Below, piece after piece: positions 1-64,000 of a stretch of 64,000 nt of DNA. The notes under the pieces are model-generated. The model was not told the DNA's origin and did not search any database. It worked only from the letters and a program-made list of their open reading frames with translations. Source of the stretch: Isoetes taiwanensis (Eukaryota; Streptophyta; Lycopodiopsida; Isoetales; Isoetaceae); contig JAJEKV010000055.1 in NCBI GenBank assembly GCA_021234155.1, positions 3,031,090 to 3,095,089 of the forward strand. Direction: 5' to 3'. Numbering within the stretch: the first letter of the stretch is position 1; each line of letters opens with the position of its first letter. Both the position numbers and the translations under genes were made by a program.

Positions 1-1904
1 TATGCAGATGACAACTTCATGTTCTTAGATTTGATCACAATAGTTTCCAATCCTTCCATGATATTCTAGTTGCATTTAAGGATATGTCGGGCATTGAACT
101 CAATGCCAACAAATGTTCTACTTTTTGGGCTCTTGAAGGGGATATTGATCCATGTGCTAAAGGGCTTGGTTTCCCGGTGATGGCAGTAGGAGAGACTGTT
201 AAGCTCTTGGGTCTTCCACTATCTCTCTCGGATAGCATGAAGGGCCTGTGGTTCCCAATCTTAGACAGACTCAGAAAGAAAATGGGAATGTGGTCCGTAA
301 AGAGACTATCAATCTCTGGTAGAGTTACGGTGGCCAATGCTGTCTTTGTTGGCTCACATATCTACTTCTCATCAGTGATAGTAGCTCAAAAAAGTATATA
401 CAATCAGATACATATCATTATTAGGAAGTTTATTTGGGGAGGCAATGTAAGGTGGCATGGTCAAAGCTATGCCGGGATAAGAGAGATGGCGGGCTAGGAT
501 GCAAGGACCCTTTTATACAGGCACAGGCACTTGCAGCTAAATTTGTTTGGGCGATACATAATGACTCTTCCCCAGCCATGATCTTCGTTAAACACTGGCT
601 CGAGCAATGTAAGCTCAAACATAAGCCATCACTTCCTAGGGACGAACTAGGGGCCTTCTTCTATGATGCTAAACTAGCTCCCGATACCTCCCCGATGATG
701 AGAAGGGTACTCCAGGCCTGGATGAAGGCTCTATCGGTATGCTCCCCAGCTGATATTCCTAATGAGGCTGGAAATATCAGTATCTTTTGGAATACACAAG
801 TTTGGAAAAGGGAAGGTCTCCCTTTGGCCTTTGTCCATCCCCGTATATTTGGGAAATGGAGAGAACAGGGAATTCAGTATCTACAACATTTATGGATGAA
901 TGGCAGATGGATATCCTGGACTAGATTCAAGTACAATGTACAAAGGGCAGGGGAAGGAGATAGAAAGGTATTACGTGCTCCAGTGTTCCGGGGCCTGAAG
1001 AAGTTGGTGGTGTGTTCAGAAGGAAAGGTACTGTGTGGCGAGTATCTATCGCGCATTGTGTGGTGATGAGACTCCACTAACAGCAGAGGTCAGGATGGGG
1101 GTAACAACTACGGTTGCTAAGCTTTTCCTATCTAATTCATGGAAATCTATCTGCTCAAAGAAACTTCAGTTCTTTAGGTGGAGTTCGCTTCAAGGAGGTC
1201 TTAGTATTAAATGGGTTCTACTTCGGGAAGGGATTGTGGCTGATGATATGTGCCCGTTGGGTAGCCAATCATGTGAGTTTCCCCGATCTTAGGGATAGAG
1301 CTGGCCCATCTTGTATGGTCCGAGCTGCTCATTAGAACTAATATGTGTGTTACTGCTCCTTGACCAATGTAGCACTTTGGAAGGCACAGATGTGATGTGG
1401 CATTCGGGGAGCAGGCTACTTCAGTGGCAAAACTTAAGAACCTCTTTAACATGGAAGTGGCTCTAATGGCCTTGTCCCACCATAGAAAGATAGGGATGGC
1501 GTACAATAAACAGTTGGATAGAGTTGGTAAATTGGAAGGATTCTACAGCTACTTCAGATGTCAATGGATGGATGAGGAAGATCCAGCCCCTACATATGGT
1601 GGTGGGATCCACACTCTTGGTAACTAAGTATCTTTTACGCCCTGAAACCTTGTGGTGTGTGGAAACCGGATTTGCCCACTCTATAGTACCTGCATCTGCA
1701 GAGAAGATGGTTATATTTCCCTATAGTACTCACATGCAGGGAAGAAGAGCAAGTACTCCAGTAGTACATTCACCCCTAGTGTGATGGGCAAGTAATATAC
1801 AACTTTTCTATCTGTCCCATTGATGGGGCTCTTTGTAAATTTTCTATCTACAATAATAATATACTCCTACCTTCCCAAAAAAAAAAAAAAAAAAAAAAAA
1901 AAAA
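1..1904 (+). mobile_element. L1-type LINE, 3' half with poly-A tail
   Basis: This is the 3' part of a non-LTR retrotransposon ORF2; its 5' end lies outside the window. The first codons read YADD, the reverse-transcriptase catalytic motif. The thumb region follows (WSVKRLSISGRVTVANAVF near 290-350). Next comes the plant-LINE signature of an FIWGG motif, then KVAWSKLCRDKRDGGLG (about 430-500), and a C-terminal zf-RVT-like block (FRWSSLQGGL, DMCPLG, 1,170-1,270). The reading frame changes several times: just after YADD, near 445 and near 1,050. Stops follow after about 1,290, so the copy is dead. It ends in a run of 28 A (1,877-1,904), which marks the 3' end and plus orientation. It is of the same general type as the LINE at 13,564-16,372 but clearly a different family. 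Confidence 0.9.
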
Positions 1905-1962
1905 CTTTATTTGTTAGCCGTTAAGTTGTGTATATCCATCTTTTGGCATTAAAAGCAGCGTG

Positions 1963-2116
1963 CCAACATACTTATTACTGCTAAGGTTTTTCCCTCGAAA
2001 ACCCTTCGGGGCGGGGGGTTTTTTAATCCTGTCAGTAATACGTTTGCTGCTCTCTTTTTGTTTGGGTCCCATAGGCCAATCGGTCTTCGTGGACGCTAAA
2101 AAACCTATTCTATTCT
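1963..2116 (+). mobile_element. SINE-like retroelement with TTCTA-type tail and target duplication
   Basis: This short insert of about 154 bp is flanked by a near-perfect direct repeat, attaaaagcagc plus 2-3 more bases, at 1,948-1,962 and 2,117-2,131. Its 3' part, GGGTCCCAT..GG..CTTCGTGGACG then A-rich sequence, ends in a short CTATT/TTCTA repeat. The same 3' module occurs at 19,403-19,475 and 45,015-45,080, so this is a repeat family. No protein is encoded. A SINE, or a strongly 5'-truncated RTE-like LINE, would both fit. Confidence 0.65.
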
Positions 2117-2131
2117 ATTAAAAGCAGCATG

Positions 2132-3646
2132 ATTACCAAGTTTGCTGAAATACTCAAGAATGCTACAAGGTAGCCTTCAGTGGCAAGGATCCTGGATTTC
2201 AAATTTCTGAAAAAGGGTGTAAATTCTTTACTGGTGGTCAAAAAGCACTGTCCAGACAAGTGCTTTAACTGCTAAAAATCTCACATCCAACATGAATTTG
2301 ACATGCATATTGTGTTTGAAAATTGAGTATAAACATTAAAGTAGGAAAAATGAGGTACCAACTAATATAATTATTTCGTAATATCAAATTTTGTATTAGC
2401 TAAGTGCTTTATGTGCTAAGTGCTGTCGCGGAAAGTTGTACACCACCAAAGAATTTACACCCAAAAACATTTTAGCAAGTGATTCTTCTAATAATGGTTA
2501 TTCATCTTTGCCGATCCATTTCTTATTTGCTATTTATTTTGATGTTATTAGAAAGTGTTTTTGTTTTGTTTTACAGTCTTTACTCATAAATATCATGCTT
2601 TATTTATATTGTGTCTAGATTCATCACTGCTGTTGGATTTGAACAGATGTCCACCTACACCAGCAATGACTGAAGCTAAATACATCATGAGGTAAAAGTA
2701 CAGAGCTCTACATTATTACTGGTTGGGCGAGTAGAGAAACTCCTTTGGATATTTGATTTAGAGCATTTAGATGCCGCCCCAACAGAGATTGATGGTTTGC
2801 GAGGAAAAATAAGAATTGCAGTGTGACATCATAGTGATCATTCAATATAAAGTTCATGCAATGATACTAAAGGCATTAGGTAGTCGCTTATTTCATTGCT
2901 TTAATTCAACAATTTATTTCTTTGATATTTCTAACAACTACTGCTTTTAGATTTGAGTCTTCTTTGGCAGGATTGCGTGAAACTTATATATAAATTCTTC
3001 TGATTCTGTAAGAACTTATTGTGTAGAAACTGGGATGTAAGAACAAAGAAACAAGGTAAAATCATTGAAGATGAATATCATTGCACTCTCAGGTCATAAT
3101 AAATTTACTTGCTAATGTGTTTTAGGTGCACCGGCCTTGGGCATACGCATGTGCTGCAGGCAGTGTATATTATGTAAGAGAATGGTTGTTTGTCAGGTAC
3201 TAATTTATCACAAAGATGTCCTCTTTAGGCGGCTGCATAATCCATTGATGTATGGTGCAACTGTGTTCAAGGTATGAAGTGTGCTGCTAACACCCATCAG
3301 TCATCGTTTCATGTAAGCACCTTGCCAGTGGAAAAAAGTACTAAACATGCTCGGAAATCACCCAAAGTGTTTCAAGCCGAGGGATTTTCGTTGCTGACAT
3401 CATGATCATATGTTGCAGATGGCATCAATCCGAACATGCCCATACCAGATTCAGCATGTAATTTTTATCTGTGGGAGAGCCAAATTAGGCCGATAGCTAC
3501 AGAATGAATAAATTCACACATCCATGTGGGCTTTTCATTTGTAGCATATTTTATGTGATCCAGATCAAGCTATTGGTTGTCCATGTTACAAATGAATCAA
3601 AGGTCCAATTTACCATAATATATTTGGATGGTTTAGGGATGTAGCA
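2132..3646. other. Gene-poor stretch
   Basis: No convincing gene is visible. The sequence is AT-rich with stops in all frames. At about 2,640-2,900 short peptide matches (MTEAKYI, then DAAPTEID) recall the RNase H end of a Ty1/copia polyprotein. The resemblance is weak and is offered only as a possible remnant. Confidence 0.4.
2640..2900 (+). mobile_element. Possible Ty1/copia RNase H remnant (fossil)
   Basis: A short stretch resembles the TEAEY...PTEI block of copia RNase H. It is broken, with no LTRs or other domains beside it. The call rests on peptide resemblance alone. Confidence 0.22.
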
Positions 3647-4159
3647 ATGTGGACCAGAGAAATGGGGATGAACTTGAGCGACCTGATAAACGAAGGAGAA
3701 TGGAATGAGGAATGGGCAAACAAGGCTATGCACGCATGGCTGCAAAAACACACAGGGCCCAAGACAATTTGGCTTATGACAGTCTTCAACCCAGAATAGC
3801 GGATAGGGCAACAGATGTATCAGGATAATCTACTAGGAAAAGCCAGGAGGGATATCCTAGCAAGATTTAGGATGGGGAGCCATGACTTAAGAATTGAAAG
3901 GGACAGATGGAGGAGAGTAGAGAGAGACGATCGGATATGCAGAATCTGTGACAGAGAGGAAGTGGAAGACGAGAATCACATGCTAAATGAGTGCCCAATA
4001 TATGAAGACATCAGGAACAAATACAGAAACATAAGATGGGGTCAGTCCGTACACGCCATGATGGCGAGGACAGAAACAATGAGAGATCTGGCAGACGCAA
4101 TACGAGAAATGATGACAAGACATCGGGAAGTACATAAAGAAAAAGGGCTTCTGTTATGA
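3647..4159 (+). mobile_element. LINE ORF2 C-terminal fragment with zinc-binding motif
   Basis: An almost continuous plus-strand frame of about 170 codons has one internal stop just before residue M at 3,815. It carries DILARFRMGSHDL, then a CRICDREEVEDENHMLNEC zinc-finger-like motif (C-x2-C-x8-H-x4-C) near 3,942-3,998, and a charged helical tail ending in GLLL. The RARFR..SHDL plus CxxC..H..C arrangement is typical of the C terminus of LINE proteins that were once fused behind the reverse transcriptase. No RT domain precedes it within 1.5 kb, so it is a 5'-truncated copy. It differs in type from the L1-like element at the start of the window. Host domestication cannot be excluded, but nothing supports it. 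Confidence 0.6.
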
Positions 4160-5310
4160 GCCGCCCAGGAGGCGCACCATACCTGCCCAAAAATGCTCAG
4201 CTTAAAGCTGATTGATAACGACGCACCTGTGCACGACCTTGAAGCCTATCCAAAGCGGGGTGCCGGTATTAATAGAAAAAAGTGGAGCCTTCAGAAAAGG
4301 CTACAATAGAAACCAGCATGATGTGCTAGTAGAACCCATCAGGGAGCTCGCCCATGCTACATAAGTCCAGGGACCTCAGGGCACAAGGGACAATAATGTA
4401 TTCTATATTTAGCCAACAGAATTAGCTATATATTCCAAGTTGAATCCACATTTGAGGTGTCCCTGTGAAAGTCCTTTTTGGTAGCCCCATTAACATGCAC
4501 ATTTTAACATACCATCTCCTTTTGTTAAACCCTTCACTTTGCACACGTTCAATATATTTATTTATTTTAATATATGATTATTCCACTAATGCAACATCAT
4601 CTGTTCTTAGTTCTGAAACAGTTTTGGAGCATTAAACTCAACTACCCATCCATTTTACAAATCCATTGCAGTTGAGTGATGTAGGCGTCCACTCCATTGA
4701 GCTTTTTGAACTTGGTAAACTACTTTTTGAACTTGGTAAACTACTACTATTGATGATACTCTAGAGGCAGAACAATATACGATCTTACATTGTAATTATT
4801 GGTGCTGCTTTTCCACTTTCAAGTACGAGGTATCCAGCTTGCACGATTAGAAGATGTTGAATTTGTTTTTGGATCAGTCTTATATATAGGAGGTCTATAC
4901 GAACACCCATCGCTACTTATGCGTGGCAACGTCAAGCACACATTCTCAGATGGGTGGAGTTTATGCTCCACAAGTTTAAGCTAGAAAAACCATTATAAGT
5001 GCTCCAAAGTTCTTGGTTCAGATGTTAGTTAATGGATAGCAGTAATAAAGAGGAAAAGCGTTGTGTTCTCTAGAATTCATCGCAGATCGTTGTGTTCTTT
5101 GCAGGCATAGCTTCGGATCTGTTCAAAAACATCAAATCTTTGCCGTATCTCTTCAAAGAACGTCAGTGATACTGTCATTAGACAATTTTAATAACAAAAA
5201 TCATTATAAAAGAAAATAATGTTCATTCTTGCAAGCATCAACCTGTGCTGTTGTTAGAAGTTGCACATATGGAAGTTAAAGGTTGCGTAAAAACACAAGT
5301 CAGGACATTA
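4160..5310. other. Probable LINE 3' UTR, then intergenic DNA ending in a Helitron tip
   Basis: The first 250 bases after the LINE frame probably belong to its 3' untranslated region. The rest is AT-rich without a credible gene. A 17-bp direct repeat (actactttttgaacttgg-like) lies near 4,705-4,740. The Helitron whose 3' end is at 5,340 must begin somewhere upstream, but no 5' TC terminus could be fixed. Confidence 0.4.
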
Positions 5311-5340
5311 GCCCGGCAACGCCGGGCACACGTTTACTAG
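5311..5340 (+). mobile_element. Helitron 3' terminus (hairpin plus CTAG)
   Basis: A perfect hairpin GCCCGGC-AAC-GCCGGGC (5,311-5,327) is followed 9 bases later by CTAG (5,337-5,340) and then a T. That is the canonical plant Helitron 3' end: a hairpin about 10 bp before CTRR, inserted ahead of a host T. No Rep/helicase gene is nearby, so it is probably the tip of a non-autonomous copy. Confidence 0.65.
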
Positions 5341-5405
5341 TGATATATTATAAAAATATTACCAAGAAGATTTAAAGGAAAATGTTATTTCTCATGTTAA
5401 TGTAA

Positions 5406-5445
5406 TACAAGAAATTTATCGTGTCGGCCGCTGCCGCGAAGATTT
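5406..5445 (-). repeat. Palindrome-centred repeat family member
   Basis: On the minus strand this reads GAAATCTTCGCGGCAGCGGCC..CGATAAATTTCTT, matching motifs at 44,082-44,123 and 44,576-44,617. Here the central GC-rich palindrome is imperfect. Confidence 0.5.
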
Positions 5446-6589
5446 CTTTTCCCAAATATTCAATTAAATAGGTAGAACCACTACACTATAGGTGAAATAT
5501 CATGTGTAGATGGTGATTACAAAGGCAAGAAAGGAATTTGCAAATTTTTTGAAGTTGCAAATATGCAAATCTCGAGTTGCAAATATTCACCGATGGGAAC
5601 CAAATTTACCGGTTTGAAAGAGACCAAGAATTTGTACACAATCTATGAATCTAATGGTCATGGAATATTAATCCAAAACAGAAACTCTCAAACATCCTCA
5701 AGATTATTATTTCCATTTCCATGATAAAGAAATGCATATAGGAATCTAATTGTATGCAGTTACAATTTCAAGGTGAGTTACAATTTCAACGTCACATTTA
5801 TGTTTATGCGAGAGCATGTAAAGGTATATATCTTGAATATTCCGCCTTGCCCAACTATATAGATGAGATGACAACGTACATAAATCTATATTTCCAGATG
5901 AAATATTCTCTTGGAAAAAGGTTTTAAAATTGCCAAGACCTATAGAATATTGTTACTTCCCATTAGTCAGTAGCTTGGTTATATCAAAAATTGATCAAAC
6001 CTATAATCTCCCAACAAACGGAATAGCATATCTTACATGAATAGAATAGCATATCTTACATGAGTGCAAATTGTGTTCAATACAGTTACCACCAACTAAT
6101 ATTTTTCCAAACACATCAGAAATAATTTTAAAGGGAAAAAATACATTCAAACTACCTCCCCTGTGTTTCTTAGCATGAATATGTAGCATTATAACAGGGG
6201 GTTTTTTTTGTGATTTTATACGCTTTTTGGCATGGTTTTCATATGATTTCATGGGCGTATTGCACGAGGCATACTAATCAGTACATCTAGAGTGCACTAA
6301 GTTTTTGCATGCAATTTGTGCAATTTTTGTTTCATCCTCCTCAATGGTTAAGATCAGAGGGCTTACAAAGAAAGCCCTCTTTTAATTCAAAAAGATCCAA
6401 GGGCTTATAATCAAAGCCCTTTTCTTTCATGCATTTCTTCCCGGTCACAACGTTTTTTTTTTTTAATAGAACCCATTGCATTTTAAGGGAGAAGAATTAA
6501 GAGAGACTTATTAGGCCTTCTTTGGCAGCTGCAGCAGGTCAGTAGCCGGATCAAGCGTTTGGCGTTAGTGCGGCTACAACAGGCGGAAT
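5446..6589. other. Intergenic AT-rich DNA
   Basis: No gene was recognised. Near 6,340-6,425 there is a local near-repeat (gggcttacaaagaaagccct / gggcttataatcaaagccct). At 6,507-6,530 a TTA is followed by GGCCTTCTTTGGCAGCTGCA, which resembles one end of a PIF/Harbinger-type MITE, but no partner end was found. Confidence 0.35.
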
Positions 6590-7289
6590 CCGTAGGTCAT
6601 AGGGTTGCTTGAGCTAGCGCAAAGGGTTTTTGAGGTTACGCATGATATTTCCCATCTTACATGTGCTGATTTTCTCCGTGGTCCGGGGGTTCAGACCCCA
6701 ATCATTTTGCGATTTTCAATTGTAATTCACGAAAGAGGGAGTCCAGAAACATTACGAGATCCTAGGGGATTTCTTTGTTAAATTTTACACCGTAGAGGTA
6801 ATATGGTCGGTTGCAACTTAAAAATTCGATGAGCTTTTCTCACATCACCGATTTTGTTATGGCTTACCGGGGTAACTTTGATATGGTTGGAAACAATTTT
6901 CCAGTGTTTTTGTAAGGGATGGTATGAAATTCCCTGATATGGTCCATGCTTTAAAACCAAATCCGAAATCTCATATTCGGAAAATTGCGTAATCTTGGAT
7001 TTCTTCTCTCATCATCCCGAGAGTCCACATGTTTACCTTCCTTTTGATGACGTGGGGATCCCATTGAACTACGTGGCATATGCCGAGATTTCCGTTCACA
7101 CTTTTTACCTTGATAAATAAAGCTGGCACCTTGATAAATAAAGCCGGCAAAACGCACCTATGTGAAGTTCCAATCGATTCCAACCTCAATGGGGAAAAGA
7201 ATCTTCCGGATGATGAAGCGCTTGTTGTTGGAGGTTCAAATCATAGTCATGCAACTAAGGATCTATATGATGCTATTGCAGCGGGATAT
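6590..7289 (+). pseudogene. Catalase pseudogene (partial)
   Basis: This is a decayed internal piece of a plant peroxisomal catalase, the haem enzyme that splits hydrogen peroxide. In order, the plus strand shows [22 protein letters not shown], then GVQTP..LRFS, then [15 protein letters not shown] (6,728-6,772). After these come [53 protein letters not shown] and [20 protein letters not shown] (to 7,286). The order matches catalase residues of roughly 70-300. It needs several frame changes and has in-frame stops. A block of about 75 bp unlike catalase (about 6,801-6,875) interrupts [11 protein letters not shown] 19-bp tandem duplication (7,110-7,145) repeats LINKAG. Similarity stops at 7,289, and the N and C termini are missing. 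It lacks clear introns, so it may be a truncated retrocopy. Confidence 0.85.
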
Positions 7290-7745
7290 GTTCACTTTGT
7301 GTTTTTGGCTGCACAAGAGTCTCTCATTCCAGCTTTTGCCCATTTAATTTCAGTTTTCAGCCTTCCCTTATCTAGGTAGTGTCATGCCTCGCGCAGACGA
7401 TGTGCCCCCTTCTTAAATTTTACACCTACTTGCAAAACTAGTTCCCTTGTTGCAGCTTTTTTTCTCAATGTATCAACATCGACCCGACGCTTATTTGTTG
7501 CTTCAGGCCGACGCTTATTTGTTCTACCATAATGCCAGCAGCTTGGGTTCTTCTGGAGTTTAAAACAAGAACTCCACACAAAAGATCTAAGATTTAGAAG
7601 CGTAAGCAAGTAAATGAAACAAATTTTGCTTACATTTTCTCCCTCCTTTCATTCATAAAATGGCCGAATGTATAGTTGCAGAGTATGTATTCACAAGTAC
7701 AATGCGTTAGGGAGCTTGTCAAGTGAGGGCTCAACATGTTTTGTA
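7290..7745. other. Short intergenic stretch
   Basis: No gene is supported. A direct duplication (ccgacgcttatttgtt) lies at about 7,480-7,525. Confidence 0.4.
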
Positions 7746-8330
7746 TAGTAAGTTCTTTTGTTTTTCATCTCTTTCAAATAATGCACGCATTGGGATTGCA
7801 CATTGAAGATCGATTTTGAAGAATGGCCTTCTGGTTGAGGTTTCTGTGAGAAGCACCATTGTGGATATGCATGCCAAATATGGGAGGTTACAAAGGTCTT
7901 TGTCATGTTGGGAAATAGGGATGTGGTAACATGGAATGCAATAAATAATGGTTACACAGCATGTCAAAGTTCTTCTTTGCACTAGAGTGCTTTGAGAGAA
8001 TGCAACTGAAGGAAATAAAACCAGACAGAATAAGCTTTTTGAGTCTTATGTGTGCCAGCATTGGGAAAGTAGAGAGGGCCAGATGCATTCATGAACTAAT
8101 TAATGAGACAGGCCTCCAATCTGACATTTCTATGGGAAGTATGGTGTAGATATACATGCTGTACATAAATGTGGAATTGTAGAGTAAGCTCATAGTATCT
8201 TTAGCCAAATGCTAATCAAAACAAAGCATGATGGAATGCAATGATTATAGGGTATACTCAAAATGCTGAAGACCTCGTTGCACTAGAATATTTTGAGAAT
8301 TGATGTAAAGTCAGACAGTATTATGTTGTC
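7746..8330 (+). pseudogene. PPR protein pseudogene (partial)
   Basis: This is a fragment of a pentatricopeptide-repeat gene; such proteins bind organellar RNA. Recognisable repeat pieces on the plus strand are STIVDMHAKYG (about 7,850), VVTWNAINNGYT (about 7,925), and ALECFERMQLKEIKPDRISFLSLMCAS (about 7,980-8,060). They continue with CIHELINETGLQSDISMGSMV and a second HKCGIVE..HSIFSQM..WNAMIIGYTQ-like stretch to about 8,330. The spacing fits two to three consecutive P/L/S-type repeats, as in PLS-class editing factors. There are many frame changes and stops, and no start codon, targeting peptide or E/DYW domain was found. It is a dead fragment with no link to its neighbours. Confidence 0.75.
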
Positions 8331-8765
8331 AATATCATCTAATGGTATCGTTAGCATTCGCAATGGTTCACCATCCGCTATCATTCACCATGTGTTATGT
8401 TTTATGTTTTACTATTGTGAATCCTTTATTGTTTTTGTCTTGATGGTGTTGTGCTTTTTAGTAATAAATATTTAGGCCCATAAAGTTTACCTATGCTTGC
8501 TTTAGTTAGGGCCCGAAGGGCCCAAAAATTTTTTTAATATAACAACCAACACGCAACTACCATTAACATTATTAACACAAACCATTGCATTTAACACATT
8601 TAAATTCAAATCCCCCTTAAACCCCCTTTGGTTTGGGTGCATATTCACACGGGGGGTTACGTAGGGCAGCGAGAGCTCCAAAAAATTTACAATACATGTA
8701 TAAAATTAACGCCATTAAGTATATTCTCTGGAACCTTATAGTATTTTGCAAACTTTAATATACAG
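8331..8765. other. Intergenic stretch
   Basis: No gene was recognised. A small perfect hairpin, GGGCCC-GAA-GGGCCC, lies near 8,509-8,523. Confidence 0.4.
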
Positions 8766-8920
8766 TATACAAAAACTTGTATATGCATACCCCACAAACG
8801 AGGATCACTATGTACGATCCAGATCTTAGAATAATGAGCAAATATGCCCATCCGACAGCTCTCGTTGCCATATCAAGGATGGGAAAAATGTCCATTCATG
8901 ACATCAGAAAGTGGATCCAG
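8766..8920 (+). other. Unassigned putative exon
   Basis: An open stretch of about 50 codons (RITMYDPDLRIMSKYAHPTA, then ISRMGKMSIHDIRKWIQ) lies between a good acceptor (…aatatacag at 8,757-8,765) and a consensus donor (CAG|gtatgt, 8,918-8,926). The composition looks like real protein and unlike the surrounding AT-rich DNA. I do not recognise the family. No partner exons were found on either side, so it may be an orphan exon of a decayed or captured gene. Confidence 0.3.
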
Positions 8921-10345
8921 GTATGTGGCAGGTATTTGGCACTGCATGTGGTTCTTACAAGAGTTTCAAATTTTATTACCCAAAGCAGTTTTATAGAAAC
9001 CTTTTCAATTACTTTCTGGCAATACAAAGTCAAACTCTAAACCACCATACCTACCCAACTTTAAGAGAATAACACTGGCAACTAAGGCTTGACTTCTCCT
9101 TACTTTAACATTGCCCAAACATTCCAGTTGCTTTTGTTTAAAGCAAAAAACGGAGAGGGTATGCAATTTATATGGATCATAATGTTAGTACTGGAAATGG
9201 AGAAAGGAAAAGGAAAATAAACATGCGGAATCAATCATATATTACAATGCCATATGTGGTGACAATACCTATGCACTTAGAAATTTGTGAAGGACTTGAC
9301 AAAGCCCAAAGAAAAGCTTCTCATTACACATTAGTTCATCCTACAACAAGGATCCAACATTTTCAGACCGAAGTAAAAATTGAAAACCATTTGCATAAGT
9401 ACCCACAAAAACTAAAGCAACAACACTTGAGGCAAACTGCCTTTTTCATCAAAAGATTCATGAGACTCCAAGTCATCCACCAATACCAATAAAAGAATAA
9501 TAGCATTTGGGATTTCATAGAACACGGTTCTTTTACTTGAACGCCATGAGAAGCCTGTCTAATTGAATGATGTTATCTGTGTTTTTGTCAAGAGAGGAAC
9601 AGGAAAATTTTGCAGCAATTGTCTATTCAGTTCATGAAAAGCTCATGGTGATAACGAGGATAACATCAGATTGCCTTACAAAAGGAACCACCATAAGAGA
9701 AGGAAAATACTAATCCAGATTGGAACTTTTCCATATCATCTACGTCTCTATATCCAATATCATCTGGTATCCCTGTTAATGGTTGCATTTTTCATCAACC
9801 ATTAAAATGGACAATGCCCGCAATGTCGATTTTAAATTTGCAAAGAAAACTACTATCCCAATTTGTGGCTTGCATCTAAATTATATACTTGAGCTGGGAA
9901 AGTCTATGGCTTAAAAGAAAGGACTCCAACCATTGCAGAAGTGGCAAAGCACTCATTTTCTGCTGAAATATCCTTCGATCTACGCATTAACCTGAAGCTA
10001 AAACCTTGATCTGGAGGATTTCCCTGCCAAAACGATCCGCCGTAACCACGTGAATCAAACCCACTAGGCTGGCCCGACGGCCTCGAAAAGACCGAAAGCG
10101 GGCGGCGGCTATGGTGCCAGGAATTCCTCCTTGTCCCTGTCGGTACAGGGAATTTCTTTTTCCCTTGGTATATGACGATCTTTTCAAGAATATGCAAACA
10201 AATCTTCAAGAATATGCAAACCCTAAATTAGATATATTCATTTTTGAAATCAAATACTGTTGTCACTAACAATCTCCAATCAATCCATGCATTTAGATCC
10301 TTGGCAAGGCATCTTGTTCTTCTCTTTTCTGGTGATTAGTATAAG
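8921..10345. other. Intergenic DNA with one GC-rich island
   Basis: This is mostly AT-rich. At about 10,020-10,160 there is a GC-rich island. On the minus strand (10,209 down to 9,904) it holds 101 open codons rich in Gly, Ser, Pro and Arg (SGFDSRGYGGSFWQGNPPDQ). The family is not recognised and it may be chance. A small hairpin, CCCTGT-CGGT-ACAGGG, lies near 10,133-10,148. Confidence 0.3.
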
Positions 10346-11017
10346 CAGGGATAGGTTCAATACTGTATACGTTTTATACGCAATACGTATTTTTTGTTTG
10401 ATACGGCACAAATTTGACGCTTAATACGTCAAAAATACGGGCTAAAAAATTTCCCGTCGAAAACTTTAGTTTAAAACAACCAAGCTTCACTTACTGAAGT
10501 CCGGTTCGCGTAGTTTAAAACAAAGTATTTTTCGCTTACGAACCGTAAAATAGTTTCCCGTAAGTTTAAATGAACTGTTTCGCTTACGCGAAAACATCTT
10601 CGCGTAGTTTAAAGTCAAATTGCTCGCCACGCCAAATTTTTTTGGTTCATGAAATAAATATATATAGAAAACTTCGCGTGGCGAGTTTAAAACTTCTTCG
10701 CTTTACGCTGAACCGCCTTTCAGCGTAGTTTAAACGCAAAAGAATGCTTACGCCGTGAACAAAAAGTTTCAAGCGTAGTTTAACCTTTATACTTTCGCTT
10801 TTTACGCCGAAAAAGTTTCGCTGAAGTTTAACATTAAGGCTTCGCTTTTACTTTAAAAGCCGGCGGGGGGATTCGTAAGTTTAAAACCAGACTTCGGCTT
10901 AAAAACTTTTTTTTTTCGGTAGTATTAAATACAAAAATACGTATTTTCCCAAAAATACGTATTTTTGCACTTTATACGTCTGAAAAAATAGTTTCATACG
11001 TACAGAACCTATCCCTG
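10346..11017. mobile_element. Non-autonomous hAT-like element built of hairpin units
   Basis: The 13-bp terminal inverted repeats are perfect: CAGGGATAGGTTC at 10,346 and its complement ending at 11,017. A perfect 8-bp target duplication, AGTATAAG, flanks them (10,338-10,345 and 11,018-11,025). CAGGG tips with 8-bp duplications are diagnostic of hAT elements. There is no transposase. Both sub-ends are crowded with TACG motifs (…aatacgtattttt…). The interior repeats a scheme of a small inverted repeat followed by g-TTTAAA about eight times. One unit has 10-bp arms, CTCGCCACGC (10,623) and GCGTGGCGAG (10,676). Another has ACGCTGAA (10,705) and TTCAGCGT (10,719). Confidence 0.88.
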
Positions 11018-11025
11018 AGTATAAG

Positions 11026-11290
11026 GGTTTGTGTGATTACAACCATGAAACAAGTACAATTATTGATGATTGGATGGTCCATAGCTATTGTAAACTTTCT
11101 TAAACTACTAAGGACTAAAAAACAACATAACCACTTTGAGTATAGGAACAAGAGTGAGCTCAAACTAGAACAGTATAGAGAATACTCTATAAGCAAAAAG
11201 TTGATATAAAGGAATAAACAAAATTTTATTAACCGCTGTGATAATCACAATATCTAGTACGTGCAAAGACAATGATAATTACTCTAATAT
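11026..11290. other. Single-copy flank before the triplicated unit
   Basis: There is no gene. Homology with units II and III starts abruptly at about 11,291 (tctccgtggacg). Confidence 0.5.
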
Positions 11291-11374
11291 GGTCTCCGTG
11301 GACGATAAAAGACAAGTCAACTCTATTTATGGTCCATCTTGAACAAAGTAACCACTACGCTCGAGTTCACCAAT

Positions 11375-12816
11375 TCAAACAACAATGCCATCTGACTCCC
11401 AACTTCGAGGCGGTATGGTGTCGCCATATAGCACCCAAATCAAGCCTCCAGTGGCCGGAGTAGGATGCTCAAATATGTAACCGAATACATTATTGAAAAA
11501 AATAAGCTTTTGTGGGAGGTTGGAATGTCCAAGTCCAAATTCCCCAAATAATACAGGGCTTAAAATATAACATGGGCATCATGTTGATGCTCCCTAACCC
11601 AATCATGTGCATATTGAAGTTGGCCTTACAAAGTGCGAATCCAATTAAACCATTTTGGATAAAAATGGGCTGAAGCGTAATCAATGTGGGGGCTTCTGTT
11701 GTGTCTAATGAAATCAATTCCAGGATGTGGATCCTCTCCATTCACTCTAAGCCGTGAATTAGCAATGTAGAAAGCAAATGTTTGGCATCTATAGATTTTA
11801 TAAAAGATGGCATCTCATTGGTCCATGCCTCCAATGTATTCCCAGAAGTGTCATTATGACAGCGTGGTTCATTCAAGAGTTCCCAAGAGAAAATAGCAGA
11901 CTCTTCGCTATACTTTATGCCAGTGAAACGATTGGTTCTATTTAAGATCATGGGCAAAAGTATGCTGGTGGGTATCAAAAGCATGCGTCCGGACGCATGC
12001 TGACAGCACTCATATAGCACCCCATATGGCAGCTTGTTTAGGGTGTTACTGGTACTAGCACATGGTAATTAGGTAATCAATAGAAATATGTAACAGCTCC
12101 AATGAATGACAAGTGGAATACTATGATAGAATAGTACATCCGTGGTGCCTGAAGTCTTTGGGGCAGCGTTTTTGATACCCACCAAACTTTTTGCCTCATC
12201 TCAGATATCATTCTTGAAGAAGGTCTTTGCCTTCTCATTCGTAAAGAACAAGTCTTCAAGTTTAGAGTCGACAGGTGTAGATGAGTTCATGGCCCATTGA
12301 ACATACACAAGTGGCCAATTGTTACCAAAAGGGATGCTCTGAGATGACAAAATCAAGGCCTTCCATATTGGTATAGTTGTATTGACCAGGGCTTGTCTGC
12401 CAGGCATCCGATGCATTTTGTGCAGGAATATTATTCCGGCTATTGGTGCGAAATGCGTTAAACCCTCGAGCACGTGCACGCTCCAAAAAAGATGTTATCT
12501 CAGGCTAATTGCTTTGATTCAAGGCCATGTAGGGTAACCAAAAGGCATTGAATCCATGAACATAGTAAGGACGACCATTAAGAGTAAATTGAGTGCCATT
12601 GACACGAACCCAATCATCATTCTGATGTGGAGGAGGATTAGGGGCAGGGAACTGAGGGGCAGGGGGATGAGAACGGTTGTGGTGTGAAAAAGAACTAAAA
12701 GAAGGGAAACGAAGGGCAGCAGGGTGAGAACAGATATAAGGAGCAGCTTGGCATAAAGATAAAGTAGCAACTAGATATATTGATAAGACAATGGTGCTCA
12801 TGTTAAAAGAACCCAT
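11375..12816 (-). pseudogene. Mannan endo-1,4-beta-mannosidase (GH5), copy I, interrupted
   Basis: The product would be a secreted wall enzyme that cuts beta-1,4-mannan. The start at 12,816 is preferred over an upstream ATG because it puts a signal peptide first (MGSFNMSTIVLSIYLVATLSLCQA cleaved near AAP). A Pro/His-rich linker follows, then the GH5 mannanase start (NDDWVRVNGTQFTLNGRPYY, then VHGFNAFW). Next are LFFTNEKAKTFFKNDI and FSWELLNEPRC, with the acid/base Glu at 11,859-11,873. The C terminus has GEFG, the nucleophile Glu, at 11,534-11,545 and ends in WESDGIVV with a stop at 11,375. Breaks: an in-frame TAG after ALNQSN (12,505), frame changes around the SEH-PFGNN and LLST regions, and a 244-bp MITE between FFKND and MILNRTNR. 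No introns are seen, although plant mannanase genes normally have several. Confidence 0.85.
11952..12195. mobile_element. 244-bp MITE inside mannanase copy I
   Basis: The inverted ends are GGGCAAAAGTATGCTGGTGG.. and the complement of ..CCACCAAACTTTTTGCC, sharing GGTGGGTATCAAAA. TCAT is duplicated at both flanks (11,948-11,951 and 12,196-12,199). Units II and III have the uninterrupted site (near 37,130 and 57,230). A perfect 20-bp palindrome (gcatgcgtcc and its complement) lies at 11,981-12,000. The superfamily is not certain. Confidence 0.82.
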
Positions 12817-13561
12817 TATGTATATGAAATGAACAGATAAGACGTCTTCCAATCAATAACAGATGACTGTAGTAGTTCTTTTTCGAAAGCATTTTATAGC
12901 CTGCAAACCCTAGGCCTTAAAAGAAAAGATAGGCTTAGCTTGGCCCAACCTAAAATATACGAAGCCCATTTTGGATTCGCCATGTTAGACATCTAGCAAT
13001 AGACTTTTTTCGGCTAACTTAAAATATGTGAAGTCGATTTCGGATGGGGGGTACTATGTTCCATTAGTTTTTTTTTTTTAACAAAGCCTCTTTTAGATGC
13101 GACACCTAGCAATAGACTTTTTGGGCTCAAACTTAAAATATACAGTGGATTTTGGATAGCCAGATTAGTTTTTCTTTTTTTTTTAAATGCTGATTAGGGT
13201 TTGGTCGACCTCTTCCGCAATTGGGAAAGGTTGATATTCTGGAGAGACAGCCGATTTAATGTTACAAATTGGGAAAGGTTGATTTTCTGGAGAGACAACC
13301 GATTTCGTGCTTTTGTATCTGTCTCTGAAGGTTGAATACTTGAAATTAAATATTCGAAGTCAGTTTTTTTTTCAATATGTTTACATGTTTATATCGGAAT
13401 GGAGCAATGGCAAATTGTTTAGGGCTAACTCCAACAGCTTAGCAACAATTTGTGATTTTCGATTGGAACAAGTGAGTTTTCTTGATCGTATTCAGAGTTT
13501 CTTTTGGAGCAAGGCTTGCCACTAGTTTAAATGTAGTATCTCAAACATGAGGACTGCTGAA

Positions 13562-13563
<2 letters not shown>
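12817..13563 (-). promoter_or_regulatory. Mannanase copy I 5' flank
   Basis: This is the upstream region of the minus-strand gene. It carries two imperfect tandem copies of about 48 bp (attgggaaaggttgat..ctggagagaca, 13,219-13,310), conserved in units II and III. No clear TATA box was fixed. Confidence 0.4.
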
Positions 13564-13614
<51 letters not shown>

Positions 13615-16372
13615 AAGGACGTCAAGCTTTATTCACCAACTAGAAACCAGAGCAACATAAATGCAAAGACGTGATTATAACCCCAAAGTGGACAAACCCG
13701 ATCCAACGAAAGCACAACCACACCTGCCTATGCAAAAGAATGAATCAAAGGTAAGTATGCGGATCGATACTTTCTTCTCTTGATCAAGAGAAGAACAATT
13801 GTAAACCATAACAATTTTATCTTGCGCCCACTGAAGAACAACCTCATCTGCAGTATCTATGCCCTTAAAGATAAACAACCTCCTTCTCTTCCAGATTGAC
13901 CATAAAAGCCAGCCACATGCGAGATGAAAAGCTCGTTTCCGTTGTTTGGGCCAAGCCAGGGTAAATTTTAACGGCCCTAAATATTTTTCTATTCAAATTA
14001 AGATTGGCTAAACCCATGAAAACAAAAGTTCTTAGATTTTTTTCTTGGCGAAATTTGATAAAATAAAGCCCTTTACTTATCTTCCCACTTGGCTAAAATG
14101 TAAAATTTATATGACATGAAATTATGATGTTGGCGAATTTTTCTTGGTCCCCAGCTAAATTGCAACTATTTAACTTCAAACTTTGAGCACTGATTAGTAC
14201 ATGAATGACATTGATTCAATATGCTTCTTTTACAAAATGATAACAAAGTTGTTCAAAGTACAATACATAAGGAACAAACAATATTGTTTGAAGGAACACG
14301 CATGTTTAAGTTGGTGTCAAATGCATCCAAATGGTGAATTTGGTGATGAAGCACTTTAGGGTGAACAATTGCAAGAAGATATCACTACTATTTAAAGCTT
14401 AAAATGCGCATCATATAACATTCTTCATAGCATTTAACCTAAACAACTTATAGATACAAATTCAAAATATGATTGAGGTAGCTAATGACAATTCCTAAAT
14501 AAAAGAGGTCCCTGAATAGAATTGGCATGGCTATTTGAATTGATCAGGGTTCTCCTAATCAACTTTAGAGAAGGCGATTCAGTACACCATGCAGCAAACA
14601 ATCCCGGCTAAACTCTAAGCGTTCAGAATTTACCCCCTTTTGGAGTGGCTAAATTATACTTTTTCTAAAAAAATTGCCTTTATAAACTTTAGCCATGAAA
14701 TTTGACAAAAGGTCTCAAAAATCGCCATTTGGCGAATTTTAGCCACTCTTTATTACCCTGGGCCAAGCATCAGGATAGATAGCAAGCAAAATTTGCTGGC
14801 TAGATCGAGACGTGCCAAAAAGGGTCAACAACCAAGACCATGCCTGCCGAAGCCTCTCACACAAGAAAAACAATGCTCAATACTCTCAACCCTTTGCCGG
14901 GCATAAAGGGCGAGCTCGAAATCCGATTATCCATTTTATGGACTAACCTGTTGACTCGAGGCATCTATCACCACAAAACTACTACTTTGGGGTGAAGCGA
15001 CCTTATCCCATACCCATATCCAAACACTTTTCCATTGTGGGAATGAGGGACCTGAAGATGCCATCTATTAGATGGAGGCAGGATTTCAGAATGCACAAGC
15101 AATTTATACACAGAAGACACAAACCGCCCTGGCTGGATATCCTGATGGCAACCCCATATGACTACCTCAATCTGTGGACCAGAATCCCGTGGCAACAATG
15201 CAGCAATATGATTCCAGATTACTCTGTCCCATCTGTACAACAAGAACTTTGTTCTAAATGCTTCCCATGACATGAGATGATCAGACTCATACCAAGCCGC
15301 AATAGTATTGATACCGGTGCTACCCATCGTCGTTGTGTCTTTGGATGAACAACCACACTTAGAGGCACATTCTCTGGAGTGTCCTGCAAAGGAATCCACC
15401 AACATGGAGTGGACAACTGAAGACATGCCTCAGGATTAATATGGAAAAGAGACCTGACAGTGTCCCAAGCAAGCAACCCCTTTAGAAAGGGAGAAGCATT
15501 AGGATACGGATGCATATGATAAAGCAAAGCCCAAGGAAGGAGGGGCTTAATGGAGGCCTTATGAAATGGGAGACAATGCTGAATCGACTGCACCAACAAC
15601 CTCAGGCCAGGAGAATCATCCTTACCAATGAAAATCCTCCAAATGAACTTTGATATCATCACCTTGCTTTGGAGGTGAAAATCCAACATACCAAGACCAC
15701 CAGCTGCCTTAGGTCTAATGCATTTCGCCCAAGCTACCTTGACCATCTTGCTCCTAACTCATTTCCACCCCAAATAAAATTTCCGACGATCGCACAATCT
15801 CCTCCATCTTACCTCTGAGGAGCTAGTAAAGGCATTTCCATGTAGACATGAGTATTACTAAGAACACATTTAGCCACAGTGATTCTACCGGGCATGGAGC
15901 CCAGTTTAGTCAGATTCCACCAAAACAAGTGCTTTTGCAACCCACCAATGATTTCATCCCAAGCATCCCCGGGCGAGACATGAATTCCAACTGGGATACC
16001 AAGCAACTTTGTGGTATTGCCATGCAGAAGAATCTTCCAAGGATAGTCCAAAATACAGGGAGGGATGGGACTGTCCAACGTCCACAAAGCTGTACATTTT
16101 TGCCACCCTACAAGAACTCCTGATGCTAAGGAGAATGTGTCTAATAATAGCTTAGCATTACGAAGATTCTCAGCCTCGGCAATTAGGAACAAAAAAGTGT
16201 CATCGGCATATTGGTTACATACCTCTTGAGAACCATCGTCCATTGGGAGGCCTTGAATAACGCCATCTTGGGTAGCCACGGAGAAGAGCTGGGACAAGAC
16301 TTCTGCCACAATTGTGAAAAGCAAGGGTGCTAAGGGACAACCCTGTCGAATTCCTCTAGAAGCAAACCCTAC
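13564..16372 (-). mobile_element. 5'-truncated L1-type LINE inserted in unit I
   Basis: On the plus strand it begins with 50 T (13,564-13,613), the poly-A tail of a minus-strand element. Moving 5' to 3' on the minus strand, the RT shows GIRQGCPLAPLLF (about 16,350) and the catalytic YADDTFLFL (about 16,200). The thumb shows LGSMPGRITVAKCVL (about 15,870). Then come KVAWAKCIRPKAAGGLGMLD (about 15,700) and a C-terminal region ending with CGWLLWSIWKRRRLFIF (about 13,850-13,920). Frames change several times, near 15,800 and 15,250 and where the hAT element sits. Unit II has the empty site near 38,485, so the insertion is specific to unit I. No clear target duplication was found. The long homopolymer tail suggests a young insertion. 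Confidence 0.9.
13957..14760. mobile_element. Non-autonomous hAT-like element nested in the LINE
   Basis: It starts CAGGGTAA and ends TTACCCTG, with an exact 8-bp target duplication GGCCAAGC at 13,949-13,956 and 14,761-14,768. The 804 bp are AT-rich and non-coding, with GGCTAAA and TTGGCGAA motifs repeated towards both ends. It interrupts the LINE C-terminal region and is therefore the youngest layer here. Confidence 0.88.
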
Positions 16373-17087
16373 CCTATTCTCTAGAAGCAAAATTAAAGTA
16401 CAATCGATATAATGAAATTCTCAGTCTAGATGTAGATGCAATTGCCTTGCTAGCATTTAGTATGAAGTAGTCGTTGATTTATAATGAGATATTAGGATGA
16501 CAAAAAGCAGCAAGTAGTCCACTTGTGTAAGCCGTGGCTTCTTTGAAGTGAACTACTTAATCCTTTCCAGTTTAAACTTCTTGTACGATTTTAACATTGT
16601 CAAACATATCTAGTATCCCCATGCTCAACTTTCAAGCATAAGGTATGGCCTAAAATCTTATCTTCTACAATTTTAGCTATGACATGCAAACATGACTTTT
16701 GATAAATTTGTCATAATTTTGTCAATTTTAAGGAATCTTTAAAATATTCCCTCTAAAATGTACTACACCGAAATAAGTCAAAGCTTTGTTTTGTTGCCAC
16801 ATGATCGCTTTAGTCTAGACTAACATCACAGCTCCTATATATTGGTAAGCAGCATTGATCAACGATACGAAAGATAAACATATAGATTTCTGAGTCTATA
16901 TTGAAGTAATATTTAGAGCCCTGTCAATCTTCATATTTCTTTGGTAATATTTCTACAAGAATGCTTAACATGTCAACCATTTAACCTTTTTAATTGATTT
17001 CTTCAATCCGGAAAAGAATTGCAATATTCAAACTTATTGCTACATAAAACCGAAAGAATCAATGAAAATTTTCACCACAGTTCCTAA
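16373..17087. other. Shared intergenic DNA 3' of the desaturase
   Basis: Conserved in units II (38,486-39,232) and III (58,550-59,267). AT-rich; no gene seen. Confidence 0.5.
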
Positions 17088-18492
17088 TTAAATTAGCAAA
17101 AGAATCAGCCAATGGCATTCACGACTTCCCACAAAAGTTCTTGGGAGCTGGTTTGGATAGATCACGTGCTTGTAGAGCCGAGCTTCTTAATGTGCTGATG
17201 ATCATTACATTGGCTTCCCAAAAGGCGACCGATTTGTAGGGCGATTGTATTTCTCACAAAGTGGCCTCGACAACCTTAGAAATCTTTCTCGATTGTGTCG
17301 AGGGAGACGAGGAAAGAGGTGATGTTCAATTTGGAATTGAGACCTCCATGAAACCGATCCATCCAAATAGGGAGGATATGTTTAATGTCCCCTCACTGCG
17401 GCTGAAACCACTCTTTTGGGTTGGCCTTGATATCTTGGAGATGAAAAGTGGTTCGCATTGCAATGTACATGTTGAATACTAGTCACCGCAGCTAATGATC
17501 ACAAAAAGGAGCCTTTCCCATGTTGAAGGTAAGTAGGAAAGGAGAGATAGAAACCACGTCCAATAAAAACCAAGTGCCATGATCTGGAGCACGCGATTTG
17601 ATATTCGCTTCTTTGATAGTAAAAAAAACCTGCTTTGACAAGACAGATGATTAATTCGCAAGCGCCATCACAAAGTAGAATGTCCAATGCTGATAGCTTA
17701 CTAGAGTTCGAGCTAAACCATCAAATTGCATTGTCCTCTCATAGAAGTAGGAATGCAAAGAAGAAAAGAATTTCAAGACACCGCAAAGAGTGGTATGTAT
17801 TGCGCATCGGGGTCATACTCCACACTATTGCAAGAAAAATGATGAGCATTATGGTTCCTCTTCCACCATCCAATATCAATTCCTCGCCAAACAATTTCCT
17901 ACTAGTATGCCAATAGAAGTATCTATTTTATAATTTCCAAGCATGCCACAATGTCCGGTGTCATGACCTATCCATCCCGGGCCTGTGACCATACTTTTGT
18001 CCCAAGTGAAATAGCACAAGCTACATGTACCCGGACATTCTTGGAGAAAACAACACCAAAGATGCAAAACAAAAAGCAATACAAGCATGGCAATCATGAT
18101 AAAGCAATAGGTGTGCACGGGCACCTTAAATAGTCCAAATTCTTTAGGTCTCCCAAAAGTTTTCTATGCTCTGCTTTGCAAGAGGTGTTACAATCAGAAT
18201 CGTTAGTGTTCCCACCAAATACTTTGGAAGAAGATGCCAGGTCTCTCGAGGATGGAATGCAAGAAAAGAATGCGAACATCCCGACCCGGCTAGGACTGAT
18301 TAAAGGGAGATCTCCACCGGGTGGAACTTAACCCATTCCTCATCACATCATACACTTTTCCCTCGGATGGAAATCCATAGATCCCGACCGGTATTATGTT
18401 TAGCAAGCTCCTTAGAAGTGATGGTTCTCAACAAGAGCATTAGCTCCATTAACTTCCTGATTCATCATCGAAACTCAATTGCCACCGGCCAT
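17088..18492 (-). pseudogene. Cytochrome b5-fused Delta8 sphingolipid desaturase, copy I
   Basis: The enzyme would introduce a Delta8 double bond into sphingolipid long-chain bases at the ER, fed by its own cytochrome b5 domain. The start at 18,492 is placed by homology to copy II. In order on the minus strand: the b5 domain (SKELAKHNTGRDLWISI, then a haem HPGG-type stretch near 18,320); EHRKLLGDLK; a hydrophobic helix (YCFIMIAMLVLL); His box 1 HDTGH (17,951-17,965); His box 2 HNAHH (17,839-17,853); LQIMALGFYWTWF membrane segments; WMDWFHGG; and box 3 QIEHH (17,319-17,333). The box 3 glutamine is the hallmark of front-end desaturases. The C terminus has ANVM and ALQARDLSNQ-like residues. Length would be about 460 aa, as in the family, without introns. 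Several frame changes break it. Most differ from those of copy II and sit at CAG/CTG triplets, so some may be consensus errors. Confidence 0.85.
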
Positions 18493-19004
18493 GGTTTCAC
18501 ACTGCTTTGAAAAGCACCATTATTGAGAATTAAACAACTTAATAGACATTCTATACTTATGCCACAAGAAATCTACATATTTTTAAAGTCCATGGCATAT
18601 AAACACCAATGTGGGTCAAAAGGCAAACAGCAAAAAGACATAAACATGGAGAAAACGCAGCATTGACTAGTGATGAATGTGATCTCCGAGCTAACAGGCA
18701 TTTAGAGCTTCATTTCTTTTGGCACATTGCAAAACCTACGAGCAAGAATAGATCTGAAAACTTACCTCAGAAGCCGCCAAGTTTAGTGCTGGCATGAGCT
18801 TATCAGGAAAAGAGGAGGTTTTGGCTTTAGTATTGGTTCATACCAAGTCCCGCACAGCAGTAGAGGAGCAATGACGGCATCATTTGGGTGATCCGGCACA
18901 AAAGGAACGGGACTTCAATGTTATCTGGTTTGATAAATGCTTTCAAAGGTTTATTGTATTCATTTGCTACAGTAGCCCGATGTATCTAGTCTTATCTTTT
19001 ATAT
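18493..19004 (-). promoter_or_regulatory. Desaturase copy I 5' flank
   Basis: Shared with 40,616-41,120 and 60,604-61,090. At about 19,005 unit I jumps to sequence that in unit II lies at 44,618. No promoter element was fixed. Confidence 0.4.
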
Positions 19005-19217
19005 GGTTAAAGGATACATATAGCTAAGCTGACCATTGAGTATTGATATCCAAATTGTTATATTAAAACACTAAATTAGTGAAGCCTATTTTATCATTTG
19101 GTATCAGAGCCATGTCTACCAGGCTGGGAGCATCACTGTTGAGTGGCATTGAGATATTTCAAGGAGAGGCTGGATTTCAAGTATGGAAAGGCAGAATGAA
19201 GGATGTATTAGGAAGTT
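19005..19217 (+). mobile_element. Ty1/copia fossil: LTR end, primer site and gag start
   Basis: A TGGTATCAGAGC primer-binding site (19,099-19,110; initiator-Met tRNA type) follows an LTR-like end (…ttttatca). It is directly followed by a gag-like start (MSTRLGASLLSGIEIFQGEA, then WKGRMKDVLG). The rest of the element is gone. Present also in unit II (44,618-44,835). Confidence 0.75.
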
Positions 19218-19221
19218 AGGA

Positions 19222-19385
19222 TGCTTTCACAAAATCCCCCTAACTTTCTAAAAATTCACAAAATGCCCCTAAGTAGTGCAAAATTCACACGGTGCACAAG
19301 TATGTATAGGGGCATTTTGTGAATTTTTAGAAAGTTAGGGGCATTTTGTGAATTTTGCAAAAAGTTAGGGGTATATTGTAGTTAG
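19222..19385. mobile_element. Palindromic MITE, damaged copy
   Basis: Same family as the element at 22,432-22,603 (ccctaactttctaaaaattc, gtgaattttgcaaaaagtta blocks), here incomplete at the left and with a short duplication at the right end. Copy in unit II near 44,845-44,998. Confidence 0.7.
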
Positions 19386-19402
19386 GGGTATATTGTATTG
19401 TA

Positions 19403-19475
19403 TGGGTCCCATGACCTATTGGTCTTCGTGGACGTTAAAAAAACTATTCTATTCTATTCTATTCTATTCCTATAA
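19403..19475 (+). mobile_element. SINE-like 3' end with TTCTA tail
   Basis: GGGTCCCATGACC..GGTCTTCGTGGACG then A-rich and (ATTCT)n matches the 3' end of the insert at 1,963-2,116. Only the 3' module is present. The unit II copy is at 45,015-45,080. Confidence 0.6.
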
Positions 19476-19576
19476 TTTTTCCCATGGGTTACTTCCCTCC
19501 TCATGGGTTCCATCTTTAGCACCCATCTGGTACTTTTTCGTGTTTTCTCCTTTTTTGTTTAGCTTTTTCCTTTAAG

Positions 19577-19846
19577 CTAGAATTTGCCACGGGAGTATGC
19601 TTGTTTTATCGCTTTTTGCAAATTTTTAACCTCAATTGGCAGATGACAACCATATACCTCACTTATAAGTTTTTGAAAATAAATCATTTCCATAGCCACC
19701 AAAATTCTCTTGCCCATCTTTGTGTTGGTATAAGTTGAGTATTCATTACTAAGGGGCATGCCAGGTGCTTTTGAGAATCTATGAAACTCGCATAAAGAAG
19801 GATATGCTTCCAATGGCTGGTCTCTAATTGCAACATAATACATCAA
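19577..19846 (-). other. Unrecognised open frame of 89 codons
   Basis: A minus-strand frame (starts MMYYVAIRDQPLEAYPSLCE, has KMGKRILVAMEMIYFQKLIS) is conserved in unit II (45,192-45,462), where a 4-base insertion shortens it. The composition is protein-like. No family is recognised; it may be a TE remnant or an exon. Confidence 0.25.
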
Positions 19847-22429
19847 TTACATAACATTCACAACTCTTATGTGCTCAATTTCAAGCATCTCATCAAATCT
19901 ACTCCATACTCCTACTCACCGAGTCTTGAATTGCATATCTTACAGACTGCATCAGAGAACTGCCAAATAACAATCTTTTCAAATGCCTAAAACAATTGTG
20001 AATTGTGACCATGCCCAAAACATTTGAAATTTTAGACTTGTTGAAATTATGTCTTACACCATGGAATCATCCAGTAGTAATATGGGTTGGCTCTAGCTTT
20101 GCTACAGTTCCAATCTCACAGATCCGTATAAAATGCATGGGGGCAGTTCGAATATATGTGGTGTATGCATTACTAGGCAGTAAGTAGCTCATAGAAAAAC
20201 ATGCTAAAATATGTACCCCTTCCCTCACAGATTTGTTTGTGCTGCATCTTTCTTCATTATCTATATATGTTCACTATCTATCTACGCAAACACATCAAAG
20301 TGGAATAAGCAAATCAGTTTACGAATCTATTTACAAAGTGGCCTATGGCATCGCTTGATCAAGCGCAGTGCCTGATCTACCGGCCGTAGCTAATTTGAGC
20401 GCCTCCAGCCTTAGACTTTCTGAGCAAAACACTTTCTTTTTACTATTCTTCAATATGGTTAGATCAAATGTTAGACTGGGCCCTCTTGGACATCCTTAAT
20501 GTTCCTAGGTCCTACGCGCCTACAACACGACCTCCTTTTTTTGAGACCGTTCATTTAGGTGCTCATTGGCACGACACAACACTCATGATGTTTTTGTCTT
20601 CTGCCTGTTGCCTCTTTTGTGAAAGACACAACACTCATGATGTTTTCTCTTAGGAACAGTCTCTTGGCAAATAGATGCATAATATTCTGGAGGGTTATGG
20701 AACTTTTGGACAAGATATTGTGGAGGGATCTTATTTCAGATGCTTTACATCAACATTTTTGGGCCATAAATGAAACTGCCCTTCATAAATGAAGAAGAAA
20801 CATTTGTAAACTTGGAGACAGGTATTGTACTTATTTTTATGGCTCTTATAATAGAAGTCAAAATTTGAGTTGCAAGACAAATTGCATAATAACTAGAGCT
20901 AATTTTGTCGTAAAGGTTGTCCTAATGTTGGAGTATTTATAGTTTAAATATGATATACAATGTTGAGAAGCAGTAGATTTTGTGTTGCGAGTGGGCACTT
21001 TTTTCAAATGAGCCAGGTTGCGATCGCCCTTCCAAATTCTTTGTAATTGTTTAAGGTTCAGCTATGCTCTTTTTTTTTTTTTTTTTTTAATTTTGCTATT
21101 CCCTTGGTGAAGGAACAAGTTCCGGGGCTGCACACTATAGAGTATATGGATGCAATAGATTATTGGAGTAATTAGACAACAAAATTCACTTGATTGTTTA
21201 GTAAAATTCACTTGATTCATCTTTCTTAATTACAACGACATGTTTGCTATGTCTCTTGATACATTATTTGCAGATACAACAATGCCAAAAAGTACAGGTG
21301 TAATAATGCCAAAAATACAGACATCATGAATTAAGAAACCACTTATTTTTCTAGTGTTTGCAATAAATTAGACGTTTATTATCAACATTGCCCATAAATA
21401 TAATGCATCATTAACAAGCCCAAAGTGAACATATGTAAAAATGCAAAAGCAGGTTGATCGGATCCGCTCATATTGAATTGAGACTTATTGTTTTATTCAT
21501 AAAAGTCCTTGCTCATTGTGGTGATTGCAATATCCCTTAGTCTTGTGGATGATGATTAATTCATTTTGTCTACATAGCATCTATGTAGATGCGATAGCAT
21601 ATATGTACATGTGATGATGTATAGAGGATTTGTGTGACATTTCGACATCATAGAAAAATAAGTATAATTTTTATTACAATATCATGGGCTCAATTAGCAA
21701 TTGTGAAATATTAGCAACACCCAGCACAGAGAGTACCACGGGCTTCCATAGATACACAAAAGCAACCAGACATACCTTATCCATAACAACAATGATGACA
21801 ACAGCTAGGAAAATATTTTGGTTATTGAGAGATGAGCGATGCACCACTAGGGCACCAATTCCTAGGATGCCAAATATTTCTGGACAATAGTATGATTGAC
21901 ACAGATGAACAATCTACTACCAAGTACTTGAAGCATTTGATTATTGCTTCAAGTACTTCAAAGGCAAATTTTAGATATAGTTAATGCCATTTCCACTGCC
22001 AGGAAAACAAGAACTACTACATCGCATGCCACAAAAAGTTTAAACTTCATCTTATGCCAAAAGTTTCAACTGGCTTGGCTGCTCTTTTAACTGCTATCTT
22101 TTTTTAGCTCCATCCATCCATCCATCCTGGAGACTGAGAGTTGATTGGCTTTGAGGTATAGCTTTCCTTGTGGTCTTACAGATCCTATGCCAGCTATATT
22201 ATATTTACCCTCATCCATGTGGGTTTGTGGCATATTCCAAGTATATGTCAGTATATGCTCGAAAACATGACTTTGAAGTGTGATTTAAGCCATTTCACTC
22301 ACGGGTCACGGAGGGCAACCCTCCGTGCGCAGCACCTTGTTACTTTCTTTCAAATTCGATAATAATAACAAGAGGGGATAATAATATACGGAGTGGATGG
22401 TTCGCGTGTAAATAAACACAAATATTTTT
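19847..22429. other. Intergenic DNA shared by units I and II
   Basis: No gene was recognised. It contains a direct repeat of an acacaacactcatgatgttt block (20,575-20,648), a T-run at 21,071-21,089, and a CCAT microsatellite (22,109-22,127). Confidence 0.45.
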
Positions 22430-22431
22430 TA

Positions 22432-22603
22432 GGGAAAAACTACAATATACCCCTAACTTTTTGCAAAATTCACAAAATGCCCCTAACTTTCTAAAAATTC
22501 ACAAAATGCCCCTATACATACTTGTGCACCATGTGAATTTTGCACTACTTAGGGGCATTTTGTGAATTTTGCAAAAAGTTAGGGGTATTTTGTAGTTTTC
22601 CCC
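22432..22603. mobile_element. 172-bp palindromic MITE
   Basis: Long inverted ends of about 55 bp (GGGAAAAACTACAATATACC.. against ..GGTATTTTGTAGTTTTCCCC) leave a short centre, so the whole element can fold back. TA flanks both sides (22,430-22,431 and 22,604-22,605). Non-coding. Confidence 0.82.
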
Positions 22604-22605
22604 TA

Positions 22606-24060
22606 ATTATTATATAGACGCGGCAACTATAATGTTGTACCGGGAGAACCCGAAAGAAGAAACCATAGAAGGAAAAAATGCCTATGGTGAAAGAGACGTG
22701 GTGAAATCAAGGCTCCAAATATGAAGGGGTCAAGTCACGAAATGTTGAGAGTTAAGGGGAAAAAAATCCTTGGGAAGAACTGTTGTGTGTTTTATCTTGA
22801 CTATTTTTGCATAATGAGCTTAAATTTATGAAATGTGTGCATAAATGAAGAATTATATGGGTGTAATGTGGAGAAAATGTAAAAAATGTGAAAATGTTGG
22901 GGATGAAGCATTTATGATGTGTTAAAGTTGAACTTATGGACTTGAAGGTGTATAAAAGTCCTTTTCAATGGTTAAAGCATGGGGGTGAGGTGGCGCAATC
23001 CTAGGAGACATGTAAGTTATTGGAGATCTAATGGTGGAGATTGTTCAAAGATGAAGGGCTGAGATTTGTTGTGTAAGTTTAAGAGGAGGGGTACGTCTCC
23101 TCATTCTCTCTCTCTCTCACTCTTGGTGTTTGGAAGCAAATCCTTTGTTATAGAGTGTTCCATGGAAGAAATAAATAATGAAGAGGAGGATGAACCTCCA
23201 GATTATCTTGATTATGATTTGGTTGTGCAATTGAGGTGTATTTGATCTCTTGTTCCATTCTTCAAATTCTTTCCTTCAATTCTCGTGTCTTGCCTTGTGA
23301 GTGCTTGCTGATAGAGTGTGGCGCAGCCTGATGCATATATTTTGCATTCTGCTCAGCTTGGGGTTTGGTCCATTCAGTTGGATTACAAGAACCAAGGAGG
23401 GAAAATACTTAGGGAAGAAAAAAGAAGATTGCCGTGGCCAAAGTCGAGATGAGCAAAGCAAGAAATCAATGAAAAGAAATAAGAAGGAAGGAGAAGTATG
23501 GGACCAAGATTACAAGGGAAACCATTTGACCAAGGAAAATGTTTGAAGAAAATGCAAGCAGTGAAGGGTGGTAACCAAGAAGAAAGGGCAAGCTAAGTTG
23601 GAGCATAAAAACTATTGAAGAGTAAAACTATTGAAGAATAAAAGGGAAAAGAAAACAAAAAGGATTGTTAACAATTGTTAACAGAAAGAATAGAATAGAA
23701 TAGAAAGGAAAATCAAATATCTTTTGCGGGTCAAGTCACGAGATGTTGAGAGTTAAGGGGAAAAAAAATCCTTGGGAAGAACCAAGGAGGGAAAATACTT
23801 AGGAAGAAAAAAAAGATCTAGATGGGCAAAAGCAAGAAATCAAGGAAAAGAAAGAAGAAGGAAGGAGAAGTATGGGACCAAGATTACAAGGGAACCATTT
23901 GACTGCTTGAAGAAAATGCAAAGCAATGAAGGGTGGTGAGCAAACCAAGAAGAATGGGCATGCTTAGTTGGAGCATACAAACTATTGAAGAGTAAAACTA
24001 TTGAAGAATAAAAGGGAAATGAAAACAAAAGGATTGTTAACAATTGTTAACAATAAGAAA
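22606..24060 (+). repeat. Purine-rich tandem duplication (two units of about 340 bp) around a solo LTR
   Basis: A strongly A/G-rich block (gaaatgttgagagttaagggg … gaagaaggaaggagaagtat …) occurs twice: 22,725-23,682 (interrupted by the solo LTR) and 23,730-24,056. Each ends with the perfect palindrome GTTAACAATTGTTAAC. A Lys/Glu-rich frame starting MENPKEETIEGKNAYGERDA is open in unit II (48,219-48,512). Its meaning is unknown; it may belong to the gypsy element. Confidence 0.6.
22781..23387. mobile_element. Solo LTR (fossil)
   Basis: A 607-bp insert that begins TG and ends CA, flanked by a 5-bp duplication AGAAC (22,776-22,780 and 23,388-23,392). Unit II has the empty site (near 48,356). No internal region is present, as expected after LTR-LTR recombination. 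The retrotransposon superfamily is unknown. Confidence 0.78.
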
Positions 24061-24879
24061 AATTATGGACCAAAAAAAAAATTGCCTTCGAAGAACATCG
24101 CGAACCTTGAGGGCCGATCTGGCCGAATTTGATCGGGGAAAAGGGTGATGGTTCTAAGAATAGTGCAAGGAAAAAAAGGATATGGGAAAATCGGAAGAAC
24201 GCCGGGCATCATAGAACCGGTCTTCGATTATCGACCGATTTTACTGGGAATTTTAAAAGGGCAGAGCATTGCCAAGAACCTCGAGCTACAAAGGGCCAGG
24301 CCAGAATCGATGGAGGCCATGAAAAAAACTGCTCTAGAAGACCCTTGAAAATGGGCATGTATCAGGCCGATTGAGCAATCTGAGGATCGTTAGGGGCTGA
24401 AGGATTCGGTGCCAATCAAAGAAGAATCAATCACGACTACATAGAAGTATGCATAAAAGGCCGAATTGGAAGAAACCACGACGCCTAGTCTTTGTTTGAC
24501 GGAGTTGAATCACAGAAGGCCGACCTTCTTCTGGGAGATTGAATAGAGGTGAAGAAAAAAAATTCAGAACATGATTGTAGGGATACAAAGGAATCGAATG
24601 AAGAACAAGGAATTTATAAAATTGAAACTATACATTGCAACCATGGGAAAGTTACGAAAACCCGGGCTAGTTTATTACGGAGACATTATTGACCACCAGG
24701 AGGAGCGAAAGGCTTACATCAGAAGGGTGGCCGTGTTAAATCCCACCTATGCGGAATTACTCAAAGCTTACCCTAACCACCGAAAACTCGTGGCCGAGAA
24801 AGAAGAGAGGGGAAGCTAGCTCCAGCGGGTCTTCCCATGGAGTCGTGGAGGATGAAACGTGAGGGACATGGTGATGTGG
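24061..24879 (+). other. DNA upstream of the gypsy promoter, with a short open frame
   Basis: An 82-codon plus frame (24,571-24,819; GKLRKPGLVYYGDIIDHQEE, then NPTYAELLKAYPNH) is kept in unit II (49,503-49,808). The family is not recognised. It may lie within a long LTR or be part of a neighbouring fossil. Confidence 0.35.
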
Positions 24880-25200
24880 CCGCCTAGTTGGCAATTTGAT
24901 GACATGGCAGCTAGGTGCCATGTTGGCGATCTGTTGCAAAGGGTGGTGATGACATGGCAGTGACGTGGCGATGACATGGCATGGGCTATAAATATGTAAA
25001 CTACGGTTGGAGTTATTCCAACCAGAACCATATGCAATAAATTTTTTCTTTCGGTTATCTTTTTCTTCACAAAGACTACTTCTCTTATGCGAGCAAGGGG
25101 CTCGACATATTTGTGGTGCACCCGGTCGGAAATCAATCGTGGTGCTCGTGGAAGGAGCTTTATTCAAGAAGACGACAACATCGAAAAGAGAAGAGAAGTC
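24880..25200 (+). promoter_or_regulatory. LTR-like promoter region of the gypsy fossil, unit I
   Basis: Reiterated gatgacatggca motifs plus one TGACGTGG (ACGT core) stand just before a TATA box (ctataaatat, near 24,986). A poly-A-signal-like aataaa follows (25,035). The arrangement is that of an LTR U3-R. Exact LTR borders were not found. Confidence 0.55.
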
Positions 25201-26211
25201 AAGCCACGGTAAAAAAGAAAACCGAGCCAACTCCCTCCATCGCTTGCATGTACTTGTAGGCAAATGTAATCCAAGGAAGAGCATGATAAATTGTGGAAAG
25301 GCAAATCGAGAATGAGAATTACGATTTAAACAAAGAGAAAGAGAATTGCGCCAAGAAGATATATATTTTCTTAGGGTGTCAAGTGCGCCATCCCTTTTAG
25401 ATTCGGAAGGCAGGACTTCGACAAGATTGACAGAACCTATCCCAATAATCCTAATTCAAGCACCAAGAACAGTTGCAAGGATGATTATCCAAGAGATGAT
25501 GCGATGGGCATCTACATGCGTTCCTAATTGCCAATGCCACAAATGGAAAGAATGATACTGACATGTTAAAATTATTTCTAGGAACTCTTCAGCAATATGC
25601 AGCACGGTGGTACTGGCAATCTCAGGAGACCGTACCTTTTACAAATTGGAATACATTAAAAGAAGCTTTTCTAACCCAATTTAGAGAAGCCAGGTTCAAG
25701 GAGAGAATTCTCCAAGAACTCACGCACATTAAGTGCTATTTGGACGAGACCTTGCAAAGTTCTATTCTAAGATACAAAAGCTTATTGTAAAAAAAAGACC
25801 CGCTACGCGCCGCAAAAGAACAAGTAAGATACTTTGTGGAGGGGTTCCCCCCCCTACTATAATTCTTGCACTGCGACTCGCATGAAACCAACAAAGCGCC
25901 CGAATACCAAAGGACTTCCTTAACAAACTAGGATCGAGGACGAAGGTCACAGGATGAAGGCTAAAGGCCGAAAAGGACAGCAGGAAAGCAACGCCAAATT
26001 GGCCAAACCAGGCAGGAAGAAGCCCCTCCGCTGCCTGGAAACAATTCAAAATAGATAGGCTTCTCATTCATCTCAGCAGATTTCTACAATAGTGGACAGT
26101 GGATAGCCGCACACATGCGAACTACCCACGAAAAATAAAGGGAAAATCCAATTATAACATTTGGACCCCAAAAACAAATACAATGCTAATAGATGAGTGG
26201 CTGATGTACCT

Positions 26212-26296
26212 GCCGAAAGCTTATCACCGGGATTAAAAAAACCCGCCCTTTCGGGTTTTCGAGGAAAAACCCTAGTGATAAGCCTTCGGCAAGGGG
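26212..26296. repeat. Long foldback in the gypsy gag end
   Basis: TGCCGAAAGCTTATCAC and GTGATAAGCCTTCGGCA form the outer arms; AAAACCCG / CGGGTTTT form the inner arms around CCCTT. It looks like a terminator hairpin but lies in plant TE DNA. Degenerate copy at 51,165-51,245. Confidence 0.6.
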
Positions 26297-26638
26297 CTTA
26301 GACAAACGTAAGGCATAGAATCGCTCCCAAAAACCCGCGCATGGAGAAGTCAAAACGGATGGCGCCGCCAACCTGCACCGCACATCACCAACAACAAACG
26401 AGAAACATACCAAAGAATAGCATCACCCGATTGGGTGGAAAAAGCATCACCCAATCGGGTGGAAAACATGATAAAACGTAACTTGTACAAAATATAGTAA
26501 ACAAAGAAGGGGGGGGGTGGGTTCCAAGAGAATAAGGTAATCACTGAGAGAAGAGGAAGCACCGATGAAACGTCGATGAAGAACTCGGCAATAAGTAGCA
26601 AACGCCTAACCCGACGAACGGCCCAAAACGCGATAGCG

Positions 26639-27088
26639 ATGCATGCATGCGACGCGATGCAATGCATGCATGTTGCCTTTGAGTAAGAATGCCGATTCGC
26701 TACGCCGAATCGACGACATTCTTACATCGCGACCGCGATGAAACCAACAAAGCCCCGAATACCAAAGGACTTCCTTAACAAACCAGGGATCGAGGGGCGA
26801 AGGTCACAGGATGAAGGCTAAAGGCCGAAAGGACAAAGAGGAAAGCAACGCCAATTAGCCAAACCAGTGAAGAAGCCCTCCCCGCCTGAAACAAATCCAA
26901 GAGAATAAGGTAATCGCCGAGAAGAGGAAGCCCCGGCGAAACGTCCGATGAAGAACTCCGCAATAAGTAGCAAACGCCCAACCTGAAGAACGGCCTAAAA
27001 CGTATGCGATGCATGCATGCGACGCATGCAATGCATGCATGCTCGTCTTGAGCAAGAATGCCGATTCGCTACGCGAATCGACGACATT
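26639..27088. repeat. GCATGC-rich minisatellite plus palindrome, two copies
   Basis: Runs of gcatgcatgcgacgcgatgc-type sequence at 26,639-26,672 and 27,003-27,045 are each followed by the imperfect palindrome AAGAATG..CGATTCG…CGAATCG..CATTCTT-type (26,686-26,722; 27,054-27,088; the second is shortened at its right edge). They belong to a segmental duplication within the gag end. Confidence 0.6.
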
Positions 27089-30041
27089 ATTTGTAAAAGC
27101 AAGCCAACCGGCTACTTTGGACGCCACAAGGGTTGCATCACAATATGACACAACGAGTTTCGGAGTACAAGGAACCCTGCCAATTCTTTCAAGTGGAAAA
27201 GGGATGATCCCAATGGCAGCCAACACTTTCCAGCCTTAGGGAAAGGTGGATTATTTCCGCCTTCAACATCAGATGCAAAGCAATCCGGCAGTCGGTGGCA
27301 ATCCCCGTTGTGCTTGTGCCCCTATCATTACCAGCCAATCCAATGGTAACATTGCCAAATGCTCCTACAATGACAAGTAACTATCAATATGGAGACACAA
27401 ATTGCAAAAGTTAAGGAAGAATTGACAAAGCAACTATTTGAATTATAACTCAACTGGGCGCATGGAGTAACGGGAAATGTCCATGAACAAAAGAAAAGGG
27501 CCAATGAGTGGTGCATAAAGTGCAAGAGGCCATGATACCTCCCACATGAGTGTGGAATTAAGAGTGACAAACCAAATCTGTGGAAGAAGGAATCATATGG
27601 CCGCTACTTGCTATTTTAATTTAAACCGACAAGGGGGTGCAATACCTTCGCAATGGGTACCATCGCAATGTACTTCATATCAAGTCCAACCTTGAGAAGA
27701 GCCCATCTATGTGCAAAACCTGCTGTATCATTCAGCGTATGCAATAGCACCACACCAAGCAATGGGACCACGTCTGTCATATCAACAAAGAAAACCAATA
27801 CAATGCTATCATTGCAAAAACTTCGGGCATATTGCCACAGAATGTCCTAATCCAAGAGCCCCGGTGGACTATCAACCGGTGTGCGGAATTTGTCTCAAGC
27901 TGAATGTCCACATAAATTAGAACCAAGAAGAACCAGCGAATGAGACAAAGGAAAGAAATCAAACGTGGATTCTAATGCTGTATTTATTCTCAAAAAATCA
28001 ATGGAAGAAAAAATTCCTGCATATGAAACACACGCATAACGATGTAATAGCTAATAAATCAAAATCAAGAATCTAGCAGAACACCTATTGTCTGATTCCA
28101 AAATGAAAATGAGGAAAATGAGGAAGAAAAGGAAGATCATATGATCCAAACCGTGGAGGATATTCCAAGACCAGAGGACTTGGCAAACTAAGGAACAAGT
28201 GGTGGAACAGTCGCAACAAAAGGAAAAGGCGAGAGAGAAAAAGATTCGCCGACGATACAAGAAGGTTTTACAACTTGGAAGTGAACAACCATACTATATC
28301 TTGAAAGATATGAACAAGTCAGACCATCTATTACCTTTGGACAACTCTTGAATTTTGCTCCAGGATGTAGAAACGTTGTGATGGTCGCATTGAAGGGCCA
28401 AAAAGAAGTGGTCATGAATTCAGCATGGCTAGTAATTGCAGATATAAGTTCACCGTGTTTGGACTTGGAAATAACAGACATCAATATCATGCCCAAACAC
28501 ATGCGGAGGGAACTGAACCCACTGAATCCGGGTTCCACTACATTTTGTGGTCAAGATGGTGACCAATGACGCGTGTGAAATCAATTGGCATTATCAAACC
28601 GAGTACGACATTGATAGCCAAAGATCATGTTTTATGTGGACTATGTGGTCCTAAAATGGTGATGGAGGGAGCATTGGTCTATCCTCTACTACTTGGGAGA
28701 CCTTGGCTAATACAAGCCCAAGCCAAGCATGACTGGGCAACTGGATTATTGATCATAGGAGATGGAAACAATGCAGTTTCTGTAAAAGTGCATATCTCAA
28801 GATTTTGGTGGCTGGACAAGTCCAAGAGATTGATAGCGATATGAGTTCCAGTGATGATGAGGAAGAAGAATTCTCGGACGATGAGGAACAAGAGGTGGCT
28901 CTTCTAGCGCCTGAAGAAGAAAAGGGATACCAGGTTTTACAATTACGACTCTCTTATAGGGATGACACTCCAAGTGTTGTCCTTGATGAGTGGTTGCAAG
29001 CTAGAGCGAAATTAGACTGCTCTATGGTGGAAATAGAAATGGAACCATCGACTCAACAACAATTGCTAAAGAAGGAAAAGAAAGCTCGATGGAAAGCCTT
29101 GAAGATATCCAAAAAAGAAGAGGAACCAAGGGCAAATATGCTAGAAGGGGATAAGTTAAAAGAATACCCTCCTTATTTCTTTGAAGCTGAGGAAGGAGAC
29201 ATAAAGTTAAACGAGGAGCCAGCTTACAAAGTAGTTGGCAAAAGCAATATGCTGGAAAGTCTAGAACCACTGGAAGTCATGGAATTGAATTTGGGCACGA
29301 AGGAAGAGCCAAGAGTGGTGAGAATAGGAGCTTAACTGCCGGAAGAAGAGAGGCATCAATATCATATCCTATTTGGAGCCTATAAAGACATGTGTGCTTG
29401 GAGTTATAAAGATTTACGGGGAATCAAACCAACTTTGAGCCAACATCGAATACAGTTGGTACCTAATGCACAACTCGTGAGACAGCGTGCTTATCGGATG
29501 AACCCTAAATATAGCAAGGCAGTAAGGGAAGAGATTGATAACTTATTGAAAGTAGGATTCATCATTGCAATGGAGGGAAGCGAGTGGCTATCTCCAATAG
29601 TGATAGTCCACAAGAAAAAAGGAAAGATAGAGTTTGTGTGAATTATCGGAAACTGAATGCCGTTACAGTGAAAGATGGATTTCCAGTACCCTACACCGAT
29701 GCAGTATTAGATGAAGTGGGGGGCCATGAGCTATACTTTTTTATGGATGGATTTAGTAGTTACAACCAGGTGTCAATCACTCCCGAAAATCAAGAAAAGA
29801 CCGCTTTTGTAACCGAGTGGGGTTGCTATCTATACAAAGTAATGCCATTCGGGTTGTGGAATGCACCAGTAACTTTCTAACAGGTCATGACCACAGTATT
29901 TAAAGATTTCTTAAAAGACTTTATAAAAGTCTTCCTGGACGACTTCTGCATGTACAGCAGCTACGTGGAACATCAGAAAAATTGGAAAAGTATTTTCTGA
30001 AATCTCGAGAGTACAAACTTTCGATAAACCCTCTAAAATGT

Positions 30042-30598
30042 ACATTAGAGGAAAAATGAGATCACATTTTGTCCCATTAAGGGATGCTTAAAATGCCATG
30101 TCATCTTTTTAAACTGTCCAATAAGAGAAGAGCTCCAGTATATCTCATTCCAGTATTATGTGGCAGCCTGTAATTAATGCAGCTGCAACTAACTTCTGTA
30201 GTATCATTTTTTCATTATAACTTTTGATCCAGAACTCCGATTCAAAAACTTTTTGTAGCAATGGGTTCGTCTTCACAAGATCTATCTAGTGATAACCCAT
30301 TCATACATCTTTTACGATATAAATATATAAGAAATAAGCAAAAAATCATATTTTTTTAAGGTTAACGCATATGACCATATTGAAATACATCATAACCATA
30401 TATCATTGGAAAGATCTTTTCATTCCGCATCTAATGCAACAAACGCCGCAACATTTTGACAAGTGGATCAAAAGTTATGGGGAAAAAACAACAACAATGA
30501 AGTTGTTGGTGCTGCATTAATTGCAGTTAATAGAGGATAGCCATTCCATTGGAGGATTCTTATGGGGATGCAATGAGATCTCAAATTTCCTCTAATGT
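30042..30598. mobile_element. Inverted-repeat element inside gypsy RT (copy 1)
   Basis: The ends ACATTAGAGGAAA..TGAGATC and their complement (GATCT..TTTCCTCTAATGT) bound about 557 bp of AT-rich DNA without a gene. It sits in the same place in all three gypsy copies (also 34,803-35,350 and 54,989-55,539), so it entered before they multiplied. A target duplication could not be defined. Confidence 0.7.
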
Positions 30599-31299
30599 GT
30601 TCGGAGTTGAAAGGGGCGTGTTGCTTGGACGGGAAGTGACGGGAAAAGGAGGCAATAGATCCGAGGAAGGTAAAGGTTATTAAAGAGTTGCCAACACTAG
30701 AGGAAATGAAGCAATTGCAAGCGTTCCTGGGCCATGTGGGATACGTCCGAAGGTATGCGGATTTGGCCCTTCCACTGACTAACCTATTGAAGAAATAGGT
30801 GGAGTATCACTGGAGCAAGAAATGTCAAGAAGCCTTTGAAGCACTGAAGAAAGCTTTGACAGAAACCCCTATTCTGAAATGGCCAAAGTGGGACACAGAG
30901 TTCCATATCCATGTAGATGCTTCAGGCTTTGCTATCGGGAGTATACTCTCCCAAAAGCAAGAACAAGGATGAGATCATCCCATATATTATGCAAATAGAC
31001 AACTGACAAAGGCCAAAAGGGATGGCGCTCGCCAACCTGTACCTGCACATCACCAACAACAAACGAGAAACATACCAAAGAATAGCATCACCCAGTGGGT
31101 GGAAAAAAAGCATCACCCACCGGGTGGAAAAACATGATAAACAGAACTTGTACAAAATATAGTAAACAAAGAAGGGGGGAGGGTGGGTTCCAAGAGAATA
31201 AGGTACTGCTGAGAGAAGAGGAAGCGCCGATGAAACGTCGATGAAGAACTCGGCAATAAGTAGCAAAAACGCCCAACCCGATGACGACATCACGGCCAT

Positions 31300-31842
31300 G
31301 CAAAACGCGACATCACGCGATCGCGACATGCGACGCGATGCAATGCATGCGACGATGCAATGATCGCGACGATGCAATGCATGCGACGCGATGCAATGCA
31401 TGCGACGCATGCATCATGCATGCATGTTTGCCTTGAGCAAGAATGCCGATTCGCTACGCCGAATCGACGACATTCTTGCACCGCGACCGCATGAAACCAA
31501 CAAAGCGCCCGAATACCAAAGGACTTCCCTTAACAAACTAGGATCGAGGACGAAGGTCACAGGATGAAGGCTAAAGGTCAAAAGGACAAAGAGGAAAGCA
31601 ACGCCAAATTAGCCAAACCAAAGCGGAAGAAGCCCCTCCCCGCCTCGAAACAAATCCAAGAGAATAAGGTAATCACGAGAAGAGGAAGCTACCATGAAAC
31701 GTCGATGAAGAACTCCGCAATAAGCAGCAAACGCCCAACCCGAAGAACGGTTTAAAACGCATGCGCATGCACGCGACGCGATGCAATGCATGCATGCTCG
31801 TCTTGAGAAGAATGCCCGATTCGCTACGCCAATCGACGACAT
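31300..31842. repeat. GCATGC minisatellite plus palindrome, expanded copies
   Basis: Same structure as at 26,639-27,088. The first array (31,300-31,432) is expanded to about 130 bp of gacgcgatgcaatgcatgc-like units. Palindromes lie at 31,438-31,475 and 31,808-31,842. Confidence 0.6.
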
Positions 31843-34802
31843 TATTTGTAAAAGCAAAGCCAACCGCTACTTTGACGCCACAAGGGTTGCATCACAATAT
31901 GACACAACGAAGCCGGAGTACAAGGAACCCTGCCAATTCTTTCAAGTGGAAAAGGGATGATCCCAATGGCAGCCAACACTTTCCAGCCTTAGGGAAAGGT
32001 GGATTATTTCCGCCTTCAACATCAGATGCAAAGCAATCCGGCAGTCGGTGGCAATCCCCGTTGTGCTTGTGCCCCTATCATTACCAGCCAATCCAATGGT
32101 AACTTTGCCAAATGCTCCTACAATGACAAGTAACTATCAATATGGAGACACAAATTGCAAAAGTTAAGGAAGAATTGACAAAGCAACTATTTGAATTATA
32201 ACTCAACCGGGCATGGAGTAACGGGAAATGTCCATGAACAAAAGAAAAGGGCCAATGAGTGGTGCATAAAGTGCAAGAGGCCATGATACCTCCCACATGA
32301 GTGTGGAATTAAGAGTGACAAACCAAATCTGTGGAAGAAGGAATCATATGGCCGCTACTTGCTATTTTAATTTAAACCCATAAGGGGTGCAATACCCTTA
32401 AAGAATGGGTACCATCGAATGTACTTCATATCAAGTCCAACCTTGAGAAGAGCCCATCTATGTGCAAAACTCAGCCAGATCATTCAACAGATGCAATAGC
32501 ACCACAACAAGCAATGGGACCACGCCCGTCATATCAACAAAGAAAACCAATACAATGCTATCATTGCAAAAACTTCGGGCATATTGCCCCAGAATGTCCT
32601 AATCCAAGAGCCCCGGTGGACTATCAACCGGTGGGCGGAATTTGTCTCAAGCTGAATGTCCACATAAATTAGAACCAAGAAGAACCAAATAATGAGACAA
32701 AGGAAAAGAAATCAAACGTGGATTCTAATGCTTGTATTTATTCTCAAAAATCAATGGAAGAAAAATTCACGATATGAAACAACACACGATAACGATGTAA
32801 TAGCTAATAAATCAAAATCAAGAATCTAGCGTAACACCTATTGTCTGATTCCAAAATGAAAATGAGGAAAATGAGGAAGAAAAGGAAGATCATATGATCC
32901 AAACCGTGGAGGATATTCCAAGACCAGAGGACTTGGCAAACTAAGGAACAAGTGGTGGAACAAATGCAAACAAAAAGGAAAAGGCGAGAGAAAAAAAAAG
33001 ATTCAAGACGATACAAGAAGGTTTTACAACTTGGAAGTGAACAACCATACTATATCTTGAAAGATATGAACAAGTCAGACCATCTATTACCTTTGGACAA
33101 CTCTTGAATTTTGCTCCAGGATGTAGAAACGTTGTGATGGTCGCATTGAAGGGCCAAAAAGAAGTGGTCATGAATTCAGCATGGCTAGTAATTGCGGATA
33201 TAAGTTCACCGTGTTTGGACTTGGAAATAACAGACATCAATATCATGCCCGAACACATGCGGAGGGAACTGGAACTGCCTGAACTGGTTCCACTACATTT
33301 TGTGGTCAAGATGGCTGACCAATGACGTGTGAAATCAATTGGCATTATCACTGGAGTACAGACATTGATAGCCAGCATCATGTTTTATGTGGACTATGTG
33401 GTCCTAAAAATGGTGATGGAGGGAGCATTGGTCTATCCTCTACTACTTGGGAGACCTTGGCTAATACAAGCCCAAGCCAAGCATGACTGGGCAACTGGAT
33501 TATTGATCATAGGAGATGGAAACAATGCAGTTTCTGTAAAAGTGCATATCTCAAGATTTTGGTGGCTGGACAAGTCCAAGAGATTGATAGCGATATGAGT
33601 TCCAAAGGATGATGAGGAAGAAGAATTCGGACGATGAGGAACAAGAGGTGGCTCTTCTAGCTCGCTGAAGAAAAAAGGGATACCGTGTTTTACAATTATG
33701 ACTCTCTTATAGGGATGACACTCCAAGTGTTGTCCTTGATGAGTGGTTGCAAGCTAGAGCGAAATTAGACCGCTCTATGGTGGAAATAGAAATGGAACCA
33801 TCGACTCAACAACAATTGCTAAAGAAGGAAAAGAAAGCTCGATGGAAAGCCTTGAAGATATCCAAAAAAGAAGAGGAACCAAGGGCAAATATGCTAGAAG
33901 GGGATAAGTTAAAAGAATACCCTCCTTATTTCTTTGAAGGCGAGGAAGGAGACATAAAGTTAAACGAGGAGCCGACTTACAAAGTAGTTGGCAAAAGCAA
34001 TATGCTTTGGAAAGTCTAGAACCACCGAAGTCATGGAATTGAATTTGGGCAAAAAAGGAAGAGCCAAGAGTGGTGAGAATAGGAGCTTAATCACCGGAAG
34101 AAGAGAGGCATCAATATCATATCCTATTTGGAGCCTATAAAGACATGTGTGCTTGGAGTTATAAAGATTTACGGGGAATCAAACCAACTTTGAGCCAACA
34201 TCGAATACAGTTGGTACCTAATGCACAACTCGTGAGACAGCGTGCTTATCGGATGAACCCTAAATATAGCAAGGCAGTAAGGGAAGAGATTGATAACTTA
34301 TTGAAAGTAGGATTCATCATTGCAATGGAGGGAAGTGAGTGGCTATCTCCAATAGTGATAGTCCACAAGAAAAAAGGAAAGATAGAGTTTGTGTGAATTA
34401 TCGGAAACTGAATGCCGTTACAGTGAAAGATGGATTTCCAAAGACCCTACAATCGATGCAAAGATTAGATGAAGTGGGGGGGCCATGAGCTATACTCTTT
34501 TTATGGATGGATTTAGTAGTTACAACCAGGTGTCAATCACTCCCGAAAATCAAGAAAAGACCGCTTTTGTAACCGAGTGGGGTTGCTATCTATACAAAGT
34601 AATGCCATTCGGGTTGTGGAATGCACCAGTAACTTTCTAACAGGTCATGACCACAGTATTTAAAGATTTCTTAAAAGACTTTATAAAAGTCTTCCTGGAC
34701 GACTTCTGCATGTACAAAGCCCACGTGGAACATCGAAAAAATTGGAAAAGTATTTTCCTCAAATCTCGAGAGTACAAACTTTCGATAAACCCTCTAAAAT
34801 GT

Positions 34803-35350
34803 ACATTAGAGGAAAAATGAGATCACATTTTGTCCCATTAAGGGATGCTTAAAATGCCATGTCATCTTTTTAAACTGTCCAATAAGAGAAGAGCTCCAGT
34901 ATATCTCATTCCAGTATTATGTGGCAGCCTGTAATTAATGCAGCTGCAACTAACTTCTGTAGTATCATTTTTTCATTATAACTTTTGATCCAGAACTCCG
35001 ATTCAAAAACTTTTTGTAGCAATGGGTTCGTCTTCACAAGATCTATCTAGTGATAACCCATTCATACATCTTTTACGATATAAATATATAAGAAATAAGC
35101 AAAAAATCATATTTTTTTAAGGTTAACGCATATGACCATATTGAAATACATCATAACCATATATCATTGGAAAGATCTTTTCATTCATCTAATGCAACAA
35201 AAACATTTTGACAAGTGGATCAAAAGTTATGGGGAAAAAACAACAACAATGAAGTTGTTGGTGCTGCATTAATTGCAGTTAATAGAGGATAGCCATTCCA
35301 TTGGAGGATTCTTATGGGGATGCAATGAGATCTCAAATTTCCTCTAATGT
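34803..35350. mobile_element. Inverted-repeat element inside gypsy RT (copy 2)
   Basis: Counterpart of 30,042-30,598 in the tandem second gypsy copy, with the same ends and position. Confidence 0.7.
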
Positions 35351-36550
35351 GTTCGGAGTTGAAAGGGGCGTGTTGCTTGGACGGGAAGTGACGGGAAAAG
35401 GAGGCAATAGATCCGAGGAAGGTAAAGGTTATTAAAGAGTTGCCAACACTAGAGGAAATGAAGCAATTGCAAGCGTTCCTGGGCCATGTGGGATACGTCC
35501 GAAGGTATGCGGATTTGGCCCTTCCACTGACTAACCTATTGAAGAAATAGGTGGAGTATCACTGGAGCAAGAAATGTCAAGAAGCCTTTGAAGCACTGAA
35601 GAAAGCTTTGACAGAAACCCCTATTCTGAAATGGCCAAAGTGGGACACAGAGTTCCATATCCATGTAGATGCTTCAGGCTTTGCTATCGGGAGTATACTC
35701 TCCCAAAAGCAAGAACAAGGATGAGATCATCCCATATATTATGCAAATAGACAACTGACAAAGGCCAAAAGGAATTATTTTACAACAGAACGAGAAGGCC
35801 TTAGAATGATATATTCTATCCAAAAGTATCGACACTACCTTTTGGGCAAACCATTCATGTTCTACGTGGATCACCAGGCCTAGAAATATTTGATTTTGAA
35901 TCCATGCTGAACTAGAAAGATAGTAAGAGGGCTATTGCTTCGGCAAAAGTTCGAGTTCAAAGTGGTGTTAAAGCCTGGAAGTTCCCATGTGGGACCGGAT
36001 CATTTGTCAAGATTACCTGGAAAGGAGCCAGAGGAAGCAGTAAGGGATGAACTACCTGATGTGGAGCTATTCAAGATAGAGGCAGTACCAGAATGGTATG
36101 AGGGTCTGGTACAATACTTAATAAGCGGTGAGTTACCTGGGGATCTCACCACACAAGAGAAGAAGCGATTTGTCCAGCAAGCTGCTGGCTATACCATGTT
36201 AGCTGGAGTGTTATACAAACAAGGACATGATGATATTCTAAGAAGATATGTGTTGCCTCACGAGGTCAAACGAATACTAGAAGATTGTCAGGAAGCCCCT
36301 GAAGGTCGGCACTTTGGAGCTGCAGTAACGGTAAGAAAGATACTCTACGTAGGTTATTGGTGGTCTACCTTATATAAAGATGTGGCAGAATACGTAAGGA
36401 AATGTGATCCATGTCAACAGATGGGAAGACCTATGAGATGAGATCTGATGCCACTGTATTCCATTGTGTCTCCGTGGACGATAAAAGACAAGTCAACTCT
36501 ATTTATGGTCCATCTTGAACAAAGTAACCACTACGCTCGAGTTCACCAAT

Positions 36551-37744
36551 TCAAACAACAATGCCATCTGACTCCCAACTTCAAGGCGGTATGGTGTCGC
36601 CATATAGCACCCAAATCAAGCCTCCAGTGGCCGGAGTAGGATGCTCAAATATATAACCGAATACATTATTGAAAAAAATAAGCTTTTGTGGGAGGTTGGA
36701 ATGTCCAAGTCCAAATTCCCCAAATAATACAGGTTTGCGCAATATAACATGGGCATCATGTTGATGCTCCCTAACCCAATCATGTGCATATTGAAGTTGG
36801 CCTTACAAAGTGCGAATCCAATTAAACCATTTTGGATAAAAATGGGCTGAAGCGTAATCAATGTGGGGGCTTCTGTTGTGTCTAATGAAATCAATTCCAG
36901 GATGTGGATCCTCTCCATTCACTCTAAGCCGTGAATTAGCAATGTAGAAAGCAAATGTTTGGCATCTATAGATTTTATAAAAGATGGCATCTCATTGGTC
37001 CATGCCTCCAATGTATTCCCAGAAGTGTCATTATGACAGCGTGGTTCATTCAAGAGTTCCCAAGAGAAAATAGCAGGCTCTTCGCTATACTTTATGCCAG
37101 TGAAACGATTGGTTCTATTTAAGATCATCTGTATATCATTCTTGAAGAAGGTCTTTGCCTTCTCATTCGTAAAGAACAAGTCTTCAAGTTTAGAGTCGAC
37201 AGGTGTAGATGAGTTCATGGCCCATTGAACATACACAAGTGGCCAATTGTTACCAAAAGGGATGCTCTGAGATGACAAAATCAAGGCCTTCCATATTGGT
37301 ATAGTTGTATTGACCAGGGCTTGTCTGCCAGGCATCCGATGCATTTTGTGCAGGAATATTATTCCAGCTATTGGTACGAAATGCGTTAAACCCTCGAGCA
37401 CGTGCACGCTCCAAAAAAGATGTTATCTCAGGCTAATTGCTTTGATTCAAGGCCATGTAGGGTAACCAAAAGGCATTGAATCCATGAACATAGTAAGGAC
37501 GACCATTAAGAGTAAATTGAGTGCCATTGACACGAACCCAATCATCATTCTGATGTGGAGGAGGATTAGGGGCAGGGAAGTGAGGGGCAGGGGGATGAGA
37601 ACGGTTGTGGTGTGAAAAAGAACTAAAAGAAGGGAAACGAAGGGCAGCAGGGTGAGAACGGATATAAGGAGCAGCTTGGCATAAAGATAAAGTAGCAACT
37701 AGATATATTGATAAGACAATGGTGCTCATGTTAAAAGAACCCAT
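36551..37744 (-). pseudogene. Mannan endo-1,4-beta-mannosidase (GH5), copy II
   Basis: This is the best-preserved copy of the secreted wall mannanase. The start at 37,744 gives the same signal peptide as copy I. The stretch FFKNDIQMILNRTNRFTGIK is continuous here. Then come AIFSWELLNEPRC with the acid/base Glu (37,036-37,050), HVILRKPVLFGEFGLGHSN with the nucleophile Glu (36,710-36,721), a TGGLIWVLYGD stretch and WESDGIVV with a stop at 36,551. Both catalytic glutamates are therefore kept. Length is about 398 codons, near the family norm, but roughly ten residues are missing before FGNNWP. It carries the in-frame TAG at 37,433 shared with copies I and III, plus a few frame changes in the same places as copy I. 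The gene was therefore probably dead, or uses an unseen intron, before duplication. No introns are evident. Confidence 0.87.
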
Positions 37745-38485
37745 TATGTATATGAAATGAACAGATAAGACGTCTTCCAATCAATAACAGATGACTGTAG
37801 TAGTTCTTTTCTGAGCATTTTTATAGCCTGCAAACCCTAGGCCTTAAAAGAAAAGATAGGCTTAGTTTGGCCCAACCTAAAATATACGAAGCCCATTTTG
37901 GATTCGCCATGTTAGACATCTAGCAATAGACTTTTTTCGGCTAACTTATGTGAAGTCGATTTCGGATGGGGGGTACTATGTTCCATTAGTTTTTTTTTTT
38001 AACAAAGCCTCTTTTAGATGCGACACCTAGCAATAGACTTTTTGGGCTCAAACTTAAAATATACAGTGGATTTTGGATAGCCAGATTAGTTTTTCTTTTT
38101 TTTTAAAATGCTGATTAGGGTTTGGTCGACCTCTTCCGCAATTGGGAAAGGTTGATATTCTGGAGAGACAACCGATTTAATGTTACAAATTGGGAAAGGT
38201 TGATTTTCTGGAGAGACAACCGATTTCGTGCTTTTGTATCTGTCTCTGAAGGTTGAATACTTGAAATTAAATATTCGAAGTCAGTTTTTTTTTTCAATAT
38301 GTTTACATGTTTATATCGGAATGGAGCAATGGCAAATTGTTTAGGGCTAACTCCAATGACTTAGCAACAATTTGTGATTTTCGATTGAACAAGTGAGTTT
38401 TCTTGATCGTGATTCGTAGTTTCTTTTGGAGCAAGGCTTGCCACTAGTTTAAATGTAGTATCTCAAACATGAGGATCAAGGAACC
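37745..38485 (-). promoter_or_regulatory. Mannanase copy II 5' flank
   Basis: Same as 12,817-13,563, including the two imperfect 48-bp tandem copies (about 38,139-38,231). The LINE of unit I is absent; its empty site is near 38,485. Confidence 0.4.
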
Positions 38486-39232
38486 TTACCCTATTCTCTA
38501 GAAGCAAAATTAAAGTACAATCGATATAATGAAATTCTCGGTCCTAGATGTAGATGCAATTGCCTTGCTAGCATTTAGTATGAAGTAGTCGTTGATTTAT
38601 AATGAGATATTAGGATGACAAAAAGCAGCAAATAGTCCACTTGTGTAAGCCGTGGCTTCTTTGAAGTGAACTACTTAATCCTTTCCGCTTTAAACTTCTT
38701 GTCACGATTTTAACAACTCACAAACATATCTAGTATCCCCATGCTCAACTTTCAAGCATAAGGTATGGCCTAAAATCTTATCTTCTACAATTTTAGCTAT
38801 GACATGCAAATTGATGACTTTTGATAAATTTGTCATAATTTTGTCAATTTTAAGGAATCTTTAAAATATTCCCTCTAAAATGTACTACACCGAATAAGTC
38901 AAAGCTTTGTTTTAAGTTGCCACATGATCGCTTTAGTCTAGACTAACATCACGACTCCTATATATTGGTAAGCAAAGATTGATCAACGATAATGAAAGAT
39001 AAACATATAGATTTCTCGAGTCTATATTGAAGTAATATTTAGAGCCCCGCAATCTTCATATTTCTTTGGTAATATTTCTACAAGAATGCTTAACATGTCA
39101 ACCATTTAACCTTTTTAATTGATTTCTTCAATCCGTAAAGAATTGCAATATTCAAACTTATTGCTACATAAAACTCGAAAGAATCAATCGAAAATTTTCA
39201 CACGGGGCCCTAATTAAATTAGCAGCAGACCA
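38486..39232. other. Intergenic DNA 3' of desaturase copy II
   Basis: Counterpart of 16,373-17,087; no gene seen. Confidence 0.5.
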
Positions 39233-40615
39233 CTAATGGCATTCACAACTTCCCACAAAAGTTCTTGGGAGCTGGTTTGATAGATCACGTGCTTGTAGAG
39301 CCGAGCTTCTTAATGTGCCGATGATCATTACATTGGCTTCCCAAAAGCCGACCGATTTGTAGGGGCGATTGTATTTCAAAAGTGGCCTCGACAACCTTAG
39401 AAATCTTTCTCCATTGTGTCGAGGGAGACGAGGAAAGAGGTGATGTTCAATTTGGAATTGAGACCTCCATGAAACCAGTCCATCCAAATAGGGGAGGATA
39501 TGTTTAATGTCCCCCCACTGCATGCTCTGAAACCACTCTTTGGTCGACCGGTTGGCCTTGATATACCGGAGATGAAAAGTGGTTCGCATTGCAATTGTAC
39601 ATGCTTTGAATACCACCGCAAAGCTAATGATCACAAAAAGGAGCCTTTCCCATGTTGAAGGTAAGTAGGAAAGGAGAGATAGAAACCACGTCCAATAAAA
39701 ACCAAGTGCCATGATCCGAGCACGCGATTTGATATTCGCTTTTTGATAGTAAAAAGCACAGCTTTTGACAAGATAGATTAATTAAAAATCGCCATCACAA
39801 AGAAGAATGTCCAATGCTGATAGCTTACTAGAGTTCGAAAGCTAAACCATCAAATTGCATTGTCCTCTCATAGAAGTAGGAATGCAAAGAAGAAAAGAAT
39901 TTCAAGACACCGCAAAGAGTGGTATGTATTGCGCATCGTGGGTCATACTCCACACTATTGCAAGAAAAAATGATGAGCATTATGGTTCCTCTTCCACCAT
40001 CCAATATCAATTCCCCGCCAAACAATTTCCTACTAGTATGCCAATAGAAGTATCTATTTTATAATTTCCAAGCATGCCACAATGTCCAAGGTCATGACCT
40101 ATCCATCCCGCCTTGACCATATACTGTCCCAAGTGAAATAGCACAAGCTACATGTACCCGACATTCTTGGAGAAAACAACACCAAAGATGCAAAACAAAA
40201 GCAATACAAGCATGGCAATCATGATAAAGCAATAGGTGTGCACGGGCACCTTAAATAGTCCAAATTTCTTTAGGTCTCCCAAAAGTTTTCTATGCTCACT
40301 TTTGCAAGAGGTGTTACAATCAGAATCTGTTAGTGTTCCCACCAAATACTTTGAAGAAGATGCCGTGTCTCTCCGGATGGAATGCAAGAAAAGAATCAGA
40401 ACATCCCCACCAGCTAGACTGATTAAAGGGAGATCTCCACCGGTGGAACTTAACCCATTCTCGTCACATCATACACTTTTCCCTCGATGGAAATCCATAG
40501 ATCCCGACCGTATTATGTTTTTAGCAAGCTCCTTAGAAGTGATGGTTCTCAATTGAAGAGCATTAGCTCCATTAACTTCTGATTCATCATCGAAACTGTC
40601 AATTGCCACTATCAT
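39233..40615 (-). pseudogene. Cytochrome b5-fused Delta8 sphingolipid desaturase, copy II
   Basis: Same enzyme as copy I. The start at 40,615 opens MIVAIDSFDDESEVNGANAL then ITSKELAK, a natural N terminus that is broken in copy I. Next are the b5 domain, a KLLGDLKKFGLF stretch, transmembrane helices, HNAHH (39,970-39,984), NSVEYDP, FFSSLHSYFYERTMQFDGLA, a long C-terminal frame from MALGFYWTWFLSLLSYLPST, QIEHH (39,440-39,454), then YKSVGFWEANVM and SALQARDLSNQ. The stop is at 39,233. The span of 1,383 bp fits a normal intronless gene of about 460 aa. Frame changes interrupt it, but they fall at different places from copy I, mostly at CAG/CTG sites. An intact gene hidden under consensus errors is possible. 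The HDTGH region is poorly legible here. Confidence 0.85.
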
Positions 40616-41119
40616 GGTTTCACCTCCGCTTTGAAAAGCACCATTATTGAGAATTAAACAACTTAATAGACATTCTATACTTATGCCACAAGAAATCTAC
40701 ATATTTTTAAAGTCCATGGCATATAAACACCAATGTGGGTCAAAAGGCAAACAGCAAAAGACATAAACATGGAGAAAACGCAGGCATTCAGCTAGTGATG
40801 AACAGATCTCGAAGCCAATGGCATTTAGAGCTTCATTTCTTTTGGCACATTGCAAAACCTACGAGCAAGAATAGATCTGAAAAACTTACCTCGTGGCCAA
40901 GTTTAGTGCTGGCATGAGCTTATCAGGAAAAGAGGAGGTTTTGGCTTTAGTATTGGTTCATACCAAGTCCCGCACAGCAGTAGAGGAGCAATGACGGCAT
41001 CATTTGGGTGATCCGGCACAAAAGGAACGGGACTTCAATGTTATCTGGTTTGATAAATGCTTTCAAAGGTTTATTGTATTCATTTGCTACAGTAGCCCGA
41101 TGTATCTAGTCTTATCTTT
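40616..41119 (-). promoter_or_regulatory. Desaturase copy II 5' flank
   Basis: Shared with units I and III. Unit I homology stops near 41,120. Confidence 0.4.
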
Positions 41120-41648
41120 TATCACTACCTATGTAAAGCATTCTATTTTGTTCTTAAAAATTGGATGTGTAATATTTCTGGGCTGAGAAGAGCCCACAGC
41201 TTGACACGTACATTATTTTGCGTTTTTCTAAAATCAGAAAAGGGAAAATCTTTACTTTCACACGTGTGATGGCCCAAACCAGAAGAAACCAAGGCGCCTC
41301 TGTTCACCCCTGTTCTGCGATCGCCTGTTCTGATGCAAGCAATGATCCGGCAGGCTATTGCGGATCATTGCTATGGAGGATAACGAGTAAATAAAGTAAA
41401 TAGATATTTACTTTCTTCGCTTTCTTCTTAGAGCTCTGGGCTTTCCTCTTTCGCCATATTCATCCCTTCTAGCCTGCGGGTGCGGCTACTTTTCTGTCAC
41501 GCCACAGCCAAATCCGGCCCAGATCTGTAAAAATTGCCCTCTCTTCTTCAATTTTGATCCATTCTCTGACCCTGATCCAAGAGAACTTCAAATAGGAGCT
41601 TCAAATCCAATTTTTTCGACCAAGCTTCGCGACCTCTTATGCCGGATC

Positions 41649-43103
41649 ATGCTGTCCACCGCCAACAACATCCTTTCTAATCCTAGGTCACGGCTGTGCA
41701 TTCCACAACGGCATCAAGAGGCCACCGATTTTATGCAATCTGGCTGTGCATGCCAAAATCTGAGGAAGGTGAAGCTTTATTCTAAATTCGCCATTCCAGC
41801 TGTTTGGGGTCGTGAGAATTTCGCCACAACGATGGGCTCTGGGATCTCAGGTTAGCACTTCTGGTTTTGTGGGTCTCAGATTTGCTTGGCTATGATATAG
41901 ATAGGCTCTTCCCCTTTTGCTTCACAGACATTTTTTTTCTCTGTGAATAATTTTTTCTCTGTGAATAGCCATTCCAGGATTGTAAGATTCGGCACTTTTT
42001 GCTGCTAAAATTTTACAGCTTTTTCGAAACATGGCCATAACTTCTTCGAAACATGGCCATAACTTCCTCATATGAGATCTATTTTTGTGTGATAGCAGAT
42101 GTTGGAGAGCTCAAAGAAAGATCTAAAACTAATACTAAGCGCGGATTTCGCAAATTCCTAGCATAAATCGGTCAGAAGGGGGCAGACACGCATCTCCCCT
42201 GCACAGAGATTTTCTAATTCTACCTCTTCCTTTGCTGTGTTCAACGAGTCTTGCACCACTATTTACATGAACAAGCATTGCATTGCTTGCGATCATAGAA
42301 TACAATGTCATTATTACTAAGTATGTCACTGAACAACTTGAATAGAAGCAAAAGCAGATTTTCTGGTGCCAGGTAAAAGCTATCCTCTGAACACTTATTC
42401 TTCCTTCTAAATTGTTTGTCGGTAGTTTTAGCATGAATATAAGGTACTCAAAATTCTTAGCTATTTTGAAATGTTGAGAAGCTAGCTTTTTTGCCAGGTC
42501 CAATGTTTCTTTTGAAATCTTATGCATGTGGCCTGAAGGTAAGTGAGTTCTGCTAATTGCTTATCTAGAGGTACTCTATTGGACTGTAAGAACTTGCAAA
42601 CGTTTTGGTTTGAGAAGTTGTTCTATCTCAAGGAACTCATGTTTGCAGCGTTGAGCTTGTGGTGCATGATTGGACTATTTACATGCTTTGTTTGGAAGTT
42701 GAATGTTAATGCAGGCATTTGAATTAAATTCAGCTGTGAAAACGACATTTCTGGTAAACAAATGCTGCCATTAAATTAGATGTGAGCATTCTATAGCGAA
42801 GATCAGATTTGTTCATCTTAATCTTTATTTTACATCGAATTGAGATGCATCTATGCTAGCATTTCAAATCTGCTTACACTGTTTGACGATACCCATTTTA
42901 AAGGAGAGATGATGCTAAGCTGTGCATATTTCGGAGCTTCCTGCATGCTATTTAAAGTGATTACTTGATATACATTAAAAGTCCCTTTTTATGCAGGCCC
43001 GCCATCCTTGTGGTTTTGCAGGCCTGAGGAAATGGTCATGGTGCAATATAGAATGACCGAAATGAGCGTTTTGTCTGCTCCAATACCCTCTCTAGTGCCA
43101 AGC
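41649..43103 (+). CDS. Unassigned two-exon gene start, copy II
   Basis: Exon 1 (41,649-41,850) starts MLSTANNILSNPRSRLCIPQ and ends at a good donor (CTCAG|gttagc). Exon 2 (42,997-43,103) follows a tttttatgcag acceptor and ends at AGC|gtaaga. Joined in phase, the frame stays open through GPPSLWFCRPEEM, VQYRMTEMSVLSAPIPSLVP; the other two phases of exon 2 hit stops. In copy III an upstream ATG gives MASRMLLCRIMLS, so the real start may lie about 30 bp earlier. That N terminus is basic, Ser-rich and low in acid residues, like an organelle transit peptide. The upstream region (41,433-41,640) looks like a 5' UTR. I do not recognise the family, and exons after 43,103 were not found. Could be a gene truncated by the repeats downstream. 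Confidence 0.45.
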
Positions 43104-44081
43104 GTAAGAGCCCCTCACCCTATATTCTGCCTGCATTATGCCGGAAAATGCCACTTTCCACTCCAAAAGTGATTTTTTTTATTGAAGGCATGGTTGATGG
43201 GACTTGCACCCACCCACCCACCCACTCAAAAGTGATTTTAATGATATAGAAAGTCAGTATTTTATAACACAAAGATGTTCTTGATTACCAGAGTTTTTAT
43301 TACTAATGGTTCAAGGATGGCAACTTACGATTCTGTTCCTTTTTGTTGTGCTGGATATGATGGATGAGGAAGAACAGTACCAACTAAGGCTTGGCTTTTA
43401 GGCGAACTCTTGGAAACTTTCTTTGTGCCAACATGTTTTGAAAAAATTTAAACAAAATATTATGTGGATAAATTTTCTCCCTTATTTACCATCCTAGGAG
43501 GACTCAATTTGAAATTTCCTTTTGCAATGCCGCATTTGATATATTGTTTAAGGAGTTTTGAAGGAGCTTCGGGAATGGAATCAAGAATTTGCAATACCCA
43601 CAATAATGGATGGTCTAGAGCTCAAGAATGGAATCAAGGATTTGCAATACCCACAATAATGGGTGATCCATTTTAGTCTCAATTCAACCCCTTGATCTAG
43701 CTTTTTAGGATTAAAAGCACTACTTACACTTGCATCACAAAGAACAATATAATTGCCAACAATAAACCCTATTCAATAACTAAATCTTCTAATGGCAACC
43801 CACTTATTACCTTTAACTTTTGCTCAATGATGGAATTTTTAGAATCAATGATGGAATTTTTAAAGCCATGCATAAATACCTTTAACTTTGCTCAATGATG
43901 GAATTTTTAGAATCATGAATAGCCACCTTATGTTGTTTAAGAGTGCTTTAAAAAATAGACCTTGCCTATAAGCATGAATCATAAAAAGCATCTAAGATAC
44001 ATGCCTTTGGATCACTACTTACATTTGATATTAATATTTAATTTACATAGCAAGTCCAACTATGCAGGTTTGAAACCAAAG
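43104..44081. other. Intron-like or intergenic DNA with local duplications
   Basis: It contains a CCCA microsatellite (43,209-43,226), a tandem duplication of about 48 bp (ggaatcaa..tttgcaataccc, 43,574-43,666) and repeats of tcaatgatggaatttttaga (43,826-43,912). No further exon was recognised. Confidence 0.4.
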
Positions 44082-44123
44082 AAATGTTCGCGGCGGCCTT
44101 GGCCGCCGCGATAAATTTCTTGT
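44082..44123 (+). repeat. GC-palindrome repeat, left copy
   Basis: AATGTTCG then the perfect inverted repeat CGCGGCGGCC-TT-GGCCGCCGCG (44,089-44,110), then ATAAATTTCTTGTA. Direct copy at 44,576-44,617 and inverted copy at 5,406-5,445. Confidence 0.65.
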
Positions 44124-44219
44124 AGATTTAAATGAGTTGGAAAAAAACATGTAGCGTTGATAGGAATGACATATAATGTTTTGGATTTAAGTAAGTTGGA
44201 AAAGTTATACAGCCTTATC

Positions 44220-44479
44220 AGGAATGACGCTCAACAAAATATATGAATCATGTCCCTTTAGGTTGAATTCCATAGATCATTTACGACATGCAACCATGTC
44301 CTTTTTAAGGTCTTCTAAAATAGGTAGAAAACACTATAGATTCCAGCCTTTCAGGAATGACGCTCAACAAAATATATGAATCATGTCCCTTTAGGTTGAA
44401 TTCCATGTAGATCATTTACGACATGCAACCATGTCCTTTTAAGGTCTTCTAAAATAGGTAGAAAACACTATAGATTCAG
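44220..44479. repeat. Tandem duplication, 133-bp period
   Basis: Two near-identical copies (aggaatgacgctcaacaaaa … gaaaacactatagattc) starting at 44,220 and 44,353, between the two palindrome motifs. Confidence 0.75.
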
Positions 44480-44575
44480 TTGGACATATTTTTCACCCCA
44501 GGTCAAAGGTGACACAAATTCCCTCGTAATGCATTTACATTGGCAAGGCCTCCTTGCAAAGCATTTAGAAAAAGA

Positions 44576-44617
44576 GAATGTTCGCGCGCCTTGGTCACGT
44601 GGATAAATTTCTTTTGT
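44576..44617 (+). repeat. GC-palindrome repeat, right copy
   Basis: AATGTTCGCGCGCC-TT-GG..CACGTGGATAAATTTCTT; the palindrome is degraded. It abuts the copia fossil and the point where unit I rejoins. Confidence 0.55.
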
Positions 44618-44835
44618 ATGGTTAAAGGATACATATAGCTAAGCTGACCATTGAGTATTGATATCCAAATTGTTATATTAAAACACTAAATTAGTGAAGC
44701 CTATTTTATCATTTGGTATCAGAGCCATGTCTACCAGGCTGGGAGCATCACTGTTGAGTGGCATTGAGATATTTCAAGGAGAGGCTGGATTTCAAGTATG
44801 GAAAGGCAGAATGAAGGATGTATTAGGAAGTTAGA
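44618..44835 (+). mobile_element. Ty1/copia fossil, unit II copy
   Basis: Counterpart of 19,005-19,217: an LTR end, a TGGTATCAGAGC primer site (about 44,716-44,727) and a gag start. Only a remnant. Confidence 0.75.
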
Positions 44836-44844
44836 TGTTTATTA

Positions 44845-45080
44845 AATCCCCTATCTTTTCTAGGTTCACAAAATGCCCTTTAAGTAGTGCAAAATTCACA
44901 CTGGTGCACAAGTATGTATAGGGGCATTTTGTGAATTTTTAGAAAGTTAGGGGCATTTTGTGAATTTTGCAAAAAGTTAGGGGTATATTGTAGTTAGGGG
45001 TATATTGTATTGTATGGGTCCCATGACCTATTGGTCTTCGTGGACGTTAAAAAAACTATTCTATTCTATTCTATTCTATT
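44845..45080. mobile_element. Damaged palindromic MITE followed by SINE-like 3' end
   Basis: Unit II counterparts of 19,222-19,385 and 19,403-19,475. Confidence 0.6.
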
Positions 45081-48008
45081 CCTATAATTTTTCCCATGGG
45101 TTACTTCCTCCTCATGGGTTCCATCTTTTAGCACCCTATCCGTACTTTTTCGTGTTTTCTCCTTTTTTGTTTAGCTTTTTCCTTTAAGCTAGAATTTGCC
45201 ACGGGAGTATGCTTGTTTTATCGCTTTTTGCAAATTTTTAACCTCAATTGGCAGATGACAACCATATACCTCACTCACTTATAAGTTTTTGAAAATAAAT
45301 CATTTCCATAGCCACCAAAATTCTCTTGCCCATCTTTGTGTTGGTATAAGTTGAGTATTCATTACTAAGGGGCATGCCAGGTGCTTTTGAGAATCTATGA
45401 AACTCGCATAAAGAAGGATATGCTTCCAATGGCTGGTCTCTAATTGCAACATAATACATCAATTACATAACATTCACAACTCTTATGTGCTCAATTTCAA
45501 GCATCTCATCAAATCTACTCCATACTCCTACTCACCGAGTCTTGAATTGCATATCTTACAGATCGCATCGTAGAACCGCCAAATAACAATCTTTCAAATG
45601 CCTAAAACAATTGTGAATTGTGACCATGCCCAAAACATTTGAAATTTTAGACTTGTTGAAATTATGTCTTACACCATGGAATCATCCAGTAGTAATATGG
45701 GTTGGCTCTAGCTTTGCTACCGTTCCAATCTCACAGATCCGTATAAAATGCATGGGGGCAGTTCGAATATATGTGGTGTATGCATTACTAGGCGCAAAGT
45801 AGCTCATAGAAAAACATGCTAAAAATATGTACCCCTTCCCTCACGCATTTGTTTAGGCCAGATCTTTCTTCATTATCTATATATGTTCACTATCTATCTA
45901 CGCAAACACATCAAAGTGGAATAAGCAAATCAGTTTACGAATCTATTTACAAAGTGGCCTATGGCATCGCTTGATCAAGCCGCAGCGGCTCGATCCACCT
46001 ACCGTAGCTAATTTGAGCCCCAAATTTAGACTTTCCTGAGCAAAACACTTTCTTTTTACTATTCTTCAATATGGTTAGATCAAATGTTAGACTGGGCCCT
46101 CTTGGACATCCTTAATGTTCGTGGCCGGCGCCTACAACACACCTCCTTTTTGAGACCGCTCATTTAGGGTGCTCATTGGCACGACACAACACTCATGATG
46201 TTTTTGTCTTCCGCCAAGTTGCCTTTTTTGAAAGACACAACACTCATGATGTTTTCTCTTAGGAACAGCCTCTTTGGCAAATAGATGCATAATATTCGGA
46301 GGGTTATGGAACTTTTGGACAAGATATTGTGGAGGGATCTTATTTCAGATGCTTTACATCAACATTTTTGGGCCATAATGAAACCGCCTCTTCATAAATG
46401 AAGAAGAAACATTTGTAAACTTGGAGACAGTGTATTGTACTTATTTTTATGGCTCTTATAATAGAAGTCAAAATTTGAGTTGCAAGACAAATTGCATAAT
46501 AACTAGAGCTAATTTTGTTGTAAAGGTTGTCCTAATGTTGGAGTATTTATAGTTTAAATATGATATACAATGTTGAGAAGCGAGATTTTGTGTTGCGAAA
46601 GGGCACTTTTCAAATGAGCCAAAGTTGGGTAAATGCCCTTCCAAAATTCTTTGTAATTGTTTAAGGTTCAGCTATGCTCTTTTTTAATTTTGCTATTCCT
46701 TGGTGAAGGAACAAGTCTCGGCTGCACACTTATAGAGTATATGGATGCAATAGATTATTGGAGTAATTAGACAACAAAATTCACTTGATTGTTTAGTAAA
46801 ATTCACTTGATTCATCTTCCTTAATTACAACGACATGTTTGCTATGTCTCTTGATACATTATTTGCATACAACAATGCCAAAAAAGTACAGTGTAATAAT
46901 GCCAAAAAATACGACATCATGAATTAAGAAACCACTTATTTTTCTAGTGTTTGCAATAAATTAGACGCTTGCCATCAACATTGCCCATAAATATAATGCA
47001 TCATTAACAAGCCCAAAGTGAACATATGTAAAAAATGCAAAACAGTTGATCGATCCGCTCATATTGAATTGAAACTTATTGTTTTATTCGCAAAGTCCTT
47101 GCTCATTGTGGTGATTGCAATATCCCTTAGTCTTGTGGATGATGATTAATTCATTTTGTCTACATAGCATCTATGTAGATGCGATAGCATATATGTACAT
47201 GTGATGATGTATAGAGGATTTGTGTGACATTTCACATCATAGAAAAAAAAGTATAATTTTTATTACAATATCATGGGCTCAATTAGCAATTGTGAAATAT
47301 TAGCAACACCCAAAGACAGTAGAGTACCACTTCCATAGATACACAAAAGCAAACCGCACATACCTTATCCATAACAACAATGATGACAAATAGCTAGGAA
47401 AATATTTTGGTTATTGAGAGATGAGCGATGCACCACTAGGGCACCAATTCCTAGGATGCCAAATATTTCGACAATAGTATGATTGACAATGATGAACAAT
47501 CTACTACCAAGTACTTGAAGCATTTGATTATTGCTTCAAGTACTTCAAAGGCAAATTTTAGATATAGTTAATGCCATTTCCACCGCCAGAAAACAAGAAC
47601 TACTACATCGCATGCCACAAAAGTTTAAACTTCATCTTATGCCAAAAGTTTCAACCGGCTTGGTCGCTTCTTTAATCGCTATCTTTTTTAGCTCCATCCA
47701 TCCATCCATCCCCGAGACCGAGTTGATTGGCTTTGAGGTATAGCTTTCCTTGTGGTCTTACAGATCCTATGCCAGCTATATTATATTTACCCTCATCCAT
47801 GTGGGTTTGTGGCATATTCCAAGTATATGTCAGTATATGCTCGAAAACATGACTTTGAAGTGTGATTTAAGCCATTTCACTCACGGGTCACGGAGGGCAA
47901 CCCTCCGTGCGCAGCACCTTGTTACTTTCTTTCAAATTGATAATAATAACAAGAGGGATAATAATATACCTGAGTGGATGGTTCAAGTAAATAAACACAA
48001 ATATTTTT
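45081..48008. other. Intergenic DNA, unit II
   Basis: Counterpart of 19,476-22,429, with the unrecognised minus frame at 45,192-45,462 and a CCAT microsatellite at about 47,693-47,711. No gene recognised. Confidence 0.45.
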
Positions 48009-48010
48009 TA

Positions 48011-48182
48011 GGGAAAAACTACAATATACCCCTAACTTTTTGCAAAATTCACAAAATGCCCCTAACTTTCTAAAAATTCACAAAATGCCCCTATACATAC
48101 TTGTGCACCATGTGAATTTTGCACTACTTAGGGGCATTTTGTGAATTTTGCAAAAAGTTAGGGGTATTTTGTAGTTTTCCCC
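48011..48182. mobile_element. 172-bp palindromic MITE, unit II copy
   Basis: Same element and TA flanks as 22,432-22,603; practically unchanged between the units. Confidence 0.82.
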
Positions 48183-48218
48183 TAATTATTATATAGACGC
48201 GGCAACTATAATGTTGTA

Positions 48219-49022
48219 ATGGAGAACCCGAAAGAAGAAACCATAGAAGGAAAAAATGCCTATGGTGAAAGAGACGCAGGTGAAATCAAGGCTCCAAATA
48301 TGAAGGGGTCAAGTCACGAAATGTTGAGAGTTATGGGAAAAAAATCCTTGGGAAGAACCAAGGAGGGAAAATACTTAGGGAAGAAAAAAGAAGATTGCCG
48401 TGGCCAAAGTCGAGATGAGCAAAGCAAGAAATCAATGAAAAGAAATAAGAAGGAAGGAGAAGTATGGGACCAAGATTACAAGGGAAACCATTTGACCAAG
48501 GAAAATGTTTGAAGAAAAAAATGCAAGCAAAGAAGGGTGGTAACCAAGAAGAAAGGGCAAGCTGTTGGAGCATAAAAACTATTGAAGAGTAAAACTATTG
48601 AAGAATAAAAGGAAAAGAAAACAAAAAGGATTGTTAACAATTGTTAACCGTAAAAGAATAGAATAGAATAGAAAGGAAAATCAAATATGCGGGTCAAGTC
48701 ACGAGATGTTGAGAGTTATGGGGAAAAAAATCCTTGGGAAGAACCAAGGAGGGAAAAATACTTTAGGAAGAAAAAAGAAGATCTAGATGGGCAAAGCAAG
48801 AAATCAAGGAAAAGAAAGAAGAAGGAAGGAGAAGTATGGGACCAAGATTACAAGGGAACCATTTGACTGCTTTGAAGAAAATGCAAGCAATCGGCGGGTG
48901 GTGAGCAAACCAAGAAGAAGGGGCATGCCGAAAGTTGAGCATACAAACCATTGAAGAGTAAAACTATTGAAGAATAAAAGGAAATGAAAATAAAAGGATT
49001 GTTAACAATTGTTAACAATAAG
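48219..49022 (+). repeat. Purine-rich tandem duplication, unit II
   Basis: Two A/G-rich units (48,306-48,650 and 48,690-49,018), each ending in GTTAACAATTGTTAAC, without the solo LTR of unit I. A Lys-rich frame of 97 codons is open at 48,219-48,512; function unknown. Confidence 0.6.
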
Positions 49023-49809
49023 AAAAATTATGGACCAAAAAAATTGCCTTACGAAGAACATCGCGAACCTCGAAAATGATCCGGCCGAATTTGATCAGGA
49101 AAAGGGTGATGGTTCTAAGAATAGTGCAAGGAAAAGGATATGGGAAAATCGGAAAGAACGCCGGGCATCATAGAACCAGTCTTCAGATTATCGAATCGAT
49201 TTTACCGGAATTTTAAAAGGGGCAGAGCATTGCCAAGAACCTCGAGCTACAAAGGGCCAGCCGAATCGATGGAGGCCATGAAAAACTGCTCTAGAAGACC
49301 CTTGAAAATGGGCATGTATCAGGCCGATTGAGCAATCTGAGGATCGTTAGAATGAAGGATTCGTGCCAATCAAAGAAGAATCAATCACGACTACATAGAA
49401 GTATGCATAAAAGGCCGAATTGGAAGAAACCACGACTGCCTAGTGCCGTTTTGATCGGAGTTGAATCACGTAAGGCCGACCTTCTGTTACGATTGAATAG
49501 AGGTGAAGAAAAAAATTCGTAACATGATTGTAGGGATACAAAGGAATCGAATGAAGAACAAGGAATTTATAAAATTGAAACTATACATTGCAACCATGGG
49601 AAAGTTACGAAAACCCGGGCTAGTTTATTACGGAGACATTATTGACCACCAGGAGGAGCCAAAGGCTTACATCGGAAGGGTGGCCGTGTTAAATCCCACC
49701 TATGCGGAATTACTCAAAGCTTACCCTAACCACCTAAAAAACTCGCGGGTCGGTGAAAGAAGAGAGGGGAAGCTAGCTCCGGGTCTTCCCATGGAGTCGG
49801 GAGGATGAA

Positions 49810-50180
49810 ACGCGAGGGACATGGTGATGTGGGCGCCCTAGTTGGTTTGATGACATTTGATGACATGGCAGCTAGGTGCCATGTTGGCGATCCGTTGCAA
49901 AAGGTGGTGATGACATGGCGTTGACGCGGGCATGACATGGCATGGGCTATAAATATAAACTACGGTTGGAGTTATTCCAACCGTAACCATATGCAATAAA
50001 TTTTTTTTTTCTTCAGCTTATCTTTTCTTCACAAAGACTATTTCTTCGGGTTATGAAAGCAAGGGCTCGGACATATTTGTGGTGCAATCGGGTCCGAAAT
50101 CAATCGGGTGCTCGTGGAAGGAGCTTTATTCAAGAAGACGACAACATCGAAGAGAAGAGAAGTCAAGCCACCAAGAAAAG
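49810..50180 (+). promoter_or_regulatory. LTR-like promoter region of the gypsy fossil, unit II
   Basis: Counterpart of 24,880-25,200: repeated tgatgacat motifs, a TATA box (ctataaatat, near 49,947) and an aataaa downstream. Confidence 0.5.
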
Positions 50181-51584
50181 AAAACCGAGCCAACTCCCCT
50201 CCATCGCTGCATGTACTTGTAGGCAAATGTAATCCAAGGAAGAGCATGATAAATTGTGGAAAGGCAACGGGCGGTGAATGAGAATTACGATTTAAAACAA
50301 AGAGAAAGAGAATTGCGCCAAGAAGATATATATTTTCTTAGGGTGTCAAGTGCTTCATCCCTTTAGATTCTAAGGCGTGACTTCGACAAGATTGACGTAA
50401 CCTATCCCAATAATCCTAATTCAAGCACCAAGAACAAATTGCAAGGATGATTATCCAAGAGATGATGCGATGGGCATCTACATGCGCTCCTAATTGCCAA
50501 TGCCACAAATGGAAAGAATGATAATCGACATGTTAAAATTATTTCTAGGAACTCTTCAAGAATATAAAAGACGGCGGTACCGGGTAATCTCGTGAGACCG
50601 CATCTTTTACAAATTGGAATACATTAAAAGAAGCTTTTCTAACCCAATTTAGAGAAGCCAGGTTCAAGGAGAGAATTCTCCAAGAACTCACGACATTAAG
50701 TGCTATTTGGACGACCTTGCAAAGTTCTATTCTAAGATACAAAAGCTTATTGTAAAAAGACCATTACGCCACCGGCCAAAAAAGAACAAGTAAGATACTT
50801 TGTGGAGGGGTTCCCCCTACTATAATTCTTGCACCACGACTTCATGAAACCAACAAAGCCAATACCAAAGGACTTCCTTAACAAACTAGGATCGAGGACG
50901 AAGGTCACAGGATGAAGGCTAAAGGCCGAAAAAGACAAAGGAAAGCAACGCCAATTATCCAAACCAAAGTGAAGAAGCCCCTCCGCCGCCTCGAAACAAT
51001 TCAAAATAGATAGGCTTCTCATTCATCTCGCCAGATTTCTACATAGGGATAAGGATAGCCGCATTACGCGCTAACTACCCACCTAAAAAATAAAGGGAAA
51101 ATCCAATTATAACATTTGGACCCCAAAACAAATACAATGCTAATAGATGAGTGGTTGATACTGCTTACCGCCGAAGCTTATCAACGGATTAAAAAACTCA
51201 CTTTCGGTTTTCGAGAAAACCCTAGTGATAAGCCTTCTCGCAAGGGCTTTAGACAAACGTGAAGGCATAGAATCGCCCCAAAACCCGCCAAGATGGAGAA
51301 GTCAAAACGGATGGCGCCAACCCGGACCGCGCACATCACCAACAACAAACGAAACATACCAAAGAATAGCATCACCCAAAGGTGGAAAGCATCACCCACC
51401 GGTGGAAAACATGATAAACGTAACTTGTACAAAATATAGTAAACAAAGAAGGGGGGAGGGTGGGTTCCAAGAGAATAAGGTACCGCCGAGAGAAGAGGAA
51501 GCACCGATGAAACGCCGATGAAGAACTCGGCAATAAGTAGCAAACGCCCAACCCGACGGTTTAACGGCCCAAAACGCATAGCGA

Positions 51585-52033
51585 TGCATGCATGCGACGA
51601 TGTATCGATGCATGCATGCCTTTTGAGTAAGAATGCCGATTCGCTATACGCCGAATCGACGATTATTCTTGCAATCGCTACTCGCATGAAACCAACAAAG
51701 CCCCGGTACCAAAGGACTTCCTTAACAAACTAGGATCGAGGACGGGTCACGATGAAGGCTAAAGGCCTAAAAAGGACAAAGCAGAAAGCAACGCCAATAG
51801 CCAAACCAGCAGAAGAAGCCCCCCCCGCCTCGAAACAAATCCAAGAGAATAAGGTACCGCCGAGAGAAGAGGAAGCGCCCGGCGAAACGCCGGCGAAGAA
51901 CTCCGCAATAAGTAGCAAACGCCCAACCTCAAGAACGCCTAAAACGTATGCGATGTATGTACGCGACGCGATGCAATGCATGCATGCTCGCCTTGAGAAG
52001 AATGCCGATCATTTCGCCGAATCGACGACATTA
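51585..52033. repeat. GCATGC minisatellite plus palindrome, unit II copies
   Basis: Arrays at 51,585-51,620 and 51,945-51,986 with palindromes at 51,629-51,668 and 51,999-52,033; shorter and more degraded than in unit I. Confidence 0.55.
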
Positions 52034-54988
52034 TTTGTAAAGCAAGCCAACCGCTACTTTGATTTTGGCCAAGGGTTGCATCACAATATGACACAACGAA
52101 GTTTCTAGTACAAGGAACCCCGCCAATTCTTTCAAGTGGAAAGGGATGATCCCAATGGCAGCCAACACTTTCCAGCCTTTTAGGAAAGGTGGATTATTTC
52201 CGCCTTCAACATCGATGCAAAGCAATCCGGGAAGCCGGTGGCAATCCCCGCTGTGCTTGTGCCCCTATCATTACCAGCCAATCCAATGGTAACATTGCCA
52301 AATGCTCCTACAATGACAAGTAACTATCAATATGGAGACACAAATTGCAAAAAGTTAAGGAAGAATTGACAAAGCAACTATTTGAATTATAACTCAACCG
52401 GGCATGGAGTAACGGAAATGTCCATGAACAAAAGAAAAGGGCCAATGAGTGGTGCATAAAGTGCAAGAGGCCATGATACCTCCCACATGAGTGTGGGAAT
52501 TAAGAGTGACAAACCAAATCTCAGGAAGAAGGAATCATATGGCCGCTACTTGCTATTTTAATTTAAACCGATAAGGGGGTGCAATACCTTCGCAATGGGT
52601 ACCATCGCATGAATGTACTTCATATCAAGTCCAACCTTGAGAAGAGCCCATCTATGTGCAAAACCCGGCCAGATCATTCAAAGATGCAATAGCACCACAC
52701 CAAGCAATGGGACCACGCCCGTCATATCAACAAAGAAAACCAATACAATGCTATCATTGCAAAACTTCGCATATTGCCAATGCAATGTCCTAATCCAAGA
52801 GCCCCTTGGACTATCAACCGGCAAAGAATTTGTCTCAAGTCAATGTCCACATAAATTAGAACCAAGAAGAACCAGCCAATGAGACAAAGGAAAGAAATCA
52901 AACGCGGATTCTAATGTCTGTATTTATTCTCAAAAAATCAATGGAAGAAAAAATTCCTCGATATGAAACACACGATAACGATGTAATAGCTAATAAATCA
53001 AAAATCAAGAATCTAGCGTAACACCTATTGTCCGATTCCAAAATGAAAATGAGGAAAATGAGGAAGAAAAGGAAGATCATATGATCCAAACCTGGAGGAT
53101 ATTCCAAGACCGTAGGGACTTGGCAAACTAAGGAACAAGTGGTGGAACAAAAATGCGAACAAAAAGGAAAAGGCGAGAGAGAAAAAAAGATTCACGACAT
53201 ACAAGAAGGTTTTACAACTTGAAGTGAACAACCATACTATATCTTGAAAGATATGAACAAGTCGACCATCTATTACCTTTGGACAACTCTTGAATTTTGC
53301 TCCAGGATGTAGAAACGCTGTGATGGTCGCATTGAAGGGCCAAAAAGAAGTGGTCATGAATTCAAAGATGGCTAGTAATTGCAGATATAAGTTCACCGTG
53401 GTTTGACTTGGAAAAATACACATCAATATCATGCCCAAACACATGCGGAGGGAACTGAACTACCCGAACCGTTCCACTACATTTTGTGGTCAAGATGGCT
53501 GACCAATGACGGTGAAATCAATTGGCATTATCAATCGAGTACGTGACATTGATAGCCAAAAGATCATGTTTTATGTGGACTATGTGGTCCTAAAATGGTG
53601 ATGGAGGGAGCATTGGTCTATCCTCTACTACTTGGGAGACCTTGGCTAATACAAGCCCAAGCCAAGCATGATCAAGTAACCGGATTATTGATCATAGGAG
53701 ATGGAAACAATGCAGTTTCGTAAAAGTGCATATCTCAAGATTTTGGTGGCGGGACAAGTCCAAGAGATTGATAGCTTATATGAGTTCCAAAGTGATGATG
53801 AGGAAGAAGAATTTCTTGGACGATGAGGAACAAGAGGTGGCTCTTCTAGCTTTCAGAAGAAAAAGGGATACCAGGTTTTACAATTACGACTCTCTTATAG
53901 GGATGACACTTCAAGTGTTGTCCTTGATGAGTGGTTGCAAGCTAGAGCGAAATTAGACTGCTCTATGGTGGAAATAGAAATGGAACCATCAACTCAACAA
54001 CAATTGCAAAAGAAGGAAAAGAAAGCTCGATGGAAAGCCTTGAAGATATCCAAAAAAGAAGAGGAACCAAGGGCACATATGCTAGAAGGGGATAAGTTAA
54101 AAGAATACCCTCCTTATTTCTTTGAAGCTGAGGAAGGAGACATAAAGTTAAACGAGGAGCCAGCTTACAAAGTAGTTGGCAAAAGCAATATGCTGGAAAG
54201 TTTAGAACCACCGGAAGTCATGGAATTGAATTTGGGCACGAAGGAAGAGCCAAGAGTGGTGAGAATAGGAGCTTAACTGCCAGAAGAAGAGAGGCATCAA
54301 TATCATATCCTATTTGGAGCCTATAAAGACATGTGTGCTTGGAGTTATAAAGATTTACTTCGAAATCAAAACCAACTTTGAGCCAACATCGCATCACGCT
54401 TGGTAAATGCACAACTCGCGGAGACAAATAGGTTTATCTGGATGAACCCTAAATATAGCAAGGCAGTAAGGGAAGAGATTGATAACTTATTGAAAGTAGG
54501 ATTCATCATTGCAATGGAGGGAAGCGAGTGGCTATCTCCAATAGTGATAGTCCACAAGAAAAAAGGAAAGATAGAGTTTGTGTGAATTATCGGAAACCTC
54601 TTGCCGCATGATGAAAGATGGATTTCAAAGACCCTACAAATCGATGCGAAGATTAGATGAAGTGGGGGGCCATGAGCTATACTTTTTATGGATGGATTTA
54701 GTAGTTACAAACCGTGTGTCAATCACTCCAAAAATCAAGAAAAAGACCGGCTTTTGTAACCGAAAGGGGTTGCTATCTATACAAAGTAATGCCATTCGGG
54801 TTGTGGAATGCACCGATAACTTTCTAACAGGTCATGACCACGCGTATTTAAAGATTTCTTAAAAGACTTTATAAAGTCTTCCGACGACGGTGATCATGCA
54901 TGTACGCCTTTAATGGAACATCAAAAAATTGGAAAAGTATTTTCTCAAATCTCTCGAGTACAAACTTTCGATAAACCCTCTAAAATGT

Positions 54989-55539
54989 ACATTAGAGGAA
55001 AAATGAGATCACATTTTGTCCCATTAAGGGATGCTTAAAATGCCATGTCATCTTTTAAACCGGCCAATAAGAGAAGAGCTCCGGTATATCTCATTCCAAT
55101 TATTATGTGGCACTTTGAATTAATCTGTTTTTACAACTAACTCATAGTATCATTTTTCATTATAACTTTTGATCCCGAACTCCGATTCAAAAACTTTTGT
55201 AGCAATGGGTTCGCTCTTCACAAGAATCTATCTAGTGATAACCCATTCATACATCTTTTACCTATATAAATATATAAGAAATAAGCAAAAATCATATTTT
55301 TAAGGTTAACGATATGACCATATTGAAATACATCATAACCATATATCATTGGAAAGATCTTTTCATTCCGCGATCTAATGCAACAAACGCCGCAACATTT
55401 TGACAAATGGATCAAAGTTATGGGGAAAACAACAACAATGAAGTTGTTGGTGCTGCGTTAATTGCAGCTAATAGAGGATAGCCATTCCATTGGAGGATTC
55501 TTATGGGGATGCAATGAGATCTCAAATTTCCTCTAATGT
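54989..55539. mobile_element. Inverted-repeat element inside gypsy RT (copy 3)
   Basis: Counterpart of 30,042-30,598 at the same position of the unit II gypsy fossil. Confidence 0.68.
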
Positions 55540-56693
55540 GTCTCTGAGTTGAAAGGGCTGTTGTTTGACGGGAAGTGACGGAAAAGGAGCAATAGATCCG
55601 AGGGAGGTAAAGGTTATTAAAGATTGCCAACACTAGAGGAAATGAAGCAAATTGCAAGCCGCCCGGGCCATCGTGGGATAATGTCCGGCGGTATGGATTT
55701 GGCCCTTCCAACCACTAACCTATTGAAGAAAATAGGGTGGAGTATCACTGAGCAAGAAATGTCAAGAAGCCTTTGAAGAATCAAGAAAGCTTTGACAAAC
55801 CCTATTCTCGAAATGGCCAAAGGGGACACGAGTTCCATATCCATGTAGATGCTTCAGCTTTGCTATCGAGCATACTCTCCCCAAAAAGCAAGAACAAGGA
55901 TGAGATCATCCCATATTATGCAAATAGACAACCCGACAAAGGCCAAAAAGGAATTATTTTACAAATGTAACGAGAAGGCCTTAGAATGATATATTCTATC
56001 CAAAAAGTATCGATAATTACCTTTGGGCAAACCATTCATGTTCTACGTGATCACCGGGCCCTAGGAAATTTGATTTTGAATCCATCTTTGAACTAGAAAA
56101 GATAGTAAGAGGGCTATTGCTTCGCAAAAGTTCGGGTTAAAGTGGTGTTAAAAGCCGGAAGTTCCCATGTGGGACCGGATCATTTGTCAAGATTACCACA
56201 GAAAGGAGCAGAGGAAGCGAAGAAGGGATGAACTACGTGTGGAGCTATTCGAGATAGAGGCAGTACCGAGAATGGTATGAGGGTCAATGCAATGCTTAAT
56301 GGCCGGTGAGTTACCCGGGATCTCACCACAAGAGAAGAAGCGATTGTCCGGCAAAGAAGTCGGCTATACCATGTTAGGCGGAGTGTTATACAAACAAGGA
56401 CATGATGATATTCTAAAAGATATGTGTTTGCCTCACGCAGGTCAGGCGAATACTGAAGATTGTCATAGAGGCCCATGGGGAACATGGGCGGTAGGAAGGC
56501 CTCGTAGGTTATTGGTGGTCTACCTTATAGATGTGAGAATCGTAAGAAATAGCGATATGTCAATATGAATCGGAAAACCTATGAGGATGAGATCGTGCCT
56601 TTATTCCATTGTGTCTCAGAGTGGGCAAAGACAAGTCAACTCATTTATGGTCCATCTTGAACAAAGTAACCACTACCTTTCGAGTTTACCAAT

Positions 56694-57815
56694 TCAAACA
56701 ACGATGCCATGGGCTCCCAACCAGGCGGTATGGTGTCGCCATATAACACCCAAATCAAACTCCGGTGTGGGAGTAAGACATAAAATATATAGCGATACAT
56801 TATTAGAAAAAATAAGCTTTTGTGTGAGTTGGAATGTCCCGATCCAAATTCTAAATATCTGATTTCTGCAAGCCTCTTTATGGGCATCATGTTGATGCTC
56901 CTAATAATCTATTACGCCTTTGAAGTTGACCTTTCAAGGTCTTGATCCAATTAAACCATTTTACGGATAAAATGATCAGTATTTGGAACTACGTACAATA
57001 AATTGATTCCAGGATGTGGATCCTCTCCATTCACTCTAAGTGAATTAGCAACAATGTAAAGAAAACAAATGTTTGGCATCTATAGATTTTATAAGGAAAT
57101 GGCCTCATTAGTACCTCCAATGTATTTGAAGTGTCTATTAGTATGACCATTGGTTCATTCAAAAGTCCCAAAATGGCATGGGAGCTCTTGGTTCTTTATG
57201 CAGTGAAACGATTGGTTCTTCGGAATCCTTGTATATCATTCTTGAAGAAGATCTTTTCTCATTAAGGCTGAATCTTCAAGTTTGAATTGACCCGGTGTAG
57301 ATGAGTTCATGGCCCATTGGGAACACTTTGGTAGCCCATTTGTACCAAAGGGATGCTGGGATAGTATTGACAAAATCAAAGCCTTCCATATTAGGCCCAC
57401 ATAGTGTAATGCAACCAGAGACTTATGGGGCATAGATGCATTTTGTGGGGAATATTTATTCCTGACTATTGATGCTGTATCACGTTAAACCCTAGAAACA
57501 GTGCCGCGCGCTCCAAAGATGTTATCTGGGGCTAATTGCTTTGATTGAGGCCATGTGGTGGCAAAGGCATTGAATCCGCGAATTATAATGGGGCGACCAT
57601 TGGAGTAGAATTGAGTGCCATTGACAGGCCAATCATCATTGGTGGTGAGTTGGTGAGGCGAGAGGATGAGAAGCGGTTGTGGTGTGAAAAGGAGAACTAA
57701 AAGAAGCGAGAGAATGAAGCGGTGAAGCGGATATAAAGGAGCTTGGCTAGCATAAAGATAAAGTAACAGTAGATATATTGTCTAAGACAATGGTGCTCAC
57801 AATGTTAAAACCCAT
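56694..57815 (-). pseudogene. Mannan endo-1,4-beta-mannosidase (GH5), copy III, eroded
   Basis: The start (57,815) and end (56,694) correspond to those of copies I and II. Only short islands remain readable: QWAMNSSTP near 57,310, the ALNQS-N region with the shared TAG at 57,532, and a WVLYGDT island near 56,740. The NEPRC stretch can no longer be read. Many small insertions and deletions scatter the frame, so no function is expected. Confidence 0.75.
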
Positions 57816-59267
57816 TATGTATATATGAAATGAGCGGATAAAGGCGTCTTCAATCAATATGATTAATGTTGTAGTAGTTCTTTTGCACCCGAGCATTTTA
57901 TAACTTTTGCAAACCCTGGGCATAAAAGAAAAGATAGGCTTAGTTTGGCCCAACCTAGCTCTCTGAAACCCATTTTAGTTACATACATTAGTACTATCTA
58001 ACAATAGAACCTTCCATTAACCTTGTGAAGTCCGATTCCGGTTAGATACTTATGTTTGGTAGTTTTTAACAAAAGCCACCTCTCTTTTAGATCACGACAC
58101 CTAGCAATAGACTTTGAGCTCGAACTTACAAATGTCACGGTGGATTTTGGATAGCCAGTTAGTTTTTCTTTGAAATCTTTGATTAAGTGCGACCTCTTAG
58201 CGGTGGGAAGGTTGATGTGCGGAGAGACAGCGGATTTGAAGTGTTACCCAGGTGGGAGAGGAGTTGATTTTCACAGGAGGCAGCGATTTCCGTCTTTTGT
58301 ATAAATGCGAAGGTTGAATGCTTGAAATTGAAATATTAGAAGTCAGGTTTTTTTTCCAATATGTTTGCATGTTTGTAATAGAATGAGCAATAGCAAATTG
58401 TTTAGGGCTAACTCCAACGGCTTAGCAACAATTTGTGATTTCCGATAGGTGGTAGGTTTTCTTGATCGTATTGAAGTTCTTTGGAAACAAGAGCTTGCCA
58501 CTAGTTTAAATGTAAGTATCTCTCTCAAACATGAGGGCGTGCGAACCTTACCTATTCTCTGAAACAAAATTAAAGTACAATCGTGTAATGAAATTCTGGG
58601 TCTAGATGTGAATTACGGTGCTAGCATTTAGTATGAAGTGATGCGTTGATTTATAATAGAATGAGATGACAAAAGCGACAAATGATCCACTTATTATGGC
58701 CGTGTAGCTTCTTTGAAGTGAACTTCACTTAATCCTTTCCAGTTTAAACTTCTTGTACGATTTCTGCTTGTCAAACATATCTAGTATACCCATTCTCGGC
58801 TTTCAAGCTTATAGGTATAGCCTAAAAATCTTATCTTCTACAATTTTATTTATGACATGCGGTGACTTTGATAGATTTGTCATAGTTTTTACCACGTCCC
58901 GATTTTAAAGATCTTTTGAAATATTCCTCTGAAATGTGCTACCGGGAATAAAGTCAAAGCTTTGTTTTAAAGTTGCCCACATGATCGTTTAGTCTAGACT
59001 AACATCCGACTCCTATATGTTGGTAGCGGCATTGATCAGCGATCTGAAAGATAAACATATGGGTGCAGTCTATGTTAGTAATATTTGGGAGGCCGTCAAT
59101 CTTCATATTTCTTTGGTAATATTTCTACAAGAATACTTAACATCGCGACCATTTAACCTTTTTAATTGATTTCAATCGAAAAAGAATTACAATATTAAAC
59201 TATTACTACATAAAAGCTGAAAAGAATCAGCGAAAATTTCACCTTGATTCCTAATTAAATTAGCATC
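57816..59267. other. Mannanase 5' flank and intergenic DNA, unit III
   Basis: Counterpart of 37,745-39,232, with the tandem 48-bp copies still traceable near 58,200-58,290. No gene. Confidence 0.45.
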
Positions 59268-60603
59268 GGTAATGGCATTCCACGACTTCCACAAAAAAGT
59301 TCTTGGGAGGCCCGAAAAAAGTTTGAATGAAATCCTAACAAGTGCTTGTGGTAGAACTGCTTAATGTGATGATCTGTTACATTGGCTTCCCAAAAGGCGG
59401 CGGCCCGGTTGTAAGGCGAATTGGCATTTCTCACAAAGTGGCGACAACCTTAGAAATCTTTCCGGTGTGTGGGAGGCGAGGGAAGAGGTGATGTTCAATT
59501 TGGAATTGGAACCTCCATGAAAATCGATCCATCCGGCTAGGGAGGATATGTTTAATGTCCCCTCACGTGCGAAATAACGGCCTTGATATGGAGATGAAAA
59601 GTGGTTGACGGGGAATTGTGCATCGCGAGGCGATCCAAAAGCTAATAATCCGCAAAAGGCCTTTCCCATGTTGAAGGTAGAAGTAGGAAGGAGATAGAAA
59701 CACGTCAATAAAAACCAAGTGCCATGATAAGGCAACGATTTGATGTCGCTTCTTTGATAGTAAAAACGCAGTTTGGCCGGTGATTAATTACGGCAACGCC
59801 ATCACAAAGAAAATGTAATGCATTAACACTAGAGTTCGAGCTAAACCATCAAATTGCATTGTCCTCTCTCATAGAAGTAGGAATGCAAAGAAGAATTTCG
59901 AAACAACGCAAAGGTGAATAATGACTGCGGATCGGTCATACTCCACCTTGTGCAAGAAAATATTGAAGCATTATGGTTCCTCTTCCACCATCCAATATCA
60001 ATTCACCTTGAAACAATTTCCTGCTAATTATGCCGATAGAAGTATCCCATTTTATAATTTCAAGCATGCCACAATGTCGATTAATGGCGACCTATCCATC
60101 ACTTTTGACCATCGCATCCCAGTGGGGTAACGACATGTACGAGAGACATTCTTCCAGGAAAACAACACCAAAGATGCAAAACAAAAAAGCAATGCAAAGC
60201 GTAACCCAGTCATGATAAAACTGACCAGGTGAGGCACCTTAAATAAAGATCCCGACCTTCTTTAAGGTCTCCCCAAAAGTTTTCTGTGGCGGGGGTTGTT
60301 ACCTTGCTATGTCGGTGAGTGTTCCCGCAAATGCTTTGGAAGAAGATGCGAATCTCTCCGGATGGAATGCAGAAAGAATGCATGGCCAACATCACGACCC
60401 GACTAAGTGATTAAAGGGAGATCTCCATATAAGGTGGAGCTGCTCCAATCATCACATCATACACTTTTCCCCGGATGAAATCACCGTCAGCCCCAAGGTA
60501 TTATGTTTATGACTCCTTAGGAGTGATGATGGTTCTCGGTTACGAAGAGCATTAGCTCCAATACGATTCATCATCGAAAAAGCTGTCAATTTACCAGCAT
60601 CAT
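59268..60603 (-). pseudogene. Cytochrome b5-fused Delta8 sphingolipid desaturase, copy III, eroded
   Basis: The ATG at 60,603 matches the starts of copies I and II. Readable islands include GTLNISS and a frame-shifted IEHHL region near 59,490-59,500, an SWKNV stretch, and a hydrophobic segment near 60,190. The other two histidine boxes and the haem motif are damaged. Numerous small length changes break all frames. A pseudogene, unless the consensus here is very poor. Confidence 0.72.
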
Positions 60604-61591
60604 GGTTTCACACACTTTGAAAACACCATTATTGAAATTAAACAACTTAATAGACATTCTATGCGCATGCCACGAAAATCTACGTATTTTAAGTCCATAG
60701 CATATAAACACCAATGTGGAGTCAAAACCAAGCAACCAAAAGACACCGTAAGCTTATGGAGAAAAGCGAGGGCATTGACTGGTGAAACCGGATCTCACGA
60801 GCTAACGGGCATTTGGAAGCTTCTTTTGGCACGTTGCAAACCTAGAGGCAGGATGGTCGGCTTGCCGCCAGGGCGTAAGGTTTGGTCAGTGCAGCATGAA
60901 ACTATCGGGAAAAGAGGAGAGTTTTAGCTTTGGCGTATTAGTTCATACCAAGTCCACCACAACAGTAGAGAACAACGGGCATCATTTGGGTGATCCGGCA
61001 CAAAGGAACAGGACTCAATGTTATCTGGTTTGATAAGTAAAACCAAGAGTTTATTGTATTCATTGCTAGCCCGATATTATCTAGTCTGCTCTTTTATCAC
61101 TACCTATGTAAAAACACATTCTATTTTGTTCTTAAAATTGGATATTAGCCAATATTTCTGAGTGAGAAGAGCCACAGCTTATTACCGATACATTATTTTG
61201 CGTTTTTTCTAAAAATCGAAAAGGAAAAATCCTTTACTCACGATAATGATGGCCCAAACCAGAAGAAACCAAGGCGCCTCTGTTACCTATTCTACGTCAC
61301 CTGTTCACGAGTGCAAGCAATGATCCGGCGACTGTTGCGGATCATTGCTATCGGAGGATAACGGTAAATAAAGTAAAATAGATATTTTACTTTCTTCGCT
61401 TTCTTGCTTTAGAGCTCTGGGCACCTCTTTCGCCATATTCATCCTTCAACCTGCAGGTGCGGCTACTTTCTGTCACACCACAGCTAAATCAGCCCAGATC
61501 TGTAAAATTGCCCTCTCTTCTTCTTCAATTTTGATCCATTATAGACCCTGGTCAGGGACTTCAAATAGGAGCTTCAAATCAATTTTCGATA
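60604..61591. other. Intergenic DNA between desaturase and third gene, unit III
   Basis: Counterpart of 40,616-41,640. No gene; the 5' UTR-like region of the third gene is at about 61,400-61,590. Confidence 0.4.
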
Positions 61592-63063
61592 ATGGCTTCG
61601 CGAATGCTCTTATGCCGGATCATGCTGTCCACCATAACAACATCCTTTCTAATCCCTAGGTCACAGCTGTACATTCCACAACTTGGCATCAGAGGCCACC
61701 GTTTTATACAATCAAGCTGTACATGCCAAAATCAGGGAGGTGAGCATTCTAAAATTCATGTTCCGGCTGTTTGAGTTAAGTCGAGAATTTCATGCAACTG
61801 ATGGGCTCTGGGATCTCAGGTTAGCACTTCTGGTTTGTGGGTCTCAGATTTGCCCAGCTATGATATAGATGAACTCTTCCCCTCTTTCTTTAGCTACGGA
61901 CGTTTTTTCTCTGTGAATAATTTTTCTCTGTGAATAGCCATTCAGGTTGCGTCAAGATTCAGCACTTTTGCTGCTAAAATTTTACAACTTCTTCAAACAT
62001 AGCCGCATAACTTCTTCAGAAACATGGCCATAACTTCCTCATATGAATCTATTTTGTGTGATGACGCTTGAATTTGGAGGACTCGGGGATGCAAGGCCTA
62101 CCAATGCTAGGCGCGGTTTCCGCAAATTCTAACATAAATCGGTCAGAAGAGACGGGTACGCATCTCCCACCACCGGGGTACTCTGAATTCTACCTCTTCC
62201 TTTTGCTGTTGTTCAGCTGGAGTCTTGCACCACTATTTACATGAACAAGCATTGCATTGCTGCGATCATAGGAGTAATGTCATTATTACTAAGTATGTCG
62301 CTGAACAACTTGAATAGAAACAAAAACAGATTTCTGGTGCCAGGTAAAGCTATCCTCTGAACACTTGTTCTTCCTTCTAGATTGTTTGTCATTGGTTTTG
62401 GCATGATATAAGGTACTCAAAATTCTTAGCTATTTTGAAATGTTGAGAAACTAGCTTTTTTGCCAGGTCAATGTTTCTTTTGAAATCTTAGCATAACCTA
62501 GGAATTGAGGTGAGTTCTGCTAATTTGTATCATAGAGGTACTCTAATGGACTGTAAGAACTTGCAAGCAATTTTGGTTTGAAAGTTGTTCTATCTCAAAG
62601 GAACTCATGTTTGCAGCGTTAGACTTGTGGTGCATGATTGGACTATTTACATACTTTGTTTGGAGGTTGAATGTAATGCGGGGCATTTGAATTAGAATTC
62701 ATTTTGTGAAAGCGACATTCTCCCAGTAAACAAATACTACCATTAAATTAAATGTGGTATTCTATAGCGAAGATCGTTGTTCATCTTAATCTTTGGCCCA
62801 TCGAATTGAGATGCATCTATGCTAGCGTTCCAAATGCGCTTGCAGCGTTTGGCGTGCCCATTTTAAAGGAGATGATCTTTGGTGTATTTGAGACTTTCTG
62901 CGTACTGTTAAAGTGATTACTTGGATATACATTAAAAGTCCCCTTTCTTGTCGCGGGCCATGCATCCTTGTGTAGTTTTAGAGCTGAGAAATGAGTCATA
63001 GTGCAATATAGAATAATGAAATGAAGCGTTTGTCCTCCAACAGCCACCCTCGGGTGCCGAAGC
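61592..63063 (+). pseudogene. Unassigned gene start, copy III
   Basis: Exon 1 (61,592-61,819) begins MASRMLLCRIMLSTITTSFL, a transit-peptide-like N terminus, and keeps the CTCAG|gttagc donor. It has stops before the donor (PAV then TGA). The exon 2 counterpart (about 62,957-63,063) has lost its acceptor and frame. Family unknown. Confidence 0.4.
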
Positions 63064-64000
63064 GTAGAGCCCTCACCCTATATTACGCCTGTGCATTATC
63101 TGGGAAAAATGCCACTTTCCACTTTCAAAAGTGATTTTTTATTGAAGCGTGGTTGATGGGACTTCTGTATACCATATACCTCAAGGTGATTTTAATGATA
63201 TAGAAAGTCAGTATTTTATAACACAAAGATGTTCTTGGTTGCCGAGTTTTTATGCAATGGTTCAGGATGGCAACTTACGATTACGTTCCTTTTTTGTTGT
63301 CTTTGGATATGATGGATGAGAAACGATATAATAAAACTTTAACTATAGAAGCAAACTCTTAGGCTTTCTTGTACCAACATGTTTTGAAAAAAATTAAACA
63401 AAATATTATGTGAATAAATTTTTCTCCTTAACTACCGGCCTAGGAGGACTCAATTTGAAATTTCCTTTTTACCCAATCTTTTGCATTTGATATATTGTTT
63501 AAGGAGTTTTAGGAGCTTCGGAATGGAGAATAGAAGAATTTGCAATACCCACAGTAATGGATGCAGAATCAGGAATCAGATCTGAAGGTTGCAATACCAC
63601 AATAATGGGTGATCCGTTTTTCAGTCATGTAATTCAACCTTGATCTAGCTTTAAGGATTAAAAGCCACTACTTACACTGCATCTAAAGGAATAGTATAAT
63701 TGCCAACAATGAAGCTTCCTATTCAATAGCTTCGTCTTCTAATGGCAACCCACTTATTACCAACTTTTGTAATAGTGGAATTTTTAGAATCAATGATGGA
63801 ATTTTTAAGCCATGCATAAATACCCAGCAACTTTGCTCAATGATGGAATTTTAGAATCATGAATAGCCACCTTATGTTATTTAGGTGCTTTAAAAATAGA
63901 CCTTGCCTATAAAGCATGAATCATAAAAGCATCTAAGATACATACCTTTGGATCACTACTTACATTTGATATTAATATTTAATTACATATATAAGTCCAA
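63064..64000. other. Tail of window, intron-like or intergenic
   Basis: Counterpart of 43,104-44,055 with the same local duplications; no gene. Confidence 0.4.

Follow-up and report, generated by a model that had tools for sequence, protein, structure and literature searches.

The window analysed here is a stretch of 64,000 bases of Isoetes taiwanensis DNA with 39.8% GC and zero N. Comparison of the window with itself by self-BLAST revealed three copies of one unit in the same orientation, whose first segment, the A block, starts at 11,292, 36,468 and about 56,616. A sequence-only reading had placed these starts at 11,291, 36,468 and 56,616, which agrees with the alignment to about one base, and the comparison of the window with itself that it had advised recovers the head-to-tail copies. 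Copy I (11,292-36,467, plus strand; 25,176 bp) follows a left flank that is not repeated in the window. Copy II (36,468-56,615, plus strand) measures 20,148 bp, and copy III (56,616-64,000, plus strand) ends at the window edge after 7,385 bp. No gap of N lies between copies in the window. In all three, the A block is followed by a mannanase-like and then a desaturase-like block; in copies I and II these lead on to additional sequence and to a gypsy-type element in degenerate form. An ordered set present three times, as first described, is thus correct for order and orientation, but only two units can be followed over their full length. Likewise, the blocks are shared, but the set of genes and fossils is not identical throughout, as the units differ by insertions, an internal duplication and missing segments.

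The letters at the junctions are informative. An identical fusion, in which a fragment of the gypsy integrase is joined to the A block, opens copy II (36,467/8) and copy III (about 56,615/6). In copy I the A block begins at this same base, with other sequence before it. Tandem duplication predicts such a repeated gypsy/A junction and a first copy that is reached from a different flank; the copies are adjacent and similarly oriented, and the same end-to-start junction stands between successive copies. The identity between copies I and II, far beyond chance, amounts to 98.6% in the A block, 98.1% in the mannanase block, 93.7% in the desaturase block, 95.1% over 18,995-22,780 and 91.4% in the gypsy block, in agreement with the earlier description of both units as very similar. 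The A block at 11,292 is 75.9% identical to the copy near 56,616.

The left flank contains remains on the plus strand at 12-1,063 and 3,800-4,156, which resemble LINE reverse-transcriptase sequence. The open reading frames (ORFs) 12-494 and 425-1,063 of the first overlap in different frames, and the second gives a zf-RVT match (0.0073) below the cut-off. A catalase-like fragment at 7,068-7,376 (plus strand; Pfam 1e-4, below the curated cut-off) is perhaps a piece of a pseudogene. Pfam was given 20 ORFs of the 187 with at least 70 aa. Rfam at gathering scores and ARAGORN with the bacterial code gave nothing in the window.

The mannanase remains belong to the GH5 family and lie on the minus strand. 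In copy II (36,468-37,780), the ORF 36,922-37,422 matches the endo-beta-mannanase 1rh9 with 1.5e-25, among 16 matches to solved sequences with E <= 0.01, and the ORF upstream of it matches the start of the 1rh9 chain with 2.4e-6; the Pfam Cellulase score (0.0034) is below its cut-off. The counterpart in copy I (11,292-12,852) is broken by a 253-bp insert with inverted ends (11,952-12,204), private to this copy, as seen by self-BLAST and in the letters. In copy III the region (56,616-57,800) is noisy. The translations contain an in-frame stop, NQSN*, common to the three copies, and copies I and II have further frame breaks after it, so that an intact mannanase frame is absent. As the stop is shared, the inactivation of the mannanase predates the duplications.

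The desaturase-like remains are also located on the minus strand. The block in copy II (39,236-40,468) matches Pfam FA_desaturase with 1.2e-5 and 25.6 bits, under the curated cut-off of 29.7, and a QFQIEHH box is visible in its translation. In copy I, 16,700-18,900 was translated to look for the same remains. No intact desaturase frame was found in the ORF list or the translations, the PDB sequence search yielded no relative of the desaturase, and NCBIfam matched none of five proteins. The ORF 40,151-40,468 was tried with Pfam for a fused cytochrome b5 domain, to which we presume a likeness, and had no match. The attribution to sphingolipids comes from a likeness that we likewise presume, and the label is not established. 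Altered dosage of mannanase and desaturase genes, suggested earlier as a consequence of the repeat, is unlikely, given the stop common to the three mannanase copies and the lack of an intact desaturase frame. No literature combining tandem duplication, mannanase, sphingolipid and desaturase was found.

The right part of copy I (25,500-36,467, plus strand) is occupied by Ty3/gypsy-type remains that run from gag (25,500-25,787; Retrotrans_gag, 3.6e-5) to the integrase zinc-binding domain (35,911-36,438; Integrase_H2C2, 2.8e-11). The element is truncated at the join, the integrase zinc-binding frame stopping 29 bases short of 36,468. One 101-aa fragment tried between gag and integrase had no Pfam match, and a scan of viral contigs with the gypsy fragment 34,091-34,393 returned two pattern matches and zero confirmed relatives. 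The gypsy sequence of copy II extends over 51,581-55,952 (plus strand) and is moderately noisy.

Several structural differences separate the first two copies. A LINE insertion private to copy I (about 13,564-16,361, minus strand) bears a run of 50 T at its left end and matches RVT_1 (8e-10); no clear target-site duplication was seen at it. Copy I is missing 3.5 kb that are present in copy II at 41,123-44,609, and also in copy III as far as seen, and a similar short sequence lies on both edges of this segment. Copy II is without approximately 0.6 kb that occurs in copy I at 22,781-23,386, where it is flanked by two AAGAAC words. Within the gypsy sequence, about 4.7 kb are duplicated in tandem in copy I (26,351-35,775, plus strand), with a short word common at the junction, and this internal duplication is private to that copy. 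Both copies contain an element of approximately 155 bp, composed of repeat units of roughly 29 bp, which flanks about 3.3 kb of sequence on both sides in inverted orientation. It is located at 19,229-19,383 and 22,438-22,593 in copy I (96.8% identity) and at 44,844-44,995 and 48,017-48,169 in copy II (93.5%), and looks like transposon ends.

The divergence along the repeat was read in 500-base steps of blastn alignments. Between copies I and II, substitutions amount to 0.6-1.7% in the A and mannanase blocks, 0-4.1% in the desaturase block and over 18,995-22,780, and 0.8-6.7% in the gypsy block. Copy II is itself moderately noisy over 38,482-56,000, with many 1-bp indels relative to copy I. From about 56.1 to 63.8 kb the comparison with copy II gives 8.4-16.2% substitutions and 3.7-7.8 gap events per 100 bases, and the final 168 bases of the window give 3.0% substitutions. 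As a whole, copy III differs from both other copies by 20-28% in global alignments and by approximately 12% substitutions in blastn. Change points fitted on the alignment of 31,388-44,059 with 51,581-64,000 were placed at 56,200 for the strand signature (support 55,965-56,251; log-likelihood gain 34.6) and at 56,466 for the rate (support 56,190-56,468; gain 180). Past the change point, 1747 of 8075 alignment columns differ, approximately 22%. The noisy tract (56,200-64,000), which carries a plus-strand nanopore-type error signature, therefore starts within the gypsy sequence of copy II, some 150-650 bp ahead of the join (56,616). Since both change points lie left of the join, the noisy style is a property of a tract of the assembly and not of the third unit.

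A three-way comparison assigned changes private to one copy, with Ia and Ib as further control copies; columns gapped in one or more copies, or with all three differing (19 in the I/II/III blocks and 16 in the gypsy blocks), were dropped before counting. Among 899 private substitutions in copy III, 347 are A<->G, 146 are C<->T and 406 are transversions spread over 8 types, that is, about 174 for each A/G type, 73 for each C/T type and 51 for each transversion, and A<->G differs from C<->T with p=6e-20. The controls lack such asymmetry, with A<->G to C<->T ratios of 18:11 in I, 19:18 in II, 20:16 in Ia and 22:24 in Ib. In copy III the ratio is 119:49 in the mannanase block and 86:28 and 98:32 in the desaturase blocks; the A block alone, in a MAFFT alignment, has 44:37 (p=0.51) and no A<->G excess. 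The blastn alignment gives 243:74 over 56.6-61.1 kb and 121:62 over 61,098-64,000, the latter stretch lying outside the three-way counts. Over the 416 bp that precede the join (56,200-56,615) the ratio is already 21:6.

In nanopore reads, taken in read orientation, A-G substitutions occur three to five times as often as transversion errors, and C-T substitutions are a bit more frequent than the latter (Delahaye and Nicolas, PMC8486125). Except for the A block taken alone, copy III follows this profile, with A<->G raised within that range over the transversions and C<->T slightly raised. It shares with uncorrected Oxford Nanopore sequence, as far as described in that source, the read-oriented A<->G excess, the mild C<->T excess and, over part of its length, the altered errors at methylated cytosine contexts. 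Its total difference, however, exceeds the figures given there for quality-filtered reads; the global error is 5.7% with high-accuracy basecalling, so that approximately 22% of differing columns needs a poor read or an old basecaller (PMC8486125). No relevant literature was found on nanopore strand bias or on CHG miscalls in plants.

Other indications of read error were considered and put aside. Clustering was dropped as a test, as substitutions are overdispersed in all six copies (index 2.2-3.8). Homopolymer shortening is suggestive but not clean. The 48 runs of at least 5 bases in copy II are shorter in copy III in 17 cases, equal in 13 and substituted in 20, in classes that can overlap, and the 34 such runs in copy III are shorter in copy II in 11 cases, equal in 15 and substituted in 8. 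Single-molecule PacBio error was thought less likely for copy III, given how many of its differences are substitutions.

The context of the cytosines provides a second line of evidence. Private C->T changes in I, II, Ia and Ib affect 2-8% of the cytosines at CG/CHG, with strands counted separately, and 0.2-0.8% at CHH, the pattern of methylated plant DNA, from which a plant source was inferred. The values for copies I and II are 5.1 vs 0.5% and 6.8 vs 0.7%, so that CG/CHG exceeds CHH by 4.6% and 6.1%, from 49 and 65 private substitutions, respectively. In copy III, C->T changes were found at 49 of 358 CG/CHG cytosines (13.7%) vs 173 of 1361 at CHH (12.7%), an excess of 1.0 +- 4.0%. By hand arithmetic, at the ratio of copies I and II a true branch with 899 substitutions should have lost about 58% of its CG/CHG cytosines. 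An ancient copy requires decay in proportion to its divergence, and copy III does not show this. Changes of CG/CHG cytosines to A or G, or their loss, are moreover strand-biased in copy III between 56.6 and 61.1 kb, with 82 of 194 on the plus strand (42%) vs 33 of 164 on the minus strand (20%; p=8e-6); this bias is absent from 61.1-64.0 kb (12.5 vs 10.6%). The gypsy sequence of copy II has the reverse bias in its non-C->T changes at CG/CHG (17/211, 8%, on the plus vs 40/189, 21%, on the minus strand; p=3e-4), despite which its A<->G to C<->T ratio of 68:76 is without asymmetry. Errors at the methylated cytosines of the strand being read would explain such strand-biased changes, which decay does not. 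Given these minus-biased changes and its indels, the private frameshifts of copy II are untrustworthy too.

Copy III agrees with copy II at the 49 sites private to copy I and with copy I at the 65 sites private to copy II. At 13 sites that differ between copies I and II and lie in locally clean text of copy III, the latter is I-like in 7 and II-like in 6, and one spot reads CGG in copy III, CAG in copy I and TGA in copy II. Copy III is therefore probably not a second reading of either copy I or copy II. Three versions in a diploid mean that more than one locus is involved, and this speaks for a real duplication. The letters of copy III are best understood as a third copy in raw or insufficiently polished form, probably no older than copy I or II.

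The reading that accommodates these observations, to which a probability of about 0.83 is given, is that dead genes and transposon remains were duplicated head to tail and that the third copy is represented by raw or barely polished nanopore sequence. A unit of 20-25 kb, with a dead GH5 mannanase and desaturase-like and transposon remains, would have been duplicated head to tail, an event that would join its right end, within the integrase of the gypsy element, to its left end. The few percent of divergence between copies I and II would have arisen later, from C->T decay driven by methylation, from the LINE that entered copy I and from deletions at short repeats. Beyond about 56.2 kb the text would be mostly a plus-strand nanopore read, entered via the gypsy sequence and crossing the same junction into the third copy, and most of the difference of copy III would be read error. 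Head-to-tail copies, a junction repeated at the base level, divergence of a few percent and later insertions and deletions are likewise seen in segmental tandem duplications of plant genomes; nothing in the tests sets the window apart from these, the extra divergence of copy III being mostly read error. Both the nanopore platform and the true tandem arrangement are inferred, and so is the identity of copy III as a third array unit or another haplotype.

The adjacency of copies II and III constitutes the weakest link, as the noisy tract is entered within gypsy sequence that recurs in the window. It is possible, though doubtful, that the sequence from 56.2 kb onwards is a noisy read across a genuine gypsy/A junction of another haplotype or locus, attached to copy II via the recurrent gypsy sequence, and that only copies I and II are in tandem. 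The change of style inside the recurrent gypsy sequence and the difference of copy III from both other copies would fit such an origin. The tract nevertheless crosses the exact gypsy/A junction, as a further unit of the array would, although this does not discriminate with certainty.

A false duplication of the whole repeat, in which the assembler would have strung together both haplotypes of a single locus and a noisy copy of it, is rather unlikely. Haplotype divergence and read error have been described as creating false duplications in assemblies (PMC9516828), and the cases treated there resemble the window in having copies side by side, one of them with read-error text. The structural variants between copies I and II also resemble haplotype differences, and copy II is itself moderately noisy. 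The window departs from those cases, however, in that there is no N gap between the copies, the base-level junction occurs twice with copy I starting at that same base from another flank, and copy III is distinct from copies I and II; if the plant is diploid, three versions are hard to derive from a single locus. The earlier caution regarding an assembly artefact was nonetheless well placed for unit III.

The description of unit III as much more diverged applies to the letters but not to evolution. A truly old copy that diverged neutrally long before the split of copies I and II would account for the 20-28% difference from both and for the balanced, outgroup-like sharing of their alleles (49 vs 65). 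This origin was rejected as quite improbable, since there is no CG/CHG decay excess (1.0 +- 4.0%), the 347:146 asymmetry contrasts with four symmetric controls, and the change of style starts ahead of the join. It is scarcely credible that the differences from about 56.2 kb are real DNA, produced by a strand-biased purine-transition hypermutation of one array unit that spilled a few hundred bases past its edge.

An ordinary segmental tandem duplication for plants, combined with an artefact of assembly quality, is the most likely verdict for the locus. When three copies of a repeat are available, the strand asymmetry and the cytosine context of their private substitutions separate methylation decay from nanopore-type error without recourse to the reads. 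Copy ages and pseudogene calls derived from such noisy tracts would be wrong. The biology of the locus looks ordinary, and the useful point is a forensic one.
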